Source: an uncultured bacterium
Lineage (GTDB): Bacteria > Bacillota_I > Bacilli_A > RF39 > UBA660
Direction: 5' to 3'
Assembly (NCBI GenBank): GCA_949296705.1
Contig: CASFOW010000074.1
Coordinates: 1 to 63,709, forward strand
DNA: 63,709 bases
A program made the translations under genes and the position numbers. Within the stretch, counting starts at the first letter, position 1, and each line of letters starts with the position of its first letter. Below the pieces are notes generated by a model. It worked only from the letters and a program-made list of their open reading frames with translations, was not told the origin of the DNA and searched no databases. Shown here piece after piece: positions 1 to 63,709 of the stretch.

Positions 1-1
1 T

Positions 2-439
2 AGTAATTATTATAAAACGAAGAAAAAGTTAGCAATTCTCTTTCAAAAGTTAAAGAATGCGAGAAAGTATTTTATTCATCAAATAACCAAAAAACTAGTA
101 TTAGAAAATGATATCATTGTTAGTGAAACATTAAAGGTAAAAGAGATGCTTGAAGAAAAGAAGTTTTCCAAATTTCTAAGTGATGTTAGCCTATCCAAGA
201 TATGTAGTCTACTGGAATATAAAGCTAGTTACTATGGAAAAAGATATATAAAGATAGATACTTATTATCCAAGTAGCCAGGAATGTAGTTGTTGTGGATA
301 TAAAAATGAGAAAGTAAAGGATTTGTCAGTTAGAAATTGGATATGCCCAGAATGCGGAAGTTACCACGATAGAGATATCAATGCTAGTCAAAATATATTA
401 TTTGAAGGAATAAAGAGATATATGAAAGAGTTAATTTAG
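2..439 (+). CDS. tnpB: TnpB (IS200/IS605-type RNA-guided nuclease), C-terminal part, cut by window edge
   Basis: The reading frame is already open at base 2 and runs without a stop to 439, so the gene starts before the window. The visible 145 residues cover the RuvC II region (IIVSETLKVKEM, with the probable catalytic Glu), a four-cysteine zinc ribbon (CSCCGY ... CPECGS) and the RuvC III motif DRDINAS with its catalytic Asp. These are the hallmarks of TnpB, the transposon-encoded nuclease guided by an RNA from the element's right end. An internal ATG at 146 has no good ribosome binding site and is not the start. A shorter copy lies at 9517-9957. Nothing in the visible part is broken, so this copy could be active, but its N-terminus cannot be seen. 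Confidence 0.88.
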   Translation, partial: SNYYKTKKKLAILFQKLKNARKYFIHQITKKLVLENDIIVSETLKVKEMLEEKKFSKFLSDVSLSKICSLLEYKASYYGKRYIKIDTYYPSSQECSCCGYKNEKVKDLSVRNWICPECGSYHDRDINASQNILFEGIKRYMKELI

Positions 440-589
440 CAAGAAAAAAGAAAGAACAAAGTCTACGGTAGCAACTGTCGGATGTTAAGTCTGTGGAGAA
501 TAGAGGTTACTCTATCTATGAAGCAGAAAGCCCGGGAGGTAACGACTGGGAGATGAAAATTTATTTTCATTTTGTTCTACTGATAAAAT
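440..589 (+). ncRNA. Candidate omega RNA / right end of the TnpB element
   Basis: The 150 bases after tnpB are strongly conserved with 9958-10109 although they code for nothing. They contain four hairpins: ATAGAG/CTCTAT (500-515), CCCGG/CTGGG with one G-T pair (531-550), ATGAAAA/TTTTCAT (553-570) and TTTTGTT/GATAAAA (570-588). The bases that differ between the two copies keep pairing. In IS200/IS605 elements the guide RNA of TnpB overlaps the gene end and finishes at the right end, with the guide taken from flanking DNA. Homology between the copies stops at about 589, the likely element end. Position and structure fit; transcription is not shown. Confidence 0.65.
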
Positions 590-663
590 ATCAAAAACTA
601 TTGGAAAAAAACGTCGAATTAGTGATATAATAATTAATGTTTTAAAAAAAGAAGGTGACGAGA

Positions 664-2406
664 TTGAGCGACCAACAGGAAATGAATGTAATTCAAGAAA
701 TTCGTAGTAAAGTTGATATCGTCGATATCGTTAGCGAATATGTTCCCCTTACCCAAAAAGGGAAGAACTTTTTTGGGGTTTGCCCCTTTCATGATGACAC
801 CAATCCCTCGATGAGTGTTTCTAGAGAAAAACAAATTTATCGTTGCTTTTCTTGTGGTGCTAGTGGAAATGTTTTTCAATTTGTTCAAGATTACGAACAT
901 ATTTCATTTAAAGAAGCATTAAAAATGTTAGCCGATAAAGCAGGAGTCGAATTAAAAGGCTTTACGCATACGAAAGCTCACTCTGCGCAAGATAAGTATT
1001 ATGAGATATATGAAATTGCTCAAAAGTATTATCAGAACAACTTACAGACGAATTACGGAAAAAAAGCTAAAGAGTATTTGACCGGGCGAAAAATCGATGA
1101 GGAAATGATCAAGACTTTTGGTATTGGCTTAAGTTTAGATACAACTAACGATTTGGTTCAATTATTAACCAAAAAGGGCTATGACTTAAATACATTAAAT
1201 CAAATTGGCTTAGCTTCCTATGATAAAGATTTATATACTTCTAGAATCATGTTTCCTCTTCAAGATCTAAGTGGTAGAATTGTTGGTTTTTCTGGTCGCC
1301 GCTATGATGGAGAAAAAGAAAATAAATACGTGAATACTAAAGGAACACCGATTTTTCAAAAAGGAAATACCCTATATCATTATTTTGATGCTAGAGAAGC
1401 TGTTAGAAAAAAGAAAACCGTTATTGTCATGGAAGGATTCATGGCAGCTATTCGCTCTATCACCATAGGAATTGAAAATGTTGTTTCGCTAATGGGAACA
1501 GCAATGACTAAAGAACAAGCAGAATTGATTAAACGTTTATCTGATCATGTCATATTATGTTTTGATGGTGACGATGCTGGTAGAAAAGCTACCCTGACAA
1601 ACGGTGCAGAATTAGAAAAAATGGGATGTGAAGTCAAAGTAGCTGAGCTTAGTGACGATTTAGATCCGGATGATTATATCTTGAAATATGGTAAAGATGA
1701 GTTTACACGCCTCATTAAAAATGCCGTTTTTCTTAGTGATTATAAAATAAAAAATTTAAAACGAGATATAAATTTGAATAGTGATGAAGAAATTGCTCAT
1801 TATATCAACAGTGTGATATTAGAAACTAGTAAGATAAAAGATGAAATTCGTCGTGAATTAATACTAAAAACACTTGCCAAAGAGTTCGATATAGGGTATA
1901 ATACCCTAGAAAAAAGATTATTGGTATTACTTGAAAAAGAGAAAACGCCAGTTTTGATTGAAGAAGCTATTCCTAAAGACAAGAAAAACACCAAAAATAA
2001 TAAATATACTTTAGCCGCACTTTCTCTTTTATATTATATGTTGATTAATCAGAAAACCAGGCAGTTATTTGAAGCTGGAGAAATCTTTTTTTTGACAGAA
2101 AAGCAAAGATTTTTGGCATCAGAAATTATTTATTATAATAAAATATACGGTACGATTCAAATTGCAGATTTTTACACTTATTTACAAGATAAACCAGAAC
2201 TCTTAGATACTTTAAAAGAAGTATTGGCCTTGGAATTAAGTGATGAGATAGAGGACAATGTTATTTTAGACTATGTCAAAGTGATGAGAGAAAATAGTGT
2301 AAACCAAGAACGAAAACGGTTACAGAAGATGATGAAAGAAATAGTCGATCCTTTGGAACAGGCTAAAATAGCAGAAAAAATTAGAAAGTTAAAAATGGGG
2401 AGTTGA
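664..2406 (+). CDS. dnaG: DNA primase DnaG
   Basis: Makes RNA primers for lagging-strand and origin-initiated DNA synthesis, working with the replicative helicase. The N-terminal CHC2 zinc finger is visible as CPFHDD ... [10 protein letters not shown] at about residues 38-65. The Toprim core follows with EGFMA (acidic motif) and FDGDDAG near residue 300. The C-terminal helicase-binding region is the usual weakly conserved helical part. About 580 residues is normal for the family. A GTG at 655 is also in frame, but the AAGGTG ribosome site at 652-657 overlaps it and sits 6 bases before the TTG at 664, so I choose TTG. rpoD follows after only 5 bases, the classical macromolecular-synthesis operon of Bacilli. 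Confidence 0.96.
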
Positions 2407-2411
2407 TCAAT

Positions 2412-3512
2412 ATGGCAAAAGAAATTAAAACATTCGAAGAACGAAAAAAAACATTATTAGAAAAAGGAAAACAAAAAGGATTTATCACTTATGAAGAATT
2501 AGCTGATGAATTAAGAGGCTTAGATGTCGACAGTGATTCTTTAGATGATTTATACAACACATTAGTTGATAATCACATCGAGATTACTTCCGATGAAAAT
2601 ATGGAAGACGAGGGGGAAGATGACGTAGCAGGCGGTGAAGACTTCTTAGACATAGAAGACTTAACACTATCTAAAGATATTAAGATCAACGATCCAGTCA
2701 GGATGTATCTAAAAGAAATTGGTCGCATTAATCTATTAACGTCAGATGAGGAGTTCGAATATGCAAAACGCGCAGAACAGGGAGACGAATACGCAAAACG
2801 TATGTTAGCTGAATCTAATCTTCGTCTAGTCGTTTCTATTGCTAAACGTTATGTTGGTCGTGGTATGTTGTTTCTTGATTTGATTCAAGAAGGAAATATT
2901 GGCTTAATGAAAGCGGTAGATAAATTCGATCCGACGAAAGGGTATAAATTCTCTACCTATGCTACTTGGTGGATTCGTCAAGCAATTACAAGAGCGATAG
3001 CCGATCAAGCCCGTACAATTCGTGTTCCTGTACATATGGTAGAAACAATCAATAAACTAGCTCGTGTCCAAAGACAGTTAACACAAGAATTAAATCGTGA
3101 ACCGACTGATGAAGAAATCGCGAAAAAATTAGGTATTTCCATTGAGAAAGTAAGAGAAGTTTATAAAATTAGTCAAGATCCTGTATCCTTAGAAACTCCA
3201 ATTGGTGAAGAAGATGATTCTCATTTAGGTGATTTCATCAAAGATGAACGTACGATGTCACCAGAAGAATATGCTACTGTAGAGTTATTGAAAGAAGAGT
3301 TAAGTGGAGTATTGCTTACTCTAACTGATCGTGAAGAAAGAGTACTTCGTCTTCGTTTCGGGTTAGATGATGGACAGTGTCGAACTCTAGAAGAAGTTGG
3401 ACAAATATTTGGTGTTACTCGTGAGCGAATTCGTCAAATTGAGGCTAAGGCACTTCGCAAATTACGTCATCCATCACGAAGTAGAAAATTAAAAGATTTC
3501 TTAACCAATTAA
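2412..3512 (+). CDS. rpoD: RNA polymerase primary sigma factor RpoD (SigA)
   Basis: The housekeeping sigma factor of about 366 residues. An N-terminal region 1.1-like part is followed by an acidic linker. Region 1.2 starts at [11 protein letters not shown]. Region 2 (core binding and -10 recognition) includes [11 protein letters not shown]-like [18 protein letters not shown] and [17 protein letters not shown]. Region 3 is [15 protein letters not shown]. Region 4.2 contains the -35 helix-turn-helix [23 protein letters not shown] 2412 is preferred over TTG 2403 because GGGGAG lies 9 bases before it. It directly follows dnaG, so both are probably co-transcribed. A terminator hairpin overlaps the stop codon. 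The strong TTGACA/TATAAT-like promoters elsewhere in the window fit this factor. Confidence 0.98.
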
Positions 3513-3526
3513 GAGATCTTTTTTTT
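3491..3526 (+). terminator. Intrinsic terminator of the dnaG-rpoD operon
   Basis: A 14-bp stem, AAAAGATTTCTTAA paired with TTAAGAGATCTTTT (one G-U pair) around a 4-base loop, runs straight into a T-run. It overlaps the last codons of rpoD. Confidence 0.8.
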
Positions 3527-3595
3527 CGAAAAAAACGGCTTTCCGGATAAAAGTTTGAAATGAATCATGAATAACAGAGATTATTTAGAAAAATA

Positions 3596-3624
3596 TTGGC
3601 GTCTAAATAGATAAATGATAAAAT
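3596..3624 (+). promoter_or_regulatory. SigA-type promoter of trmK
   Basis: TTGGCG at 3596-3601 and TAAAAT at 3619-3624 are 17 bases apart, and the trmK start codon lies 35 bases downstream of the -10 element. Confidence 0.55.
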
Positions 3625-3658
3625 AGAACCATATTCAAAATAAAGAATAGAGGTAAAT

Positions 3659-4333
3659 ATGAAAGTAAAAATTAATCATCGTCTTTCGGTACTCGCTACA
3701 TTTATCGATGAGAAAGACCATATTATTGATGTTGGGTGTGATCATGCTTTATTAGATATTTATCTAGCCCAAAATAGAAAAGATATTCGAATTATTGCAT
3801 CTGATGTAAAGGAAGGACCACTTAAACAAGCAACCGAAAACATTGAAAAGTATCAACTGCAAGATAAAATCACCCTAAAACTAGGTAATGGTATCGAACC
3901 AATTGAAGAGGATATCGATACCGTTGTCATTTCTGGCATGGGTGGAGCTTTAATGGTAGGTATCTTAAAGTATCGCACACCACTGTTGAAAAAAGTCAAA
4001 AAAATTATTCTTTCTCCCAATAACGATGTTGAATTTGTAAGAAAAGAAATCGTTAAACTGGGCTATAAGATAGAACGAGAGAAACTAGTTTTAGATCATA
4101 ATTTTATCTATCCTATTATTGAATTTACTAAAGGAAAACAGCGTTACTCCAAAAAAGAATATTTGTTTGGCCCATATTTATTAAAAGAAAAAGATTCCTT
4201 ATTTATTACTTACTTAACCAAGCAAAAGGAAGTAACTGAGCAGTTACTTACTATTCTTCCGAAGAAATATATTAAAAAAAGAATACAATTAAAACAAAAA
4301 TTAAAGCTATTAAATACAATTCTTTACTTATAG
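3659..4333 (+). CDS. trmK: tRNA (adenine(22)-N1)-methyltransferase TrmK
   Basis: Methylates N1 of A22 in the D-loop of tRNA using S-adenosylmethionine. The Rossmann SAM-binding motif is IIDVGCDHALLDIYLA near residues 21-36, followed by the acidic strand end IIASDVKEGPL, and the family-specific VVISGMGGALM near residue 93. The 224-residue length matches the family (formerly YqfN, COG2384). An AGAGGT site precedes the ATG. Its place after rpoD matches Bacillus. It is convergent with yqfQ and the two stop regions overlap by 6 bases. In Bacillus the next gene is the Nif3-like yqfO, which is absent here. Confidence 0.92.
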   Translation: MKVKINHRLSVLATFIDEKDHIIDVGCDHALLDIYLAQNRKDIRIIASDVKEGPLKQATENIEKYQLQDKITLKLGNGIEPIEEDIDTVVISGMGGALMVGILKYRTPLLKKVKKIILSPNNDVEFVRKEIVKLGYKIEREKLVLDHNFIYPIIEFTKGKQRYSKKEYLFGPYLLKEKDSLFITYLTKQKEVTEQLLTILPKKYIKKRIQLKQKLKLLNTILYL

Positions 4334-4717
4334 AAAAAAAGTAGGGCCGTTATCTTCTCCAATCGGAGCTTTATCTTGAACAGGGGTGTTAATTGATCTC
4401 GATTCACTAGAATTTACTTGACTTCTATTCATCGTAGATTCAGTTTGAATAGAAGTAGAGTTATTTTGCTTTTTATCTGAAGTCTTAACTGCACCTAGAA
4501 CCCGAAACATCGTTTTCGCATTATGAATGATGGGACGAACTTGATAAAAAACGGGAATTGCCTGATTAATAACATTTAATGTTTTTCCAGCCGTAGTTAA
4601 AAAACTACTCCAACTTGCCCCTTTTAGTAAACCCTTAGAAAATAAACCACCAGAAGCCTTAACCATTGGAGAACTCGCCATATATAAGTAGGGGTTATAA
4701 AAATTTCCCGGATTCAT
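4328..4717 (-). CDS. yqfQ: YqfQ/VrrA-family protein
   Basis: A 129-residue protein of unknown function. The recognisable YqfQ core is GLFSKGLLKGASWSSFL ... NVINQAIPVFYQVRPIIHNAKTMFRVLGA, that is, a glycine-rich stretch, SWSxFL, and NxINQAIP. It ends in a low-complexity Ser/Asn/Thr tail and the terminal GPTFFL seen in this family. ATG 4717 has AAGGAG 8 bases upstream; an in-frame GTG at 4726 lies inside that ribosome site and is rejected. In Bacillus yqfQ also lies close to dnaG-sigA-trmK, so the synteny supports the call. The gene overlaps trmK tail to tail. Confidence 0.75.
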   Translation of the reverse strand: MNPGNFYNPYLYMASSPMVKASGGLFSKGLLKGASWSSFLTTAGKTLNVINQAIPVFYQVRPIIHNAKTMFRVLGAVKTSDKKQNNSTSIQTESTMNRSQVNSSESRSINTPVQDKAPIGEDNGPTFFL

Positions 4718-4764
4718 TTCAATCACTCCTTCTACACTATTATATGAATTTTAAAGAAAAAAGT

Positions 4765-4794
4765 TTTCAAAAAACTACCTAGATATGTTATACT
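4765..4794 (+). promoter_or_regulatory. Putative promoter of pilC-pilD
   Basis: A TATACT -10 element at 4789-4794 is preceded by TG at the extended position, with a weak TTTCAA 18 bases upstream. It lies 42 bases before the pilC start. Confidence 0.45.
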
Positions 4795-4835
4795 GATATA
4801 AGAAGGATAAAGAATAAAATAAAGTGGGTGTAATC

Positions 4836-6272
4836 ATGAATATTTTTATATCTATCTATCATGGAATTCAAAAAATATTTACATTTCCAGCTAGATTATT
4901 TAGTAAGAAAGACAAAAATAATAAAAAGGACAAAAACAAAAAGAAAACGAATGATGATCAAGACCTTATGGCAGAGGCTTTAAAAAATGCTTCTTCCTTT
5001 GAGGGAGAAACAAGTAAAGTCTTAGAGGATACTAATGTCGATAAAAGCAATCTCGTTACTTTTAATTATGTAGTAAAGAATGAAGCAGGGCAGACAATTA
5101 AGAGTTCTTTTGATGCCAAAACAAGAAATGAAGTAGAGTCCTTTCTAATTGGTGAAGGGTATACAATTGTTAGTATTGAAGCTCAAAAAAAGAGTATTTT
5201 AAACTCGGATATTCCTCTTTTTAATACTAAATTAACTTCTGGCGAATTAAGTTTTGCTTTGACGCAATTATCTACTTATATTAAAGCCGGTATCCCCTTG
5301 ATTGATTCAGTGCGTATCTTAGCTAAACAGACTGTTAAACCAGCTAAGAAGAAAATATATGAGAGAATTATTTACGATTTAGTAGCAGGAGAAGACTTTA
5401 GTAAAGCTCTAGAAAATCAGAGTGATGTTTTTCCAAGACTACTAATCAACATGGTAAAAGCTTCTGAAATGACTGGTGATTTACCTTCTACTTTAGATGA
5501 GATGAGTGAATATTATACTACAATTGAGGATACTAAAAAACAGATGATTTCTGCGCTTACTTATCCATCAATTGTCTTAATTATGTCAGTCCTAGTTATT
5601 GCTTTCGTTTTAATTTGGGTTGTACCTTCCTTTATTGATATGTTCCAAGATGCTGAGGCTGGATTACCATTAATTACTCAGATTACAGTTGCTGCTAGTA
5701 ATTTCTTATCTCAAAACTATATATGGATTCTTTTGGCGTTAGTAGTCATTGTTGTTGCTTTTATTGCTGCTTATAAAAACGTTAAATCTTTTAGACGAAG
5801 TGTACAAGTCTTCCTCATGAAAACGCCAGTCATTGGAAAAATTATGATTTATAACGAAGTAACAATGTTTACCAAAACATTTGCACAATTATTAAGTCAC
5901 AGTGTACATATTACGGATAGTATGGCTATTCTTTCTAAAATTTCTAATAACGAAGTATATAAAGATATCATTGCTAATACCATGAATACCTTGAGTAAAG
6001 GTGGTAAAATATCAGAATCCTTTAAAGGTCAATGGGCTTTTCCAGTCGTTGCTTATGAAATGTTAGTAACCGGTGAATCTACTGGACAATTGGCTACTAT
6101 GATGGAAAAAGTATCTATACATTATGCGAATTTGCATAAAAATGCAGTTACTCAAGTAAAAAGTTTAATTGAACCAATTACTATTTGTTTTTTGGCTGTA
6201 TCTGTAGGATTTATTCTTTTATCGATTATCATTCCAATGTTTGACTTATATAGTGCTGTTGGAGATATGTAG
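4836..6272 (+). CDS. pilC: PilC/PulF-type inner-membrane platform protein of type IV pili
   Basis: Platform protein of type IV pilus and type II secretion assembly. It has 478 residues with two T2SSF domains: ALTQLSTYIKAGIPLIDSV near residue 145 and MFTKTFAQLLSHSVHITDS near 350. Three membrane segments are clear: two in the middle and the terminal SLIEPI ... SIIIPMFDLY. In front lies a family-typical small domain (FNYVVKNEAGQ ... GYTIVSIE), and before that an unusual lysine-rich extension. ATG 4836 follows a AAAGTGGGTG ribosome site; GTG 4824 is inside it. Only the prepilin peptidase follows. No pilin and no PilB/PilT ATPase is seen in the window, so partners must be encoded elsewhere or be lost. 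Confidence 0.88.
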   Translation: MNIFISIYHGIQKIFTFPARLFSKKDKNNKKDKNKKKTNDDQDLMAEALKNASSFEGETSKVLEDTNVDKSNLVTFNYVVKNEAGQTIKSSFDAKTRNEVESFLIGEGYTIVSIEAQKKSILNSDIPLFNTKLTSGELSFALTQLSTYIKAGIPLIDSVRILAKQTVKPAKKKIYERIIYDLVAGEDFSKALENQSDVFPRLLINMVKASEMTGDLPSTLDEMSEYYTTIEDTKKQMISALTYPSIVLIMSVLVIAFVLIWVVPSFIDMFQDAEAGLPLITQITVAASNFLSQNYIWILLALVVIVVAFIAAYKNVKSFRRSVQVFLMKTPVIGKIMIYNEVTMFTKTFAQLLSHSVHITDSMAILSKISNNEVYKDIIANTMNTLSKGGKISESFKGQWAFPVVAYEMLVTGESTGQLATMMEKVSIHYANLHKNAVTQVKSLIEPITICFLAVSVGFILLSIIIPMFDLYSAVGDM

Positions 6273-6290
6273 AAGAGTGGAGGAAGTAAC

Positions 6291-7055
6291 ATGGAGATTT
6301 ATTACACAATTCTCTTTTTCATCTTAGGAACCATTTTAGGCTCCTTCTACAATGTAATAGGGTATCGTCTTCCTAAAGGTGAATCTGTTTTATATCCAAG
6401 ACATTCCTATTGTCCGAATTGTCATCACTCATTATCGAAATGGGAGTTAATCCCTGTACTTTCTTTTTTGTTTCAAGGAGGAAAGTGTAAACATTGTCAC
6501 CATCCCATTTCTTTTTTTTATCCGCTTATTGAGTTATTAACAGGAGTGTTATTTGCGATTAGTTTTTATTCTTTTGGTTTTAATTATCAATTAGTCATTG
6601 CTCTTAGTCTATCTTCTTTATTTAGTATTGTTATTGTAAGTGACTTAGAGTATTTAATCATTCCTGATGAAGTAACATTTGTAGCTGGAATTATTATTAG
6701 TATCGCTATTTTTTTAGGCAGAGGATATCAAGAAGGATTGATGGCTCTTGGTTCAGGAGTTTTATTATTTGCAATTATGTATGGAATTATGTTGTTAGGA
6801 GACTTTCTATTTAAAAGAGAAAGTTTAGGTGGTGCTGATATCAAATTGATGTTTATTGCCGGAATATCTCTAGGAACAATATTAGGTGTACTTGTTATTT
6901 TTATTTCTAGTGTTATTGCTTTACCAATTGCGTTAGGTTTATATATCATCAATAAAGAAAAAGTAGTTCCTTATGGACCATTTATTGTATTTTCTATCTT
7001 ACTATTGTTTTTATTAAAAGTAGATATCAATACCTTTTGGCAACTATTTATCTAA
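6291..7055 (+). CDS. pilD: Prepilin peptidase (PilD/ComC family)
   Basis: Membrane aspartic protease that cuts and N-methylates type IV prepilins. The N-terminal methylase domain has both zinc CxxC pairs, CPNCHHS and CKHCHHP (about residues 41-73). The catalytic aspartates are visible in VSDLEYLIIPDE and in GGADIK (family GxGD region). About eight hydrophobic segments fit the known topology, and 254 residues is normal. A GGAGG site precedes ATG 6291, 18 bases after pilC, so the two form an operon. No GFTLxE-type prepilin substrate was found in the window. Confidence 0.92.
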   Translation: MEIYYTILFFILGTILGSFYNVIGYRLPKGESVLYPRHSYCPNCHHSLSKWELIPVLSFLFQGGKCKHCHHPISFFYPLIELLTGVLFAISFYSFGFNYQLVIALSLSSLFSIVIVSDLEYLIIPDEVTFVAGIIISIAIFLGRGYQEGLMALGSGVLLFAIMYGIMLLGDFLFKRESLGGADIKLMFIAGISLGTILGVLVIFISSVIALPIALGLYIINKEKVVPYGPFIVFSILLLFLLKVDINTFWQLFI

Positions 7056-7089
7056 CAAAACAGAAGACTTATCTGTAAAATGAAAACTC

Positions 7090-7122
7090 AAGAAGAGAAA
7101 TTCGTTTTTCTCTTCTTTTTTT
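7090..7122 (+). terminator. Terminator after pilC-pilD
   Basis: An 11-bp stem, AAGAAGAGAAA with TTTCTCTTCTT, is followed by a T-run. Confidence 0.85.
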
Positions 7123-7130
7123 CTTGTTAA

Positions 7131-7141
7131 CAGGTTATAAT
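7131..7141 (+). promoter_or_regulatory. Putative -10 element of dnaB-dnaI
   Basis: A consensus TATAAT at 7136-7141 lies 26 bases before the dnaB start. A convincing -35 box is not seen, because the preceding bases belong to the terminator. Confidence 0.45.
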
Positions 7142-7167
7142 AGTATTTAACAAGAGGAGGTACAGAC

Positions 7168-8499
7168 ATGGAAAAAACGATATTACCTGCAGATACATAT
7201 ACAGTAATTAATAAAACTGTTCTAAAAGAATTCGATCGTAAATTAATTACCATGTTGTACCAACCAATTATAGGATATACCGCAACTGGTTTGTATTTTA
7301 CCTTGATTGATGATTTAGATAAAAGAGAAGTAATGAGTGATGATTTAACTCACCATCACTTGATGAGTACCATGCAGTTGAAACTAGAAAAAATTGTTGT
7401 CGCTAGAAAAAAACTAGAAGCAGTAGGTTTGTTACGTACTTATTTTAAAAAGGATCAAGCTAGTAATAATAATTATGTATATTTGCTTTATTCACCAATG
7501 TCAGCTTCTGAATTTTTAAATCATCCGATTCTAAATATTGTCTTATACAATAATTTAGGAAAAACAGAATACGATAAAATTGTCGATTTCTTTAAAGTAC
7601 CACGGATTCATTTAAAAGATTTTGAAGATATTACTTGTCGTTTTGATCAAGTCTTTTCCCCAGTTTCCGGAAATGTCTTCATTGAAAATGAAAATATCAT
7701 GAAAGAAGTAACTAGTAAAATTAGAATTGAACCAAAAATTGATTTTGATTTATTAATTTCTAGTATACCTAGTAATATGGTAAGCCCTAGATGTTTTAAT
7801 GACGACACGAAAGAATTAATTAATTCTTTAGCTTATACTTATGGAATTGATGATTATACTATGCAAGGATTAGTAAGGAATTCTTTAAATGAAAAAGGAC
7901 TAGTAGATAAAGTAGAATTAAGAAAAAGTTGTCGGAATTTCTATCAATTTGAAAATAATGGTAAATTACCAACTTTAATTTATTCTAAACAACCAGAATA
8001 TTTAAAATCTCCAGAAGGCAATCATTCTAAATGGGCGAAAATGGTATATACTTTTGAATCTGTGACTCCCTATGATTTTTTAAGAAGTAAATATAAAACG
8101 GGTGAGCCATCTCTACGAGATCTTCGGTTAATTGAAAGTTTATTAGTAGATCAAAAGATGAATCCTGGAGTAGTTAATGTGTTAATTGCCTATGTGTTAA
8201 AAATCAATAATCAAAAATTGACTAAAAGTTATGTCGATACTATAGCCGGTCAATGGAAACGCTTAAATATTGAAACGGTAGAAGAAGCTATGAGGATTAG
8301 TGAAAAAGAACATAAAAAATTAAAACGTCAACTAGAAAGTAAAAATAAAAATCAAACTGTTAAGTCTAAGACAACAATAAAAGAAGAAGTAGTGCCTGAT
8401 TGGTTTGATAAGGATTTAAAAAATGAAGAAATGTCTGAGGAAGAAGCGAGTGAATTAGACCAACTTTTAAATTCAATCAGTGATGAAAGTGAGGAGTAA
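7168..8499 (+). CDS. dnaB: Replication initiation and membrane attachment protein DnaB (Bacilli type)
   Basis: A helicase-loading factor specific to Bacilli, not the replicative helicase. It acts with DnaD and DnaI to load helicase at origins and restart sites. The 443-residue protein shows the N-terminal winged-helix DnaB/DnaD domain (LITMLYQPIIGYTATGLYFTL near residue 25) and the C-terminal DDBH2 region with MNPGVVNVLIAYVLKIN and a WKRLNIETVEEAM motif. The tail is acidic. A GAGGAGG site precedes the ATG. dnaI starts 2 bases after its stop, the conserved primosome arrangement. A nrdR gene, often found before dnaB in Bacillus, is not present. Confidence 0.92.
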   Translation: MEKTILPADTYTVINKTVLKEFDRKLITMLYQPIIGYTATGLYFTLIDDLDKREVMSDDLTHHHLMSTMQLKLEKIVVARKKLEAVGLLRTYFKKDQASNNNYVYLLYSPMSASEFLNHPILNIVLYNNLGKTEYDKIVDFFKVPRIHLKDFEDITCRFDQVFSPVSGNVFIENENIMKEVTSKIRIEPKIDFDLLISSIPSNMVSPRCFNDDTKELINSLAYTYGIDDYTMQGLVRNSLNEKGLVDKVELRKSCRNFYQFENNGKLPTLIYSKQPEYLKSPEGNHSKWAKMVYTFESVTPYDFLRSKYKTGEPSLRDLRLIESLLVDQKMNPGVVNVLIAYVLKINNQKLTKSYVDTIAGQWKRLNIETVEEAMRISEKEHKKLKRQLESKNKNQTVKSKTTIKEEVVPDWFDKDLKNEEMSEEEASELDQLLNSISDESEE

Positions 8500-8501
8500 A
8501 C

Positions 8502-9413
8502 ATGAAAAGTATTCAAGAAATACTAACCTTTAGTGAAGAGGAAACTAATGCTTTAAAACAAAATTGGATTAAATGTTTAAATGATCCTATTTTTAATCAT
8601 TTAGTAGCTAAATTATCTCTTCCTGATGAAATTTTAATGAAATATACTTCAAGTTTAGAAGATGCAGCGGCTGAACTAGAACATTGCCGTCATTGTTCGA
8701 ATTTAGAAATGTGTAAGAATAAACTTCAGGGTTATCTATATACTCCGTTGGAAAGAGGGAATGGCTTAACGTTTCAGTATCAAGCTTGCCCATATCAAGA
8801 AAAAAAACTTCATGATAATGCCTATAAAAATAATATCTTACTTTTTGAAATTCCTAAGATGATTAAAGAAGCTTCTTTTCGTAAGGTAGAAAAAGATGAT
8901 AAAAATCGTTTAGAAGTGATTAAATATTTTAAAGAATTCTTAGATCATTATGAAGATGAAGAAAAACCCCGTGGTATCTATTTATATGGGAGTTTCGGCA
9001 CCGGGAAATCCTATTTAATTGCTGCTTTATTTAATGAATTAGCCAAAAGAGATGTTCATAGTGCAATGATTTATGTACCGGAATTTTTAAGAATACTAAA
9101 ATCATCATTTGATCATGACTTTGAAGAAAAGTATGAGTATATTAAAAAGGTACCGCTTTTATTACTGGATGATATTGGGGCAGAAAACTTAACTGCTTGG
9201 GCTAGGGATGAGATTATTGGTACTTTACTTCAATATAGAATGGATGAAAAATTACCTACTTTCTTTACTTCAAACCTAGATTTAAAACAGTTAGAAGAAC
9301 ATTTTAGTACTACTAACAGTGGAGTAGATAAATTAAAGGCAAGAAGAATAATCGAAAGAATTCGCTTTTTGACTAAAGATTTCTGTTTGACTAGTCGAAA
9401 TCGTAGGCAATAA
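8502..9413 (+). CDS. dnaI: Primosomal helicase loader DnaI
   Basis: AAA+ ATPase that loads the replicative helicase onto DNA. The N-terminal domain holds a zinc site suggested by CRHCSNLEMC near residue 62 and a further Cys before the linker. The AAA+ core has Walker A YGSFGTGKS near residue 158, Walker B LLLLDDIGAE near residue 217, sensor 1 TFFTSNL and the RRIIERI arginine region. The 303-residue length is normal. The start is 2 bases after dnaB. I see no clear terminator before the degraded transposon that follows. Confidence 0.95.
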   Translation: MKSIQEILTFSEEETNALKQNWIKCLNDPIFNHLVAKLSLPDEILMKYTSSLEDAAAELEHCRHCSNLEMCKNKLQGYLYTPLERGNGLTFQYQACPYQEKKLHDNAYKNNILLFEIPKMIKEASFRKVEKDDKNRLEVIKYFKEFLDHYEDEEKPRGIYLYGSFGTGKSYLIAALFNELAKRDVHSAMIYVPEFLRILKSSFDHDFEEKYEYIKKVPLLLLDDIGAENLTAWARDEIIGTLLQYRMDEKLPTFFTSNLDLKQLEEHFSTTNSGVDKLKARRIIERIRFLTKDFCLTSRNRRQ

Positions 9414-9516
9414 GCTATTTTTATTATACTAGGAATTTGCTTTGCAGAAGGATGAGATGCGAAGAAATAGATAACCACGCCAAAAAAATCCGGTGATTAA
9501 ATCCGTATTTTATTAA

Positions 9517-9957
9517 CAAACAGAAATTTTAATAATCAACTTCTATAGTAAAAGAAGTAGTAATTATTATAAAACGAAGAAAAAGTATTTTATTCATCAA
9601 ATAACCAAAAAACTAGTATTAGAAAATGATATCATTGTCAGTGAAACATTAAAGGTAAAAGAGATGCTTGAAGAAAAGAGGCTTTCCAAATTTCTAAGTG
9701 ATGTTAGCCTATCCAAGATATGTAGTCTACTGGAATATAAAGCTAGTTACTATGGGAAAAGATATATAAAGATAGATACTTATTATCCAAGTAGTCAAGA
9801 ATGTAGTTGTTGTGGATATAAAAATGAGAAAGTAAAGGATTTATCAGTTAGAAATTGGATATGTCCAGAATGTGGAAGTTGCCATGATAGAGATATCAAT
9901 GCTAGTCAAAACATATTATTCGAAGGAATAAAGAGATATATGAAAGAGTTAATTTAG
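9517..9957 (+). pseudogene. Degraded TnpB copy with internal deletion
   Basis: A second TnpB C-terminus, nearly identical to 2-439. It has lost 13 codons in frame between two GAxAAAG repeats (the bases matching 29-67 of the first copy) and has no N-terminal domain: an in-frame stop lies at 9514. The zinc ribbon and the DRDINAS motif remain intact. It follows dnaI by about 100 bases of unassigned sequence. It cannot make a complete nuclease, although a short protein from ATG 9664 is conceivable. Confidence 0.8.
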
Positions 9958-10109
9958 CAAGAAAAAAGAAAGAACAAAATCTACGGCAGCGACTCATCAT
10001 GAGTTAAGCCTCTAGGAGAATAGAGGTTACTCTATCAATGAAGCAGAAAGCCCAGGAGGTAACGACTGGGAGATGAAAAACTATTTTCATTTTGTCCTAT
10101 CGACAAAAT
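9958..10109 (+). ncRNA. Second candidate omega RNA / element right end
   Basis: This is conserved with 440-589. The hairpins are ATAGAG/CTCTAT (10020-10035), CCCAG/CTGGG (10051-10070), ATGAAAA/TTTTCAT (10073-10090) and TTTTGTC/GACAAAA (10090-10108). Differences from the first copy mostly fall in loops or convert G-T pairs to Watson-Crick pairs, as expected for a structured RNA. Homology ends at about 10109. Confidence 0.55.
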
Positions 10110-10121
10110 TACTATGAAAAG

Positions 10122-10142
10122 CATTGTACTTATGGTACAATG
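10122..10142. promoter_or_regulatory. Perfect 8-bp inverted repeat upstream of a glycosyltransferase operon
   Basis: Arms CATTGTAC and GTACAATG flank a 5-base spacer. The left arm contains a -35-like TTGTAC. It has no T-run, so an operator is more likely than a terminator. The regulator is unknown. Confidence 0.45.
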
Positions 10143-10184
10143 ATAATGAAATAAATTTTACCATTAATACTAAAGGGGGATTTC

Positions 10185-10685
10185 ATGCTAAACAATTACA
10201 TATACTTAGTCATCAGTCCAAATGGTGAAAAAAGATTCATTGAAAGGAACGATATCTACAATAATCACTTTCAATACCTACATGATTTTTCTAAGCAAGA
10301 TGAATATCTACGCCTTCACTCTTTTGGTTTAACATTTACCTTATACGATGAACAAGCAAGACTCTTTTTCTTACAAGAACTTGCTGATAGTCATAACATC
10401 ATCATCGAAAATACAAAACTTCGCTCCTTTGAAAATCTTTCTGCTCTACTCTTATATCTACCGAGCAGTGTAACAGAAATTCAACAAAAATCTATCCATT
10501 CTTATGAAGCAGAATTAATAGACACCAAGCATCTTTTCCTACTTGCTTATGATGAAAAATCAAATGTCTTTGACGACCTACAAACCGCAAATTTAAATTC
10601 CAAAACTGTTATTCAATTATTAAATTCTTATTTAGAAAAACATCTAACTAAAGAAAATGAACATTCAACAAAAACCCACAAATAG
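10185..10685 (+). CDS. Hypothetical protein in operon with a glycosyltransferase
   Basis: I do not recognise this 166-residue soluble protein. It starts with a short beta-rich stretch (NNYIYLVISPNGEKRF) and has no signal peptide or membrane segment. The sequence is mixed alpha/beta with an Asn/Glu/Thr-rich tail. AAAGGGGG precedes the ATG. Its stop is 13 bases before the next start, so it is almost surely co-transcribed with the glycosyltransferase and may act with it. The inverted repeat at 10122-10142 lies in its promoter region. Confidence 0.7.
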   Translation: MLNNYIYLVISPNGEKRFIERNDIYNNHFQYLHDFSKQDEYLRLHSFGLTFTLYDEQARLFFLQELADSHNIIIENTKLRSFENLSALLLYLPSSVTEIQQKSIHSYEAELIDTKHLFLLAYDEKSNVFDDLQTANLNSKTVIQLLNSYLEKHLTKENEHSTKTHK

Positions 10686-10698
10686 AAAAGAGGTAACT

Positions 10699-11709
10699 AT
10701 GAAAGTATTATTATATGCCGAAGGATTAAAAACAATCGGAAAAAGTGGATTAGGAAAAGCCATTAAACATCAAATGAATGCCTTAGAAAATGAACATATT
10801 CCTTACACCCTTGATTCAAAAGAAGAATACGATATCTTACATATCAACACTTGGTTTATAAAATCCTATTTTTTCGCCAAAAAAGCTAAGAAAAAAGGAA
10901 AAAAAATTGTCTATCATGCCCATTCTACCGAAGAAGACTACAAAAACGGTTTTATTCTTGCTAAACAAACGTCTAAACTAATCAAATGGTGGTTAATAAA
11001 ATGTTATTCCCTAGGGGATATCATTGTTACTCCTACTACCTACTCTAAAAAACTATTACAAAACTACAAAGGACTAGAAAACAAAAAAATAGTAGCTATC
11101 TCCAATGGAATTGATCTTACTTTCTTTAAAAAAGATAAAAAATTGGGGGAAGCTTTCCGGAAAAAATATCATTATACAAAAGAAGATAAAGTAATCGTAG
11201 GAATCGGACTATACATTGAAAGAAAAGGAATTGTCGATTTTGTAGAACTTGCCAAACGCTTACCAGAATATAAATTCATCTGGTTCGGATATAGCCCTTT
11301 GATAGCCGCAACTAAACCAGTAAAAAAAGCAGTCCATACAAAACTCGATAACTTAACTTGGGCAGGCTACGTAGAAAAAGAAACCATTAGAGAAGCATTA
11401 AATGGATGTGATCTTTACTTATTCCCTACACTAGAAGAGACAGAAGGAATTCCAATTATTGAGGCCTGTGCTTGTAAAACAAATGCCCTAATTCGAGATA
11501 TTCCTATTTTTGAAGATTGGTTTCAAGATGGTATCAATATGTATAAAGCAAAAGATTTGGACGAATTTGAAGATAAGATTAAAAAAATACTAACCGGAAA
11601 ATTGCCATCATTAGTCGAGGAAGCCTATCCTTTAGCCAAAGAAAAAGACATCAAAGATGTCGGTAAAAAGCTTAAACAAGTCTATACAGAAGTACTAAAA
11701 CAAAAATAA
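10699..11709 (+). CDS. GT4-family glycosyltransferase, probably lipid-directed
   Basis: A GT-B fold retaining glycosyltransferase of 337 residues. The N-terminal acceptor domain starts MKVLLYAEGL with a glycine-rich GKSGLGKA loop, and VYHAHST fits the usual conserved His. The C-terminal donor domain starts near VIVGIGLYIERKG and has the EETEGIPIIEA motif typical of GT4 with its nucleotide-sugar binding Glu. Similar enzymes of Bacilli glucosylate diacylglycerol, but the acceptor is not proven by sequence. ATG 10699 has AGAGGT 5 bases upstream; an earlier in-frame ATG at 10657 lies inside the previous gene and lacks a ribosome site. Confidence 0.82.
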   Translation: MKVLLYAEGLKTIGKSGLGKAIKHQMNALENEHIPYTLDSKEEYDILHINTWFIKSYFFAKKAKKKGKKIVYHAHSTEEDYKNGFILAKQTSKLIKWWLIKCYSLGDIIVTPTTYSKKLLQNYKGLENKKIVAISNGIDLTFFKKDKKLGEAFRKKYHYTKEDKVIVGIGLYIERKGIVDFVELAKRLPEYKFIWFGYSPLIAATKPVKKAVHTKLDNLTWAGYVEKETIREALNGCDLYLFPTLEETEGIPIIEACACKTNALIRDIPIFEDWFQDGINMYKAKDLDEFEDKIKKILTGKLPSLVEEAYPLAKEKDIKDVGKKLKQVYTEVLKQK

Positions 11710-11746
11710 ATACAGGTGTGAAACTCATTCACTACCTGTATTTTTT
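11708..11746. terminator. Bidirectional terminator
   Basis: A long hairpin, AAATACAGGT with ACCTGTATTT extended by GTGAA/TTCAC with one bulge, is followed by T-runs on the plus strand and weaker ones on the minus strand. It serves the convergent glycosyltransferase and permease genes. Confidence 0.8.
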
Positions 11747-12875
11747 ATACACGAATATTTTTTTCTGCTAAACGCTCATTGGTTTCATTCTTAATAATAG
11801 CATAAATAATAGAAGCTAGTGGAAGACCGATAATCATCCCGACAATTCCCATTAAACTGCCACCTAAAATTACCGCTAATAGAGTCCACATACTGGATAA
11901 ACCAACCGATTTACCAACTACCTTTGGATAAATAAAGTTATTTTCAATTTGTTGAATAACTTGGAAAATAATAATAAACAAGATAGCTTTAATCGGACTA
12001 GTAACAGCAATTAAAACAGCGCCAATTACCATAGCGATCATTGCTCCAAACATCGGAATGAGTGCGGTAATTGAAATTAAAACTGAAATAATTAAGGCAT
12101 ATGGGAAACCAAGTAGACTAAGTACGACAAAAAAGATACAACCTAATATAACCGCTTCTACACACTGTCCAGAAATAAACTTTGAAAAAGTCTGATTCGC
12201 TAAATGAGCCATATTAATCAGTTTATCCACGTGTTTTTTCTTCACATAAGCATACATTAACTTCTTACTACCAATTACTAATTCTTCTTTTTGATTAAGC
12301 ATATATATCGCAAACACCACAGCCGTAAATACCGTAAATAAACCTGATACTAAACTACTAACAAAATTTAATGAACCATTAACAACATGATTTAAAATCG
12401 TAACTACGATATCATTAAAATTAGTCCCATTAGACTCAAAAGCTGTCTCTATCTGTTTTTGAATATCTGGATAATCATCAGCAAGCTTTAATGCCCAATC
12501 TTGCACATCATTAATGAGTTGAGGAATATTTGAAATAAGCAATTGAATATTTTCAATTAATTCCGGAATTAACAAAAAAGAAATCGTAACAATTACCGCA
12601 AAAAAGATAAGTAAAGCTAAAGTAATGGAGATTGTTCGTACAGGAAAATGAATTCTCTTTCGTTTTAATTTCTTTTTTATCCAATTTTCAATCTTTGTCA
12701 TTGGAATATTTAAAATAAAAGCAATAACTCCTCCCAATATAAAAGGAAATAATAGATGAAAAAAGCGATGAATAAAACTTCCTACCCCATCAAGATTATT
12801 CAATAACCAATAAAAACCGACACCAAACGCGATAATAACCAAAATCTTTTGGATATTTTCTTTATTTAATTCCAT
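11745..12875 (-). CDS. AI-2E family transporter (YtvI/YdbI-like permease)
   Basis: A 376-residue integral membrane protein of the AI-2E/DUF20 family. About seven hydrophobic segments are visible, with the family layout: two at the N-terminus, an extracytoplasmic region (residues about 95-170, rich in IPELIENIQ-like repeats), and a C-terminal block ending GGSLMGIVGMIIGLPLASIIYAI, the usual conserved motif. Substrates vary in the family (autoinducer, Na+/H+ exchange, unknown), so none is assigned. ATG 12875 has GGAGGG 5 bases upstream; the frame extends to 12911 without a ribosome site. It ends in a shared terminator with the upstream glycosyltransferase. Confidence 0.85.
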   Translation of the reverse strand: MELNKENIQKILVIIAFGVGFYWLLNNLDGVGSFIHRFFHLLFPFILGGVIAFILNIPMTKIENWIKKKLKRKRIHFPVRTISITLALLIFFAVIVTISFLLIPELIENIQLLISNIPQLINDVQDWALKLADDYPDIQKQIETAFESNGTNFNDIVVTILNHVVNGSLNFVSSLVSGLFTVFTAVVFAIYMLNQKEELVIGSKKLMYAYVKKKHVDKLINMAHLANQTFSKFISGQCVEAVILGCIFFVVLSLLGFPYALIISVLISITALIPMFGAMIAMVIGAVLIAVTSPIKAILFIIIFQVIQQIENNFIYPKVVGKSVGLSSMWTLLAVILGGSLMGIVGMIIGLPLASIIYAIIKNETNERLAEKNIRV

Positions 12876-12956
12876 AACATCCCTCCTCTTGATATTTTCA
12901 TTATAACGCACATTTGATATTTTTAAAAGAAAAAACAGTATGACTTTCCCATACTG

Positions 12957-14609
12957 TTACATAAATTTTTGAAATCTAGTTTTTATCCGCTCTTTTCCAA
13001 GTAAAGATAAAAGAACATACAAGTCAGGTGTCATACTACTTGTCGTTGCGGCAACACGAATTACTGTTGAAACATCCGCAACACTTCCAGGATATAAATC
13101 AGGATTTTGACGATAAGCTTTCATATCAGTTGTATAACCAAGTTCAGTAGATAACTGTTTAATCTTTTCAAACCATGTATCCTTATCATCATGTTCATCA
13201 AAGTATTTATCAAGATAAGTAGATAAAATCTTCGCAATTTCAGCTTGGTCTTGGATTTTACCAAAATCATAGGTTAAATCCCCTGTAAAATACTCATCGT
13301 ACATATACCATACTTGAGATTTTACCTTAGAGAAAGATTCATAATCCTTACGAGGTTTCTTTTGTTCACGTTCAATGTTAAAGATAGCTTTTGAATAGTC
13401 AGGATATTTCTCTAATATTTCCGCAAATTCATGATCGAACTCTTTTGCCCAAGTTAAACATCCTTGATAAACTTCTTCAGTGGTTAAACGACTAATATAA
13501 TTTCTAGAAATATTTAATAATTTTTCTAAATCAAATAAGGTTCCACTGACACTCATCTTTTTAAAATCAAAGCGAAAATCATCAATACCAAGAGTTGGAT
13601 TTTGATCCCACCAGGCTTCAAAATTAGAATTCGCTGTCGTCATTAAATAAAGTTTAACGGCTTCTACTGGAATTCCTTGTTCATGATAATAGCTAACTGC
13701 AGCTTCTGGATCCTTTCTTTTAGAAAGTTTTCTTCTCGTTCCATCTTCATCAATTTTCATCACCACACCTAAATGTGCATATTTAGGAGGCTTAAATCCT
13801 AATACTTGAAATAATTGAAGATGAACAGGAACAGAAGAAATCCACTCTTCACCACGAATAACATGAGTGGTATGCATCAAATGATCATCGATAGCGTGAG
13901 CAAAATGATATAAAGGTAAGCCATCACTCTTAATAAGGATGGTGTCCTGATCATTTTCTGGAAACTCAATCTTACCTCGCACTAAATCTTGATAACTGAT
14001 CTTTTTACGAAAATCACCTGGCGACTTTAAACTAACAATAAACTTATCGCCACGACGAATTCTCTCTGCTCTTTCCTCATTAGAAAGAAAACGACATTTC
14101 GCATAACTACCATAGATACCAATTCTCTCTTTATTTAACTCCTGCATTTTTCTTGTTTCATCCAATTCTTCTTGGGTACAAAAACAAGGATAAGCAAGTC
14201 CTCTTTCGACTAATGATTTGGCATAGGTACGATAAATTTCTCTTCTCTTACTTTGAGTATAAGGTCCATAGGCACCAATCTCTTCAGATTCAGAAATTAC
14301 TCCTTCATCGATTTGAATATCAAAATTTCTTAAATCATCGATAATACCTTGAATGCCATTTTCAACAGTACGTGCCCCATCAGTATCTTCAATCCTTAAA
14401 TAAAATACTCCATTAGTATCCTTCGGTAATTTTTGAGCAATAAATGCTGAACGCAAACTCCCCATATGGACAAAACCCGTAGGACTTGGCGCAAACCTAG
14501 AAACAATTGCCCCTTCTGGTAAATTTCTCTCTGGATACAACTTCTCATAATACTCTACATCATGAACAACATCGGGAAACATCAATTCTGCTAATTCTTT
14601 ATCTGTCAT
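12957..14609 (-). CDS. gltX: Glutamate--tRNA ligase
   Basis: Class I aminoacyl-tRNA synthetase that charges tRNA-Glu, and tRNA-Gln where GlnRS is missing. The HIGH-type signature is APSPTGFVHMGSL near residue 41 and the KMSKS-type is RRKLSKRKD near 280. The 550-residue length and the leader MTDKELAELMFPD with a YPER motif before the HIGH box mark the longer clostridial/Bacilli subtype rather than the 480-residue canonical form. ATG 14609 has AAAGGTG 6 bases upstream; an ATG at 14630 lacks a site. tRNA-Gln(CUG) lies just upstream on the same strand but behind a terminator. Confidence 0.95.
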   Translation of the reverse strand: MTDKELAELMFPDVVHDVEYYEKLYPERNLPEGAIVSRFAPSPTGFVHMGSLRSAFIAQKLPKDTNGVFYLRIEDTDGARTVENGIQGIIDDLRNFDIQIDEGVISESEEIGAYGPYTQSKRREIYRTYAKSLVERGLAYPCFCTQEELDETRKMQELNKERIGIYGSYAKCRFLSNEERAERIRRGDKFIVSLKSPGDFRKKISYQDLVRGKIEFPENDQDTILIKSDGLPLYHFAHAIDDHLMHTTHVIRGEEWISSVPVHLQLFQVLGFKPPKYAHLGVVMKIDEDGTRRKLSKRKDPEAAVSYYHEQGIPVEAVKLYLMTTANSNFEAWWDQNPTLGIDDFRFDFKKMSVSGTLFDLEKLLNISRNYISRLTTEEVYQGCLTWAKEFDHEFAEILEKYPDYSKAIFNIEREQKKPRKDYESFSKVKSQVWYMYDEYFTGDLTYDFGKIQDQAEIAKILSTYLDKYFDEHDDKDTWFEKIKQLSTELGYTTDMKAYRQNPDLYPGSVADVSTVIRVAATTSSMTPDLYVLLSLLGKERIKTRFQKFM

Positions 14610-14680
14610 CTTCTTCACCTTTTCCTTCATTAACTAAGCTTATTTTATCCCATTTTCTAATAGAAAACAAGAAATTTTAT

Positions 14681-14707
14681 CAAAAAGAAAACCCTTAGTC
14701 CTAAGGG
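14681..14707 (-). terminator. Terminator of tRNA-Gln
   Basis: Stem CCCTTAG/CTAAGGG followed on the minus strand by TTTTCTTTTT. Confidence 0.75.
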
Positions 14708-14718
14708 ATAATAGCTAT

Positions 14719-14793
14719 TGGCTGCCCCAGCTAGATTCGAACTAGCGCATAATAGATTCAGAGTCTACCGCCTTACCGCTTGGCTATGGGGCA
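14719..14793 (-). tRNA. tRNA-Gln(CUG)
   Basis: A full cloverleaf with encoded CCA. The acceptor stem TGCCCCA/TGGGGCA is perfect. The anticodon loop CTCTGAA gives CTG, which reads CAG. The T-arm is GCTAG-TTCGAAT-CTAGC. It is separated from gltX by the terminator at 14681-14707. Confidence 0.93.
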
Positions 14794-14859
14794 ATCACAA
14801 GTAATATATTATCATAATCTTATTAGAAATTCAATTATTTTCTAACGATTAAGGATTAC

Positions 14860-14884
14860 AAAAGCTCCTGGCGAAAGCTTTTTT
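14860..14884 (+). terminator. Weak hairpin with T-run
   Basis: Stem AAAAGCT/AGCTTTT followed by Ts on the plus strand. No plus-strand gene ends here, so it may be a relic. Confidence 0.3.
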
Positions 14885-15017
14885 CTTCCAAATAACTTCC
14901 ATAACCACAAAATATTTAATCCATATAAGAAAGCAAAAATATAAACCAATATCAATTTACATGAATCTACTACTTTACACAGTTTACAGTTACGTATAAA
15001 ATATTTTACATTTCATA

Positions 15018-15047
15018 TTGATTACTGATTGTAAAGAAAAGTATAAT
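15018..15047 (+). promoter_or_regulatory. Promoter of the 15075 surface gene
   Basis: TTGATT at 15018-15023 and TATAAT at 15042-15047 are separated by 18 bases. The start codon lies 28 bases downstream, after an AAAGGGG ribosome site. Confidence 0.65.
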
Positions 15048-15074
15048 TGTATTATAAGAAAGGGGTATAAAATT

Positions 15075-15698
15075 ATGGAAAGAAAAATAAAATTTTTATT
15101 ATTACTGATTTCAACCGCATTTACTTTAGGATTGATGAGTAATACCTATTCAAGATACGTTGCAAGTACAACCGGGGATGTTGAACTAGTATTTGCTAAA
15201 TGGCAAATTCTAGTAAACAACGATGATATTACTAGTGGAAATACTTCTACGATCAACATAACCCCTGTAATTGAGGAATCTAAAAACATAACAAGTGACA
15301 AAATCGCACCTTCTTCTAAAGGATATTTTGATATTAATATTGATCCACAGAATGTTGGTGTATCATTTGATTATTCGATAGACTTAGAGGTATTAAATGA
15401 AAATATGCCAGATCTTTTAATCACGAAATATGCTATTTTAGACAATGATTATACTGAAGAAGATGAAATTACTACAATCAATTTAGAGAATAATCAAATA
15501 AGTAACAGTTTAGAAATTGATAAAAGCGTTGAGAACTATACATTTGAACCTTTCACTATCAGAGTATTTTTTGAATGGTATGAAGGAGAAAATGAGCAAA
15601 TGGATGATGCACAAGATACATTAGTTGCTCAACAAGCACAAGAAAATAATGAAAATTTAAAAATCCAAGCGACTATTACCTTTAATCAAAAAATATAA
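15075..15698 (+). CDS. TasA/camelysin-like secreted protein
   Basis: A 207-residue exported protein. The N-terminus is a basic start plus a hydrophobic stretch (FLLLLISTAFTLGLM) followed by NTYSRYVAS, a SipW-type cleavage region. The mature part starts TGDVELVFAKWQI, like the TasA/camelysin family in which a beta strand follows the processing site. It continues as a beta-sandwich-like sequence with an acidic, Gln-rich tail. ATG 15075 is chosen over in-frame TTG 15018, which is the -35 box. It is a single-gene unit with its own promoter and terminator, and faces the large minus-strand surface locus. Function as a fibre subunit is inferred from relatives. Confidence 0.7.
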   Translation: MERKIKFLLLLISTAFTLGLMSNTYSRYVASTTGDVELVFAKWQILVNNDDITSGNTSTINITPVIEESKNITSDKIAPSSKGYFDINIDPQNVGVSFDYSIDLEVLNENMPDLLITKYAILDNDYTEEDEITTINLENNQISNSLEIDKSVENYTFEPFTIRVFFEWYEGENEQMDDAQDTLVAQQAQENNENLKIQATITFNQKI

Positions 15699-15737
15699 TC
15701 ATTTATAGGATAGTTTTTTATCTTTTTGACTAAGCTT

Positions 15738-15773
15738 AACCTCGCCTCTATATTCAAGGGGCGAGGTTTTCTT
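15738..15773 (+). terminator. Terminator of the 15075 gene
   Basis: Stem AACCTCGCC/GGCGAGGTT with T-rich tail. The about 230 bases from here to the next terminator show nothing recognisable. Confidence 0.85.
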
Positions 15774-16004
15774 ATGAATAAAAATAATATAATTAAATTA
15801 ACCAGTTACTAAACATATTTAATTAATACCACATTGATTTTCTTTTCTTGTAATGGTAAAGCTTCTAATCTATTGTATACATTACCCACTTAAAAGCCAC
15901 CATTACAATTACATACTCCATTTCATTGTCTCTAACCACTTGCCTTAAATATTAATACACTTTATTTATTTCTTTTCTTTCATGTCGACTATCTATACAA
16001 ACAT

Positions 16005-16038
16005 ACAAAAGAAAAGATACTAATCGCTATCAGTATCC
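16005..16038 (-). terminator. Terminator of the 22609-16071 unit
   Basis: Stem GATACT/AGTATC followed on the minus strand by TTTTCTTTT. Confidence 0.7.
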
Positions 16039-16070
16039 AATGATATAAACTAACAAAAACAATAATTTAG

Positions 16071-17282
16071 TTAGGCTAAAAGGCTTGCCTTAGCAACTGT
16101 AATTACTGGTACTACTTCACAGACATTAGCCTTATTCTCTTTATACACTTTAGAACGCTCTTCATCCATCTTAACTAAAGCAAAGGCTTCATCACTATAT
16201 TCACTATTTAACCAATAACATTTACTAGTTACTAAGTAATTAAATTTCTCATTCATAAACGTATAATAACCATTACTCGTAGTTAACTTATTTAACTCTG
16301 TATTTAGTCGATCATTATATTTTACATTTCCAATAATTTCATCGGACAAATTATCACGAATTAAGAAAGAACCTGTAACATCCTGGGAAATGATTTTAGT
16401 AACATCCTCAATAGTCAACGGATTAACTTCAACTCCCCAATCAGCGGTAATTGTATCAAAAACACTGGTGTATTCATCAAAATTCCCATTACCATAGCTA
16501 GAAAATAAATCAGGAAGCAATCTTACCGTAGTATCTCCAACCTTATTATCGACATCAATGACATGAGTCTTAATACATCCATTTCCTAATTGACTACAAA
16601 CTTCATTTTTTTGAATATTATATAGAATCATATTTCCTAAACTGAAATTCATATCTGTAGCATCATTAGTCGTCATATATTGTTCAGCTTTAACACTTAT
16701 TACAACTTGTAATGTCGACCTCATATGATAATCGGGATTTTCTTCCATTTTTTGTTTTTCTGCCGACTGAAATGCAAAAGCAGCATTTCCCCAATTACTA
16801 TCTAACTCATCATTACCGGCATCTAAAGGCCAAGAAACAGATACTTCTATTTGACTACTGTCTCCTTTGGCTAAAACAAAATCTTTACTCAATCCAATAT
16901 TTAAGTGGAAAGGAAAATCATGAGATAACTTATCTTCTAAAATATCTGCATCAACATTCGCATATTCATTATCCATTATACGAGCAGACTGAATAGAATA
17001 AGAAATTTGGGCATTAGAATCACCCATGTTATGAATTTCCACCTTTTCACTAACCGTTTCCATACCTGGATATATATCAGAAAGTGAAATAACAATATCA
17101 TTTGATACAACATTACTATCTTTTTTAAATTCAATTTGCCATGCCTGAACATCAATTTCAGTACCGACACCAGCTATACCACTATAAGCAAACCAAGCAA
17201 GAGTTATAGATATAAATGAAACCGCTACTAAAAACAATGATAACAGATTAAGTCTTGCATAAACTCTAAGACGCCTTTTCAT
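16071..17282 (-). CDS. TasA-like secreted protein with AWF signal motif
   Basis: A 403-residue exported protein, last gene of the SipW/McrB-like unit. A hydrophobic segment near residues 13-34 ends in ITLAWFAYSG, the same AWF motif found in the paralogues at 24-38 kb. Then comes GTEIDVQAWQIEF and ISLSDIYPGMETVSEKVEIHN, the PGxxxxxxxxxxN pattern of TasA/camelysin proteins. The C-terminal half is unlike known families and has several Cys residues that may form disulfides. ATG 17282 sits 6 bases after GGGGAG; ATG 17288 directly abuts it. It begins 20 bases after the signal peptidase gene, so it is probably a substrate of it. Confidence 0.72.
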   Translation of the reverse strand: MKRRLRVYARLNLLSLFLVAVSFISITLAWFAYSGIAGVGTEIDVQAWQIEFKKDSNVVSNDIVISLSDIYPGMETVSEKVEIHNMGDSNAQISYSIQSARIMDNEYANVDADILEDKLSHDFPFHLNIGLSKDFVLAKGDSSQIEVSVSWPLDAGNDELDSNWGNAAFAFQSAEKQKMEENPDYHMRSTLQVVISVKAEQYMTTNDATDMNFSLGNMILYNIQKNEVCSQLGNGCIKTHVIDVDNKVGDTTVRLLPDLFSSYGNGNFDEYTSVFDTITADWGVEVNPLTIEDVTKIISQDVTGSFLIRDNLSDEIIGNVKYNDRLNTELNKLTTSNGYYTFMNEKFNYLVTSKCYWLNSEYSDEAFALVKMDEERSKVYKENKANVCEVVPVITVAKASLLA

Positions 17283-17302
17283 ATGCATCTCCCCTTTTTC
17301 CT

Positions 17303-17860
17303 TTAACTCTTACTTCTTCTTCTTTCCTCTTTCTCTAACAATGCAATAATCACTTCAGATCCTACTATATATAAAATAGGAATAACAACAAAGACAAACA
17401 TTCCAATTGGTGTACCAATAACCCCATAAATAAACGATAGAATAGTAGCTTTAGCTTGAACAACTCCATATAACTGATCTTCATACACAATAGGATCTTC
17501 AATCAAGTTAGCTAGTCCTTTAGTATGAAATATGTAATTTCCATCTTGATCCTGTTCAATATCTACTACTTGGTGAGTAACAACTTTATCTTTAAAAGTA
17601 CCACTTCTTCCTAAATAACTAATCGTATCTCCTTTTTTAATATCTTGAGGTTCTACTTCCTTGGCAATTAACACATCGCCAATTTCATACTTAGGGGTCA
17701 TACTCCCTGTTACAACCGTAAATAATCGATAATCAAAAAAAGAAATCCGATTATTACTAAATCGTTGTAAAAATACGACCAAAACAAACAAGATAACAAA
17801 AACCGAAACTACAACATTTAAAATATTTTTAATAATCTTGAATAACTTCTTCCCCTTCAT
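17303..17860 (-). CDS. sipW: SipW-type signal peptidase I
   Basis: Serine protease of the ER/archaeal S26B type that cuts signal peptides of TasA-like proteins. The N-terminal membrane anchor covers residues about 13-33. The nucleophile is in VVTGSMTPKYEIGDVL (Ser53). The catalytic His is in KVVTHQVVDI, and TKGLANLIEDP matches the conserved box 4 (usually TKGDAN). A C-terminal membrane segment and a basic tail follow. The 185-residue length is normal. The start overlaps the stop of the DUF2357-like gene by 4 bases (ATGA), so translation is coupled. The TasA-like gene at 16071 follows directly. Confidence 0.92.
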   Translation of the reverse strand: MKGKKLFKIIKNILNVVVSVFVILFVLVVFLQRFSNNRISFFDYRLFTVVTGSMTPKYEIGDVLIAKEVEPQDIKKGDTISYLGRSGTFKDKVVTHQVVDIEQDQDGNYIFHTKGLANLIEDPIVYEDQLYGVVQAKATILSFIYGVIGTPIGMFVFVVIPILYIVGSEVIIALLEKEERRRSKS

Positions 17861-18990
17861 TGTAAATAATCCTGTACCCTTTCCAAGTACTCATCTAAAG
17901 CACTCTTAAATTTCTTCTTCACATCATCTGCCCCAGCAAAACGTTCATTCCTTTCACGATTTATTTCTTGGGCAATAATTTCTAACAATTCTTCATCTGT
18001 AATCTTATAACCACTACTTAATAATAGAGAAACAACCCTTCTAATTTCCTCTGTTAGTAAAATCACTGCATATTTTGCCATATTCTTTTTTTGTTCTCTT
18101 TTATAAGAAGTCATAGAATCCATTACAAAATAATCAATCAGAAAAGAATGATCAATAAATCCTCTCAAGATATCACTACTATTCTGATCAGGATTTTCTC
18201 TATCATCTTCCTTCTTTTCTAAATCATAATTATTTAAAAACTCCCATAAAGAAACAGCGATTCTAAAATTAGGATTCTTTAAAATTAAATTAGTCTTCTT
18301 AATTGGTGGTTTAATAAAAGAAACATGCGCCTTATTAAGGGCTTTTATCATCTCACTTTTTTCCCAACTACCTAAATATTCTTTTACACGCTTCAATCTT
18401 AATTTAATTGCTTTTAATTCTTCCTTTAATTCATCATCAATTTTAGAAATAGGTAATGACTCAGAGGTTAATTTCAAAGCAATACTTACCTTTTCATTAG
18501 GGGTAGTAGTAGAAGCAGAATATTCTAATAATTTATTATCTCTTAATTCAAAATTATCTAATAATTTTTCTTTACTCGCTATAAAATTGTCCATATCATG
18601 AACTAAAGTATACAAAAATACATTCTCATAAATATTATAAGTCTCTTCGTTTCTAACGTTTAAAATCTTATTAGGTTCAACATCAGAAGTTTTCTTATCT
18701 ACTTTATTAATATATTCTGTATGCTTAGATAAATTTTTAATACTAGCTACCGTAATATTTTTAGCTCTTTCTACCTTAACTATCTCTTCTTCTCTAATTA
18801 ATGCGATTTTAGGAATTCTAACAATGATATCAATAAATGGGCAAGCTTCTTCGATTTTATCAAGCCAGTCGAAAGACAGTAATTTTCCTGAATAGTCTGA
18901 CTTAAAATATAGATCTGATTCTATTTTTTTTAGAAACATCTGACTTTTTTTCTTACGTTCTTCACTATCCACTGAATTAAAGTCATTCAT
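17857..18990 (-). CDS. DUF2357-like protein paired with a McrB-like ATPase, no nuclease domain seen
   Basis: A 377-residue soluble protein. The central part NVRNEETYNIYENVFLYTLV (residues about 112-131) resembles the DUF2357 signature, where an R-x-x-N-x-E-T-x-x-x-x-E-N pattern precedes a helical bundle. DUF2357 proteins usually accompany McrB-like GTPase/ATPase genes and carry a C-terminal PD-(D/E)XK nuclease. Here I see no PD...ExK pattern and the C-terminus is purely helical and charged. The McrB-like gene ends 17 bases upstream, and sipW overlaps the end by 4 bases. The family assignment is from pattern only; the role as an adaptor or partner of the ATPase is inferred. Confidence 0.6.
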   Translation of the reverse strand: MNDFNSVDSEERKKKSQMFLKKIESDLYFKSDYSGKLLSFDWLDKIEEACPFIDIIVRIPKIALIREEEIVKVERAKNITVASIKNLSKHTEYINKVDKKTSDVEPNKILNVRNEETYNIYENVFLYTLVHDMDNFIASKEKLLDNFELRDNKLLEYSASTTTPNEKVSIALKLTSESLPISKIDDELKEELKAIKLRLKRVKEYLGSWEKSEMIKALNKAHVSFIKPPIKKTNLILKNPNFRIAVSLWEFLNNYDLEKKEDDRENPDQNSSDILRGFIDHSFLIDYFVMDSMTSYKREQKKNMAKYAVILLTEEIRRVVSLLLSSGYKITDEELLEIIAQEINRERNERFAGADDVKKKFKSALDEYLERVQDYLQ

Positions 18991-19007
18991 TGATACACAC
19001 CCCTATT

Positions 19008-20534
19008 CTATATACTCTTTTTAACTGTCTGTAAATAGGCAATACATTCTTTCATTACGCCTTTACCAAAATTCTTATTTAAATAAGCGATAAAAGGATC
19101 AACCTCATCTCTAATAAGAGCAACACTTAACTGATCAAATTTTCTTAGTATCTTCTTAGCAATAAAATAATCAATTGCATCCATTTCACTACCGCCACAA
19201 GCAACATAGACAGGAACAAAAACATTTAACTGTTTCATAATACGATTACCAAAGGCAATTCTAAAATGTTCAATTACATAATTATCAATTGCCGCTACAT
19301 CAGCTAATCCTTTATCTGAAACTGGAAATTTTTCTGTTGCTTCTTTAAATAAAGCTTCTAAGAAACTAGCATTAATATTAACCGATTCTTGTTCACGACA
19401 TTTAAATGGTAAAACTTTCGTATTGATGTCAATAGGAGTTGCACGGTCATATACTTTATCTGTTACCATAAAGGTAGAATCATCATTATTAATTGTACCA
19501 ATATACCATAAATTCTGAGGAAGTTTAATTTTACCATTAATAATCTTTTTCGGATCATTAGGCCAAGCACTAGCTACAAGATCGACGATCCATTCATCAC
19601 GATTAGGCATTTCAAGAATAGAAAGTAAATCCGCAAAATAATATTCAACACGAGCTAAGTTCATTTCATCCAAGATAATGGTATGTACATCATCATCAAA
19701 AGTAGCTTCATAAATCTCGCCTAAGGCTCTGGTTTCATTAAACTTCTTAGTAAACTCATTAAAATATCCCAAGAAATCAGATTTTTCACGCCATGAAGGT
19801 TCAACAGATGCGACACAGGAATCTTTACTAACAAACTTACCCCAAGCATAAGCAAGGGAAGTTTTACCAGTTCCAGATATACCTTGTAATATAATTAATT
19901 TACCACAAGCTAACCCAGCAAAGAAAGGACGTAAAATATCAAAATCATAATATAATTTTAATTGACTAGCTGAAAAACAACGAAAAGCATCGATAAGTTC
20001 TTCCAAAGTAAAGTTATTATCATAACGCTTAATCTTATAGTTAGCATACTTCTCATCCAAAGCTGTCAATTTAGGGAAACGAATACCTTGAATACCAAGA
20101 TCTTCCTCTTCTTCAGAATTATTAGTATTATCTTCTTGTTCCTCTTCAGGATTAATCCCCAATTGCGATACTTTCATTGCCATAATCTCTTCTTTTTCTT
20201 TCATTAATTTTCTAACTTGTTGATTTAAATTACCTATTTCATTTAGCAATTCATCTTTAGTAAAATTACCCTTTACTTTACGAATAATCTTTCTGATTAA
20301 AAAGAAGAATAAAAGTCCAAGTAAAATAATTACAATGGCTATAATAATAACAGTCATTGCCACAAAGAGTTGCTCATTACCATTAAAACTATCTTTATAG
20401 CTTTCAATAACTTTACCATATGATCCAAAGTCAAACATCTGCTTAATGCCATCAATAATGCCCTTGAATATCATAAAACATCCATCAATAAACACTGAAA
20501 TAAATTCGTAAAAAAATCTAAAAAATGTATTCAT
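19008..20534 (-). CDS. Membrane-anchored McrB-like AAA+ ATPase
   Basis: A 508-residue protein. Two N-terminal hydrophobic segments (about residues 8-28 and 57-82) are followed by a coiled-coil (FTKDELLNEIGNLNQQVRKL), an acidic linker and a McrB-type AAA_5 domain. Walker A is LQGISGTGKTSLAY near residue 217, then PSWREKSDFLGYFN. Walker B is IILDEMNLARVEYYFADLLS near 288. Sensor 1 is YIGTINNDDSTF, and DKVYDRATPI follows as in McrB relatives. No DNA-recognition domain is seen. McrB proteins normally power modified-DNA restriction and are cytoplasmic. Membrane anchoring and a setting between two SipW peptidases argue for another task. ATG 20534 lies 2 bases after the upstream stop. Confidence 0.87.
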   Translation of the reverse strand: MNTFFRFFYEFISVFIDGCFMIFKGIIDGIKQMFDFGSYGKVIESYKDSFNGNEQLFVAMTVIIIAIVIILLGLLFFFLIRKIIRKVKGNFTKDELLNEIGNLNQQVRKLMKEKEEIMAMKVSQLGINPEEEQEDNTNNSEEEEDLGIQGIRFPKLTALDEKYANYKIKRYDNNFTLEELIDAFRCFSASQLKLYYDFDILRPFFAGLACGKLIILQGISGTGKTSLAYAWGKFVSKDSCVASVEPSWREKSDFLGYFNEFTKKFNETRALGEIYEATFDDDVHTIILDEMNLARVEYYFADLLSILEMPNRDEWIVDLVASAWPNDPKKIINGKIKLPQNLWYIGTINNDDSTFMVTDKVYDRATPIDINTKVLPFKCREQESVNINASFLEALFKEATEKFPVSDKGLADVAAIDNYVIEHFRIAFGNRIMKQLNVFVPVYVACGGSEMDAIDYFIAKKILRKFDQLSVALIRDEVDPFIAYLNKNFGKGVMKECIAYLQTVKKSI

Positions 20535-20536
20535 AA

Positions 20537-22609
20537 TCAATCACACCAATAACTTCCAATCTTTTCATTAATATTATCTACCATAATTCTATTTTCCAAT
20601 TCTTTAAAAGCAGAAATACCATCCTCCTTATCAATAGAATTCTTATTAACTACAATATACTCCATCATTTGAACAATGGATTCATTAATCACTGAGATAT
20701 CATTATCCTCTAAATCAACCATAAATTTATATCCAGCTTTCATTAGTTTAATAATATTCTTTTTATACTCTGTTAGATAATCATAACGAACTAAAATTAT
20801 TACATTACTTTTAGCATAATCATCTTCAAACAATTTAAATATTTTGATTAATTTATTTACTTTACCATATAAACTTTCTCTTACATATAAAATATACTTC
20901 TTATTAAAATCCCCGGCAAGCATATCTTTTAGTAGTTGTAATAATAGTAAATTAATTTGTACTTCTAATTTATCTTCCGCAATGATTCCATCACTGTAAG
21001 TCTTATCGATAATATAGTCACTATATACTTTACTGAAGGAAACATTATGATCTAAATCTGATGCAAAGACATTCTTCTTAGAAGTCGAGCTATATTTCAA
21101 TACAAACATATTAGTTTCTAACTTTTCCATTATATATTTTAATATTGCTCTATACTTATTCTGAACTCTAATGATTTTATTTACGGTATTATTCAATAAC
21201 TCAGCACTGTAATCAATAGGAGTCATGTACTTCAATATCTTATTCTTATAAAATTCTCTTTTATCCGCAACTGTTGTCATATTTTTGTAAGCGTGTTCCA
21301 AGTAACAAATTAGTTGTAGCATGTTAGAATATTTATCTACTTTTTCTTCGAATTTTTTATCGCTACCTCGATACTTGGCAACTAATTCTTTGGCTTCATT
21401 ACTAATGGCAGTACATAATCTAGTATTGACGTTTCTACCATCATATTCAACATTGACATCACCACAATAATTATAATATTTACCATCTATATAAGCTTCT
21501 ACCAACATCTCTCGAATCGTAGCTTCGTTAATTTTTAACTCATCTTCCTCGTTTAGAATATCTAAAATTTCATTAAGTTCTTCTTCTTTCATGAACATAG
21601 CTTTATCAATAATATTCTTAAACTTTCGACGTTTTTTGTATAATAACTCTAAGTTTTCTTCAACTACATTTTCACTGACTTCTTCATCATCAGTAACATC
21701 TTCTTCGTTGTTTTCAGTATCTATTACGATTGGTTCAACCGTTGAACGATTGAGATTATCTATATCTTCTTTATCTACTTTCACCGTTCTAAAATATAGT
21801 GTCTTATCAAAATCTTCATTCACTTTTAAAGTAGTTTTAGATAAAGATTCATTGTCTACCTTTGGATCAGAAATAGATTCCGGTTTCAAATCCTCACTAG
21901 GATCTTTTTCAACTTCGTCATTTGGACTTAATACTATCTCTGATGTGTTAATTGTCGCTTGAAGTGGAGTAGTTGTTGTTTGAGGAGAAGAGATCTCCTT
22001 CCTTTTTTCAAGCCAATTATTGACCTTATCATATAATGATTTTCCTATATCTTTCCCCTTATCAAGAACAAATTTTACTATTAAATCTATCTTCTTCATA
22101 GAAACACTACCATTCGTATTTTTTTTAAAAACTAAATTTACTATATATAAGGTGATAATTAAAGCGATAAGCACATAAGGATTAAATATTGTTGCTCTAA
22201 ATATACCAAAAGCAGGTAAAATTTTAGTAACTTTTCCGACAATTTGTTCCTTTACAATGGGGTCATCTTTGGAACTATTCGCATCCCCTCGTGTTGTATA
22301 TACATCTCCATAAGCAGAAACAACACGATGAGTAATGTAATTTTCTCCTTCTTTATAAGTAACAATATCCCCTAATTCAATATCATTAGCATACTTTACA
22401 ACAATCCAATCTCCTTTTTCAATAGCTGGGGACATACTTCCTGATTGAACTTCAAATAAAGAATAACCAAAAAAACTAGAACGATCATTGCCTAAAATAT
22501 TAACTTGAACAAAGCCATAAATCGAAATTAATAATACAATACCAAATATAACAATTAACGTATTCATCGCAATATTAAGTATCTTGCCAAGTAACTTTTT
22601 ATTCCTCAC
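20537..22609 (-). CDS. SipW-type signal peptidase fused to a large cytoplasmic domain
   Basis: A 690-residue fusion. Residues 1-165 form a complete SipW-type peptidase: membrane segment 12-34, nucleophile in VQSGSMSPAIEKGD (Ser58), catalytic His in YITHRVVSA (His94), box TRGDANSSKDDP, and a second membrane segment near 143-163. The remaining about 525 residues should lie in the cytoplasm: an acidic Ser/Thr/Pro linker, then an all-helical domain of unknown family. A late stretch (KLMKAGYKFMVDLEDNDIS) faintly recalls EAL-type beta/alpha barrels, but this is weak. GTG 22609 is chosen because GGAAGTG lies 5 bases upstream and a promoter occupies 22647-22675. SipW proteins are usually about 190 residues. 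Confidence 0.85.
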   Translation of the reverse strand: MRNKKLLGKILNIAMNTLIVIFGIVLLISIYGFVQVNILGNDRSSFFGYSLFEVQSGSMSPAIEKGDWIVVKYANDIELGDIVTYKEGENYITHRVVSAYGDVYTTRGDANSSKDDPIVKEQIVGKVTKILPAFGIFRATIFNPYVLIALIITLYIVNLVFKKNTNGSVSMKKIDLIVKFVLDKGKDIGKSLYDKVNNWLEKRKEISSPQTTTTPLQATINTSEIVLSPNDEVEKDPSEDLKPESISDPKVDNESLSKTTLKVNEDFDKTLYFRTVKVDKEDIDNLNRSTVEPIVIDTENNEEDVTDDEEVSENVVEENLELLYKKRRKFKNIIDKAMFMKEEELNEILDILNEEDELKINEATIREMLVEAYIDGKYYNYCGDVNVEYDGRNVNTRLCTAISNEAKELVAKYRGSDKKFEEKVDKYSNMLQLICYLEHAYKNMTTVADKREFYKNKILKYMTPIDYSAELLNNTVNKIIRVQNKYRAILKYIMEKLETNMFVLKYSSTSKKNVFASDLDHNVSFSKVYSDYIIDKTYSDGIIAEDKLEVQINLLLLQLLKDMLAGDFNKKYILYVRESLYGKVNKLIKIFKLFEDDYAKSNVIILVRYDYLTEYKKNIIKLMKAGYKFMVDLEDNDISVINESIVQMMEYIVVNKNSIDKEDGISAFKELENRIMVDNINEKIGSYWCD

Positions 22610-22646
22610 TATATCACTTCCATTAGCTTCCCTACTATACATAATA

Positions 22647-22675
22647 GTATCATACATAGAATTTTTTTTCAACAC
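22647..22675 (-). promoter_or_regulatory. Promoter of the SipW-fusion/McrB unit
   Basis: TTGAAA (22675-22670) and TACTAT (22652-22647) with 17 bases between. It follows the terminator of the upstream unit, so 22609-16071 is a separate transcription unit. Confidence 0.6.
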
Positions 22676-22692
22676 AATTCGACATTATTACC

Positions 22693-22736
22693 AAGAAAAA
22701 AAAAGATACCGAGATTCATCAATATCTCAGTATCTT
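22693..22736 (-). terminator. Strong terminator of the 26445-22762 unit
   Basis: A 13-bp stem, AAGATACTGAGAT with ATCTCGGTATCTT (one G-U-type pair), followed by ten Ts on the minus strand. Confidence 0.92.
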
Positions 22737-22761
22737 AATTTAACTTATATTACTACTTAGA

Positions 22762-24240
22762 TTAACTAACGGTCCAAGTTCCATCACTATATGTTGCGGT
22801 CTTAGAATCTCCACCATCGGTAAATGTAAATTCAGTAGTATAATCTTTTGGAATAATAAATCCTTTATTAGAAGTGTTATATTGAACACCAGCTGCTATA
22901 GCTTCTTCAGATAAAACAACCTCACCTGCTGCTTCATAACTGAAAGTAGTACCAGTTATATCCGTAGAAGGACCATCATATCCACCACCGAAATCAGTTT
23001 CTTCATATCTTTCTTTAGTGAATCCGAAATTAACAGAGATTTGTTTTCCTAATTGAGCGAAATCATAGTTATCAATATCTTGACCTTCAATCCAAATATA
23101 TACTCTAAGTTTAGTAATACTATTTGGTGCTAAAGTCATAAATTGAACTCTATTTTCACCTTTATTATTCTCTTTAATTGAATCTGTGAAGTAAGGGAAG
23201 TCTACAAGTTTAGCACCTGTTCTTACACCTTCTCCATCTTCTTCTTCTAATAAGTAATCACTATAAGTCATCGTGTTTTCTGTATAAGTGTTGTAGTCAC
23301 CATCGTAGATATTAACATTATCAGCTACAACTAAATCTCTACTAATAGCAAACGTTTTATACCCTGTTCCATTAGTAACTTCAGTACAAGTGGTATCCCC
23401 AGTAGAATCATAAGAATCTTTAGAAGTTACATCAGTACCATCATCATTTCTAGGTAAACATGATTTATCATACCAATTAATAGCGTTAGTTACATGATCT
23501 GTATCATTTGGTTCCCAGATTTGAGCATTACGACAAATTCCAGTAACACCATTTTCTTCATCGTCAGCACAAGTAATACCTGTAACAACTGAAGGTTCAA
23601 CAGATCCATCACCAATAACACGTCCTAATTGAACGATACCAACACGAACTGAGTTTTCAATACCAGTATTTTGAACACCACCAGTATCAGAAACTTTAAC
23701 TTCTGAATTATATGTTAAATAAACAGCTTCTTCATTTAAAGGATTATTTTCCTCATAATATGCAGCTCCTGATAAATTCTTGATAAATAAGTCAAAAGCA
23801 ACATATCCTTTACCTTCAAGAAATTCTCCACTTGTATCTTCTGTCTCAGTATAGTTATTAACTCGGCTAGCTAAAAATCTATATCCACCTGGTACAGCAG
23901 TTAAACTAGCTTTTTCATATAATTTCATTCTTGAAGCTTCTGCATCCATATCTCCTACTGAAGACATAGGAATTAAACCATCATCAGCCCAAGTATTGGC
24001 ATTATTTAGATATGCAGTAGCCGTTTTTGGATTTAAACTATAACTCCAATTTTCGCCATCCATAGATAAGAATAAACCTTCAGTAGTAGCAATATCGATA
24101 TCGAACTTATCTACACTAACTGTTTTCATACCGATAAACCAGGCATAAGTCGAAGCAGATAGCAAAATAGCGAACAAGCAACATATCGCAACTAGATTTC
24201 TTATTTTTTTACTTCTTTTAGCGTTGTGTTTCTTTCTCAT
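22762..24240 (-). CDS. TasA-like surface protein A3 (paralogue of 35446-36951)
   Basis: A 492-residue exported protein. After a basic start, a hydrophobic segment ends LSASTYAWFIGMKTVSVDKF (residues about 24-43), the locus-wide signal motif. The body has the conserved blocks LFLSMDGENWSYSL, ARPM-free region ASRMKLYEKASLTAVPGGY, GYVAFDLFIKNLSG, NPLNEEAVYL, IENSVRVGIVQLGRV, IWEPNDTDHVTNAINWY and LAPNSITKLRVYIWIEGQD. Cys residues near IC and KSC of the IWEPNDT block may pair. A short C-terminal domain ending in FTFTDGG repeats follows. AAGGAGG precedes the ATG. It is third in its operon and corresponds to B3 in the other cassette. It is probably a fibre or matrix subunit cut by SipW. Confidence 0.75.
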   Translation of the reverse strand: MRKKHNAKRSKKIRNLVAICCLFAILLSASTYAWFIGMKTVSVDKFDIDIATTEGLFLSMDGENWSYSLNPKTATAYLNNANTWADDGLIPMSSVGDMDAEASRMKLYEKASLTAVPGGYRFLASRVNNYTETEDTSGEFLEGKGYVAFDLFIKNLSGAAYYEENNPLNEEAVYLTYNSEVKVSDTGGVQNTGIENSVRVGIVQLGRVIGDGSVEPSVVTGITCADDEENGVTGICRNAQIWEPNDTDHVTNAINWYDKSCLPRNDDGTDVTSKDSYDSTGDTTCTEVTNGTGYKTFAISRDLVVADNVNIYDGDYNTYTENTMTYSDYLLEEEDGEGVRTGAKLVDFPYFTDSIKENNKGENRVQFMTLAPNSITKLRVYIWIEGQDIDNYDFAQLGKQISVNFGFTKERYEETDFGGGYDGPSTDITGTTFSYEAAGEVVLSEEAIAAGVQYNTSNKGFIIPKDYTTEFTFTDGGDSKTATYSDGTWTVS

Positions 24241-24260
24241 TATTTTCTCCTCCTTCTAAC

Positions 24261-25733
24261 TTATGGTGTGATTTCCCATTTTAAATATTCTGGATCAGTA
24301 TTAGTAGTTTGATCAGCATCAGGATCATTTGTTGTATCTACAGTAGCAGTAGCTGTTTTTGGAGTATCTCCATCAGTAAATGTAAATGTTGTAACGCCTC
24401 TAGCAACAGTAAATGCTCTATCATCATCATTATAACTTACCTTAGATGCGTATTGAGGATCAACAACTACATCTCCAGTAGCTTCATAAGCAACAGTATA
24501 ACTTCTTTGTACATCACTTGGTAATTCTGGATTTCCATCGTAATCGATATCTTCACCAGTAAATCTTTCTTTACTGAATCCGAATGCTACAGAAATTTTC
24601 TTTCCTAATGATGCGAAATCATAGTTATCTACATCTTGTCCTTCAAGCCAAATGTATACTCTAACTTTAGTAATACTATTTGGAGCTAAAGTTAATAAAG
24701 CATCACGTTCAGTACCAGGTTTCATTTTTTCTGTATCTGTAAATGTTTCAACGTGTACTAATTTACCTTTTTGAGCATTAGTTGCGATTGATGCCGTATA
24801 TGAATTGAATTCTGCACCATCATATAAATCAACTTGATCAGTTTCATCGATTACACCACTTACTGCATAAGTTGGATAATCAACACCATCAGTAATTGCA
24901 GTACAAGCTCCACCATAAGAAGCTGCTAAAGTTAAATCAGCACCTGTTCTTTTTTTACAAGATTTTGTATACCAGTTAATGGCATTTTGTACGTGTTTAG
25001 TATCATTTGGTTCCCAAATAGTAGCATCTCTCTTAGAACAAATAGTAGTAACAGCACCAACAGAACTACAATTGATTGCTCTAATAGCTGTATCATCAGT
25101 TGTATCCCCTTTAACACGACCAATTTGAGCGAAAGCAACTCTTACTGAATTTTCAATACCAGAATTTCCTGCTTGAGCTCCAGCATCAGCAACAGTTACT
25201 TCTGATTCAGTAGTTAAATAAATTGCTTCTTCATTTAGAGGATCATACTCAGTATAGTAATGTGAACCAGATAGATTCTTAACGAATAAATCGAAAGCCA
25301 CATATCCTCTTGCTTCAGTAGCACCTTTATTTTCAACTTCACTAGCCATTACACGGTATCCACCAGGTGTAGCAGTGAAACTTCCTTTTTCAAATAATGT
25401 TAATCTTGAACTAGTATCATTAATTTTTCCAACTGAAGACATTGGAACTAATCCACCATCTCCACCCCAACTATTTGTACTTCCAGCACCGACAACTCCT
25501 TCTTCGAGGTGATTTGCTTTATTGATTGTTACAGTATCTGACCATGTTTTACCATCTAGGGATAATGATAAACCATCGATAGCTGCGATTTGAACATCAA
25601 ATGCTTCAACGTTAACTGTTTTCATACCAATAAACCAGGCATAAGTTGAAGCAGAAAGAATAATTGCGCAAAGACCACACGAAACAATTAATCTTTTAAG
25701 ACGACGTTCATGCTTTTTGTTTCTTTTCTTCAT
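24261..25733 (-). CDS. TasA-like surface protein A2 (paralogue of 36980-38404)
   Basis: A 490-residue exported protein. Signal segment LIVSCGLCAIILSASTYAWF is followed by GMKTVNVEAFDVQI. It contains the same blocks as A3: SSVGKINDTSSRLTLFEKGS, PGGYRVMASEVENKGATEARG, EEAIYLTTESEVTV, IWEPNDTKHVQNAINWY, LTLAPNSITKVRVYIWLEGQD and KERFTGEDIDYDGNPELP. The last residues form a separate FTFTDGDTPKTATA-type domain that looks like a small bacterial Ig-like or sortase-free binding module. ATG 25733 has AAGGAG 6 bases upstream, 13 bases after the A1 stop; the frame extends to 25760 into that gene. Its counterpart B2 is clearly homologous along the whole length. Confidence 0.75.
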   Translation of the reverse strand: MKKRNKKHERRLKRLIVSCGLCAIILSASTYAWFIGMKTVNVEAFDVQIAAIDGLSLSLDGKTWSDTVTINKANHLEEGVVGAGSTNSWGGDGGLVPMSSVGKINDTSSRLTLFEKGSFTATPGGYRVMASEVENKGATEARGYVAFDLFVKNLSGSHYYTEYDPLNEEAIYLTTESEVTVADAGAQAGNSGIENSVRVAFAQIGRVKGDTTDDTAIRAINCSSVGAVTTICSKRDATIWEPNDTKHVQNAINWYTKSCKKRTGADLTLAASYGGACTAITDGVDYPTYAVSGVIDETDQVDLYDGAEFNSYTASIATNAQKGKLVHVETFTDTEKMKPGTERDALLTLAPNSITKVRVYIWLEGQDVDNYDFASLGKKISVAFGFSKERFTGEDIDYDGNPELPSDVQRSYTVAYEATGDVVVDPQYASKVSYNDDDRAFTVARGVTTFTFTDGDTPKTATATVDTTNDPDADQTTNTDPEYLKWEITP

Positions 25734-25746
25734 AATACACTCCTTC

Positions 25747-26445
25747 TTAATCCTCCGCACCGTCAGAGCTAAAATTCATATGAGCTTTGAATTCCCCACC
25801 AAGAATATTATCTGTACATTCTAGATCAGTGCCTTCAATCCACATCACTATCGTGTAGCGATTAATACTACCTGGCTGAAAATCAGTAACCTGCTCCTCC
25901 ATCACCAAATTATCCTCTAAAAAAGGTACAGTACCTGTCTCAGCTTCCCCAGTTGCCGATAATTTAGCATAAGTAACAGCTTCTTCATCGTTCTTATAAA
26001 TCCTAATTCTCACAGCTTCGTCAACATTTTTGATAACATCTTCGATTACAACTCTACTAACATAACTAACAGCTTTATCACCAGTATTTTCAATCAAGAA
26101 AGTATAAGCAAGATAATTGTCTCCATTATGCGATCCTAACATAGCGTTCCCTAAGTCATCAGGTAGCCATTTATATGATATGCTATCAAAAGTATCGGGA
26201 GCAGGTGCTAATAACTCCGACCGATATACTTTATACTCAGGATCATCATAAATAATAAGGCCATCATCAAAGTATAAGTTTTTATCTAGTGTTATACTAA
26301 AATTTCCGCGATTATAAATAATACCCATCACAAAATAAAAAATAAGTAAAATTAAAATACCAAGTAGTAAAACTACCACCAGAATTCGACTCATCTTTTT
26401 TTCACGTTTAAGCTTCTCTGCATTTAGTTTAATTCTACCTTTCAT
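25747..26445 (-). CDS. Membrane-anchored TasA-like protein A1 (paralogue of 38419-39114)
   Basis: A 232-residue protein with a strongly basic cytoplasmic start and one membrane segment (about residues 20-42), then an extracytoplasmic domain. It lacks the AWF motif and may stay anchored. The domain starts GIIYNRGNFSITLDKNLYFDDG, includes LAYTFLIENTGDKAVSY and ends WIEGTDLECTDNILGGEF, the WIEGxDxxC motif seen in TasA-like relatives. First gene of its operon, 62 bases after a near-consensus promoter. GGGGT precedes the ATG. Order, length and sequence match B1. A role as base or anchor of the A2/A3 subunits is inferred. Confidence 0.72.
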   Translation of the reverse strand: MKGRIKLNAEKLKREKKMSRILVVVLLLGILILLIFYFVMGIIYNRGNFSITLDKNLYFDDGLIIYDDPEYKVYRSELLAPAPDTFDSISYKWLPDDLGNAMLGSHNGDNYLAYTFLIENTGDKAVSYVSRVVIEDVIKNVDEAVRIRIYKNDEEAVTYAKLSATGEAETGTVPFLEDNLVMEEQVTDFQPGSINRYTIVMWIEGTDLECTDNILGGEFKAHMNFSSDGAED

Positions 26446-26510
26446 ATTAACTTTACCCCGCTATTTTGGTGTACCACTCTACACTACGATATTCTCTATA
26501 ATGCACTTTT

Positions 26511-26539
26511 ATTATAGCAACCGGTATACTAAAAGTCAA
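26511..26539 (-). promoter_or_regulatory. Near-consensus promoter of cassette A
   Basis: TTGACT (26539-26534), 17-base spacer, TATAAT (26516-26511) with an extended TG. The leader shares an ATT-A-AGAGAATA stretch with the cassette B leader at 39174-39201. Confidence 0.88.
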
Positions 26540-26683
26540 TAGGATATGTCGAATGTTGGCAAAACTTGGCGAAATCATACAATGAAGTAGTAAATGTATG
26601 GCATAAATAAAGATTTACTTGACAAAAGTGGACATTCCTTACTAGCAAAGTCATGAATGATTTATTTACTCTCTTAAATGTCG

Positions 26684-26718
26684 ACAAAAAAAGAAGAATT
26701 AAGATAAATCTTCTTCTT
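26684..26718 (-). terminator. Terminator of the 32272-26699 unit
   Basis: AAGAAGAA pairs with TTCTTCTT across the stop codon region of the last gene and is followed by seven Ts on the minus strand. Confidence 0.7.
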
Positions 26719-27232
26719 CACCATATTTTATTTCTAAAATCAAGGCATAAATTTCATAGATAAAAATCAAGAAACAAGGTACTAATACAATAAATAAGAA
26801 TCCCCATCTAGATTCGACTACTGATAAAAACGAACCGATATCATCATATACTTTTACTGGTTTACCAGCTATGAATCTAGAAGAATACGTATCACCATTA
26901 TCAAAAGAAATAGCATCTTCTTCTAAATAAATTTCACCAACGTTTCCAATTTCTAATAAAGGATTTCCATTACCATCCACCTTATAACAGAATAATGTAT
27001 CGCCAATAGAAATATTTTTTACTTGAGCCGACTCAACAATAACTAAGTCCCCTTTATCATACTCTTCTCGGCTAACATCCTGATTAATAATGATTAACGA
27101 AGTATCTCCAAACTGAGTAACATTATACTGATTAAAATTCAATAATAATAATGTCATACATAATGCAAATAAGAAATACCCTACCCCAACAATAGTGAAT
27201 ACTACCTTTTTAATAATCTTTAATGCTTTCAT
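26699..27232 (-). CDS. SipW-like protein without catalytic residues (pseudo-signal peptidase)
   Basis: A 177-residue protein with SipW layout: N-terminal membrane segment (residues about 10-31), an extracytoplasmic domain, C-terminal membrane segment (144-166). The conserved EYDKGDLVIVESAQVKNISIGDTLFCYKV matches the stretch after the active site (xxxKGDLVIVxxxxxxIxxGDxxxY). But where SGSMEPT should stand there is INQDVSREE, so the nucleophile is missing, and no HRV-type His box is found. It is therefore probably inactive, perhaps a chaperone or decoy that binds substrates. It is last in the unit with the 1185-residue surface protein. Confidence 0.72.
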   Translation of the reverse strand: MKALKIIKKVVFTIVGVGYFLFALCMTLLLLNFNQYNVTQFGDTSLIIINQDVSREEYDKGDLVIVESAQVKNISIGDTLFCYKVDGNGNPLLEIGNVGEIYLEEDAISFDNGDTYSSRFIAGKPVKVYDDIGSFLSVVESRWGFLFIVLVPCFLIFIYEIYALILEIKYGEEEDLS

Positions 27233-27283
27233 CTTTACTACTTTACCTCCTATAATATATATTAGCGCAAATTAAGATAAATA

Positions 27284-28150
27284 TCAATTAAAACATTCCA
27301 CCTCATTCCAATTAAAATCAGAAATTCCGTATTGATGATCAGTGTTTATACGATAAAAAGGATAACTCATCGTACTTTTTGATTTCACTCTTAAAAGTAT
27401 TTGATTAATATATCCTTCCGAATTACTAGTAGAAGAAAGAAAATTACTACTATCCATTCGTAAATTACTAGCATCCCAATTGATACTTACACATTTATCT
27501 TCATCATAAGAATTAGAAATAACTAGGGTATCATGAACAATATTTGTTTTATAATCCAGTAAGATTTCACCGACTTGGTTTTCATCCTTATGTAAAGCGA
27601 ATTCTCCTACTAAAGTTTTTTTGTACGGTTCAGTACTAGTAACGCTGATTGTTACAACAACATCAGTTAAATTAGTAGTATCTAGATCAAAATATAAATT
27701 GGCTTTAGTAGGTGCTGTTTGCCACTCATATCCTTTTGTCTGGCAAGTGATTCGATCTAAACCGCTCACATCTACCCCATCGTCCATATGGTTCACACAA
27801 TAACTATCCGTAGATAATATTCCATTATAAACATTGGATGTTGTTCCATTTAAATAACAAGCTACTTCCTTATCCGTGGTACATGTTGCTGTATAATGAA
27901 TATCAAATTCTGTACCCTCACTATTATTTGAAGAATTCATCAATGTAAAATAAACACTTTCCCCTGTCCATAAATTATCGACATTACGAACTAGCTTATC
28001 TCCTAGTTTATCACTAGAAAAAGCAAAATCATGACTTTCTAAATAATAATTCCAGACCGAGTTAGAGGCATATTTGGCTAAGGAAAAGCCACCTGTAACT
28101 AAAAATATTCCTCCTACTAGAACAAGAAAAATTATGATTTTCTTTTTCAT
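27284..28150 (-). CDS. Secreted surface protein, SipW-substrate-like
   Basis: A 288-residue exported protein. A hydrophobic start (IIIFLVLVGGIFLVTGGFSLA) runs into KYASNSVWNYYLESHDFAFSSDKL, similar in pattern to TasA-family processing regions. The rest is beta-rich with about eight Cys residues that probably form disulfides, and has no recognised domain. ATG 28150 follows AGGGTG by 6 bases and overlaps nothing; the upstream stop is at 28152-28154. It sits between a TasA-like protein and the pseudo-signal peptidase, 51 bases apart. Confidence 0.65.
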   Translation of the reverse strand: MKKKIIIFLVLVGGIFLVTGGFSLAKYASNSVWNYYLESHDFAFSSDKLGDKLVRNVDNLWTGESVYFTLMNSSNNSEGTEFDIHYTATCTTDKEVACYLNGTTSNVYNGILSTDSYCVNHMDDGVDVSGLDRITCQTKGYEWQTAPTKANLYFDLDTTNLTDVVVTISVTSTEPYKKTLVGEFALHKDENQVGEILLDYKTNIVHDTLVISNSYDEDKCVSINWDASNLRMDSSNFLSSTSNSEGYINQILLRVKSKSTMSYPFYRINTDHQYGISDFNWNEVECFN

Positions 28151-28151
28151 A

Positions 28152-28694
28152 CTAGTCACCCTCTATCTTTTGCCAACTTTCAATATCAATATCAATGAAA
28201 TCCACTAAGTTGGCATATTCTTCAGTATCATATTCATTAGGAAAAGTAACTCTTAGTCGATAATTATCTAAGACATCTTGGTCATTAGACATTTCCATAA
28301 CACTAGAATTACAAACAAGTTCATTATTTTGATTTCTACTATATGTTTCATCACACTTCATTACTAGTTCTTGTTGATTGGCTGTTACTTTATAAAGTTC
28401 TATATCCAGTGGCATGAAGTGAAAAGTTTTAATGGCAATCTGATAATTTAAAACTACTTCACTTCGATAATCAGCAGTATTGGTAATCGAAAAAGAATAT
28501 TCTTTATAATCACCAGGAACTAGCCCATCAAGCATTAATTCTAGGTTATCCGATGTATTGGCATCAAAAACAAACTTAGCAATATTTTGATTCACATTTA
28601 CTTCGGCATCAGAATGGAATACAGAATAAGTTAATCCCGCACCAAATACAAACATAGATAAGCCAAATAAAATTATCAATATTTTCAGTTTCAT
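28152..28694 (-). CDS. Camelysin/TasA-like small subunit
   Basis: A 180-residue exported protein. The signal segment ILIILFGLSMFVFGAGLTYSVF is followed by SDAEVNVNQNIAKFVFDA, then LDGLVPGDYKEYSFSITNT, which is the L-x-P-G-D-x-x-x-x-x-F-x-I-x-N motif characteristic of TasA/camelysin proteins. Two Cys residues in the distal part may pair. It lies 20 bases downstream of the 1185-residue protein gene and 1 base before the next start, so these are translationally linked. A role as minor subunit is inferred. Confidence 0.72.
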   Translation of the reverse strand: MKLKILIILFGLSMFVFGAGLTYSVFHSDAEVNVNQNIAKFVFDANTSDNLELMLDGLVPGDYKEYSFSITNTADYRSEVVLNYQIAIKTFHFMPLDIELYKVTANQQELVMKCDETYSRNQNNELVCNSSVMEMSNDQDVLDNYRLRVTFPNEYDTEEYANLVDFIDIDIESWQKIEGD

Positions 28695-28714
28695 CCTATA
28701 TCATCCTCTCGACC

Positions 28715-31700
28715 TTAATACCTAACAATAAACTTTTTCTCATATGAACTAATTCTATTATTACCATCATATAATTCAAAAATAAAGAGATATCCACCAC
28801 AATCAAGTTCTTTTGTATTTAAAGTTATTGAATTGTTAGCAGTTAAGTTAGAAAATAAATAATACACATTATCAGATACTGAAACTAAGGAATTAGTCAG
28901 ATAATCTGCTAAATCTACTAAGACATAATCTTGATTATAAGCAGTCAATTGTTCTTTTTTATATAAGCTTACCCTAACATTAGGATTGGTCAATCCTCCA
29001 GTATAATTTATTCCTAAATCAATCAACTTATCTGAATACTTGATAACATTATCCATTTGAACATCAAACTTTTCTACATTACTAGCTATAGAACCATTCA
29101 CACTAACAGTGATACTAATCTCGCTACTTGTAAGATTAGAATATACTCCATCATAAGAAGCATAACTATAAAGTTTAAGAAAATACGTACCACTAGCTAA
29201 GTCTAAATCACCACGCGATGTTTCAATTGTCAATGTCTTATTTGTATTAACTAAACCAGAATTGAGATTTATTCTAACTATTCCATCACTTTCTGGAGTA
29301 TATATCTGATTATCTAATACAAACTTCATATTTTTCAAGTGTTCTTTACTTACAATATTTCCTTCGCTATCTACCAATTTAATTCCTAATCCCAAATCCA
29401 TATTCTCATAAATCGTATTATTTACCGGAATATTATCTTTACTTTCCTGTAATAGACCAATATCTAGAAAAATGCTATTCACAGAATTAGAATTGTACTC
29501 AATAGTAGAAGTAAAATCACTTTGAATATAAGGAATAATATTAGTAGAAGTATAAATATTAAATGACTTAATACTATCCTTTAAAGTTGGTATCACCATC
29601 TTGTCTTGATCTCTAAGTTCTAAAGATATAACTACATTCTCGTAATCACTAGTCATCTCTGTATTACTAAAATCTACCATCACTGTAAACGACTCATTAA
29701 TATTTCCTGTATAATTTTCAGTAAAGAACTCATTGTTTTCTTTACCAACTTCTGAAAATAAAGTAAATGGATAAGTCGCATATTTACTACAATTTTCATC
29801 ACTACAACTATCTTGATAATGGAAAATATCTTCAGAAGTCATAATCTTATAGCTATAAATTTTTTTAGTATGTTGATCAATTAAAGTAATTTTAGTATTT
29901 ACCGGTAATAATATATTAGAAATCAAATTATGTGTGTAATTTTCTTGATATGTTAAATCATCAGTATATTGGAAATTCATCGTTATACTAGAAGAATCTG
30001 TAATATAAATTTTATCTCCACTAATTCCTTGACCTGCTGTTAAACTTGTATTCTGATAACCACTATAATAAATATAATCAGAATTTATATAGGTAAAGTC
30101 ACCGTAATTATCAGTTACTCTAACATAGATAATATTTTTACCCGGAGTCGTTACATAAGCATCGCTGGAATAAACCACCCAATTTTCTGCTTCGATGGAT
30201 TCTAACTCGGTAGTTGTTAATTCTTGATTGGTTATATAATACTGAATTGTTTGAATTCCCGATAAATCATCTTGAGCTTCAATAGTAAATGGTGTTTTGT
30301 CATCTATATAAATCCGATCAAGACTGCTTTTATACTCTGACCAAGTGTTCTGTTCTAAAGTAAGCATAACATCGGCTTTAGTTGTATCATAAACGATAAC
30401 ATCTGTATTTAAGTATGAAACGTGATTGTTCATATCAACAACTTTGGCATAGATAACGTAGATACCATCTGTTTTAAGTTCTATAATACCTGTATAAGGT
30501 GTCCAGTTTAATGTTTCCATATCTGTTTTTATTAAAGGAGTACTTTCTTCACTAATATAATAATATACTTCTTTAAACGGCCGTAGAGAATCTACTTGTT
30601 CAATACTAAAAGCAACAGAGGAGGTAAATTTAATATTATTTAGACTATCGGTAAAATTATCCCAACTATAGTTAGCAACATGAATACGCGCTAATGGATT
30701 AGCAAGATCATCAATATATAATATTGGAATTCCCTCATCATAGAGCCAAACATTCATAGAATTTATATTAACATCTTCAGATGAAACATATTCATTAAAT
30801 CCTAAAGTAGTAATTAAATAAGTTTTATTCTTCAATTCATCTAATGAGATGGGTATCAACTCGCCAGAGGTACTTCCGTTTACACAGCCGGATGTAGTAT
30901 ATAAAAGATGATTTACGGTAACAGTACTATGATTAATCGTATGAAGAGTTGGATGATTAGAAGCATTAAATGAATTTTCGATTTGAATATTACCTGGATT
31001 TTCATCGATTGTACTCACTATTCCACCAACTGTAGTTCCTATAAGTTCACCGGTATGATATGTCTTAGAAATATTTACTTGCTCACTCTGAGAAATACTA
31101 CCAATAATACCAGCTGCTAAATTCGCACTTTGAATCGTTCCGGTATTATATGATTGATTTATCGTACAACCATTAGTTTGCCCAACTAAACCACCACTGA
31201 TTGTCGATCCATAAATATTTCCTTTATTTACTGTGTTCGTCAAGGAAACTTGATGGCCAAGTGCAACTATACCAGCAGTTGTCGATAAACTAGAATCGAT
31301 TTGATAAGTCAAATCAGTTAAAGTAAAGGTAGCTGTAGTTGTGGAAGAATAAGTAACAGATAAGGTTTGTAAAGAAGTTAAATCTATTTCAAAATCTCCA
31401 TCAACCTCATTACCATTTATTTGGATAATGCCATCACCTTGAATAGTTACTTTGCCACTAAGCTTTTTAGAAGTAATCATTCCCTCAATAACCGGTAAAT
31501 CTAAAGAAATAGCTTCATTTTTTGTATCATTAGTAACCGTAAAAGAAAGATCTTCTAAAGAATTAGATATACTTTTAGAAACGGGCATATCTTTACCAAT
31601 TACATTACCTGAAAAGATTACATTGGAAAATGAAGAAGAAGTAGCATTAGAGGCAACACCACCAGTTAGATTACCGCCATATACCACGGAATTACTAACA

Positions 31701-32272
31701 TATAAATTTTCTACGTCCCCCTCTAAATTAGTAAATAGGGCTAAGTTTTCTTCGGTACTAGTTAGATATAAACCATAAATCGTATGATAATCGCCATTAA
31801 AAACCCCTTTAAAGCCATTTAATGCTGTAAATAAATTCACAGTATCCGACATTACATTTACCCGATCAACACTATCATAAAGATGATTTCCGTACTCTTC
31901 TACATAATACGTATTTCCCTCAAGTTTATAATTTACTCCTGTAGTTGAATCATATCCAAAAATACCCTGATTAAGTACAATGTCATTACTTAAAGTAAAG
32001 TAAGTATCACTATAATCGTTAGTCTTTAACATCGATGAAAAATAAGCAAGCTCACTACCATTTGAAATAATATAAGGATCAGTTTCAGTACCACTACCAC
32101 TATGATAAGCATTAGCTACCGTACCATCCCATACTGAAATATCATAAAGTGGATTTCGATTTTTAAATCTCGCAAAAGACGGAGCTAATATAGAAACACA
32201 TAAGATTAATATACATAAAATAATTAGATAGCTAAACTTGTTGATTTTAGAAAACTTCTCAAATTTAAACAT
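28715..32272 (-). CDS. Giant surface protein with GLUG-like and Ig-like repeats
   Basis: A 1185-residue protein, first in its operon. An N-terminal membrane segment (residues 13-32) ends in APSFARF, then GSGTETDPYIISNGSELAYFS, a start typical of beta-helix surface proteins. GLUG-like repeats appear at about 110-430 (GGLVGQTNG, AAGIIGSIS, GGIVSTID). Two Ig-like repeats of about 110 residues follow (FTSSVAFSIEQVD ... VYDTTKADV; TPFTIEAQDDLSGIQTIQYYI ... DNYGDFTYINSDYI). The C-terminal third is beta-rich and unassigned. No LPxTG, SLH or LysM anchor is seen; the N-terminal segment may hold it. Possibly the adhesin of the system (inference). Confidence 0.78.
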   Translation of the reverse strand: MFKFEKFSKINKFSYLIILCILILCVSILAPSFARFKNRNPLYDISVWDGTVANAYHSGSGTETDPYIISNGSELAYFSSMLKTNDYSDTYFTLSNDIVLNQGIFGYDSTTGVNYKLEGNTYYVEEYGNHLYDSVDRVNVMSDTVNLFTALNGFKGVFNGDYHTIYGLYLTSTEENLALFTNLEGDVENLYVSNSVVYGGNLTGGVASNATSSSFSNVIFSGNVIGKDMPVSKSISNSLEDLSFTVTNDTKNEAISLDLPVIEGMITSKKLSGKVTIQGDGIIQINGNEVDGDFEIDLTSLQTLSVTYSSTTTATFTLTDLTYQIDSSLSTTAGIVALGHQVSLTNTVNKGNIYGSTISGGLVGQTNGCTINQSYNTGTIQSANLAAGIIGSISQSEQVNISKTYHTGELIGTTVGGIVSTIDENPGNIQIENSFNASNHPTLHTINHSTVTVNHLLYTTSGCVNGSTSGELIPISLDELKNKTYLITTLGFNEYVSSEDVNINSMNVWLYDEGIPILYIDDLANPLARIHVANYSWDNFTDSLNNIKFTSSVAFSIEQVDSLRPFKEVYYYISEESTPLIKTDMETLNWTPYTGIIELKTDGIYVIYAKVVDMNNHVSYLNTDVIVYDTTKADVMLTLEQNTWSEYKSSLDRIYIDDKTPFTIEAQDDLSGIQTIQYYITNQELTTTELESIEAENWVVYSSDAYVTTPGKNIIYVRVTDNYGDFTYINSDYIYYSGYQNTSLTAGQGISGDKIYITDSSSITMNFQYTDDLTYQENYTHNLISNILLPVNTKITLIDQHTKKIYSYKIMTSEDIFHYQDSCSDENCSKYATYPFTLFSEVGKENNEFFTENYTGNINESFTVMVDFSNTEMTSDYENVVISLELRDQDKMVIPTLKDSIKSFNIYTSTNIIPYIQSDFTSTIEYNSNSVNSIFLDIGLLQESKDNIPVNNTIYENMDLGLGIKLVDSEGNIVSKEHLKNMKFVLDNQIYTPESDGIVRINLNSGLVNTNKTLTIETSRGDLDLASGTYFLKLYSYASYDGVYSNLTSSEISITVSVNGSIASNVEKFDVQMDNVIKYSDKLIDLGINYTGGLTNPNVRVSLYKKEQLTAYNQDYVLVDLADYLTNSLVSVSDNVYYLFSNLTANNSITLNTKELDCGGYLFIFELYDGNNRISSYEKKFIVRY

Positions 32273-32322
32273 ATTACAACATCCTTTACCCTTACTTAGT
32301 TTATTATCTTATTCTCAAAAAT

Positions 32323-32328
32323 ATTGTA
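32323..32328 (-). promoter_or_regulatory. Extended -10 element of the 32272-26699 unit
   Basis: TGATACAAT on the minus strand, 51 bases before the start. The -35 region is poor (GTGCAA at 17 bases). Confidence 0.5.
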
Positions 32329-32481
32329 TCATAAGATGACATATTTTGCACGACAAATTTTATTGGATAAATTCCTTATTATTCATTTAATTGTTCAACT
32401 ACAGTGAAAACGGATTGAGATTACCTAAATTACATGACTGTCAACAAAGTGTAAATCAAGTGGATTTCTTTTCCATCATAG

Positions 32482-32508
32482 AAAAAACTATGTCCAATTA
32501 CATAGTTT
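32482..32508 (-). terminator. Terminator of the 39114-32498 unit
   Basis: Stem AAACTATGT/ACATAGTTT followed by TTTTTTC on the minus strand, overlapping the stop of the last gene. Confidence 0.8.
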
Positions 32509-34099
32509 CTGCTTTACTTTCCGAATTGATAATTCGCTCTACCTGAGCAACAAACCATATCTGATCCATATGAATACTACTTTTTTCAATTTTGGTTACT
32601 CTTAATACTAAGTTAATCTTATTTGTCAATAAATTAAGTAAATCTGGATTTAAATCATCTACAGTAATATTGATATTATTCAAGCGATAGCGATTAACAA
32701 TAATTCTTGGAACATCAACATCTTGAAAAATAGGAACCCCACTAATAATAATATTCGTTGCATTCATCGCAAACAAATCAAAATTATCACTATATTGAAT
32801 AATGGCATCATAATTATCTAAACCATATACTTTTTGTATCACCAACTTTTTAAAATAATCATAACTATAATACAAATTTAATACATCAGCAACCGTAATA
32901 GTATTAGAAATGGATTTTATTACTCGATCCTTAAAATATTCAACATCATATTTTTTAAATAATTCATATATTTCTTTAGCCAACATAACAGATTCTGATT
33001 TCAAACTTTTCAAATCTTTTGAAAAATAGAAATTCCCGATATGAGTACCAAAAATTTTCTTATTAATTTTTTCTAGTTCGGCTTCTTTTTTCGCAATTTC
33101 TATTTCGATATTCTTTAAACCCTTATATTCTTCTTTTAAATCTAATAGTTTACTATATTCATCTCTAAAGTCTTTAAAGATTGGATAAAATTCATTATAG
33201 TTTCTATACTCCTCAACGTTTGCAAGTAATTTTTCGAGAGAAGCACAAGCATCATCAATATCACTATCTGGAGAAACCAAAGTCTCAAATGCTTGTTTAC
33301 GGACTTTACTTTCTTCTAAATATTGTTCAATATCGATTTCTCCACTCTTAGCTTTTGTGAGAATCTCACCAATCGTCTCACGATTAGCAAATTGAATATC
33401 AATATATAAGGAATGGATTTTCTCCAAACATATCGCGTAATTCGCAATACCATTTTTCTCCATAGCTTCTTTTTGTAATCGATTAATATAGGCATTTAAT
33501 TTTTTCTCATGGACGCGAATTAACTTCCTGAAGCTAAGTTCAACATGCTCAATAATCTCGGGATTAATCCAATAGATCTGCTCAAATACTTCGGCTACTC
33601 GGTCATAATCACCACTATTTTTTCGCCTAGCCTCTAAAAAGACTTCCATATACTCATGAACATAACAAGTATAAGTAAAATCATCAGCAGTTAAAACGAT
33701 ACCAGCCAATTCAAATTTATCTAAAAAAGAATTGATAATGTCATTTAAGGATTTAAAATTAAATGTGTAATAATTAGAAATCTGATATAACAAAGAATCA
33801 AAGCCCATTTTTTCAACATAAGTATTCGTAGGATTTAATAGAAACTTGACATATTCTAAATTTTCTAATTTTTCGTTTAAGTGATTATCCTTATCTGGTT
33901 CAACTATATCGAAAGATTTAGCTTTAGCTAATAAATAATTTCTAGTACTACTCCGATAATTATTGTATTTATCTATTGTCTCATCAATAAACTGATTAAC
34001 TTTTTTTCGATTGGTCTTAGTCTTCGTCGGCATTACGGAAATATATTCTTTTTTATTTTCAATATCTTTATTTATAAATTCCAAAAAATTGCTATTCAT
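32498..34099 (-). CDS. Unknown cytoplasmic coiled-coil protein of the surface locus
   Basis: I do not recognise this 533-residue protein. It has no signal peptide or membrane segment. It is largely helical and charged, with a likely coiled coil at about residues 300-350 (LLDLKEEYKGLKNIEIEIAKKEAELEKI). A C-terminal stretch with IIISGVPIFQDVDVPRIIVNRY and LVLRVTKIEKSSIHMDQIWF suggests a beta-containing end domain. ATG 34099 overlaps the stop of the 47-codon gene by 8 bases and has GAGGA 8 bases upstream. It is last in the cassette B operon, so it is the intracellular partner there, as the McrB-like, DUF2357-like and SipW-fusion proteins are in the other unit. Confidence 0.7.
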   Translation of the reverse strand: MNSNFLEFINKDIENKKEYISVMPTKTKTNRKKVNQFIDETIDKYNNYRSSTRNYLLAKAKSFDIVEPDKDNHLNEKLENLEYVKFLLNPTNTYVEKMGFDSLLYQISNYYTFNFKSLNDIINSFLDKFELAGIVLTADDFTYTCYVHEYMEVFLEARRKNSGDYDRVAEVFEQIYWINPEIIEHVELSFRKLIRVHEKKLNAYINRLQKEAMEKNGIANYAICLEKIHSLYIDIQFANRETIGEILTKAKSGEIDIEQYLEESKVRKQAFETLVSPDSDIDDACASLEKLLANVEEYRNYNEFYPIFKDFRDEYSKLLDLKEEYKGLKNIEIEIAKKEAELEKINKKIFGTHIGNFYFSKDLKSLKSESVMLAKEIYELFKKYDVEYFKDRVIKSISNTITVADVLNLYYSYDYFKKLVIQKVYGLDNYDAIIQYSDNFDLFAMNATNIIISGVPIFQDVDVPRIIVNRYRLNNINITVDDLNPDLLNLLTNKINLVLRVTKIEKSSIHMDQIWFVAQVERIINSESKAETM

Positions 34100-34235
34100 T
34101 ATTCTCTTCCTCATTTTCTATTTTATTATTCTCTAAATACTGTAGGAAATCCGTTATATGATCATAAAGTTCAATAAGTTCCTGAAGACTTAATAATGAC
34201 AAATCAAAATCAACTACATCATTTTCTTTTTTCAT
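34092..34235 (-). CDS. Small acidic protein, 47 residues
   Basis: A short gene with excellent AAAGGTGAT ribosome site 3-4 bases before ATG 34235. The protein starts MKKENDVVDFDLSLLSLQEL and is strongly acidic, ending in an Asn/Glu-rich tail. Its end overlaps the start of the 533-residue gene (ATGAATAG), so translation coupling is likely. It may be a small partner of that protein. No family is recognised. Confidence 0.68.
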   Translation of the reverse strand: MKKENDVVDFDLSLLSLQELIELYDHITDFLQYLENNKIENEEENNE

Positions 34236-34258
34236 ATTATCACCTTTTTATTCAATTT

Positions 34259-35362
34259 TTATTCCGTATAATAGCCCTGCGTATTCTTTAAGAAGCCAAG
34301 CGAAACAGTGATATCCGCTCCTTCTGAATCAGTCTCTAAACTATCAATATCCTGTCCTTCAATCCATATATATATTCTCGCTTTAGTAACTCCGTCTGGG
34401 ACTGTGAATAAAGGATTACTAAAATCCTCTTCTGTAATAGTCTCCTGTAATTCAAAATAGTTCATATCCATATAAGGAGAACCGGAAACAGTATGATCAA
34501 CGATTATCGGTCCTCCGGCCTTTCGGTAGGCATAAGTATCAAAAGGCTGACCATCAATTAGGTTTATGCCATATTTGATTGCTCTTTCAATAGAAAGATC
34601 TGTATGCTCAGTACTTCGAGGTTCATAAATAATAGAATAACAATTATTATTACAACTGATATTTTGAATCGTCGTTGTATCAGTGTTCATAGGCACAGAA
34701 CCAATTTTTACAATACCAATTCGTAATGAATTAAACAATCCCATCATTTCTTCATTCGCATCTTCATTTATAGAGACCTGAGTAATGTAATCAAAGAATA
34801 ATTCATCGGCAACTGGAGAATCAGAATCATTTTTGAAAAATACATCAAATGCCAAGTAACGGTTAAATGGTCTAACCTCAAGTTCTTGATCCATATTAGT
34901 AGTTAAAAAGCCATTTTTCTTATCTAAATTCTTATATCGAACTCCACCACTATAAAACATATTAAAGTATGGACTATTGTGATTGGTAATCCCATTCGAT
35001 GAAACAGGAATTAATCCGCCTTCGGCCCACTGACTTAAATGATTAGGGTAAGTATCCGTTAACTCATTAATCAATGTATCATAGGACACTTCAACGACGG
35101 TATCAAAATTCACACCATCTAACGAGATAGATAAACCACTATTTTTACCTACACTCATCGTAAAAGTTTTAATTCTTACATTTAAGTTTGTCGTAAACCA
35201 AGCATAGGTAGAAATAATTAGTAATATTCCTACTAGAAAAACGACTGCAATAATTACTTTCTTATTTTTATTGATTATTTTTTCTTTAAGACGCCATTTA
35301 TTTTTCTTGGTATTACTAGTCTTAGTTGCTTTAATTGCATTGCTTGTTAAATTTTTACCCAT
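34259..35362 (-). CDS. TasA-like surface protein B4
   Basis: A 367-residue exported protein with a long basic, lysine-rich cytoplasmic start (about 40 residues) before the hydrophobic segment VIIAVVFLVGILLIISTYAWF. The familiar blocks are present in shorter form: LSISLDGVNFDTVVEV, AEGGLIPVSSNG, YLAFDVFFKND, LRIGIVKIGSVP, IIYEPRSTEHTDLSIERAIKYGI (equivalent of IWEPNDT) and GVTKARIYIWIEGQDIDSLE. It lacks the C-terminal extra domain of B2/B3. ATG 35362 fits the AAAGGGTGAT site; other ATGs at 35368 and 35371 are too close. It has no counterpart in cassette A. Confidence 0.72.
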   Translation of the reverse strand: MGKNLTSNAIKATKTSNTKKNKWRLKEKIINKNKKVIIAVVFLVGILLIISTYAWFTTNLNVRIKTFTMSVGKNSGLSISLDGVNFDTVVEVSYDTLINELTDTYPNHLSQWAEGGLIPVSSNGITNHNSPYFNMFYSGGVRYKNLDKKNGFLTTNMDQELEVRPFNRYLAFDVFFKNDSDSPVADELFFDYITQVSINEDANEEMMGLFNSLRIGIVKIGSVPMNTDTTTIQNISCNNNCYSIIYEPRSTEHTDLSIERAIKYGINLIDGQPFDTYAYRKAGGPIIVDHTVSGSPYMDMNYFELQETITEEDFSNPLFTVPDGVTKARIYIWIEGQDIDSLETDSEGADITVSLGFLKNTQGYYTE

Positions 35363-35445
35363 TATCATCACCCTTTAAAATAAAGGAAAAGAATACACTA
35401 TCCTTTATGAATAAGATGGAAAAACTAATGATATAAACTTTCTAA

Positions 35446-36951
35446 TTATTGTTCATTTGCGAAAGTCCAATTAATACCATCTTCGTTTAAAGTAGCCACT
35501 TTTTTCGTCCCGTTATCAGTAAATGTAAATGTATCATACCATTTAGGAACAGCAAATTGAGCGGTTGCGGTATCGAAAGTCACTTGTGGATTGTCACTAA
35601 TGACAGTACCTGTATTGGTGTAAGCAACATTCATTGTCTTCACTACTTCCTCTGGTAACTCTGGATTGCCATCATAATCAACATCTTCACCATAATATCT
35701 TTGTTTCGTGAAACCAAATTGAATAGAAATTTCTTTTCCTAATGATGCAAAATCATAATTATCAATATCTTGTCCTTCAATCCATACATATACTCTAACT
35801 TTAGTGATACTGTTAGGCGCCAAAGTCATAAATTCTGGTCTATTAGCACCGGCTATATTTTTCATTGTATCTGTAAAATAAGGGAAATCTACTAATTTAT
35901 AATTTTGTTTAGTATCAGAAGATGCATTTATATAAGTATCATAGTCGATTGTATTCGCTGTATAAGTATTATATTTAGGACCATCATAGATATTTACGTT
36001 ATCTGTTACCCCTAAATTTCTACTAACTGCGTAAGTAGGTAGGCTAGAATATAAACCTGTATCCTCATCTGGTAAAATTGCTTGACAAGTACTAGCTGTA
36101 GTATAAGAAGCAGGATCATTTACAGCTAATCCACCCGCATTTCTAATTAAACAAGATTTATTATACCAATTAAGGGCATTTTGTACATGCTTGGTATCAT
36201 TAGGCTCCCAGATTTGGGCATTACGACAAATACCGGTAACATCATTTTTGGCATTTCCATCAGCTGTCAATTCTTTATCTGAGCAATTTATAGCCGTAAT
36301 ATCATTAACAGCAATTGTCTCAGTTGCGCTGACACGTCCTAATTGAACGAACCCAACACGAACAGAATTTTCAATTCCAGTATTTTCAACTCCATTTAAA
36401 GATACTTTAACACTAGATTCTGGTAACAAATAGATTGCCTCTTCGTTTAAAGGATTATTTTCTTCATAATATTCAGCTCCTGATAAATTTCTGATAAATA
36501 AATCAAAAGCAACATATCCCTTTCCTTCAATAAACTCTCCATGACCATTATCTATAGTATAATTATTAACTTGATTAGCTAAAAATTTATATCCACCAGT
36601 AACAGCAGATAAACTAGCTTTCTCATACAACTTCATCCTTGAAGAAGTAGCATCTATATCTCCTACAGAAGATATAGGGATTAACCCATCAGGGGCAAAA
36701 GTGTTAGCATTGTTTGCATATACTGGAGTATCCTCATCCGTTGGTGATATAGAATAACTCCAAGTTTGTCCATCCATAGATAGAAATAATCCTTCGGTAG
36801 TTGCGATGTCAATATTAAATGTATTTACCCCGACAGTTTTCATTCCTACAAACCACGCATAAGTTGAAGCAGATAATAGGATAGCAAACATACAACAAAC
36901 AACTAGTAATCTAAAAATTTTTTTTCTTCGTTTAGTACCGATATTTGACAT
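35446..36951 (-). CDS. TasA-like surface protein B3 (paralogue of 22762-24240)
   Basis: A 501-residue exported protein. Signal segment LLVVCCMFAILLSASTYAWF, then VGMKTVGVNTFNIDIATTEG. It shares with A3 the blocks LFLSMDGQTWSYSI, SSRMKLYEKASLSAVTGGY, EFIEGKGYVAFDLFIRNLSG, NPLNEEAIYLLPESSV, ICRNAQIWEPNDTKHVQNAL and EFMTLAPNSITKVRVYVWIEG. The C-terminal module again follows after ELP and ends in FTFTDNGTKKVATL. GGAGG precedes ATG 36951. It is third in cassette B. Length and order match A3. Confidence 0.75.
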   Translation of the reverse strand: MSNIGTKRRKKIFRLLVVCCMFAILLSASTYAWFVGMKTVGVNTFNIDIATTEGLFLSMDGQTWSYSISPTDEDTPVYANNANTFAPDGLIPISSVGDIDATSSRMKLYEKASLSAVTGGYKFLANQVNNYTIDNGHGEFIEGKGYVAFDLFIRNLSGAEYYEENNPLNEEAIYLLPESSVKVSLNGVENTGIENSVRVGFVQLGRVSATETIAVNDITAINCSDKELTADGNAKNDVTGICRNAQIWEPNDTKHVQNALNWYNKSCLIRNAGGLAVNDPASYTTASTCQAILPDEDTGLYSSLPTYAVSRNLGVTDNVNIYDGPKYNTYTANTIDYDTYINASSDTKQNYKLVDFPYFTDTMKNIAGANRPEFMTLAPNSITKVRVYVWIEGQDIDNYDFASLGKEISIQFGFTKQRYYGEDVDYDGNPELPEEVVKTMNVAYTNTGTVISDNPQVTFDTATAQFAVPKWYDTFTFTDNGTKKVATLNEDGINWTFANEQ

Positions 36952-36979
36952 AAATTACCTCCATACTTATCAAATATTT

Positions 36980-38404
36980 TTATTTGTTTTTAAATTCCCA
37001 AACCACTTCACCATTTTGTTCAGTACCGGTCGCTACTTTGGCTTGACCGTTATCCGTAAAATTAAAGGCTCTAAACCAGTTTGGAATTGTAAATTCATTA
37101 GCATCATCATCAAAGGTTATTCTAGAATCATCGGTAGTTACATTACCGGTATTTGTATAAGGGACTTTCCTTGTTCTTACAACATCATCTGGTAATTCTG
37201 GATCACCATCATAATCGATATCTTCACCAAAAAATCTTTCTTTTGTGAATCCAAATGATACGGAAATCTTCTTACCTAATGATGCAAAATCATAGTTATC
37301 GATATCTTGTCCTTCAATATACACATAAATTCTTACTTTTGTTATACTGTTAGGTGCTAAAGTCATAAATTCAGGTCGCTCAGTACCAGTCAGATTTTTC
37401 ATCGTATCTGTAAAATATGGAAAAGCATATAATTTTCCATCTGTAGGAGTAGCACTGATTGATGATTGATAACCGTTATAATCACTACCGTCGTATACAT
37501 CAACATTATCTTCAGCATTAATCACACCACCTACAGCATAAGTAGTATAAGCTTGTCCATCTTTTATTAAATTACAATCTCCTGCGAATGAATCCTCTGA
37601 AGTCACATCTGTTCCAGTTGTTTTACGAGCTAGACAAGATGTTGTATACCAATTAATTGCATTATTTACATGTTTGGTATCGTTAGGTTCCCATATGGTA
37701 GCTACTCTATCGCAAATAGAAGTTACAGCACCACCAGAGTTACACTTAATTGCTCGAATTTCAGAACCATCTTCGGTTGGAGTAGTAGCAACAACACGTC
37801 CAATTTGAGCAAAGGCAACACGAACTGAATTTTCAATCCCAGTATTAACCGCACCACCTGAACTAGAAATTGTAACTTCCGACTCAGGAACTAAATAAAT
37901 TGCTTCTTCATTTAAGGGGTTGTATTCTGGATAATATTTATTTCCAGATGAATTCTTAATAAATAAATCAAATGCCACATACCCTCTTGCTTCAGTAGCG
38001 CCTTTGTTTTCTACTTCACTTGCCATCAATCGATAACCACCAGGCGAAGCAGTTAAACTACCTTTTTCATAAAGAGTCAACCTAGAAGCATTAGAATCAA
38101 TTCTACCTACTGAAGACATTGGAACTAAATCAGTCCAACTATTGGTGGTATCAGCCCCAACAACATCAGGGTCATTATAGTTATCACTATTAATCGTAAC
38201 AGTATCAGACCAGTCTTTTCCGTTAAGAGAAAGAGACAAACTATCGGTAGAAGCTATCGTAACATCAAAAGTCTCGACATTAACTGTTTTCATCCCAATG
38301 AACCAGGCATAAGTAGAAACTAGTAGTACAATCCCAAATAAGCAACATACAACTACTATCTTTTTAGTTCGATTCTCCCTCTTTTTATTTCTTTTCTTTT
38401 TCAT
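36980..38404 (-). CDS. TasA-like surface protein B2 (paralogue of 24261-25733)
   Basis: A 474-residue exported protein. Signal segment VVVCCLFGIVLLVSTYAWF, then GMKTVNVETFDVTI. The conserved order is LSLSLNGKDWSDTVTI, SSVGRIDSNASRLTLYEKGS, PGGYRLMASEVENKGATEARG, VAFAQIGRVV, IWEPNDTKHVNNAINWY and LAPNSITKVRIYVYIEGQD, closely matching A2. The terminal module is preceded by ERFFGEDIDYDGDPELPDD, shared with A2. AGGTG precedes the ATG. It lies 14 bases after B1. Probably a major subunit together with B3 (inference). Confidence 0.75.
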   Translation of the reverse strand: MKKKRNKKRENRTKKIVVVCCLFGIVLLVSTYAWFIGMKTVNVETFDVTIASTDSLSLSLNGKDWSDTVTINSDNYNDPDVVGADTTNSWTDLVPMSSVGRIDSNASRLTLYEKGSLTASPGGYRLMASEVENKGATEARGYVAFDLFIKNSSGNKYYPEYNPLNEEAIYLVPESEVTISSSGGAVNTGIENSVRVAFAQIGRVVATTPTEDGSEIRAIKCNSGGAVTSICDRVATIWEPNDTKHVNNAINWYTTSCLARKTTGTDVTSEDSFAGDCNLIKDGQAYTTYAVGGVINAEDNVDVYDGSDYNGYQSSISATPTDGKLYAFPYFTDTMKNLTGTERPEFMTLAPNSITKVRIYVYIEGQDIDNYDFASLGKKISVSFGFTKERFFGEDIDYDGDPELPDDVVRTRKVPYTNTGNVTTDDSRITFDDDANEFTIPNWFRAFNFTDNGQAKVATGTEQNGEVVWEFKNK

Positions 38405-38418
38405 AAACTACACCTCAC

Positions 38419-39114
38419 TTACTCCTCAACAAATTCAGAATTAAAATCCATATAGAATTTAAACTCGCCACCAACCAAATCATCAGTACAGTCTGGATCA
38501 TTGCCTTCAACCCAAATTACAATCGTATACTTGTCTAGATCACCAGGTTTGAAACTAGCAACATGTCCCCGCATAACTAAATCATCAGAAGAAAATGGAA
38601 CAGTCCCCTCCTCTGCTTCACCATCCTTCCCTATTTTAGCATAAGTAACGTATTCATCATTTCTATAAATTCTAATTCTTAACGCTTCATCAACATTTTG
38701 AACAACATCGTATAAGACAAATTCACTCCAATAATCAGCAATCATTTCTCCAGTATTTTCTACATAAAAAGTATAAGCAAGATAATTTTCTCCATTGTGT
38801 GAACCGCCCGTACTATCGTTCAAGTTATCAGGCAACCAATTAACAGAAATATTAGTAAATCTGCTAGGGCCTTCAAAAGTCAATTCAGATCGATATGTTT
38901 TATCCCGTGGATCATCATAAACAACAAGACTTCTTTCGTAATGTAAATTTTCATCTAACGTTATACTATAATTCCCCCTGTTATAAATAATACCGGTAGC
39001 GAAATATAAAAGTAAAAGTAATAATAAAAGGAGTAGTAAAAGGACAAATACCCTCTTTTTTATTTTTTTTTCTTTTCTAACCTTCTCACTAACAAGTGTT
39101 ATCTTTTCCTTCAT
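38419..39114 (-). CDS. Membrane-anchored TasA-like protein B1 (paralogue of 25747-26445)
   Basis: A 231-residue protein, first of cassette B. A basic cytoplasmic start is followed by a leucine-rich membrane segment (VFVLLLLLLLLLLLLYFATG), then GIIYNRGNYSITLDENLHYE as in A1. The blocks SHNGENYLAYTFYVENTGE, VVQNVDEALRIRIYRNDE and VEGNDPDCTDDLVGGEF align with A1 end to end. ATG 39114 has AAAGGGG upstream; the frame extends to 39138 without a better site. It is transcribed from the promoter at 39174-39201. Confidence 0.72.
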   Translation of the reverse strand: MKEKITLVSEKVRKEKKIKKRVFVLLLLLLLLLLLLYFATGIIYNRGNYSITLDENLHYERSLVVYDDPRDKTYRSELTFEGPSRFTNISVNWLPDNLNDSTGGSHNGENYLAYTFYVENTGEMIADYWSEFVLYDVVQNVDEALRIRIYRNDEYVTYAKIGKDGEAEEGTVPFSSDDLVMRGHVASFKPGDLDKYTIVIWVEGNDPDCTDDLVGGEFKFYMDFNSEFVEE

Positions 39115-39173
39115 ACTGCATACCCCTTTATACAACACAGAAGAACCCTACTAGTATTCTCTACAATATAATC

Positions 39174-39201
39174 ATTATATCATGCCAATAACAAAAGTCA
39201 A
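39174..39201 (-). promoter_or_regulatory. Near-consensus promoter of cassette B
   Basis: TTGACT (39201-39196), 16-base spacer, TATAAT (39179-39174) with extended TG. The flanking ATTGACTTTT and the leader GAGAATA stretch match cassette A. Confidence 0.87.
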
Positions 39202-39315
39202 TATGGTAGAAAATCTAGTTCACAACAAAAAGTCAAAAAAAGTCAAGATGATAATTTTATATCTTTAATTATGTAGAAAGTTCTGTTATGTAATAATTTA
39301 ACGCGTTGTGTTAGT

Positions 39316-39800
39316 TTAAATATTAAGGCATAGGAATTTGACTTCTAGCATCGTAGAAACTCCAATAATAGAATTAGCCCTTACTTTTTTATATGTTAAA
39401 TGTTCTATTAGTGGATTGAAAGTTGATTCAATTCTTCTTACTTTTGAAATTAAATTTCTAAATGCCTTGGGTAATGGTACTTTACTATTACTTCTTTTTA
39501 ATGTATATAGTTTAATTCTCTTTTTAAGTCTTTATCCATACTCTCTACATATTTTTTATCTCCAAATAAAGTATTGATATAAATCATTTCTGATAGTTCG
39601 TATAATGCTTCTTTATCCTCTATTTTTTGTTTTTGTTAGTAAATATTCGAGTGGATTTCCGTATAAGTCAGTCATTACATGAACTTTCATTCCATAATAT
39701 CTTTCTTTTTTACTTGCACAGTAACCATAACTTGAATATTCTCTTAACCTTCATCTGGAATGTGTTTTTCATATAATCTTGTAATAATTTCTAAGATTAT
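39316..39800 (-). pseudogene. IS982-like transposase remnant
   Basis: Reading the minus strand, fragments in different frames give YGYCASKKERYYGMKVHVMTD followed by a stop, then further on RRIESTFNPLIEHLTYKKVRANSIIGV, the order of the IS982/IS4-type C-terminal half. Several frameshifts and stops break it and the N-terminus is missing. It lies directly upstream of the cassette B promoter and marks the edge of the surface locus. IS982 rather than IS4 is a judgement from the RRIETTFSQL-type motif. Confidence 0.65.
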
Positions 39801-39863
39801 TTTAAAAAGTTTCAACATTTTTTAGCTCTATATTAATAAATTAACTAGCATAACACGTTAGTA

Positions 39864-39896
39864 GATAAAAAGGGCATTGAACATTTTCAATACCCT
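39864..39896 (-). terminator. Terminator of the 41956-39926 gene
   Basis: Stem AGGGTATTGAA/TTCAATGCCCT (one mismatch) followed by TTTTTAT on the minus strand. Confidence 0.8.
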
Positions 39897-39925
39897 AAAT
39901 ATCATTTAATAACTATTTTATTTAA

Positions 39926-41956
39926 CTATTTAACCAACTTTTTAACGTCCTCTACTTGATAAAATCCTTCTGCTAAACTTGGGTTTATATTTCCATTTAT
40001 ATCTTTGGAATTCTCATTAATGGCTAAATAACCAATAACTTCGGCTCCAAGATTTTGATATTGCTGACATAATTCAGTATCAGAAAGTAAAACATCATAT
40101 TCTACTCCATCTAATAGAAATACTACTTTATAGGCTTCACGAACAGTGTCTTGATTAAAATATGGCACTTTTCCATCATCCTCACTCATATGCACATTGG
40201 AATACACTTTAGCTCCTTCTTGGAGGGTAAATTTTTCCAAATAAGTAAGTGGTGAAACTTCCAAATTTGTAACTACTGATGATGAAGGAGTAGACATAGA
40301 AGTAATTTTTCCATCACTTTCATTAGCGTTCACCTTTAAATTAGAGGATTTATCTACTATTTCTTTTTCCTTAGACTCCCTATGCTCAGATGCAATATCA
40401 TTTACTGTTTCACTCTTTGTAACAGAATCATAGGAAGATGGAGAAAACATGGAAGAAGTTTCGAATTCTGATTCGTTAAAACCCAAATCATCTTCACCCA
40501 TATCTGTCTCAATTGTACTTCCGTTTACAGCTATAGCCTCTTTAGAAGTTATATTTCCTAAACGAAATAAAGAGGAAATCCCCAAAAAGGCAGCTATACC
40601 AAATACCGAAAGCCCGCCAATAAACTTACGCTTATGAGAAATCTTTTGCTCATGATAGAAATTCATGTATTCATTAGCTGATTCAAGAAAAGTCGAATAG
40701 TTATATTCTCGATCTAAATTTGTCGAATATAAAGCTTTAGTTAATTTCTTTTCCAAAGAATCCGCACTAAGTTTAGTAATCATCATCACATCCTGATCAT
40801 CATTACCTCTAAATTGCATTTTAGCTATCTTTTTTAAACGATTTTGAATCTGAAGTACTTTTTCTGGTTTTAAATGATTAACATTTTCTTGAATCATTTT
40901 ACAGGTATGATAATGATAGCTTGTTCCTGAGTCTAAACTATATTTAGAAGGAATAGATAACCATCTGTACACCTTGCTGTTTTCTTTCCAATGATTAAGA
41001 TTTTTCTGGGCAGCAGCTAAAGACCTAGAAGAAAACGATTCTTTTTTATCCTTTTTCTTTTTCTTAGAAGGGGTAAATAGTGCAAGCTCTTTTCCCAATT
41101 TATGCATTTGTTTTTCTACTATTTTTACTTCTGCCTCAGGTAAACGACTAATCATATCATAATATCCAACATCATTCAGTAAATCAATTTCATGTAAGGA
41201 TAGACTCTCTCCACTTTTCAAAATAACTTTTCTCTTCGCTAGTGGTAAGATAAGATTATCTAGTTGAACCATAGCTTTAGAAATTTCCTTTATCTCTCTA
41301 CGGATAGTCTTTTCATTTAATGAACTAGTAGCTTGTTTTAAGGTTGCCTGGTGAAAAAAAGATTTTTCAATACTCTTTAAAGAAAGGGAATAATATCCTG
41401 TTATATATTTATAATAAAAATCAAAAGTAAGTCCATTTTTTAAATCACGACTTAATTTTTTACGGACTGTTTGTACCTTTGCCAAATAATCTCCTCTTAC
41501 TTGCTTGATTTGACGTTCATGGTCAAATATAGTTTTTTTCGTTTTCTTTTTCTTTACCATATAGTCCTTAAAATCTATCTTAGCTAGACGATTTTCTATC
41601 AATTGAATATTATGCTGATAAGCTTTCTTTTTCTTAGCATCGCGTAATGAAGCAAGATACTCTTCTACAGTAAAATTAAACGTTTCTTTGTCTTCTTCTT
41701 GAACATCTAAGTATAAATCATATAAGCCACCATAAAGATTTAAAAAACGTTCAATAGCTATAAACATTTTTTGGGTTCTATTATCTAGTTTAATGTCAGA
41801 TAAGCCGTCACATTCTCTTTTTAATTCATAAGCAACATTAACATTATCTAGGAAAGAACGAAGAGTCATCTTTTTTACGTGGCGTAATTCCCAGACTAAT
41901 TGTAGAAACATCTGATAATTTGTTTCTATTTGTTTTGTAATTTCTTCTTTTTTCAT
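39926..41956 (-). CDS. Large one-pass membrane protein of unknown function
   Basis: I do not recognise this 676-residue protein. About 440 N-terminal residues are helical and very lysine-rich (KKKKTKKT, PSKKKKKDKKE) and lie in the cytoplasm. A single membrane segment (FIGGLSVFGIAAFLGISSLF) is near residue 450. A Ser/Glu-rich linker leads to a C-terminal extracytoplasmic domain of about 100 residues starting LTYLEKFTLQEGAKVYSNVH, perhaps an SH3-like or LysM-like small domain. Its own strong promoter and terminator make it a single-gene unit. ATG 41956 has GGAG 9 bases upstream. It is the mirror of stress or cell-envelope sensors in layout only. Confidence 0.65.
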   Translation of the reverse strand: MKKEEITKQIETNYQMFLQLVWELRHVKKMTLRSFLDNVNVAYELKRECDGLSDIKLDNRTQKMFIAIERFLNLYGGLYDLYLDVQEEDKETFNFTVEEYLASLRDAKKKKAYQHNIQLIENRLAKIDFKDYMVKKKKTKKTIFDHERQIKQVRGDYLAKVQTVRKKLSRDLKNGLTFDFYYKYITGYYSLSLKSIEKSFFHQATLKQATSSLNEKTIRREIKEISKAMVQLDNLILPLAKRKVILKSGESLSLHEIDLLNDVGYYDMISRLPEAEVKIVEKQMHKLGKELALFTPSKKKKKDKKESFSSRSLAAAQKNLNHWKENSKVYRWLSIPSKYSLDSGTSYHYHTCKMIQENVNHLKPEKVLQIQNRLKKIAKMQFRGNDDQDVMMITKLSADSLEKKLTKALYSTNLDREYNYSTFLESANEYMNFYHEQKISHKRKFIGGLSVFGIAAFLGISSLFRLGNITSKEAIAVNGSTIETDMGEDDLGFNESEFETSSMFSPSSYDSVTKSETVNDIASEHRESKEKEIVDKSSNLKVNANESDGKITSMSTPSSSVVTNLEVSPLTYLEKFTLQEGAKVYSNVHMSEDDGKVPYFNQDTVREAYKVVFLLDGVEYDVLLSDTELCQQYQNLGAEVIGYLAINENSKDINGNINPSLAEGFYQVEDVKKLVK

Positions 41957-41982
41957 ACTAATCAACTCCAATAACGGGGCTT

Positions 41983-42012
41983 ATTATAACACATACTTTT
42001 GGATAATGTCAA
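41983..42012 (-). promoter_or_regulatory. Consensus promoter of the 41956 gene
   Basis: TTGACA (42012-42007), 18-base spacer, TATAAT (41988-41983) with extended TG. Confidence 0.87.
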
Positions 42013-42630
42013 AATCTAACCCCTCATATTTCATAAATGCTTTTTAGCTTGCTTAACTTTTTAATAATGTAGAACTAATTTTTAATCTTAAATTAAAAAT
42101 CCTATTAGGAAAAGATAAAAACAGTTAATTTAGTTTAGTACTAGATTATAAGGAGTAATATCAAAAATAAAAGAGAAATGAACTCATCAAGATTATAATT
42201 TTACCTACCACCTTCATACCGGTCACAGTACATATCTTCACATCAACTAATTTAGTAAAATAAATTTACTTTAACATAACATATACGTCATTTTATGGCT
42301 GAGTAGTAACACATATACTTCCTCGTATACTATATATAGATAAAAGAAGAAACTTTCAAAGAAGAATTTTTCGCTACTAGCTGAGGCAGAAACTGATGTT
42401 AAAATTGAAGCAAAAAAGTTCCTAATATTTAATTTTTTTAAGACTAACTTCCTGTATATGATTTTATAAAAGCTCGCTTTTGAAATTAACGAAAGAGAGA
42501 ATTAATTTAATTATTTTGTCTATAATAGTAATTGTGTTAGATTTATTATCTTTCTTTGGACGGAATATATAATAATCTAATATTTTTGTGATATTTTTCT
42601 GTACGAACTAAAGACTTTTCGCCAGACATT
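42013..42630. other. Long AT-rich intergenic region
   Basis: About 620 bases with no supported gene or RNA on either strand. Scattered weak palindromes (for example TCCTATTAGGA) are the only structure seen. It may be decayed coding sequence. Confidence 0.5.
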
Positions 42631-42639
42631 TGGTATAAT
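42631..42639 (+). promoter_or_regulatory. Extended -10 promoter of the ABC transporter
   Basis: TGGTATAAT, that is, TG-N-TATAAT, 29 bases before the chosen start. The -35 box is weak. Confidence 0.6.
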
Positions 42640-42668
42640 TAAATATAGAATACGAGGAGATGATCAGG

Positions 42669-43370
42669 TTGGCCTATATTGAATTTAACGATGTAAACAA
42701 AATCTATGGCGAAAAAGAAAATGAAATTCATGCCTTAGTCAATACTAGTTTTCAAATTGAAAAAAGTGAATTAGTTGTCATCTTAGGACCAAGTGGTGCC
42801 GGCAAAACAACTGCTTTAAATATTTTAGGTGGTATGGATAACGCAACAAGTGGTAAGGTGATTATCGATGGGAATAATATTACTCATTATAACAAAAAAC
42901 AATTAACTCGCTATCGGAGAAATGATATTGGTTTTGTCTTTCAATTTTATAACTTAATTCAAAATTTAACGGCTTTAGAAAATGTAGAACTAGCGATAGA
43001 AATCTGTAAAGATCATTTTGATCCTAAAGAAATTTTAAAAAGTGTAGGACTAGAAAACAGAATAAATAATTTTCCAAGTCAACTTTCTGGTGGAGAGCAA
43101 CAACGGGTCGCTATTGCAAGAGCCATCGCCAAAAATCCTAAAATACTACTAGCGGACGAACCAACTGGTGCCTTAGACTACATGACCGGAAAACAAATCT
43201 TAAAACTATTAAAACAGATTCAACAAGAAAGAGGCGTTACTGTCATTATTATCACCCATAACTCCGCAATCGCACCTATGGCAGATAAGGTAATCCATTT
43301 TAAAAATGGTCAAGTAGAAGCTGTCACCATCAATGAAAAACCACTCCCTGTTGATGAGATAGAATGGTGA
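42669..43370 (+). CDS. ABC transporter ATP-binding protein (MacB/LolD type)
   Basis: A 234-residue ATPase of the MacB/LolD/FtsE class. Walker A is [14 protein letters not shown] near residue 41, Q-loop [11 protein letters not shown], signature LSGGEQQR near 141, Walker [13 protein letters not shown] and the switch His in [12 protein letters not shown] start at 42669 gives the family-typical MAYIEF-like beginning and a 9-base spacing to GAGGAG; ATG 42660 directly abuts that site. The permease starts 4 bases after its stop, so they are an operon and a complete exporter. Likely for peptides or lipids, substrate not deducible. Confidence 0.93.
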
Positions 43371-43374
43371 TCTT

Positions 43375-45936
43375 ATGTTAGTAAAAGAAAGCTTTATCAG
43401 TATTAAAAAGAATTACAAACGCTATATTTCATTAGTCTTAATTATCCTCTTAGGTGTGGGGTTTTATGCCGGAATTAAAGCGAGTTCACCAGATATGAAA
43501 AACACATTAAATCATTTCTATCAACAACATAATCTCTATGACTTTCAATTAATTTCCGAGTTAGGAATTTTAGAAAAAGACGTAACAGAGCTAAAAAATG
43601 CCGGTTATAGAGTGGAAGCCGTCCATAGTTTTGATGCTATCATTAAAAAACAAGAAGAAAATGCCGTTAAAGTATACAGCTATGATAAGAACAGTAAAAT
43701 CAATACCCTAACTTTACTTGAAGGAAAACTTCCACAACAAGAAAATGAATGTGTAATCGAAAAAAATGAAGCGACAAAAGATTTTCAAATTGGCGATAAA
43801 TTAACCGTAGAACAAGAAAATCTAAAACAAAAAGAATTAACCATAACTGGTTTTATCCAAAGTCCAATTTATATTTCTCAAGAAAAAGATTCTACTAATT
43901 TATTATCTGGCAAAATCGATTATTACTTATATACACCAAAAGATAATTTTTTAGACGATTACTACTCCATTTTATATATTGACTTAGACAATAAAAATAG
44001 TATATTCTCTAATGATTATGAAGAAAAAATCAAAGTAGAAAATGAAAAACTAGAAACGATTACAGAAAGGCTAAACGCAAGTAGGAAAGAAGAATTACTT
44101 AATCCTATTCAAGAACAACAATCTATCTTAGAACAACAATATAATTCTTTAAAAGAACAATACGAAAACATAAAAAATAATCCTAATATTAGTAATCAGC
44201 AAAAGGAAACACTAGCTTCTACCTTAGAAACTTTAGAAACTAGTAAAACTGAACTAGAAGAAAATATTCAGACTATCGAAGATAGTAATTGGTACATTTT
44301 AGATATCACTTCTAATATTGGTGTATATCAATACGAACAGGATACTTTACGGCTAGCCAATATTGCCCAAATTTTTCCTCTGGTCTTCTTCGTTGTCGCT
44401 ATTTTAGTTTGCCTAACTACAATGACTAGAATGGTCGAAGAACAAAGAGGCCAAATAGGTACTTTAAAGTCATTAGGCTACACCAATCTTCAGATTATGT
44501 CCAAATACATTATCTATGCCTTAAGCGCTACATTAATAGGTTCCCTCATAGGAGTTACTATTGGCTTTAAAGTAATTCCAAATGTCATTTTTAACATGTA
44601 TGATGTTGCTTACAATATTCCTGATTTTCAAAATAGTTTTCAAACTAGCCTAGCGCTTCAAGGAACCATAATTGCCTTAATTTGTACATTAGGCGCTACG
44701 ATTTATACTTCAATTAAAACCCTAAAAGAAGTACCGGCCGAATTATTAAGACCAAAAGCGCCAAAAAGTGGTAAACGTGTTCTCTTAGAAAAAATTCCTT
44801 TTATCTGGAAAAGACTTCACTTTTCCCACAAAGTAACGATTCGTAATGTTTTTAGGTACAAAAAGAAATTTTTAATGACGATTATTGGCGTATCTGGATC
44901 AACCGCTTTAGTTCTAGCTGGATTTGGTTTAAAAGATTGTATTGAACGCCTTGTTCCTGATCAATATGAAAATGTTTTTCAGTATCAAGCAACAGTCACA
45001 TTAACAGAAAATAGTACTACTGAAGCCAAAGAACTGATCATTAACGAATTAGAACAAAAAGAAGAAATAACCGACATTTTAAAAGTCAACCAAGAAGGGA
45101 TTCAAATAGATTACAACGATACTACTCAAAATGTTCAAGTAATTGTGCCTTATGGAGATATCGAAAACTTTATTCGTTTACAAAATCGAAAAACTAAAGA
45201 ACAATACCATCTAACTAACGGAGTAATTATCTCTGAAAAGATTGCTACCTTACTTGATAAACAAGTTGGAGATACTATCAGTTTTACTGTAAATAAAAAA
45301 GATTATCAAGAAGAAATAACAGGAATTACAGAAAACTATTTCAATCACTACTTCTATTTACCACAAGCAGAAGAAAAAGAAGAAAATAGCTACAACACAC
45401 TTTTCCTCAAAATGACAGATTTAACAGAAAAAGAAGAAAAAGACTTAGCTACTACTTTAAAAGAAATACCAGGCGTATCATCAATTAGTTTTACGTCTGA
45501 CAGTAAAGATACTTTTGATTCGACCATGAAAAACTTTAGTTATGTAGCACTTATTTTAATCATATCAGCAGGATTATTAGCTTTTATTGTTTTATACAAT
45601 CTAGAAAGTGTCAATATCAGTGAAAGAATACGCGAATTAGCTAGTATCAAAGTATTAGGATTCTATGATAAAGAAGTATATTTATATACCACTAGGGAAA
45701 CCATCATTTTATTTGTAATTGGGACGATTATTGGTTTAGGATTAGGTAATATTTTAGTCTATTATGTCTTAAAAACATGTGAGCAAGACATTATGATGTT
45801 TAATCCAATTGTAGCATGGCCAAGTTATTTTTACACCATTTTTATCATGATTGTATTTATCTCTATCGTCAGTATCACTTCTTACTTTGTCCTAAAAAAA
45901 ATCGATATGATTGAATCATTAAAAAGTGTAGAGTAA
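43375..45936 (+). CDS. FtsX-like ABC permease with coiled-coil ectodomain
   Basis: An 853-residue permease with two FtsX domains. An N-terminal membrane segment (residues 18-34) is followed by a MacB-like periplasmic domain and a coiled-coil insertion (residues about 235-305, ERLNASRKEELLNPIQEQQ ...). FtsX domain 1 has three segments near 340-460, including EEQRGQIGTLKSLGYTN. The second half repeats the plan with GASIKV-like ELASIKVLGFYDKEV near 760. Duplicated domains in one chain mean one permease may form the whole channel with two ATPase copies. It is co-transcribed with the ATPase and followed by a strong terminator. No sensor kinase is nearby. Confidence 0.88.
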   Translation: MLVKESFISIKKNYKRYISLVLIILLGVGFYAGIKASSPDMKNTLNHFYQQHNLYDFQLISELGILEKDVTELKNAGYRVEAVHSFDAIIKKQEENAVKVYSYDKNSKINTLTLLEGKLPQQENECVIEKNEATKDFQIGDKLTVEQENLKQKELTITGFIQSPIYISQEKDSTNLLSGKIDYYLYTPKDNFLDDYYSILYIDLDNKNSIFSNDYEEKIKVENEKLETITERLNASRKEELLNPIQEQQSILEQQYNSLKEQYENIKNNPNISNQQKETLASTLETLETSKTELEENIQTIEDSNWYILDITSNIGVYQYEQDTLRLANIAQIFPLVFFVVAILVCLTTMTRMVEEQRGQIGTLKSLGYTNLQIMSKYIIYALSATLIGSLIGVTIGFKVIPNVIFNMYDVAYNIPDFQNSFQTSLALQGTIIALICTLGATIYTSIKTLKEVPAELLRPKAPKSGKRVLLEKIPFIWKRLHFSHKVTIRNVFRYKKKFLMTIIGVSGSTALVLAGFGLKDCIERLVPDQYENVFQYQATVTLTENSTTEAKELIINELEQKEEITDILKVNQEGIQIDYNDTTQNVQVIVPYGDIENFIRLQNRKTKEQYHLTNGVIISEKIATLLDKQVGDTISFTVNKKDYQEEITGITENYFNHYFYLPQAEEKEENSYNTLFLKMTDLTEKEEKDLATTLKEIPGVSSISFTSDSKDTFDSTMKNFSYVALILIISAGLLAFIVLYNLESVNISERIRELASIKVLGFYDKEVYLYTTRETIILFVIGTIIGLGLGNILVYYVLKTCEQDIMMFNPIVAWPSYFYTIFIMIVFISIVSITSYFVLKKIDMIESLKSVE

Positions 45937-45986
45937 AAAGTTAATAACAAAGGTCTTAATAAAAAAGATATAAGTATAGGAAAAGC

Positions 45987-46027
45987 AAAAATGACATTTG
46001 AGGGTAGCCCAAGAATGTCATTTTTTT
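45987..46027 (+). terminator. Terminator of the ABC transporter operon
   Basis: Stem AAATGACATT/AATGTCATTT followed by Ts. Confidence 0.88.
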
Positions 46028-46370
46028 CGTGAAAAATAGATATACTAGATTAATGTAAGTTAACGAAATAATTACAACTATCTAACCAATAAATCACTAT
46101 ATTAATTTCAATTCCCTTTGTCATAAAAGTCTAGATTCTAATTCTTTGAACGGTGAAAAAATTAAAATCAGGAGATTTCCATTCCACTAAGATTATTACA
46201 TTTTTATTTTTTAACCGCAAAGAATAATATAGATAAATAAAGTTACCATTTAAAATAGAAAAAGCCGAGCGGAAGATATTGGAAAAATCAGTTCTTTTAT
46301 CTTTTTTTTAGACTATTACTTTTTCTAAATAATTTGACAAAATTATATTCATAATCTCAGGTGTGTTTTT
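46028..46370. other. Intergenic region without recognised features
   Basis: About 340 AT-rich bases between the transporter terminator and a minus-strand pseudogene. I see no gene, RNA or clear promoter. Confidence 0.5.
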
Positions 46371-46976
46371 TTAGTAAACATTGATTTGCTCATTATTTGA
46401 TGTTACTTTATCTGATGAATACCCATCAGCAGAAAAATCTGATATTCCTTTTATAATAATACATTCAATATTATTTTTTTTACGCATATAAGCAATAGTA
46501 GTAGCTTCTATATCAGCAATAATTATATTATTTTCCTTTAATTCTAAATAATCCTTCCACATTACTGCAGCCTTATCAGCAGTTCCAATAGTCCCAGAAT
46601 TATACTCAAAATTATATTTTGATAAATTTATATCTACAATAAATGATTTCTTAAATGGTTCAATTTCTTTTACTGTGTAATCATGTTGTTCAGCTTTATT
46701 AGGGATAATTATATCTAAATTATTATATTTATCATCAATTTCTCAAAAGTACCAATAACTATAACTTTATCTAAATTAAATTTTATAATCATATATTGAT
46801 TAGCATCAATACCATTAACTTTTCTTGCACCTGTACTGTAAAAAAATCGTATCTACATTATTAATTTCAGTTACAAAATATTCTCTATAAGGATAATCAA
46901 CGATGTTATCACGTACTTTAAAATAATCTAAAGTAGCATCCCGTTCCCATTTTGTTGCAATACTTATTCCTATCAT
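46371..46976 (-). pseudogene. MTA/SAH nucleosidase-like pseudogene (phosphorylase superfamily)
   Basis: From ATG 46976 the frame gives MIGISIATKWERDATLDYFK and breaks in a run of Ts near 46850. The next frame continues YSTGARKVNGIDANQYMI ... VIVIGTFEK and breaks again near 46745. The third continues IIPNKAEQHDYTVKEIEPF ... to MWKDYLELKENNIIIADIEATTIAYMRKK, IIIKGISDFSAD. Joined, this is a complete nucleoside phosphorylase-type protein with the IExTT and KGISDF motifs. Two frameshifts make it a pseudogene. Its start is 11 bases after the GNAT gene's stop, so both were one operon. Confidence 0.75.
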
Positions 46977-46987
46977 TTCTTCCTCCT

Positions 46988-47998
46988 TTATTTTTTTATA
47001 TGTTTAACAGCTGGTTTTATCATTTGATAGTGAAATGCTGTTTCACCATTAGGAATAAAACCAAGTTTTTCATATAAATTACCAACTGGATTTTGTTTAA
47101 AATATTGTATATGTAAATCTTGTTCTTTATGCAATTCCATAATATCTTTTAGTATTCTAGTACCAATACCCATACCTTGATATTCAGGTATAATACATAT
47201 ATTACCAATTTCATAACTACCATCTTCTAATGTTTCTCCGTTATAAAATCCAATATCTTTTCCATTTAATTGAATAATATAAACATCATCTTTCACTTGA
47301 TTAATAAACTTTTTAAAATATTCTTTTTGGTCTTCATCTACCCAAGAACCCCAGCACTCTTCTACATAATTTTTATAAGCATCTTTTTTTACTTGATACA
47401 CAAAATCATAATAATTATGATATTCGTTATTTATATAAGGTCTTAAATTATACTGTGTTATATCATTATTATCATTATTAATTTTAGGAAACTTTTCTAA
47501 TATATAATGCCCCTTATTATCAACAATGTTACCATATTTTTTGAAACCATAGCCTAAATGCCTATAAAAATCAACTGCCGTAATACTAGAAGCAATTTCA
47601 ATCCTATCTGCTCTCTTATAATATTCATCATCTTCTAAAGTTTTTATTATTTTTGCCCCTATTCCTTTACCTTCATATTCTGGTAATACAAAAACATTAA
47701 ATAAACTACTTTCTGTTAGACTATCCCAATAAGGACCAATAGCACCAACACCAATAATTTTATTTTCGTCAATAGCAACATACATATGAAAATCAGTAGC
47801 CCTTTTTATAATAAAATCAGGAGTGATTTTTTTTACTAAGTTTTCCATATTTTCTTTTGAATAATCTCTAATATTAACTTCCATAGAAGTTCTATTTATG
47901 ACATTTGCAATTTCTGTTTCATCCCCAGTTTTAAATTTTCTAATTACACACACATTATCGAGGTCGTAAACTGCTTGAGTAAAATTAATATTTTCCAT
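46988..47998 (-). CDS. Double GNAT-domain acetyltransferase
   Basis: A 336-residue protein with two GNAT acetyltransferase domains. The first covers about residues 15-165, with acetyl-CoA loop VLPEYEGKGIGAKIIKTL and VDFYRHLGYG. The second covers 180-330, with IPEYQGMGIGTRILKDI and NLYEKLGFIPN. Both motif A loops (Q/RxxGxG/A) are intact. The substrate is unknown; such proteins often modify drugs, peptides or small metabolites. AAAGGAG precedes ATG 47998. It shares an operon with the frameshifted nucleosidase. Confidence 0.86.
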   Translation of the reverse strand: MENINFTQAVYDLDNVCVIRKFKTGDETEIANVINRTSMEVNIRDYSKENMENLVKKITPDFIIKRATDFHMYVAIDENKIIGVGAIGPYWDSLTESSLFNVFVLPEYEGKGIGAKIIKTLEDDEYYKRADRIEIASSITAVDFYRHLGYGFKKYGNIVDNKGHYILEKFPKINNDNNDITQYNLRPYINNEYHNYYDFVYQVKKDAYKNYVEECWGSWVDEDQKEYFKKFINQVKDDVYIIQLNGKDIGFYNGETLEDGSYEIGNICIIPEYQGMGIGTRILKDIMELHKEQDLHIQYFKQNPVGNLYEKLGFIPNGETAFHYQMIKPAVKHIKK

Positions 47999-48025
47999 AT
48001 TTGTCGTCTCCTTTTATTTGAAATA

Positions 48026-48054
48026 ATTATATTATATATATATAATTTTATCAA
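48026..48054 (-). promoter_or_regulatory. Promoter of the GNAT gene
   Basis: TTGATA (48054-48049), 17-base spacer, TATAAT (48031-48026), 28 bases before the start. Confidence 0.65.
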
Positions 48055-48171
48055 CTAACAAAAATTATTAATATCACTTCTATATGATTAGTATATGATA
48101 ATGTTTTAAGTGCTAGTATTTGATTATGTCCCAAGATTAATGTAAAATTTATCGCCTAAGAGGTGATAAAA

Positions 48172-48620
48172 ATGAGAAAGGTAGAATTAAGAATGAATGA
48201 ACAAGAAAAATATGATGTGATCAAAGAATTAGTTGATCAATAAAAATAGAGCTAGTGAAAAGCTCAGTTTATCTATTAGACAAATAAATCGTCTTATTAT
48301 TCGATATAAGGGAGAAAGGTAACTCAAGTTTTGTTAGAAAGTCAATTACTACATTAGATAACTCAATCTCTGAAAACATTATACTACTTTATAGAAACAA
48401 ATATCAAAACTGAAACTTCAAACATTTCTATGAATGGTTGATTGAAAAAGAAAATTTTAAAGTCTCATATAAATTTGTTTATAATACTTTAACTAAAGAA
48501 GGTATATTATCTCCTAAAACTAAAAAGAAAACTAAAAGAGAATACATTAAACAAAAATTACTTCAGAAAAAGAAAATTAATCTTGCCATGACTAACAAAG
48601 AAATAGAAACCGTAGTAATT
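48172..48620 (+). pseudogene. ISNCY (IS1202-like) transposase remnant, N-terminal part
   Basis: From ATG 48172 (good AGAGGTGAT site) the frame gives MRKVELRMNEQEKYDVIKEL and stops at once. Later frames give RASEKLSLSIRQINRLIIRY, then ISENIILLYRNKYQ, KVSYKFVYNTLTKEGILSP and KTKREYIKQKLL. This is the helix-turn-helix N-terminal region of ISNCY/IS1202-type transposases. There are at least three frame breaks, and the catalytic DDE part is missing because sequence of another origin begins at 48621. Confidence 0.7.
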
Positions 48621-48760
48621 ATGAAATTGACGATAATACTCAATAAATAAAGACAAATTATCTTTTGTAATTAAAATCATTCACCCCCCTCCAATGCCAC
48701 TTGGATATTTATTAAATCATAATTTAGCCTAAAATTAATCAATTTATAATAGAAAAACTT
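48621..48760 (-). pseudogene. Truncated duplicate of the 49200-49580 gene start
   Basis: About 140 bases match 49521-49659 at an offset of about 900: the first 20 codons and the upstream leader of the 126-residue gene. The encoded start MILITKDNLSLFIEYY is still recognisable. The rest of the gene is gone, cut at the junction with the transposase remnant. Confidence 0.75.
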
Positions 48761-49199
48761 TTATAAATTTAATCCTTTTTCTAGTATTCGTTACTATGCA
48801 AACATTATATCCAGATATTTCAGGCTTTCTCAATACTTTATATTGATTTTTGGTTTCTTCTTTTCCTAAATAGGTTTCCCTTAACTGTCCAAGAGATCTC
48901 ACAGGAGAGTAAGAGATATAACTTTCTCCTTTAACTTACTTAATTTACCATATAAAATAAGTATATCTTTTAAACTTTAGTTTGCTTTGCAACCTCATTT
49001 CTTTATACAAATCTTGCATCAACTTTCTGTCCATTTAACAACCATGCATAGTAACACTTCCTTTACGTACTTTCCTAATACTTCGCAGATACCGATAATA
49101 GACACCCATCACCTAGCCATATGACATATCAGAACAAAAAAATCCAGACCTTACAATCTGAATTTAACATTATTTTAATCCTACAAAAACTTAGCAATA
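48761..49199. other. Decayed region
   Basis: About 440 bases. On the minus strand a stop-free stretch near 48770-48950 gives SYISYSPVRSLGQLRETYL, which I cannot assign but which looks like old coding sequence. No intact gene. Confidence 0.45.
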
Positions 49200-49580
49200 T
49201 TAAAACTCCTTTAGTTCTTCATATTCTATCTTATCACAAACAATATAAACAAATGGCTCTTTTTCATCACTTGCAAAACAAATTATCTCCTCTTTTTTAA
49301 ATTTAATATATTTTATAAAGGCCTTATTAATATACTCCCAAGAAAAAATTTCTTTATTATTATATCTCTTTACATCATTAAAAAGCATTCTTATCTTTGT
49401 TTTATTGGTCTCATAAGAGCCATTCTCTTTTAGAATTGGTTGCCCAGACCAACAAACATCCATAAAAATTTCTATTTGCGATAGCTCTATATTATAATTT
49501 ACATTAGTAATATAACTATCATGAAAGTAATGATAATACTCCATAAATAAGGGCAAATTGTCTTTTGTAATTAAAATCAT
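49200..49580 (-). CDS. Hypothetical 126-residue protein, immunity-protein-like
   Basis: A small soluble, acidic alpha/beta protein with start MILITKDNLPLFMEYYHYF, followed by HDSYITNVNYNIE and a core IEIFMDVCWSG. The size, acidity and the nearby truncated duplicate recall immunity proteins, but no family is recognised and no toxin is seen. The site before the ATG is GAGG-like (from the minus-strand TTGAGGAGTCTGT), 6 bases upstream. It is a single-gene unit. Treat the immunity suggestion as a guess. Confidence 0.6.
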   Translation of the reverse strand: MILITKDNLPLFMEYYHYFHDSYITNVNYNIELSQIEIFMDVCWSGQPILKENGSYETNKTKIRMLFNDVKRYNNKEIFSWEYINKAFIKYIKFKKEEIICFASDEKEPFVYIVCDKIEYEELKEF

Positions 49581-49845
49581 ACAGACTCCTCAATTTCACA
49601 TAGATATTTATTCAATCATAATTTAGTCTAATCTTAATCGATTTATAATAGAAAATTCATTGATAAATTTCATTCTTATATCCATATATTCTTTTCTTTT
49701 TAATAACCGTAAAAGAAAAAAATCATCAAACTGTTAATCTATTACATTTTTCTACTATTAAGCCCATCTAATCCTTTTTTATTTTTCTTAACTTCTTAAG
49801 GTAACAATGATACAAATTTTACACCAAGAAATATTCTTACAATTT

Positions 49846-50574
49846 TTAAAGAGCTTTTTTATGATTATTTTCTTTATACCAATTAATTGCTTGTGTTATA
49901 ATTTCACTACCATAATTTTGAAGTTGATCAGTATCGTGCATTAATTTTTTAAATTCATCAAAACTTAAAATATCAAATAAATATTTAACAGCTAAGAGAC
50001 TCAATTTATATCCACTATATTTATCATTTTCAAAATCAGATCCTTGCTTCAGTTCATTTAAATTAGGAATTTCTTTTGTTGATTCTATCAATTTATTTAA
50101 CCAATTTTCAAAATGACTATCGTCTAATAATTCTTTATATTCTCCTGAAAATAATTGAGCCATTCCTTCATCAAACCAAATAATTCTTTTTTTATTTTCT
50201 TTTTCCCATATTAATTCCCGATACATTATATGAAATAATTCATGAGAAGCCATAAACAACTTTTTCCTATATAATGAAGTCCCAGCAAGTATATTGGGCT
50301 CAATAAAAGCATTAATCATTCCATTATCAAAGGTACCTTTCGCATATTCAGGAAGAGATTCCTTTTCACCTCTTAATAAATAAACATATTCTCTAAATGT
50401 TTTTATATTATCAAAATAATTTATTTGAAACTTTCTAAAACTATCAACTTCAAACAAAGATTTATAAAAAGAAAGTGATTCATTTAAAATATTAGGCATA
50501 CTATTTGTAATATATTTTAATGAATCTGGAGAATATATAATATATTCTTCGCAATCATATTGAATTTTTTCCAT
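49846..50574 (-). CDS. Peptidase-MA-like zinc metallopeptidase
   Basis: A 242-residue cytoplasmic protein (no signal peptide). The zinc motif HELFHIMYREL (HExxH) lies near residue 110, and WFDEGMAQLFSG about 20 residues later supplies the typical gluzincin third ligand Glu. The fold therefore resembles the peptidase MA family (DUF/COG M1-like). The start MEKIQYDCEEYIIY is unassigned. ATG 50574 has GAGGAG 9 bases upstream; an in-frame TTG at 50595 is too far. No partner gene is evident; similar single metallopeptidases can be toxins or regulators, which is unproven here. Confidence 0.75.
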   Translation of the reverse strand: MEKIQYDCEEYIIYSPDSLKYITNSMPNILNESLSFYKSLFEVDSFRKFQINYFDNIKTFREYVYLLRGEKESLPEYAKGTFDNGMINAFIEPNILAGTSLYRKKLFMASHELFHIMYRELIWEKENKKRIIWFDEGMAQLFSGEYKELLDDSHFENWLNKLIESTKEIPNLNELKQGSDFENDKYSGYKLSLLAVKYLFDILSFDEFKKLMHDTDQLQNYGSEIITQAINWYKENNHKKAL

Positions 50575-50728
50575 AAAGTTAATCTCCTCAATCAAAATAC
50601 TAACTTAAACCATAAAGATACTTAACAGTTTAAATTTCTATAATACTAATCATAAGTATAATCATAAGTATAATTTCCTCAAAAATGACAACAGAAGGAT
50701 AAAATAAGAAAATTCATCTGAAATGAAT

Positions 50729-50753
50729 AAAACGACTTCCTAGAAGCCGTTTT
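50729..50753 (-). terminator. Terminator of tRNA-Ala
   Basis: Stem AAAACGGCTTC/GAAGTCGTTTT (one G-U) with TTTTATT on the minus strand. Confidence 0.75.
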
Positions 50754-50762
50754 CTATCAATC

Positions 50763-50838
50763 TGGTGGAGAATAGGGGGATCGAACCCCTGACCTCCACG
50801 GTGCAAACGTGGCGCTCTCCCAGCTGAGCTAATTCCCC
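50763..50838 (-). tRNA. tRNA-Ala(UGC)
   Basis: Complete cloverleaf with encoded CCA. Anticodon loop TTTGCAC gives TGC. The acceptor stem keeps the G3-U70 pair that identifies alanine tRNAs. The following 320 bases up to the aldehyde dehydrogenase terminator show no gene. Confidence 0.97.
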
Positions 50839-51104
50839 AATATAATTACTTAAACAGTTATAATAGGCACTAATAACTGCTCAGTGATTTAATTGTATAT
50901 CAATAGATACTATTTTGTCAACTGAAAATAGAAATTTTTTATACTATTTTCGTCGTGAGATCCTATCTAGACTGTGAATCGTAATAATTTTTTTAGAAAG
51001 TTGCTAATTTTTTATCACTAACCTACTAAATTTCTCAAAAATAAAAATCAATCTTCTCTTACCCATTTCGATATCCGATTAAACTTTAAAAAAATAAAAG
51101 CAAC

Positions 51105-51139
51105 ATAAAAAAGAGACGAGAACCTGATTTCCCCTCTCT
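51105..51139 (-). terminator. Terminator of the fucO-FIST-aldehyde dehydrogenase operon
   Basis: Imperfect stem around AGAGA...TCTCT with a T-run on the minus strand. Confidence 0.55.
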
Positions 51140-51161
51140 ATCAATGTAATAAAACTCTAAA

Positions 51162-52595
51162 TTATAAAATATTCTTTAAAACAACAGTCTTTACTCTAGA
51201 CATTTCTTGTAAAGTCGTCATGACACCTTCATTACCGATACCAGAATGTTTCCATCCACCAAACGGCATTTCAAAAGAACGATAGAAACTAGCACCATTA
51301 ATAACAACTCCACCACACTCCAACATTCCAGCTACTTTAGCCGCTGTTTTCATGTCGCGAGTAAATACATTACCACACAAGCCATAAGAAGATTGATTAG
51401 CAATTTCTACTGCTTCTTCTAACGTATCAAAGCCCATAATCGCAACAACTGGTCCGAATATTTCCATATCCTTCATAACATCCATATCACGCTTACAATT
51501 CGTAAGAATCGTCGGTGTGTAATAGGCACCATTTCTCTCCCCACCAAGCACTAATTTAGCTCCAGCTTCGATTGTATCATTGACTTGTTGCTCAACACGT
51601 TTAGCTGCACGTTCATTGATTAAACAACCCATTTCCGTATCTTCTAAAGAAGGATCACCCTGTTTAATTAGTTTTAAACGTGCCACTAATTTTTTTACAA
51701 ACTCTGCTTTAACACTATTATGGATTAAGAATCGTTTACTAGCACAACAAACTTGTCCAGCATTATACATTCTTCCCCAAACAACTTCTTCAACTGCAAG
51801 ATCAATATCCCCATCTTCAAGAAGAATAAAAGCATCGTTTCCACCTAATTCTAACATAACATGCGTTAAATTCTTACTACAAGTTTCCATTGTTTCCATA
51901 CCAGCTGCGGTACTTCCCGTTAAACTAACTAAATGAACTCCTTTATGACGCGCTAAGCCCTGTCCTACAGTCTTTCCATCACCATGTAATACCTCTACAG
52001 CTCCTGCCGGTACTCCCGCTTTACGAAGCAAATAAACTAACTTCGTAAGAGTTAACGGATTATAAGTAGAAGGTTTTACAATTACCGCATTTCCCATCAT
52101 CAAAGCCGATGGCACTTTCTGACCGAATAAATCAATCGGAAAGTTAAACGGAATAATCGCTGCTACTACACCAATTGGATAACGTTCTGTGATTTGGATA
52201 GTTTTATCTTGACCAATCTCCGTACCAGCTGGAATAACTTGGCCATATAAGTGTTTCGCCTGTTCAACAAACGCAGGAACAGATATTTGTACTTGACCTA
52301 TTTCTGCTCTTGCTTCCTTAATTGGTTTTCCCGTTTCTTGGCTAAGTAATGAAGCTAAATTTTCAGCATCATCTTTTACATACTCAGCAAACTTTAAAAG
52401 AATTCTCCCTCTTTCGTGAACAGGAACTTTAGCCCATTCTTTTTGACCGACTACTGCTTCACTTACTGCGATATCGACATCTTCTAGTGTCGAGTTAGGT
52501 ATCGTATCGATCAATATTTTATTTGCTGGATTAATAACATCTATAGTTTTTCCATTAGATGCATCCATCCATTTATTACCGATTAAATTTCTCAA
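51162..52595 (-). CDS. NAD(P)-dependent aldehyde dehydrogenase, probably lactaldehyde
   Basis: A 477-residue cytoplasmic enzyme oxidising an aldehyde to an acid. The NAD-binding N-terminal part has PFNFPIDLFGQKVPSAL and VIVKPSTYNPLT. The catalytic Glu is in LELGGND (near residue 255) and the catalytic Cys in NAGQVCCASKR (near 290). EIFGPVVAI and PFGGWKHSG complete the family pattern. Closest known type is AldA/succinate-semialdehyde dehydrogenase. Because a lactaldehyde reductase lies in the same operon, lactaldehyde is the likely substrate (inference). The start is TTG 52595 with AAGGGAG 8 bases upstream, 22 bases after the FIST gene. Confidence 0.88.
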   Translation of the reverse strand: MRNLIGNKWMDASNGKTIDVINPANKILIDTIPNSTLEDVDIAVSEAVVGQKEWAKVPVHERGRILLKFAEYVKDDAENLASLLSQETGKPIKEARAEIGQVQISVPAFVEQAKHLYGQVIPAGTEIGQDKTIQITERYPIGVVAAIIPFNFPIDLFGQKVPSALMMGNAVIVKPSTYNPLTLTKLVYLLRKAGVPAGAVEVLHGDGKTVGQGLARHKGVHLVSLTGSTAAGMETMETCSKNLTHVMLELGGNDAFILLEDGDIDLAVEEVVWGRMYNAGQVCCASKRFLIHNSVKAEFVKKLVARLKLIKQGDPSLEDTEMGCLINERAAKRVEQQVNDTIEAGAKLVLGGERNGAYYTPTILTNCKRDMDVMKDMEIFGPVVAIMGFDTLEEAVEIANQSSYGLCGNVFTRDMKTAAKVAGMLECGGVVINGASFYRSFEMPFGGWKHSGIGNEGVMTTLQEMSRVKTVVLKNIL

Positions 52596-52617
52596 AGTTA
52601 AAACTCCCTTCTATCAA

Positions 52618-53805
52618 TTACTTAGAAAAAGCAGTGAAAGATAATGATAAGCCACCACAAGTATTGGCTGAATGTTCTTTATACCCATATTCTCCAAAGG
52701 TAAAGGCAACAATAAATGGTTTTCCATTAGCTGCTTTCATTAATTCATCATAGATTTCATGTTCACGTTTTTCCATGGCAATACCAAGTCTTCTACCTCC
52801 ACAATGGATTAACAAATAAGCAACAGGATCATGTTTCATCATATGATTTAATTCATCCAAAACAACATAATTAGAGTGTATTAATTCATCAACCGTTGCT
52901 TCCATCTGAATAATTGCCGTATTTTTTACTAGATGGTTTCCTAAATTCATTACATCATCATTACTATCAGCAGTTCCTTGATCATCTCCAAACATAGGGT
53001 GACGAATAGCAATTAAATTACCAATTGGATCCTTAACACCTAATGGCTTCGTAATCGATGCACTTAACAAATTATTTCCCTTTAGTGCTTCTGGTGTACT
53101 ACCAATCCAATCTGCATATTTTTTCAAAGCCGATACCCCATCGATAGAAACTAAAGTACGATGATTTTTTACCTCAGTAATTACCCCAACATGATCAGTT
53201 TCACGATAGGCACCTGTATAATTGGTCTTACATTCATTATCACAATAGAAGAAAGCAACTGCACAACCATCACTAAATACTTTATCATTACAAATGATTG
53301 ACCATTTTCCTTCTACCGTATTATCAGCAGCACTACCACCAAACATAGGAACTCTACCAATAACATCCTGAATACCTAATAGATACTCTTCTTCTTCTTT
53401 TGGTGAAGCAGTCATAAAGAAGTAAGAAGGAACTTTATTAATTCCTGCATTTTTAATTGCTTCTCTTGCGATTTTTTTACCAATTTCTCTTGGATCGCCA
53501 TCTCTTTCGCTACCAGCTACTCCGACAACCAAATTATCCCCACCAAAGCACATCATACCTGAATAACCATCAGCATTATCAATATACCCATGATCAGATA
53601 CAACAATACCTGCACTAGATGTGCATCCTACAAAAGGAACATTAGATACACTACGAATTCCTTTTACAATTTCTTTTTGATCTAATACACAAGATGTAAA
53701 CAAAAGACCAACTTTAGGAACCATTCCCTCAGATGCTTTTGTTACTGTTTCTACTCCTGACGTGAAGCTATTAGCTTCTACACTATAACCAACTTTTGCT
53801 TTCAT
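52618..53805 (-). CDS. FIST-domain sensory protein
   Basis: A 395-residue protein with FIST_N (residues about 30-215, with SNVPFVGCTSSAGIVV and MFGGSAADN) and FIST_C (220-365, with DPVAYLLIHCGGRRLGI and FGEYG). FIST domains bind small molecules such as amino acids and are usually linked to signalling. Here there is no attached kinase or receiver domain. It lies between fucO and the aldehyde dehydrogenase gene with short gaps, so its ligand may be linked to lactaldehyde or sugar breakdown. AAAGGAG precedes the ATG. Confidence 0.88.
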   Translation of the reverse strand: MKAKVGYSVEANSFTSGVETVTKASEGMVPKVGLLFTSCVLDQKEIVKGIRSVSNVPFVGCTSSAGIVVSDHGYIDNADGYSGMMCFGGDNLVVGVAGSERDGDPREIGKKIAREAIKNAGINKVPSYFFMTASPKEEEEYLLGIQDVIGRVPMFGGSAADNTVEGKWSIICNDKVFSDGCAVAFFYCDNECKTNYTGAYRETDHVGVITEVKNHRTLVSIDGVSALKKYADWIGSTPEALKGNNLLSASITKPLGVKDPIGNLIAIRHPMFGDDQGTADSNDDVMNLGNHLVKNTAIIQMEATVDELIHSNYVVLDELNHMMKHDPVAYLLIHCGGRRLGIAMEKREHEIYDELMKAANGKPFIVAFTFGEYGYKEHSANTCGGLSLSFTAFSK

Positions 53806-53830
53806 TTTTACTCCTTTTCTTTCTTATCTT

Positions 53831-54985
53831 TTAGAATGCTTTCTTATAAAGTTCTAGAATATCTTCTTGACTAACATCACGTGGATTCCCGCCCGTACAT
53901 GGATCAACATAAGCCTTCTTTGCGAGCATTCTTAAATCATCTTTAGATATTCCAATCTCACTTAAATGTTCAGGAATACCTAAACGTTTTCCTAAATCAC
54001 GAACAGCTTTAACTACTTTATCGATGATTTCTTGCCTTGTTAAAGCATTCATATCTAAGCCAATCGCAGTACCAATTTCTTCAAATTTCTGAACGCATGC
54101 CTCACCATTAAATTCCATTACATATGGTAATAATAGGGCATTAGCTAAGCCATGTGGTGTATCATATACTGCGCCTAATGGATGTGCCATCGAATGTACG
54201 ATGCCTAGACCAACATTCGAAAATCCCATTCCAGCAATATACTGGGCAATTCCCATATTGTTAATTGCCTCCATATCTTTATCCTTAACTGCCTTTTCCA
54301 AATTAGCAAATATCATTTGGATTGCTTTTAGATGCATCATATCTGTCATACACCAAGAAGCTTTCGTGATATAGCCCTCAATTGCATGCGTAAGCGCATC
54401 CATTCCTGTCCAAGCAGCCACATTTTCAGGCATACCTGCCATCAACTCTGTATCGATAATCGACATAACCGGTATATCATGGGGATCGACACAAACCATT
54501 TTCATCTGATTTTCTTCATCAGTAATGACATAATTAATCGTAACCTCAGCAGCCGTACCTGCCGTTGTTGGTAAAGCAATAATCGGAACCGACTTTTGCT
54601 TCGTCGTAACAGCCCCAGCTAAAGATACAACATCAGCGTGTTCAGGATTATTTGCAATAATACCAATTGCCTTAGCCGTATCAATAACGCTTCCACCACC
54701 AACTGCAACAATACAATCAGCTTTGATTCGTTTAAACTTTTCAACCCCTTTTTGTACACAAGCTACAGTAGGATTAGGCATTACATCAGAATATACTTCA
54801 TAAGGAATAAACTCTGTATCTAATACTTCTAACACTTTATCCGTAATTCCTGCTTTAACCAAAGTCTTATCAGAAATTACTAAAGCTTTTTTATAATCAC
54901 GTGCAAGAAATTCTGTTGCCAATACATCTCTAGCCTTAGGTCCAAAATATGAAGTCTCGTTCAAAATCATTCTATTTACGGACAT
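53831..54985 (-). CDS. fucO: Lactaldehyde reductase (iron-dependent alcohol dehydrogenase)
   Basis: A 384-residue group III iron-dependent alcohol dehydrogenase that reduces L-lactaldehyde to 1,2-propanediol in fucose and rhamnose breakdown. Hallmarks matching FucO are NRMILNETSYFG at the start, GGGSVIDTAKAIGIIANNPE, TTAGTAAEVTINYVITDEE, CVDPHDIP and the iron ligands in the Asp/His region DALTHAIEGYIT plus HSMAHPLGAVYDTPHG. The end VDPCTGGNPRDVSQEDILELYKKAF is FucO-like. GGAGG precedes the ATG. It is first in the operon with FIST and aldehyde dehydrogenase. No fucose or rhamnose genes are in the window. Confidence 0.9.
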   Translation of the reverse strand: MSVNRMILNETSYFGPKARDVLATEFLARDYKKALVISDKTLVKAGITDKVLEVLDTEFIPYEVYSDVMPNPTVACVQKGVEKFKRIKADCIVAVGGGSVIDTAKAIGIIANNPEHADVVSLAGAVTTKQKSVPIIALPTTAGTAAEVTINYVITDEENQMKMVCVDPHDIPVMSIIDTELMAGMPENVAAWTGMDALTHAIEGYITKASWCMTDMMHLKAIQMIFANLEKAVKDKDMEAINNMGIAQYIAGMGFSNVGLGIVHSMAHPLGAVYDTPHGLANALLLPYVMEFNGEACVQKFEEIGTAIGLDMNALTRQEIIDKVVKAVRDLGKRLGIPEHLSEIGISKDDLRMLAKKAYVDPCTGGNPRDVSQEDILELYKKAF

Positions 54986-55180
54986 ACAATACTACCTCCT
55001 ATTATCCTATAGTAGAAATTATACCATACTAACAAAAAAAGAAAAAGTTATAAACGAACTTTTCCCTAATTTTTTCTTAAAAATAATGGTTAATTTGTCA
55101 AGATAAGAAAACATGAAACTCTAAAATCACAATAAACATTAAAATCTGTCCTCTTCTATCCATGAGCAGAAAATATTTCC

Positions 55181-56815
55181 TTAATTTCTATTATCTTTAT
55201 CCTTTTTCAACTTCGCATACTGAATAGCTGCATCCACAAAAGAAATAAATAAGGGATGAGCCTTAGTTGGTCGGCTTTTAAATTCAGGATGAAATTGGCA
55301 AGCGATAAAATGAGGATGATCAGGTAATTCGACAATCTCTACTAGACCACTATCTGGATTAATGCCAGAAAAAACCATACCCTTAGCTTGTAATGTTTCC
55401 ATGTACTGATTGTTAAATTCATAGCGATGACGATGTCTTTCTAAGATGAGTTCCTGTTTGTAATCCCGATAAGCAAGAGTACTCTTTTGAATATGACAAG
55501 GATAATTACCTAAACGAAGGGTTCCTCCTTTATTGACTACTGATTTTTGATCGGCCATCAAGTCAATTACAGGACTTTTACATGCTTCATCAAATTCTGT
55601 AGAAGAGGCATCATGAATTCCACAAACATGACGAGCAAACTCAATCACTGCTATTTGCATACCTAAACAAATCCCTAAATAAGGAATCTGGTGGCTTCTG
55701 GCATACTGACAAGCTAAAATCTTTCCTTCAATACCGCGACTGCCAAAACCTCCTGGAACTAAAATACCCGATGATGATTTAAATACTTCGTCCAAAGAAA
55801 CACTACTATCTTCTAATTTTTCACTGTCTACCCAATTAATTTTTACTTTAGTTAAAAATTGATATCCAGCATGTTTTAGTGCTTCCTTGACCGATAAATA
55901 AGCATCTTCTAATTCCACATACTTTCCTACAAGGGCGATTTCTATCTCTTGGTCTAAATGATTAACTCGGTCCAACAACTCTTCCCAAAACGTCAAATTA
56001 CTCTTTGTAACTTTTAATCCAAACTGATTAAGAATAATATCTTCTATCTTTTGACGATGAAAATTCATCGGTATTTCATAAATATTATTAACATCTTTAG
56101 CTTCGATAATATTCTTCTCAGGAATACTACCAAATAAAGCTATTTTATTACGAATTGCACTACCTAAATCAAGTGGCGCTCTAGTGACAATAATATCTGG
56201 TTGAATACCCAATCTTCTTAGTTCAATCACACTATTTTGCGTCGGTTTAGTTTTTAGCTCATTAGAGCCAAACAAGTAAGGAACCAAAGTAGTATGAACA
56301 AACAAAGTATTTTCTCGCCCTTGCTCTAAGCGAAATTGACGTAGTGCTTCCATCATAACAGATGACTCAATATCGCCAACGGTTCCGCCAATCTCAGTAA
56401 TGACAATATCCGCCCCACTAGTTTTAGCTGCTTCATAAATTTTATTCTTAATCTCATTAGAAATATGTGGAACAATTTGGATCGTTGCTCCTAAAAAGTC
56501 ACCGCGTCGCTCCTTTTCAATCACACTAGAATAAATTTTTCCGTTCGTTATATTGGAAGTATAATTCAACTCCTCATCGATAAAACGCTCATAATGACCT
56601 AAATCAAGATCTGTCTCACAACCATCCGCAGTGACAAACACTTCACCATGCTGGATAGGTGACATCGTACCAGGATCAACATTCATATAAGGATCAAATT
56701 TCTGCATAAATACCTTATACCCTTTTGCCTTCAACAATAAGGCAATCGATGAAGCAGTGATTCCTTTCCCTAGTCCAGAACAAACACCACCAGTTACAAA
56801 AACAAACTTAGCCAT
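55181..56815 (-). CDS. pyrG: CTP synthase
   Basis: Makes CTP from UTP with glutamine. The synthetase domain starts KFVFVTGGVCSGLGKGITASS with the P-loop, and PYMNVDPGTMSPIQHGEVFV follows. The C-terminal glutamine amidotransferase domain has GICLGMQ (catalytic Cys near residue 380) and CQFHPEFKSRP (His, Glu near 510). The 544 residues match the family. GAGGAGG precedes ATG 56815. Its very short leader consists mainly of a terminator-like hairpin (see 56834-56900), suggesting control by attenuation. Confidence 0.97.
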   Translation of the reverse strand: MAKFVFVTGGVCSGLGKGITASSIALLLKAKGYKVFMQKFDPYMNVDPGTMSPIQHGEVFVTADGCETDLDLGHYERFIDEELNYTSNITNGKIYSSVIEKERRGDFLGATIQIVPHISNEIKNKIYEAAKTSGADIVITEIGGTVGDIESSVMMEALRQFRLEQGRENTLFVHTTLVPYLFGSNELKTKPTQNSVIELRRLGIQPDIIVTRAPLDLGSAIRNKIALFGSIPEKNIIEAKDVNNIYEIPMNFHRQKIEDIILNQFGLKVTKSNLTFWEELLDRVNHLDQEIEIALVGKYVELEDAYLSVKEALKHAGYQFLTKVKINWVDSEKLEDSSVSLDEVFKSSSGILVPGGFGSRGIEGKILACQYARSHQIPYLGICLGMQIAVIEFARHVCGIHDASSTEFDEACKSPVIDLMADQKSVVNKGGTLRLGNYPCHIQKSTLAYRDYKQELILERHRHRYEFNNQYMETLQAKGMVFSGINPDSGLVEIVELPDHPHFIACQFHPEFKSRPTKAHPLFISFVDAAIQYAKLKKDKDNRN

Positions 56816-56833
56816 AAACTCCTCCTCTTAAAC

Positions 56834-56900
56834 AAAAAAGACCCTGAGAACATTTTAATCAGGCTCTCTTAAAGTATAACACTATTTAAGAGGAAAACAA
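56834..56900 (-). promoter_or_regulatory. pyrG promoter with leader terminator hairpin
   Basis: Extended promoter TTGTTT (56900-56895), 16-base spacer, TATACT (56878-56873). Transcription would start about 56866, at the base of a hairpin formed by AGAGCCTGA and TCAGGGTCT (one mismatch) with six Ts, which ends just before the ribosome site. The arrangement is that of an attenuator in the leader. Confidence 0.55.
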
Positions 56901-57055
56901 ACATCACATATCATTATTGACAAGAAATTGACAAAATTGAAAAGAAAAAACTTCATAAACAATTTATATCGTAAGTCCTATGGACTATAAACCTATAGAC
57001 TATAAATAATAGCAAGGAATATATTTATTTAATCAAAATATAGAATTATCTAATT

Positions 57056-57754
57056 TTACTTTTTACAGGCTTGAACTAACGCTTCAAAAATCTTAAGCAT
57101 TTCTGGTTCGTAACTAATCATCGATTCCGGATGCCATTGCACACCAATCATAAACTTCTTATTAGGGATTTCTATTCCTTCAACTAAATTGTCTTCAGAT
57201 AAACAAGAGACTGTAAACCAATCTTTTGCCTTTACATGATAGCGATGTCTACTATTAACACGAATTTTATCCTTTTTTAAAATATCACGTAACTGACTAG
57301 GAAATAAAATATTTTCGTGAACATATTTCTCATCAGGTTGTTGATGTTCTAATTCAGTGTCATTCAAAATGGTTTTATCTTCGACATGAGTGCTAGAAAA
57401 ATTATCCATATTCGCAAGTATTTGCATACCTAAACAGATTCCTAATAATGGTAAATCATGATCATATGCATATTGACACAAAATTTCGTCGCAATCATAC
57501 CACCTATTACCGCCAGTCATTAAAAAACCATCACATAAAGATAAAATACGGTAAAAATCATTTCTCTCATCTGAAGATAGCCTTCCTGCCTGGCGAGGCA
57601 TCACTTTTCCATAATCTAAGTTATCAGTAGGTGTAATCATTAAGGGAATACCCCCTGCTTTTACAATAGCTAAGCGATAATCCTCATTCAGTTCAATAAT
57701 TGATTTTTCATTTTCTCTGTCGCTACGAGCAACAATTCCTATAATTGGTTTCAT
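57056..57754 (-). CDS. Class I glutamine amidotransferase-like hydrolase (PuuD type)
   Basis: A 232-residue peptidase C26 type protein, close to PuuD gamma-glutamyl-GABA hydrolase. It starts PIIGIVARSDRE and has LLGICLGMQILA with the nucleophile Cys (near 111), and GVQWHPES with the catalytic His and Glu (near 208). The substrate is unproven: the family hydrolyses gamma-glutamyl compounds. ATG 57754 has AGAGGTG 6 bases upstream; GTG 57763 is inside the site. It is not obviously in an operon with pyrG; about 190 bases and the pyrG promoter lie between. Confidence 0.82.
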   Translation of the reverse strand: MKPIIGIVARSDRENEKSIIELNEDYRLAIVKAGGIPLMITPTDNLDYGKVMPRQAGRLSSDERNDFYRILSLCDGFLMTGGNRWYDCDEILCQYAYDHDLPLLGICLGMQILANMDNFSSTHVEDKTILNDTELEHQQPDEKYVHENILFPSQLRDILKKDKIRVNSRHRYHVKAKDWFTVSCLSEDNLVEGIEIPNKKFMIGVQWHPESMISYEPEMLKIFEALVQACKK

Positions 57755-57763
57755 TTTTTTCAC

Positions 57764-58072
57764 CTCTTATTGTTTTTTTATTATTTTTATTCTGTTCACT
57801 CTTAATTTTCTGAGAAAACAAATAATAGCTAAAGAATATTTTTTAAAGATAAAAACTAAGAGTTATTACGGTATAAATATATTTCTAATATAAATACATT
57901 ATTATAATACCTCATTTTTTAATACTAGTATATTTCTTTAAGCTTTACTCATTTAATATCCACTTTTCTTAATTATTATTTACAATTATCTCCTAATTAT
58001 TATCATAATTTTTCATATTCCTAATAAAGTGAAATCACTTGATAAAAATTACTTAAAAAATGACTTTAAGCT
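57764..58072. other. AT-rich intergenic region
   Basis: About 310 bases between two minus-strand genes. It must hold the promoter of the amidotransferase, but no box pair is convincing. No gene seen. Confidence 0.45.
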
Positions 58073-60001
58073 CTATTCTAAAAAGAATTCAATACAGCCT
58101 TTCCCTTGACCATCATAAATGACCTCAGCAATCGCACCATTAACAAAAGTCATTCTAGGCGGTATATGACCTACATCAATATCCCACAAAACAGGAACTC
58201 CTAACTCCTTTAAGCCCTGTTTTAAAGCTTGCTCAAACGAAATACCATAATAACTTCTATTTGTCATAGAACGTCCAAATAAAATCGCCCTTGTTCCCTT
58301 AAACCATCCCGCTTCTTTTAATTGCCATAAGGCTCGAATTAATGATTCACTAGAAAGCTCACAGTTATCAAAATACCAAATAATACCATCCTCACGAAAA
58401 TCCTGTAAAAACTCTTTTACACAATCAAAGTGAGTACCTACCATAGAAACCAACACATCTAAACAACCCCCAAGTAATCGTCCTCGCACCTTAATAGCTT
58501 GATCTTCAAATAAGCGTTTCCACACGACTGGGGTATCTAAAAAATAGTTTCCATTTGGTGGAAGATTATCGTGATTACCACTATCATAAAAAGAAAAACT
58601 TTTTTGTACATGAAGATTTCCTTTTAATATTTTCAAATTACTTTCTAGAGATTCATGCCACTTTTCCATTCCAAATGCCTTAAAATTATTTGCATATAAA
58701 GTAGCAATCCGAAATTTAGTAGTCAGATAAAATAAAATTCCCGTTGGATCAGAATATCCTTGTACCCATTTAACTGAAGAGGATAGTTTCTTTTCCTCTA
58801 AATGAGATAACATTTCTAGCAAGAAATCCCCACCAGAAACACAAAAAATAGCTTTTATCTCCTCATTATTCCACATCGTTAAAAATTCTTCAGCTTGGAT
58901 ATTACTAGCACAGCTCTTTCCTTTGCCATCAGTACAACGAACATGCTTTGCTTCTACTACCGAAAGATTTAACTGCTTAAATTTTTGAATAGCACGATCT
59001 AACTGCAAGATATCTTCTTCCACAACTACCCCATCAGAAGGCGCAACTACTCCTACTGTATCACCATCATGAATAAACTCAGGATAACGAATAGTTACTT
59101 TTTGGATAGCCCCTACCCTTTTTTCTGATTGGATAGCTGTACTAAGTGACCTAGTTTTAGTAGCAAGACAATTTTTATTATTTTTAGAAAAAAGAGCAGA
59201 ATCAATAGTCATCTGGTTTAAACTCTGATTTGGATTTTCATTTCCAAATAGAGATAACTCAATACCTATCGGACAATGATCACTACCATAAACATCAGAA
59301 TAAATCATCGTATCCGTTACCTGATGAATAAGGCGCGCTGATACCAAAAAGTAATCAATCCGCCAACCAATATTACGACTACGACAATTACCGATATAAC
59401 TCCACCAAGTATAAGCACCAGTTAACTCAGGATGATAATATCTAAAACTATCTATAAATCCACAGTCTAGTAAACGTCCAAAATTTTCTCTTTCTTGATC
59501 AGTAAATCCGGCATTACCTTGATTAGCTTTAGCATTACAAATATCAATTTCTTGATAAGCAACATTAAAGTCACCACAAATAACAACGGGCTTTACTTTA
59601 TCCAATTTCTTTAGATACTTTCGAACTAACTGTTCCCAAATTAATCTTTCATCCATTCTTTCTAATGTACGTTTAACATTAGGAACATAAAAATTAACCA
59701 AATAAAATTGCTCGAACTCCAACGTAATTGCGCGTCCTTCTGAATCAAAAATCGGATTTCCTATCCCATAAGTCACTTGTATTGGTTCAATTTTTGTATA
59801 AATTAAAGTACCAGAATAACCTTTACGTTCAGCCGCATTCAAATATTCATGCCAACCTTCTGGATGAAAATCATATTGATCTGTAGTTGCTTTGGATTCT
59901 TGTAGACAATAAATATCAGCATCTTCCTTGAAAAAGAAATCAGCAAACCCTTTCTTTAAACAAGCCCGTAACCCAGCTACATTCCACGAAACAATCTTCA
60001 T
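58073..60001 (-). CDS. Fusion of exodeoxyribonuclease III and LD-carboxypeptidase (S66)
   Basis: A 642-residue two-domain protein. Residues 1-255 are ExoA/exonuclease III: KIVSWNVAGLRA (Asn), CLQESKA (metal-binding Glu), CGDFNVAYQEIDI, WRIDYFLVS and DHCPIGIELS (catalytic His). Residues 300-642 are a family S66 LD-carboxypeptidase/MccF-like enzyme: PEFIHDGDTVGVVAPSDG, GYSDPTGILFYL with the nucleophile Ser in GYSD, FDNCELSSESL with the Glu, and DVGHIPPRMTF with the His. The linker is low-complexity. Fused repair and cell-wall enzymes are unusual; no stop or frameshift separates them. GAGGAGG precedes the ATG. Confidence 0.9.
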   Translation of the reverse strand: MKIVSWNVAGLRACLKKGFADFFFKEDADIYCLQESKATTDQYDFHPEGWHEYLNAAERKGYSGTLIYTKIEPIQVTYGIGNPIFDSEGRAITLEFEQFYLVNFYVPNVKRTLERMDERLIWEQLVRKYLKKLDKVKPVVICGDFNVAYQEIDICNAKANQGNAGFTDQERENFGRLLDCGFIDSFRYYHPELTGAYTWWSYIGNCRSRNIGWRIDYFLVSARLIHQVTDTMIYSDVYGSDHCPIGIELSLFGNENPNQSLNQMTIDSALFSKNNKNCLATKTRSLSTAIQSEKRVGAIQKVTIRYPEFIHDGDTVGVVAPSDGVVVEEDILQLDRAIQKFKQLNLSVVEAKHVRCTDGKGKSCASNIQAEEFLTMWNNEEIKAIFCVSGGDFLLEMLSHLEEKKLSSSVKWVQGYSDPTGILFYLTTKFRIATLYANNFKAFGMEKWHESLESNLKILKGNLHVQKSFSFYDSGNHDNLPPNGNYFLDTPVVWKRLFEDQAIKVRGRLLGGCLDVLVSMVGTHFDCVKEFLQDFREDGIIWYFDNCELSSESLIRALWQLKEAGWFKGTRAILFGRSMTNRSYYGISFEQALKQGLKELGVPVLWDIDVGHIPPRMTFVNGAIAEVIYDGQGKGCIEFFLE

Positions 60002-60235
60002 TAATTTAAGCCTCCTCGTATTTATATTCTTTATTTAAAAATGTATCTAATAGTTTAAATAAATTTTCACTTCTATTTTTTTATGAACCCTATAAAACAT
60101 CTTAGAAAAATAATTTTTAGAAATTAAACAGTTTCATAAATATTATGACTTCTTCTAACCATTATTTTGTTCTTGCGAAACTAAACGTCGTTGTAATTTT
60201 TTCAAAAAGTATATTTGCCCCTTTAAAATTTTTTC

Positions 60236-60640
60236 TTATGCCTCAGAAAAAGTAAACCATTCTGCTCGATCCATTTCAGGAAATTGGCAAAAACAGCCAC
60301 TATTTTTAGGCCATTCCTTAACAAAAGTATTACTACTTGCTAAGGTAGCATCATATTCACGACAAGCAGTAAAAACTGTCACCAATTTATAACTTGCTTG
60401 CTTTTTACTTCCTAAAAAAGAAAGTTCCTCACGAGCAATAGAAAAGCCTGGCTCCTCATGAAACTCGCGCAGGGCCGCATCCACTATCTTATCATCAGAC
60501 TTAGCAACCATTCCTTTAGGAAGCGACCAAGCTCCGAAATCTACATGTTGCCAATATGGTTCACCCATATGACACAATAAAACCTTATAGTCATCACCAT
60601 CTTTTTTATATATTAATATTCCCGCGCTACGTTTCAACAT
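60236..60640 (-). CDS. Nudix hydrolase
   Basis: A 134-residue Nudix protein similar to diadenosine-tetraphosphate or dinucleotide hydrolases (start SAGILIYKKDGDDYKVLLCH, as in the AP4A type). The Nudix box is GMVAKSDDKIVDAALREFHEE PGF: the REFHEE core is intact, but one residue is inserted and Asp takes the place of the first Glu. GGAGG lies 9 bases before ATG 60640; TTG 60643 is equally possible. The context with mutY and an ExoIII fusion suggests a nucleotide-cleaning role, but this is inference. Confidence 0.82.
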   Translation of the reverse strand: MLKRSAGILIYKKDGDDYKVLLCHMGEPYWQHVDFGAWSLPKGMVAKSDDKIVDAALREFHEEPGFSIAREELSFLGSKKQASYKLVTVFTACREYDATLASSNTFVKEWPKNSGCFCQFPEMDRAEWFTFSEA

Positions 60641-60809
60641 CAAAATTTTCCTCCTCTCTTAAACGTACCCATAATAGATATCTAACAATTTCTTAAAGAA
60701 TAAATAGATTCCCTATAGAATAAAAATTCCTATAATCCCTCCTCTAGTGTTAAAGTCAACTGTCTTAAAACTGACTATTCTAGTCAACTTACTCTATTTT
60801 AATTTTTCT

Positions 60810-61904
60810 CTACTTTTCCTTCAAAAAAAGACACGCTTCATCTCTATCTATCAAAAATGTCAAAAAAGGCAAAAAAGCAGATGGAATAGCGTACTTAGAT
60901 ACTAATTCCTCTAAAGAAGCCCAACAACATTTCTCTTTTTTTAGCTTAGGAACCATAGAGTCAGCTTCTATCTCAATCTCAATCTCAAAGCTGATCATCT
61001 TCCATTTTTTATGAGTAAAAGTATGGGTATAAGAAATAGCCTTTTGTAAACTAGATACAGTATAACCACAATCGTTTAAATACTCCCTAACTTCTTCTTG
61101 GGAATAATCATCAGGCAACATAGGAAATTGCCACATATTAGCTAAAAGGCCTGTCTCAGCTCGCTGACAAATTGCATATTTATTCTTGTTCTTAATCAGT
61201 AAAACGGTATAATTCTCTACTTGCTTCTCCTTTTTGGGACTTCGAACAGGCAATGACAAAAAGGTGTGATTTTTTCTACTTAAACAAGCATCGTGTAGTG
61301 GACAAAGAGAACATTTAGGAACACCTCGAGGAATACAAATTACTTCGCCCAATTCCATTAAAGCTTGATTAAATTCGCCAGCTTGTTTCTGTTTAGGTAT
61401 TATAGTCATTAAATGTTGCCTTGCTTGTTTCCTAGTAGCTAAAGAATCAACATTTGCATAACATTCATAAACCCGCATATATACCCGTAAAACATTGCCA
61501 TCTATTGTAACCTGTGGTTCAAAAAAACAAATAGATGCTATTGCGCTTGCTGTATATTCTCCTACGCCTGGTAACTGTGAAATAGCAGAATATGTATTCG
61601 GAAATTCGCCATGATATTTTTCTACAATAATTTGAGCGGCTTTTTTTAAATTTCTAGCACGATTATAGTACCCTAACCCTTCCCACAGCTTCAACAATTT
61701 ATCTTCATCTACGCAAGCAAGATCAAAAACTGTTGGTAGTTCTTGTATAAAACGATGATAATAAGAAATAACTGCTTCTATTCTTGTTTGTTGCAACATA
61801 ATTTCAGAAATCCAAACATGATAAGGGCTTGGTTCAATACGCCATGGTAAAGCTCTCTTGTTCTCTCTATACCAAGTAATTAATGTCGAAACTGCTTGTT
61901 TCAT
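60810..61904 (-). CDS. mutY: A/G-specific adenine glycosylase MutY
   Basis: Removes A mispaired with 8-oxoguanine. The HhH-GPD domain shows WISEIMLQQTRIEAVI with the catalytic Glu, the helix-hairpin-helix LPGVGEYTASAI, and DGNVLRVYMRV with the catalytic Asp. The 4Fe-4S cluster ligands are CIPRGVPKCSLCPLHDAC; the first gap has 7 residues instead of the usual 6. The C-terminal Nudix-like 8-oxoG-reading domain follows (VLLIKNKNKYAICQR ... LANMWQFPM). 364 residues is normal. AGAGGTG precedes the ATG. It is divergent from the restriction endonuclease gene. Confidence 0.94.
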   Translation of the reverse strand: MKQAVSTLITWYRENKRALPWRIEPSPYHVWISEIMLQQTRIEAVISYYHRFIQELPTVFDLACVDEDKLLKLWEGLGYYNRARNLKKAAQIIVEKYHGEFPNTYSAISQLPGVGEYTASAIASICFFEPQVTIDGNVLRVYMRVYECYANVDSLATRKQARQHLMTIIPKQKQAGEFNQALMELGEVICIPRGVPKCSLCPLHDACLSRKNHTFLSLPVRSPKKEKQVENYTVLLIKNKNKYAICQRAETGLLANMWQFPMLPDDYSQEEVREYLNDCGYTVSSLQKAISYTHTFTHKKWKMISFEIEIEIEADSMVPKLKKEKCCWASLEELVSKYAIPSAFLPFLTFLIDRDEACLFLKEK

Positions 61905-62021
61905 ATGCCACCTCTACTCGTAATAATACAACCATTATATAATAAATTTAAAATTTTTGAAAATAAAACAAGTCATATGGCAATAAATGGAAAATAATAG
62001 ATATAGGAGGAGGATAAAAAA

Positions 62022-62816
62022 ATGAATAATATTAAAAATTTATATGTAAAATTCGAAGACATAAAAAAAATGGGGTGGGTAAAAAGCTATCGGAAAGGAG
62101 ATACAGGAATAGGGAAAACATTTGAAGAACTGTTAGGAAAAGCAGAAGAAAATTTTGAATACCCCGACTTTGAAGGAATCGAAATCAAAACCAAACGTTA
62201 TTATAGCCAAACATACACTTGTTTATTTAGTGCGACACCAGACGGAACTTATTTATTCGAAACAAAGCGATTAGTAGAAAATTATGGCTACCCAGATAAG
62301 ATTTTGACTGATAAAAAAAGATTAAATGATGCTGTATTCGCAACTGAGAAGACAAATGTTGGCTATGATTACTTGTTCCAACTAAAAGTAAATAGAAGAG
62401 ATAGACGACTCTATTTATACATTTATGACGTATTTGGGCGATTGCTCGATACCAAGACTTATTGGGAGTTTTCCACACTACAAGATAAACTTTATCGAAA
62501 ATTACAATTGCTCGCGGTAGTGACTGCGAAACGACAAATAAAAAATAATTGGGAATATTTCAAGTATGAAGAAATTGAATTTTACAGGTTAATGAATTTT
62601 AATCGATTCATATTCTTAATTGAAAAAGGGATTATTCGAGTAAATTTTAAGATTGGAGTATTTAGAACTGGGCCGCGGAAAGGGGAAATTCATGATCATG
62701 GGACTGGCTTCGAAATAAAAAAACAAGACATTGAAAAACTGTATTGTAAAATTCCAGAATATGAATATAAGGATGCCAATACCAGCTTATCCAATAAAGA
62801 AAAAAGTATATCTTAG
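62022..62816 (+). CDS. MvaI/BcnI-like restriction endonuclease
   Basis: A 264-residue protein of the MvaI/BcnI restriction endonuclease family, type II enzymes that cut CC(A/T)GG- or CC(C/G)GG-like sites. Typical are the opening GIGKTFEELLGKAEENFEYP and the catalytic strand DFEGIEIKTKR (acidic residues followed by ExK), then FSATPDG ... YLFE. GGAGGAGG precedes the ATG, and a terminator follows. No DNA methyltransferase gene is seen in the window, so it is an orphan here; a cognate modification gene must lie elsewhere or the enzyme must be inactive or specialised. Its specificity cannot be read from sequence. Confidence 0.83.
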   Translation: MNNIKNLYVKFEDIKKMGWVKSYRKGDTGIGKTFEELLGKAEENFEYPDFEGIEIKTKRYYSQTYTCLFSATPDGTYLFETKRLVENYGYPDKILTDKKRLNDAVFATEKTNVGYDYLFQLKVNRRDRRLYLYIYDVFGRLLDTKTYWEFSTLQDKLYRKLQLLAVVTAKRQIKNNWEYFKYEEIEFYRLMNFNRFIFLIEKGIIRVNFKIGVFRTGPRKGEIHDHGTGFEIKKQDIEKLYCKIPEYEYKDANTSLSNKEKSIS

Positions 62817-62915
62817 GAATTATGGAATAGTAAAAATAGGAGTGTTCAATTCACTATCATGAAAAAACAATTGTAATCAGTAGTATATAAATTGAATTAA
62901 TTATAAATGCCAAAA

Positions 62916-62943
62916 AAAGAGCTTTGAAAAGAAAGCTCTTTTA
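62916..62943 (+). terminator. Terminator of the endonuclease gene
   Basis: Stem AAAAGAGCTTT/AAAGCTCTTTT with T-run. Confidence 0.85.
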
Positions 62944-63128
62944 TATATGGATAAAATAATCAATGGTGACAAACAATTAAATTTTATAAAACAGTTGAGA
63001 TTCGAAAAGAGAAAATTTAAAGTTTCTCATCACATGTTTTTTACTTATTCAAAAGGTCAGGGTAAAAATCCGTAATAAAAAATATACTAAGCACTATGTT
63101 TGGGACAAATCATGTGTTTGCAGGAAAC

Positions 63129-63153
63129 AAAAAAAGGTTACCAACTGGTAATC
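63129..63153 (-). terminator. Terminator of the tRNA cluster
   Basis: Stem GATTACCA/TGGTAACC (one mismatch) followed by eight Ts on the minus strand, 17 bases after tRNA-Pro. Confidence 0.75.
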
Positions 63154-63169
63154 TTTGATAAACAAAAAA

Positions 63170-63246
63170 TGGTCGAGATGACAGGATTTGAACCTGCAAC
63201 CCCATGGTCCCAAACCACGTGCTCTACCAAGTTGAGCCACATCTCG
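63170..63246 (-). tRNA. tRNA-Pro(UGG)
   Basis: Acceptor CGAGATG/CATCTCG, anticodon loop TTTGGGA gives TGG, encoded CCA. Last gene of the cluster. Confidence 0.97.
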
Positions 63247-63247
63247 A

Positions 63248-63324
63248 TGGTGCGCTCGAAGGGATTCGAACCCCTGACCTTTTGGTTCGTAGCCAAACAC
63301 TCTATCCAACTGAGCTACGAGCGC
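63248..63324 (-). tRNA. tRNA-Arg(ACG)
   Basis: Acceptor GCGCTCG/CGAGCGC, anticodon loop CTACGAA gives ACG (read as inosine-CG after TadA editing), encoded CCA. Confidence 0.97.
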
Positions 63325-63366
63325 AGCATAACAAACCAGGTATAAGAATTAGATTTATTATTAATA

Positions 63367-63442
63367 TGGTGGCTCCGACAGGAATCGAACCTGTGACACA
63401 AGGATTTTCAGTCCTTTGCTCTACCGACTGAGCTACGAAGCC
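63367..63442 (-). tRNA. tRNA-Phe(GAA)
   Basis: Acceptor GGCTTCG/CGGAGCC (with a G-U pair), anticodon loop CTGAAAA gives GAA, encoded CCA. Confidence 0.97.
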
Positions 63443-63445
63443 AAA

Positions 63446-63521
63446 TGGCGGTCTCGACGGGAATTGAACCCGCGATCTTCTGCGTGACAGGCAGACGTGT
63501 TAACCCCTGCACTACGAGACC
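63446..63521 (-). tRNA. tRNA-Asp(GUC)
   Basis: Acceptor GGTCTCG/CGAGACC, anticodon loop CTGTCAC gives GTC, encoded CCA. Confidence 0.97.
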
Positions 63522-63525
63522 AATT

Positions 63526-63602
<77 letters not shown>

Positions 63603-63611
63603 ATATTAAGA

Positions 63612-63704
63612 TGGCGGAGGAAAAGGGATTCGAACCCCTGCGCCGCTTGCACGACCTCCCGGTTTTCAAGACCGGTCCCTTCAACCAGACTTGGGTATTC
63701 CTCC
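63612..63704 (-). tRNA. tRNA-Ser(UGA)
   Basis: Acceptor GGAGGAA/TTCCTCC, anticodon loop CTTGAAA gives TGA, long variable arm typical of serine tRNAs, encoded CCA. First gene of the cluster inside the window. Confidence 0.97.
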
Positions 63705-63709
63705 ATACA

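Follow-up and report, generated by a model that had tools for sequence, protein, structure and literature searches.

The genome analyzed belongs to an uncultured, gut-type member of the Bacilli, and the locus described here occupies positions 16071-39114 of a 63,709-nt window (the whole stretch of DNA that was analyzed). Every gene named in the first-pass annotation was an open frame at the coordinates given here (ORF check); features lie on the minus strand unless stated otherwise. Fibre cassette 1 is preceded by a promoter-like site (39174-39201; TTGACT-N16-TATAAT, with TG before it), and begins with membrane anchor 1 (38419-39138; 239 aa, one N-terminal transmembrane (TM) segment, without a SipW site), followed by three fibre-subunit paralogues of 474 aa (36980-38404; signal end STYA-WF), 501 aa (35446-36951) and, more divergent, 370 aa (34259-35371). 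Further along lie a conserved 538-aa protein without TM segments and not assigned to a family (32498-34114), which was missing from the first gene list, a giant secreted protein of 1185 aa (28715-32272), a small secreted protein with a SipW-type N terminus (28152-28694), a secreted single-TM protein of 291 aa (27284-28159), and a conserved pseudo-SipW (26699-27232). The giant and the 291-aa proteins are conserved with the locus; the former had no Pfam match, and the beta-helix/Ig nature once attributed to it found no support there.

Fibre cassette 2 has its own promoter-like site (26511-26539; TTGACT-N17-TATAAT, again with TG before it), and encodes membrane anchor 2 (25747-26445; 56% identity to anchor 1) and two fibre-subunit paralogues, of 499 aa (24261-25760; 63% identity to the 36980-38404 paralogue) and 492 aa (22762-24240; 59% identity to the 35446-36951 paralogue). 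An intrinsic terminator-like hairpin of 13 pairs with a T-run (22703-22736) separates this cassette from the machine genes: a SipW-type peptidase fused to a predicted cytosolic EAL-like domain (20537-22675; 712 aa), an McrB-like AAA+ NTPase of the NxD type, with a putative membrane anchor and coiled coil (19008-20540), a DUF2357 protein of the McrC N-terminal type (17857-18990), a second SipW-type peptidase (17303-17860), and a TasA-like secreted protein of 405 aa (16071-17288), which lies 3’ of the second SipW in relatives too. Convergent to these genes, on the plus strand, lies one for a small secreted protein whose N terminus is of the SipW type (15075-15698); many loci have conserved it. 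The two promoter-like sites are both near-consensus, extended promoters (11/12, consensus match only), each just 5’ of an anchor gene; together with the hairpin, they fit the transcription units first proposed.

The locus had been described as containing ten TasA-like proteins or anchors, which is borne out in part. Five of these proteins do group into a single subunit family, at 23-63% identity to each other, and both anchors are homologous to its C-terminal half; the smaller secreted proteins, however, with their SipW-type or single-TM N termini, are only weakly alike. The structural model of the 492-aa subunit (pLDDT 88) gave as its best structural match the TasA fibre (8aur, Z 5.5, a weak match; 5of1, Z 4.2; VIA), and Foldseek returned no match under 0.001 for the fibre-subunit model. 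The subunits are predicted, if weakly, to be TasA-like in fold. No locus protein had a Pfam match to the TasA/camelysin family, none reached the SipW, TasA or TapA family cut-offs, and profiles of the fibre subunits and of the 405-aa protein had no relevant matches in PDB. The SipW-signal model TIGR04088 gave weak matches in 3 of 70 proteins, and the homologue of the small secreted protein (28152-28694) in locus L112 matched TapA (TIGR04087, E 6e-7, below cut-off).

Three proteins of the locus resemble archaeal/ER-type signal peptidases, as the first-pass annotation had it: two score above the TIGR02228 cut-off (77.3 and 73.2, cut-off 51.85), while the third is weakly similar. The SipW equivalog NF046067, with a cut-off of 190 bits, was not reached (65.9 and 55.7 bits). 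The putative catalytic residues of the fused SipW, Ser80, His116, Asp131 and Asp137, are present in all homologues. The second SipW, which had been called the active one, keeps Ser53, His96 and the second Asp (Asp122), but carries Leu116 at the position of the first Asp of the fused SipW, where its relatives usually have Ile or Leu. Judging from these alignments, the complete set of catalytic residues appears only in the fused SipW among the three. The pseudo-SipW was rightly described as dead: it has lost all catalytic residues, yet it is conserved in about 50 loci.

The identification of an McrB-like ATPase with a DUF2357-like partner was borne out. McrB was the only match of the ATPase family profile in PDB (E 6e-5), and the Walker A (GISGTGKTS) and NxD (GTINNDDSTF) motifs are intact; motifs are invariant across the aligned homologues, and every ATPase in the alignment has D/E directly after NxD. 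Inspection of the sequence and alignment also revealed a hydrophobic segment and a conserved heptad-like stretch. The partner matches DUF2357 in Pfam (38.0 bits, cut-off 23.3), and its profile had no relevant matches in PDB. It is short (377 aa), whereas its relatives in other families are mostly 485-861 aa long, with long charged helical tails. Pfam detected no nuclease in it, no conserved acidic or Lys residues were found after position 249, and a nuclease is also absent from the SipW fusion and the neighbouring genes. By sequence, the pair derives from McrB/McrC of the NxD type and has no nuclease domain.

Using the ATPase as bait, we collected loci and counted neighbour order in each. The third core gene, EAL-like, preceded the ATPase in 74/74 bait loci, the DUF2357 gene followed it in 75/75, a SipW-type peptidase gene came after the pair in 69 of 70, and a TasA-like gene lay downstream in 62/62; the order EAL-like, AAA, DUF2357, SipW, TasA-like is kept in nearly all of them. 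Other Bacilli families show the order anchor/TasA/SipW/AAA/DUF2357/SipW. Within the order to which the genome belongs, the fibre subunit co-occurs with DUF2357, being accompanied by it in 36 of 37 genomes (Fisher p 4e-23, uncorrected for relatedness). The locus is real and conserved, and the recurrent co-occurrence of SipW, ATPase and DUF2357 with TasA-like genes, which the first-pass annotation proposed as a check, is seen in other genomes. Conserved gene order, found in dozens of genomes and in several Bacilli families, and the peptidase/adaptor fusion lend strong support to the earlier proposal of a place for the ATPase pair in the SipW/TasA pathway.

The fusion is real, and the part of it left unexplained in the first-pass annotation is a predicted EAL-type barrel (20561-21112, model residues 154-337; pLDDT 86). 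The EAL fold is that of c-di-GMP phosphodiesterases. All 50 matches listed by VIA for this model were EAL domains (Z 12-14.4), the best with Z 14.4 over 174 residues, and FimX was among the top ones. The EAL family PF00563 gave no Pfam match in the fusion, and a local hhalign of the domain against neighbouring EAL domains followed a register that agrees with the predicted fold. Because its score was no better than that of a DUF2357 control, we base EAL homology on the predicted fold and do not claim it at the sequence level. When the alignment is read by eye, the domain seems to have lost most of its metal and ligand residues; it apparently lacks catalytic residues. It is fused to SipW in about 50 loci and forms a separate gene, directly 5’ of the ATPase gene, in about 25 (roughly one third of relatives).

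In other families, 16 of 20 genomes carry genuine GGDEF/EAL genes no more than 15 kb from the ATPase (expected 1.2); in two of the 16 it is a single EAL gene, about 4-5 kb away. Degenerate GGDEF-EAL genes stand immediately ahead of the ATPase in loci L157 and L162. The genome analyzed here has no EAL protein above the PF00563 cut-off and one GGDEF protein, with the degenerate motif TDGNEF, which makes c-di-GMP control doubtful in this organism. An active c-di-GMP loop was considered for this genome and rejected, since its lone GGDEF protein is degenerate in motif and nearly every genome of the order encodes GGDEF proteins, with or without the locus.

McrBC proteins are familiar as restriction machines acting on DNA/RNA. 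SipW/TasA fibres are known as passive, donor-strand assemblies without an NTPase. FimX and LapD are degenerate EAL proteins acting on pili and adhesins. The locus shares with McrBC restriction an McrB-like AAA+ NTPase and a DUF2357 activator; unlike it, the pair is putatively membrane-tethered, carries NxD rather than NxxD, and lacks the PD-(D/E)xK nuclease of McrC (Pfam and conserved-residue check). With tapA-sipW-tasA of Bacillus subtilis it has in common a dedicated archaeal/ER-type peptidase, secreted beta-rich subunits whose predicted fold is nearest to TasA (a weak match) and an aromatic WF just past the likely cleavage site. In contrast to that operon, it has more than one peptidase, including a fused and a dead one, some ten substrates or anchors, and an NTPase core. 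As in FimX and LapD, an EAL-like fold is predicted in a surface-appendage setting; here, however, it is fused to a signal peptidase, its ligand residues are apparently lost, and there is no sequence-level match.

The closest counterpart is CoCoPALM, whose NTPase has a fused TM segment and coiled coil (FtsB-like) and whose McrC homologue usually contains a coiled coil (PMC11090510). Both have an NxD McrB-like NTPase, in the locus with a putative TM segment and coiled coil, a McrC-type DUF2357 partner and adjoining signal peptidases, the last also found in other families; the locus differs in its short DUF2357 protein and in the added EAL-like adaptor fused to SipW. By these features the pair matches CoCoPALM systems, and the link between ATPase and signal peptidase is not new, having been noted in a few sentences that name neither TasA-like fibres, SipW nor GGDEF/EAL (PMC11090510). 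New here are the predicted EAL fold at the end of the SipW fusion, the GGDEF/EAL genes near the ATPase in other families, the weak structural match of the fibre subunits to TasA, and the finding that, of the SipW-type proteins, the fused one alone appears catalytically complete.

The reading we favour, and consider reasonably probable, is surface-fibre biogenesis of the CoCoPALM kind, in which a remodeller tethered to the membrane and powered by NTP would dock on the peptidase by way of the EAL-like, c-di-GMP-derived adaptor and control the making of the fibre. SipW-type peptidases would mature the secreted TasA-like subunits, and anchors drawn from the subunit family would fasten the fibre to the membrane. 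The McrB-like AAA+ ring, tethered at the inner membrane face and turned on by the nuclease-less DUF2357 protein, would use NTP to remodel membrane or cytosolic substrates of the pathway, be it the peptidase, unprocessed pre-subunits or the platform of anchors. Recruiting the active SipW to the ring would be the adaptor role of the EAL-like domain, which would descend from, or be equivalent to, the GGDEF-EAL proteins seen in relatives. We infer complex formation, NTP-driven remodelling and fibre formation, and, as first proposed, an energy-dependent assembly, release or control. The locus suggests a defence-type motor turned into a machine that builds or controls surface fibres. More tentatively, an McrBC-type motor may have left nucleic-acid defence to become a membrane machine for SipW/TasA-type fibres, coupled to a c-di-GMP module that is represented by GGDEF-EAL partners in several Bacilli families and is reduced here to a pseudo-EAL adaptor fused to the peptidase. 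If this is true, the assembly of surface fibres would have both a source of energy and an input from signalling, and an unexplained CoCoPALM branch would gain a testable function.

The ATPase/DUF2357 ring could instead be a quality-control dislocase, pulling mis-inserted or unprocessed pre-subunits from the membrane rather than driving assembly. This would suit the putative membrane tether and coiled coil of the ATPase, the adjoining peptidase genes and the absence of a nuclease, but the operon has no protease or degradation partner, and we consider it unlikely. It is improbable, too, that the EAL-like domain still works as a second-messenger receptor, toggling peptidase and ring in the way FimX and LapD act on pili and adhesins: the fold, with FimX among its top matches, and the GGDEF/EAL neighbours in relatives speak for such a receptor, whereas the metal and ligand residues mostly appear lost (alignment by eye) and this genome has neither a clear diguanylate cyclase nor an EAL protein. 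We give little credence to an anti-phage, CoCoNuT-like type IV restriction system lying beside surface genes by chance. The ATPase does belong to the NxD McrB clade (PMC11090510), and its ATPase domain, though only that domain, matches a PADLOC candidate-defence model; against this, no nuclease was found in DUF2357, fusion or neighbours, the surface-gene setting is constant, and the full-length form was not found on plasmids or phages, where matches span only the ATPase core.

That surface genes and ATPase trio are separate systems sharing one permissive locus is hardly credible given a gene order kept almost without exception in the bait loci and in several families, the SipW/EAL-like fusion and the overlapping frames, although the trio does occur without nearby SipW/TasA in the subclade L186-L192, L198. 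A separate branch with the arrangement AAA-DUF2357-AAA likewise has no SipW/TasA nearby. The refuting condition set in the first-pass annotation, pair without SipW/TasA genes and the reverse, thus had a mixed outcome: the pair can be found apart from SipW/TasA, while within the order the subunit is nearly always accompanied by DUF2357. In the ATPase tree the L186-L192, L198 subclade is nested among SipW-containing loci, and its state is therefore best read as loss or replacement.

The surface locus occupies 39138-16071 on the minus strand, and its genes are listed here in transcription order. It opens with an anchor gene (38419-39138), encoding a single-transmembrane (TM) relative of the C-terminal half of the fibre subunits, the family of secreted paralogues found at the locus. 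Three such paralogues follow (36980-38404, 35446-36951 and 34259-35371) and complete cassette 1. Downstream on the same strand are a 538-aa protein without TM (32498-34114), a giant secreted protein, two smaller secreted proteins and a pseudo-SipW (26699-27232). The 538-aa gene, flanked by those for a subunit paralogue and the giant protein, is kept in about 20 loci. Cassette 2 comprises a second anchor (25747-26445) and two subunit paralogues (24261-25760 and 22762-24240). The two cassettes are a duplication; identity between them is 56% for the anchors and 63% and 59% for the subunits. Judged by consensus matches only, near-consensus extended promoters precede both cassettes, and between cassette 2 and the machine genes lies a 13-pair hairpin with a T-run. 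The last unit consists of five closely packed genes: a SipW/EAL-like fusion (20537-22675), an McrB-like AAA+ ATPase (19008-20540), its McrC-type partner, the DUF2357 protein (17857-18990), a second, stand-alone SipW (17303-17860) and a 405-aa TasA-like protein. On the plus strand, a gene for a small secreted protein (15075-15698) runs convergently and is likewise conserved in related loci. Elsewhere, the start of 6291-7055 resembles a prepilin peptidase; it has no link to the surface locus.

A scan for the ATPase returned 251 related stretches, 80 of which were kept; neighbours were counted only in loci that reach far enough. The DUF2357 gene was always next after the ATPase (75/75 loci), and the EAL-like gene always ended where the ATPase began (74/74). 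The association with SipW and TasA proposed in the first-pass annotation also recurred: a TasA-like gene was there in 62/62 loci, and only one of 70 lacked a SipW-type gene (69/70). The DUF2357 protein was present in 57 of 193 genomes of the order, a set that included 36 of the 37 genomes with fibre subunits and 35 of the 36 with the EAL-like domain (p about 1e-22 for either, relatedness ignored). The ATPase itself occurred in 79 of 392 genomes of a wider sample, across many Bacilli families. Most fetched neighbourhoods with the full-length form had the order anchor, TasA-like, SipW, AAA, DUF2357, SipW. Two loci (L150 and L151) carried the anchor/TasA/SipW/AAA set twice, complete, within about 15-17 kb.

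Three groups of loci broke this pattern. A same-family subclade (L186-L192, L198), a second subtype of the core, had no SipW or TasA-like genes nearby; it kept AAA and DUF2357, in most cases a recognisable EAL-like gene, and carried other single-TM surface proteins instead. The second group had an AAA-DUF2357-AAA tandem (L164, L167, L168, L174, L179, L180), adjoined in most loci by large secreted proteins (Glyco_hydro_3/Fn3, BspA-type LRR, WxL-interacting domain). In the third (L165, L166, L169-L171, L181, L182), a 350-aa SipW-type gene overlapped or lay near a 600-680-aa TM AAA, and any DUF2357 match was at best very weak. In the ATPase tree, the subclade fell within SipW-containing loci, and the tandem formed a separate branch. 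We conclude that what stays constant is the ATPase core, with SipW/TasA as its usual but not obligatory cargo. Among these loci, L190 had the EAL-like/AAA/DUF2357 core after cell-division and wall genes (MraW methylase, PASTA penicillin-binding protein). In several loci of the third group the next genes encoded a 12-14-TM protein and a large surface protein with a single TM; L169 also had a weak beta-helix match and an ABC ATPase. The EAL-like and DUF2357 genes also occurred as an isolated pair, with no recognised ATPase adjoining (L193 8932-10968, L194 9243-11337, L195 8586-10646, L199 10346-12363), flanked by pheST and priA as annotated in L193.

Among solved structures, the ATPase profile matched McrB alone (E about 6e-5), and Walker A, Walker B and NxD motifs were conserved. 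The DUF2357 protein exceeded the Pfam cut-off; aligned with 44 relatives, it had no conserved nuclease residues beyond position 249. Most relatives from other families have long charged helical C-terminal tails, reportedly like those of the McrC homologues in CoCoPALM, McrBC-derived systems linked to signal peptidases (PMC11090510, which defers their treatment to a later paper). In the fused SipW, Ser, His and both Asp were invariant across homologues. Its stand-alone counterpart kept Ser, His and the second Asp, the first being mostly replaced by Ile or Leu, and the pseudo-SipW has lost all catalytic residues, yet is conserved.

The subunit signals terminate in STYA-WF or similar, resembling TasA, for which PMC10269814 describes an aromatic residue after the cleavage site. 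The model of subunit 22762-24240 (pLDDT 88) had no Foldseek match; in VIA its best match was the TasA fibre 8aur (Z 5.5), with TasA 5of1 at rank 4 (Z 4.2), which suggests a weak but specific likeness to TasA. A homologue of the locus's 180-aa secreted protein (28152-28694) matched the TapA model, below the TapA cut-off.

The SipW fusion had no Pfam EAL match and its EAL-like domain no significant profile match. A model of the fusion's last 344 residues, built from an alignment with 46 relatives (pLDDT 86), had FimX at the top of the Foldseek list, and for residues 154-337 every one of the 50 VIA rows was an EAL domain (best Z 14.4 at 3.0 A over 174 residues). Phosphodiesterase activity is unlikely, because neither the E of EAL nor the N nor the later E is conserved (by eye, in the hhalign register). 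In about 25 of 75 loci the domain is a gene of its own, of about 325 aa, right before the ATPase, with SipW elsewhere; the fusion would tie the peptidase to the motor. Hydropathy predicts an extracellular location for the peptidase domains and a cytosolic one for the EAL-like domain, ATPase and DUF2357. The ATPase ring may lie under the membrane, activated by DUF2357 and docked onto the active SipW by the EAL-like adaptor. It would remodel some component of the fibre pathway, the candidate NTP-driven step being export, processing, release or clearing.

In other families the loci themselves include GGDEF and EAL genes, some canonical and some degenerate; L157 and L162 have a degenerate GGDEF-EAL gene right before the ATPase, the place of the EAL-like gene in the window. 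Among 20 genomes picked before EAL was noticed, 16 had an EAL gene no more than 15 kb from the first-listed ATPase, with 1.2 expected given 1-8 EAL genes per genome (random-position p about 3e-17, relatedness ignored, cases from several families); counting a second ATPase copy as well would add two more (G361, G237). Control by c-di-GMP is plausible in these relatives. It is doubtful in the window's genome, because we found no EAL protein over the cut-off there and only one GGDEF protein, with the motif TDGNEF (L184 1-1938). This protein joins an extracytoplasmic part through a TM to its GGDEF domain; almost every genome in the order encodes GGDEF proteins.
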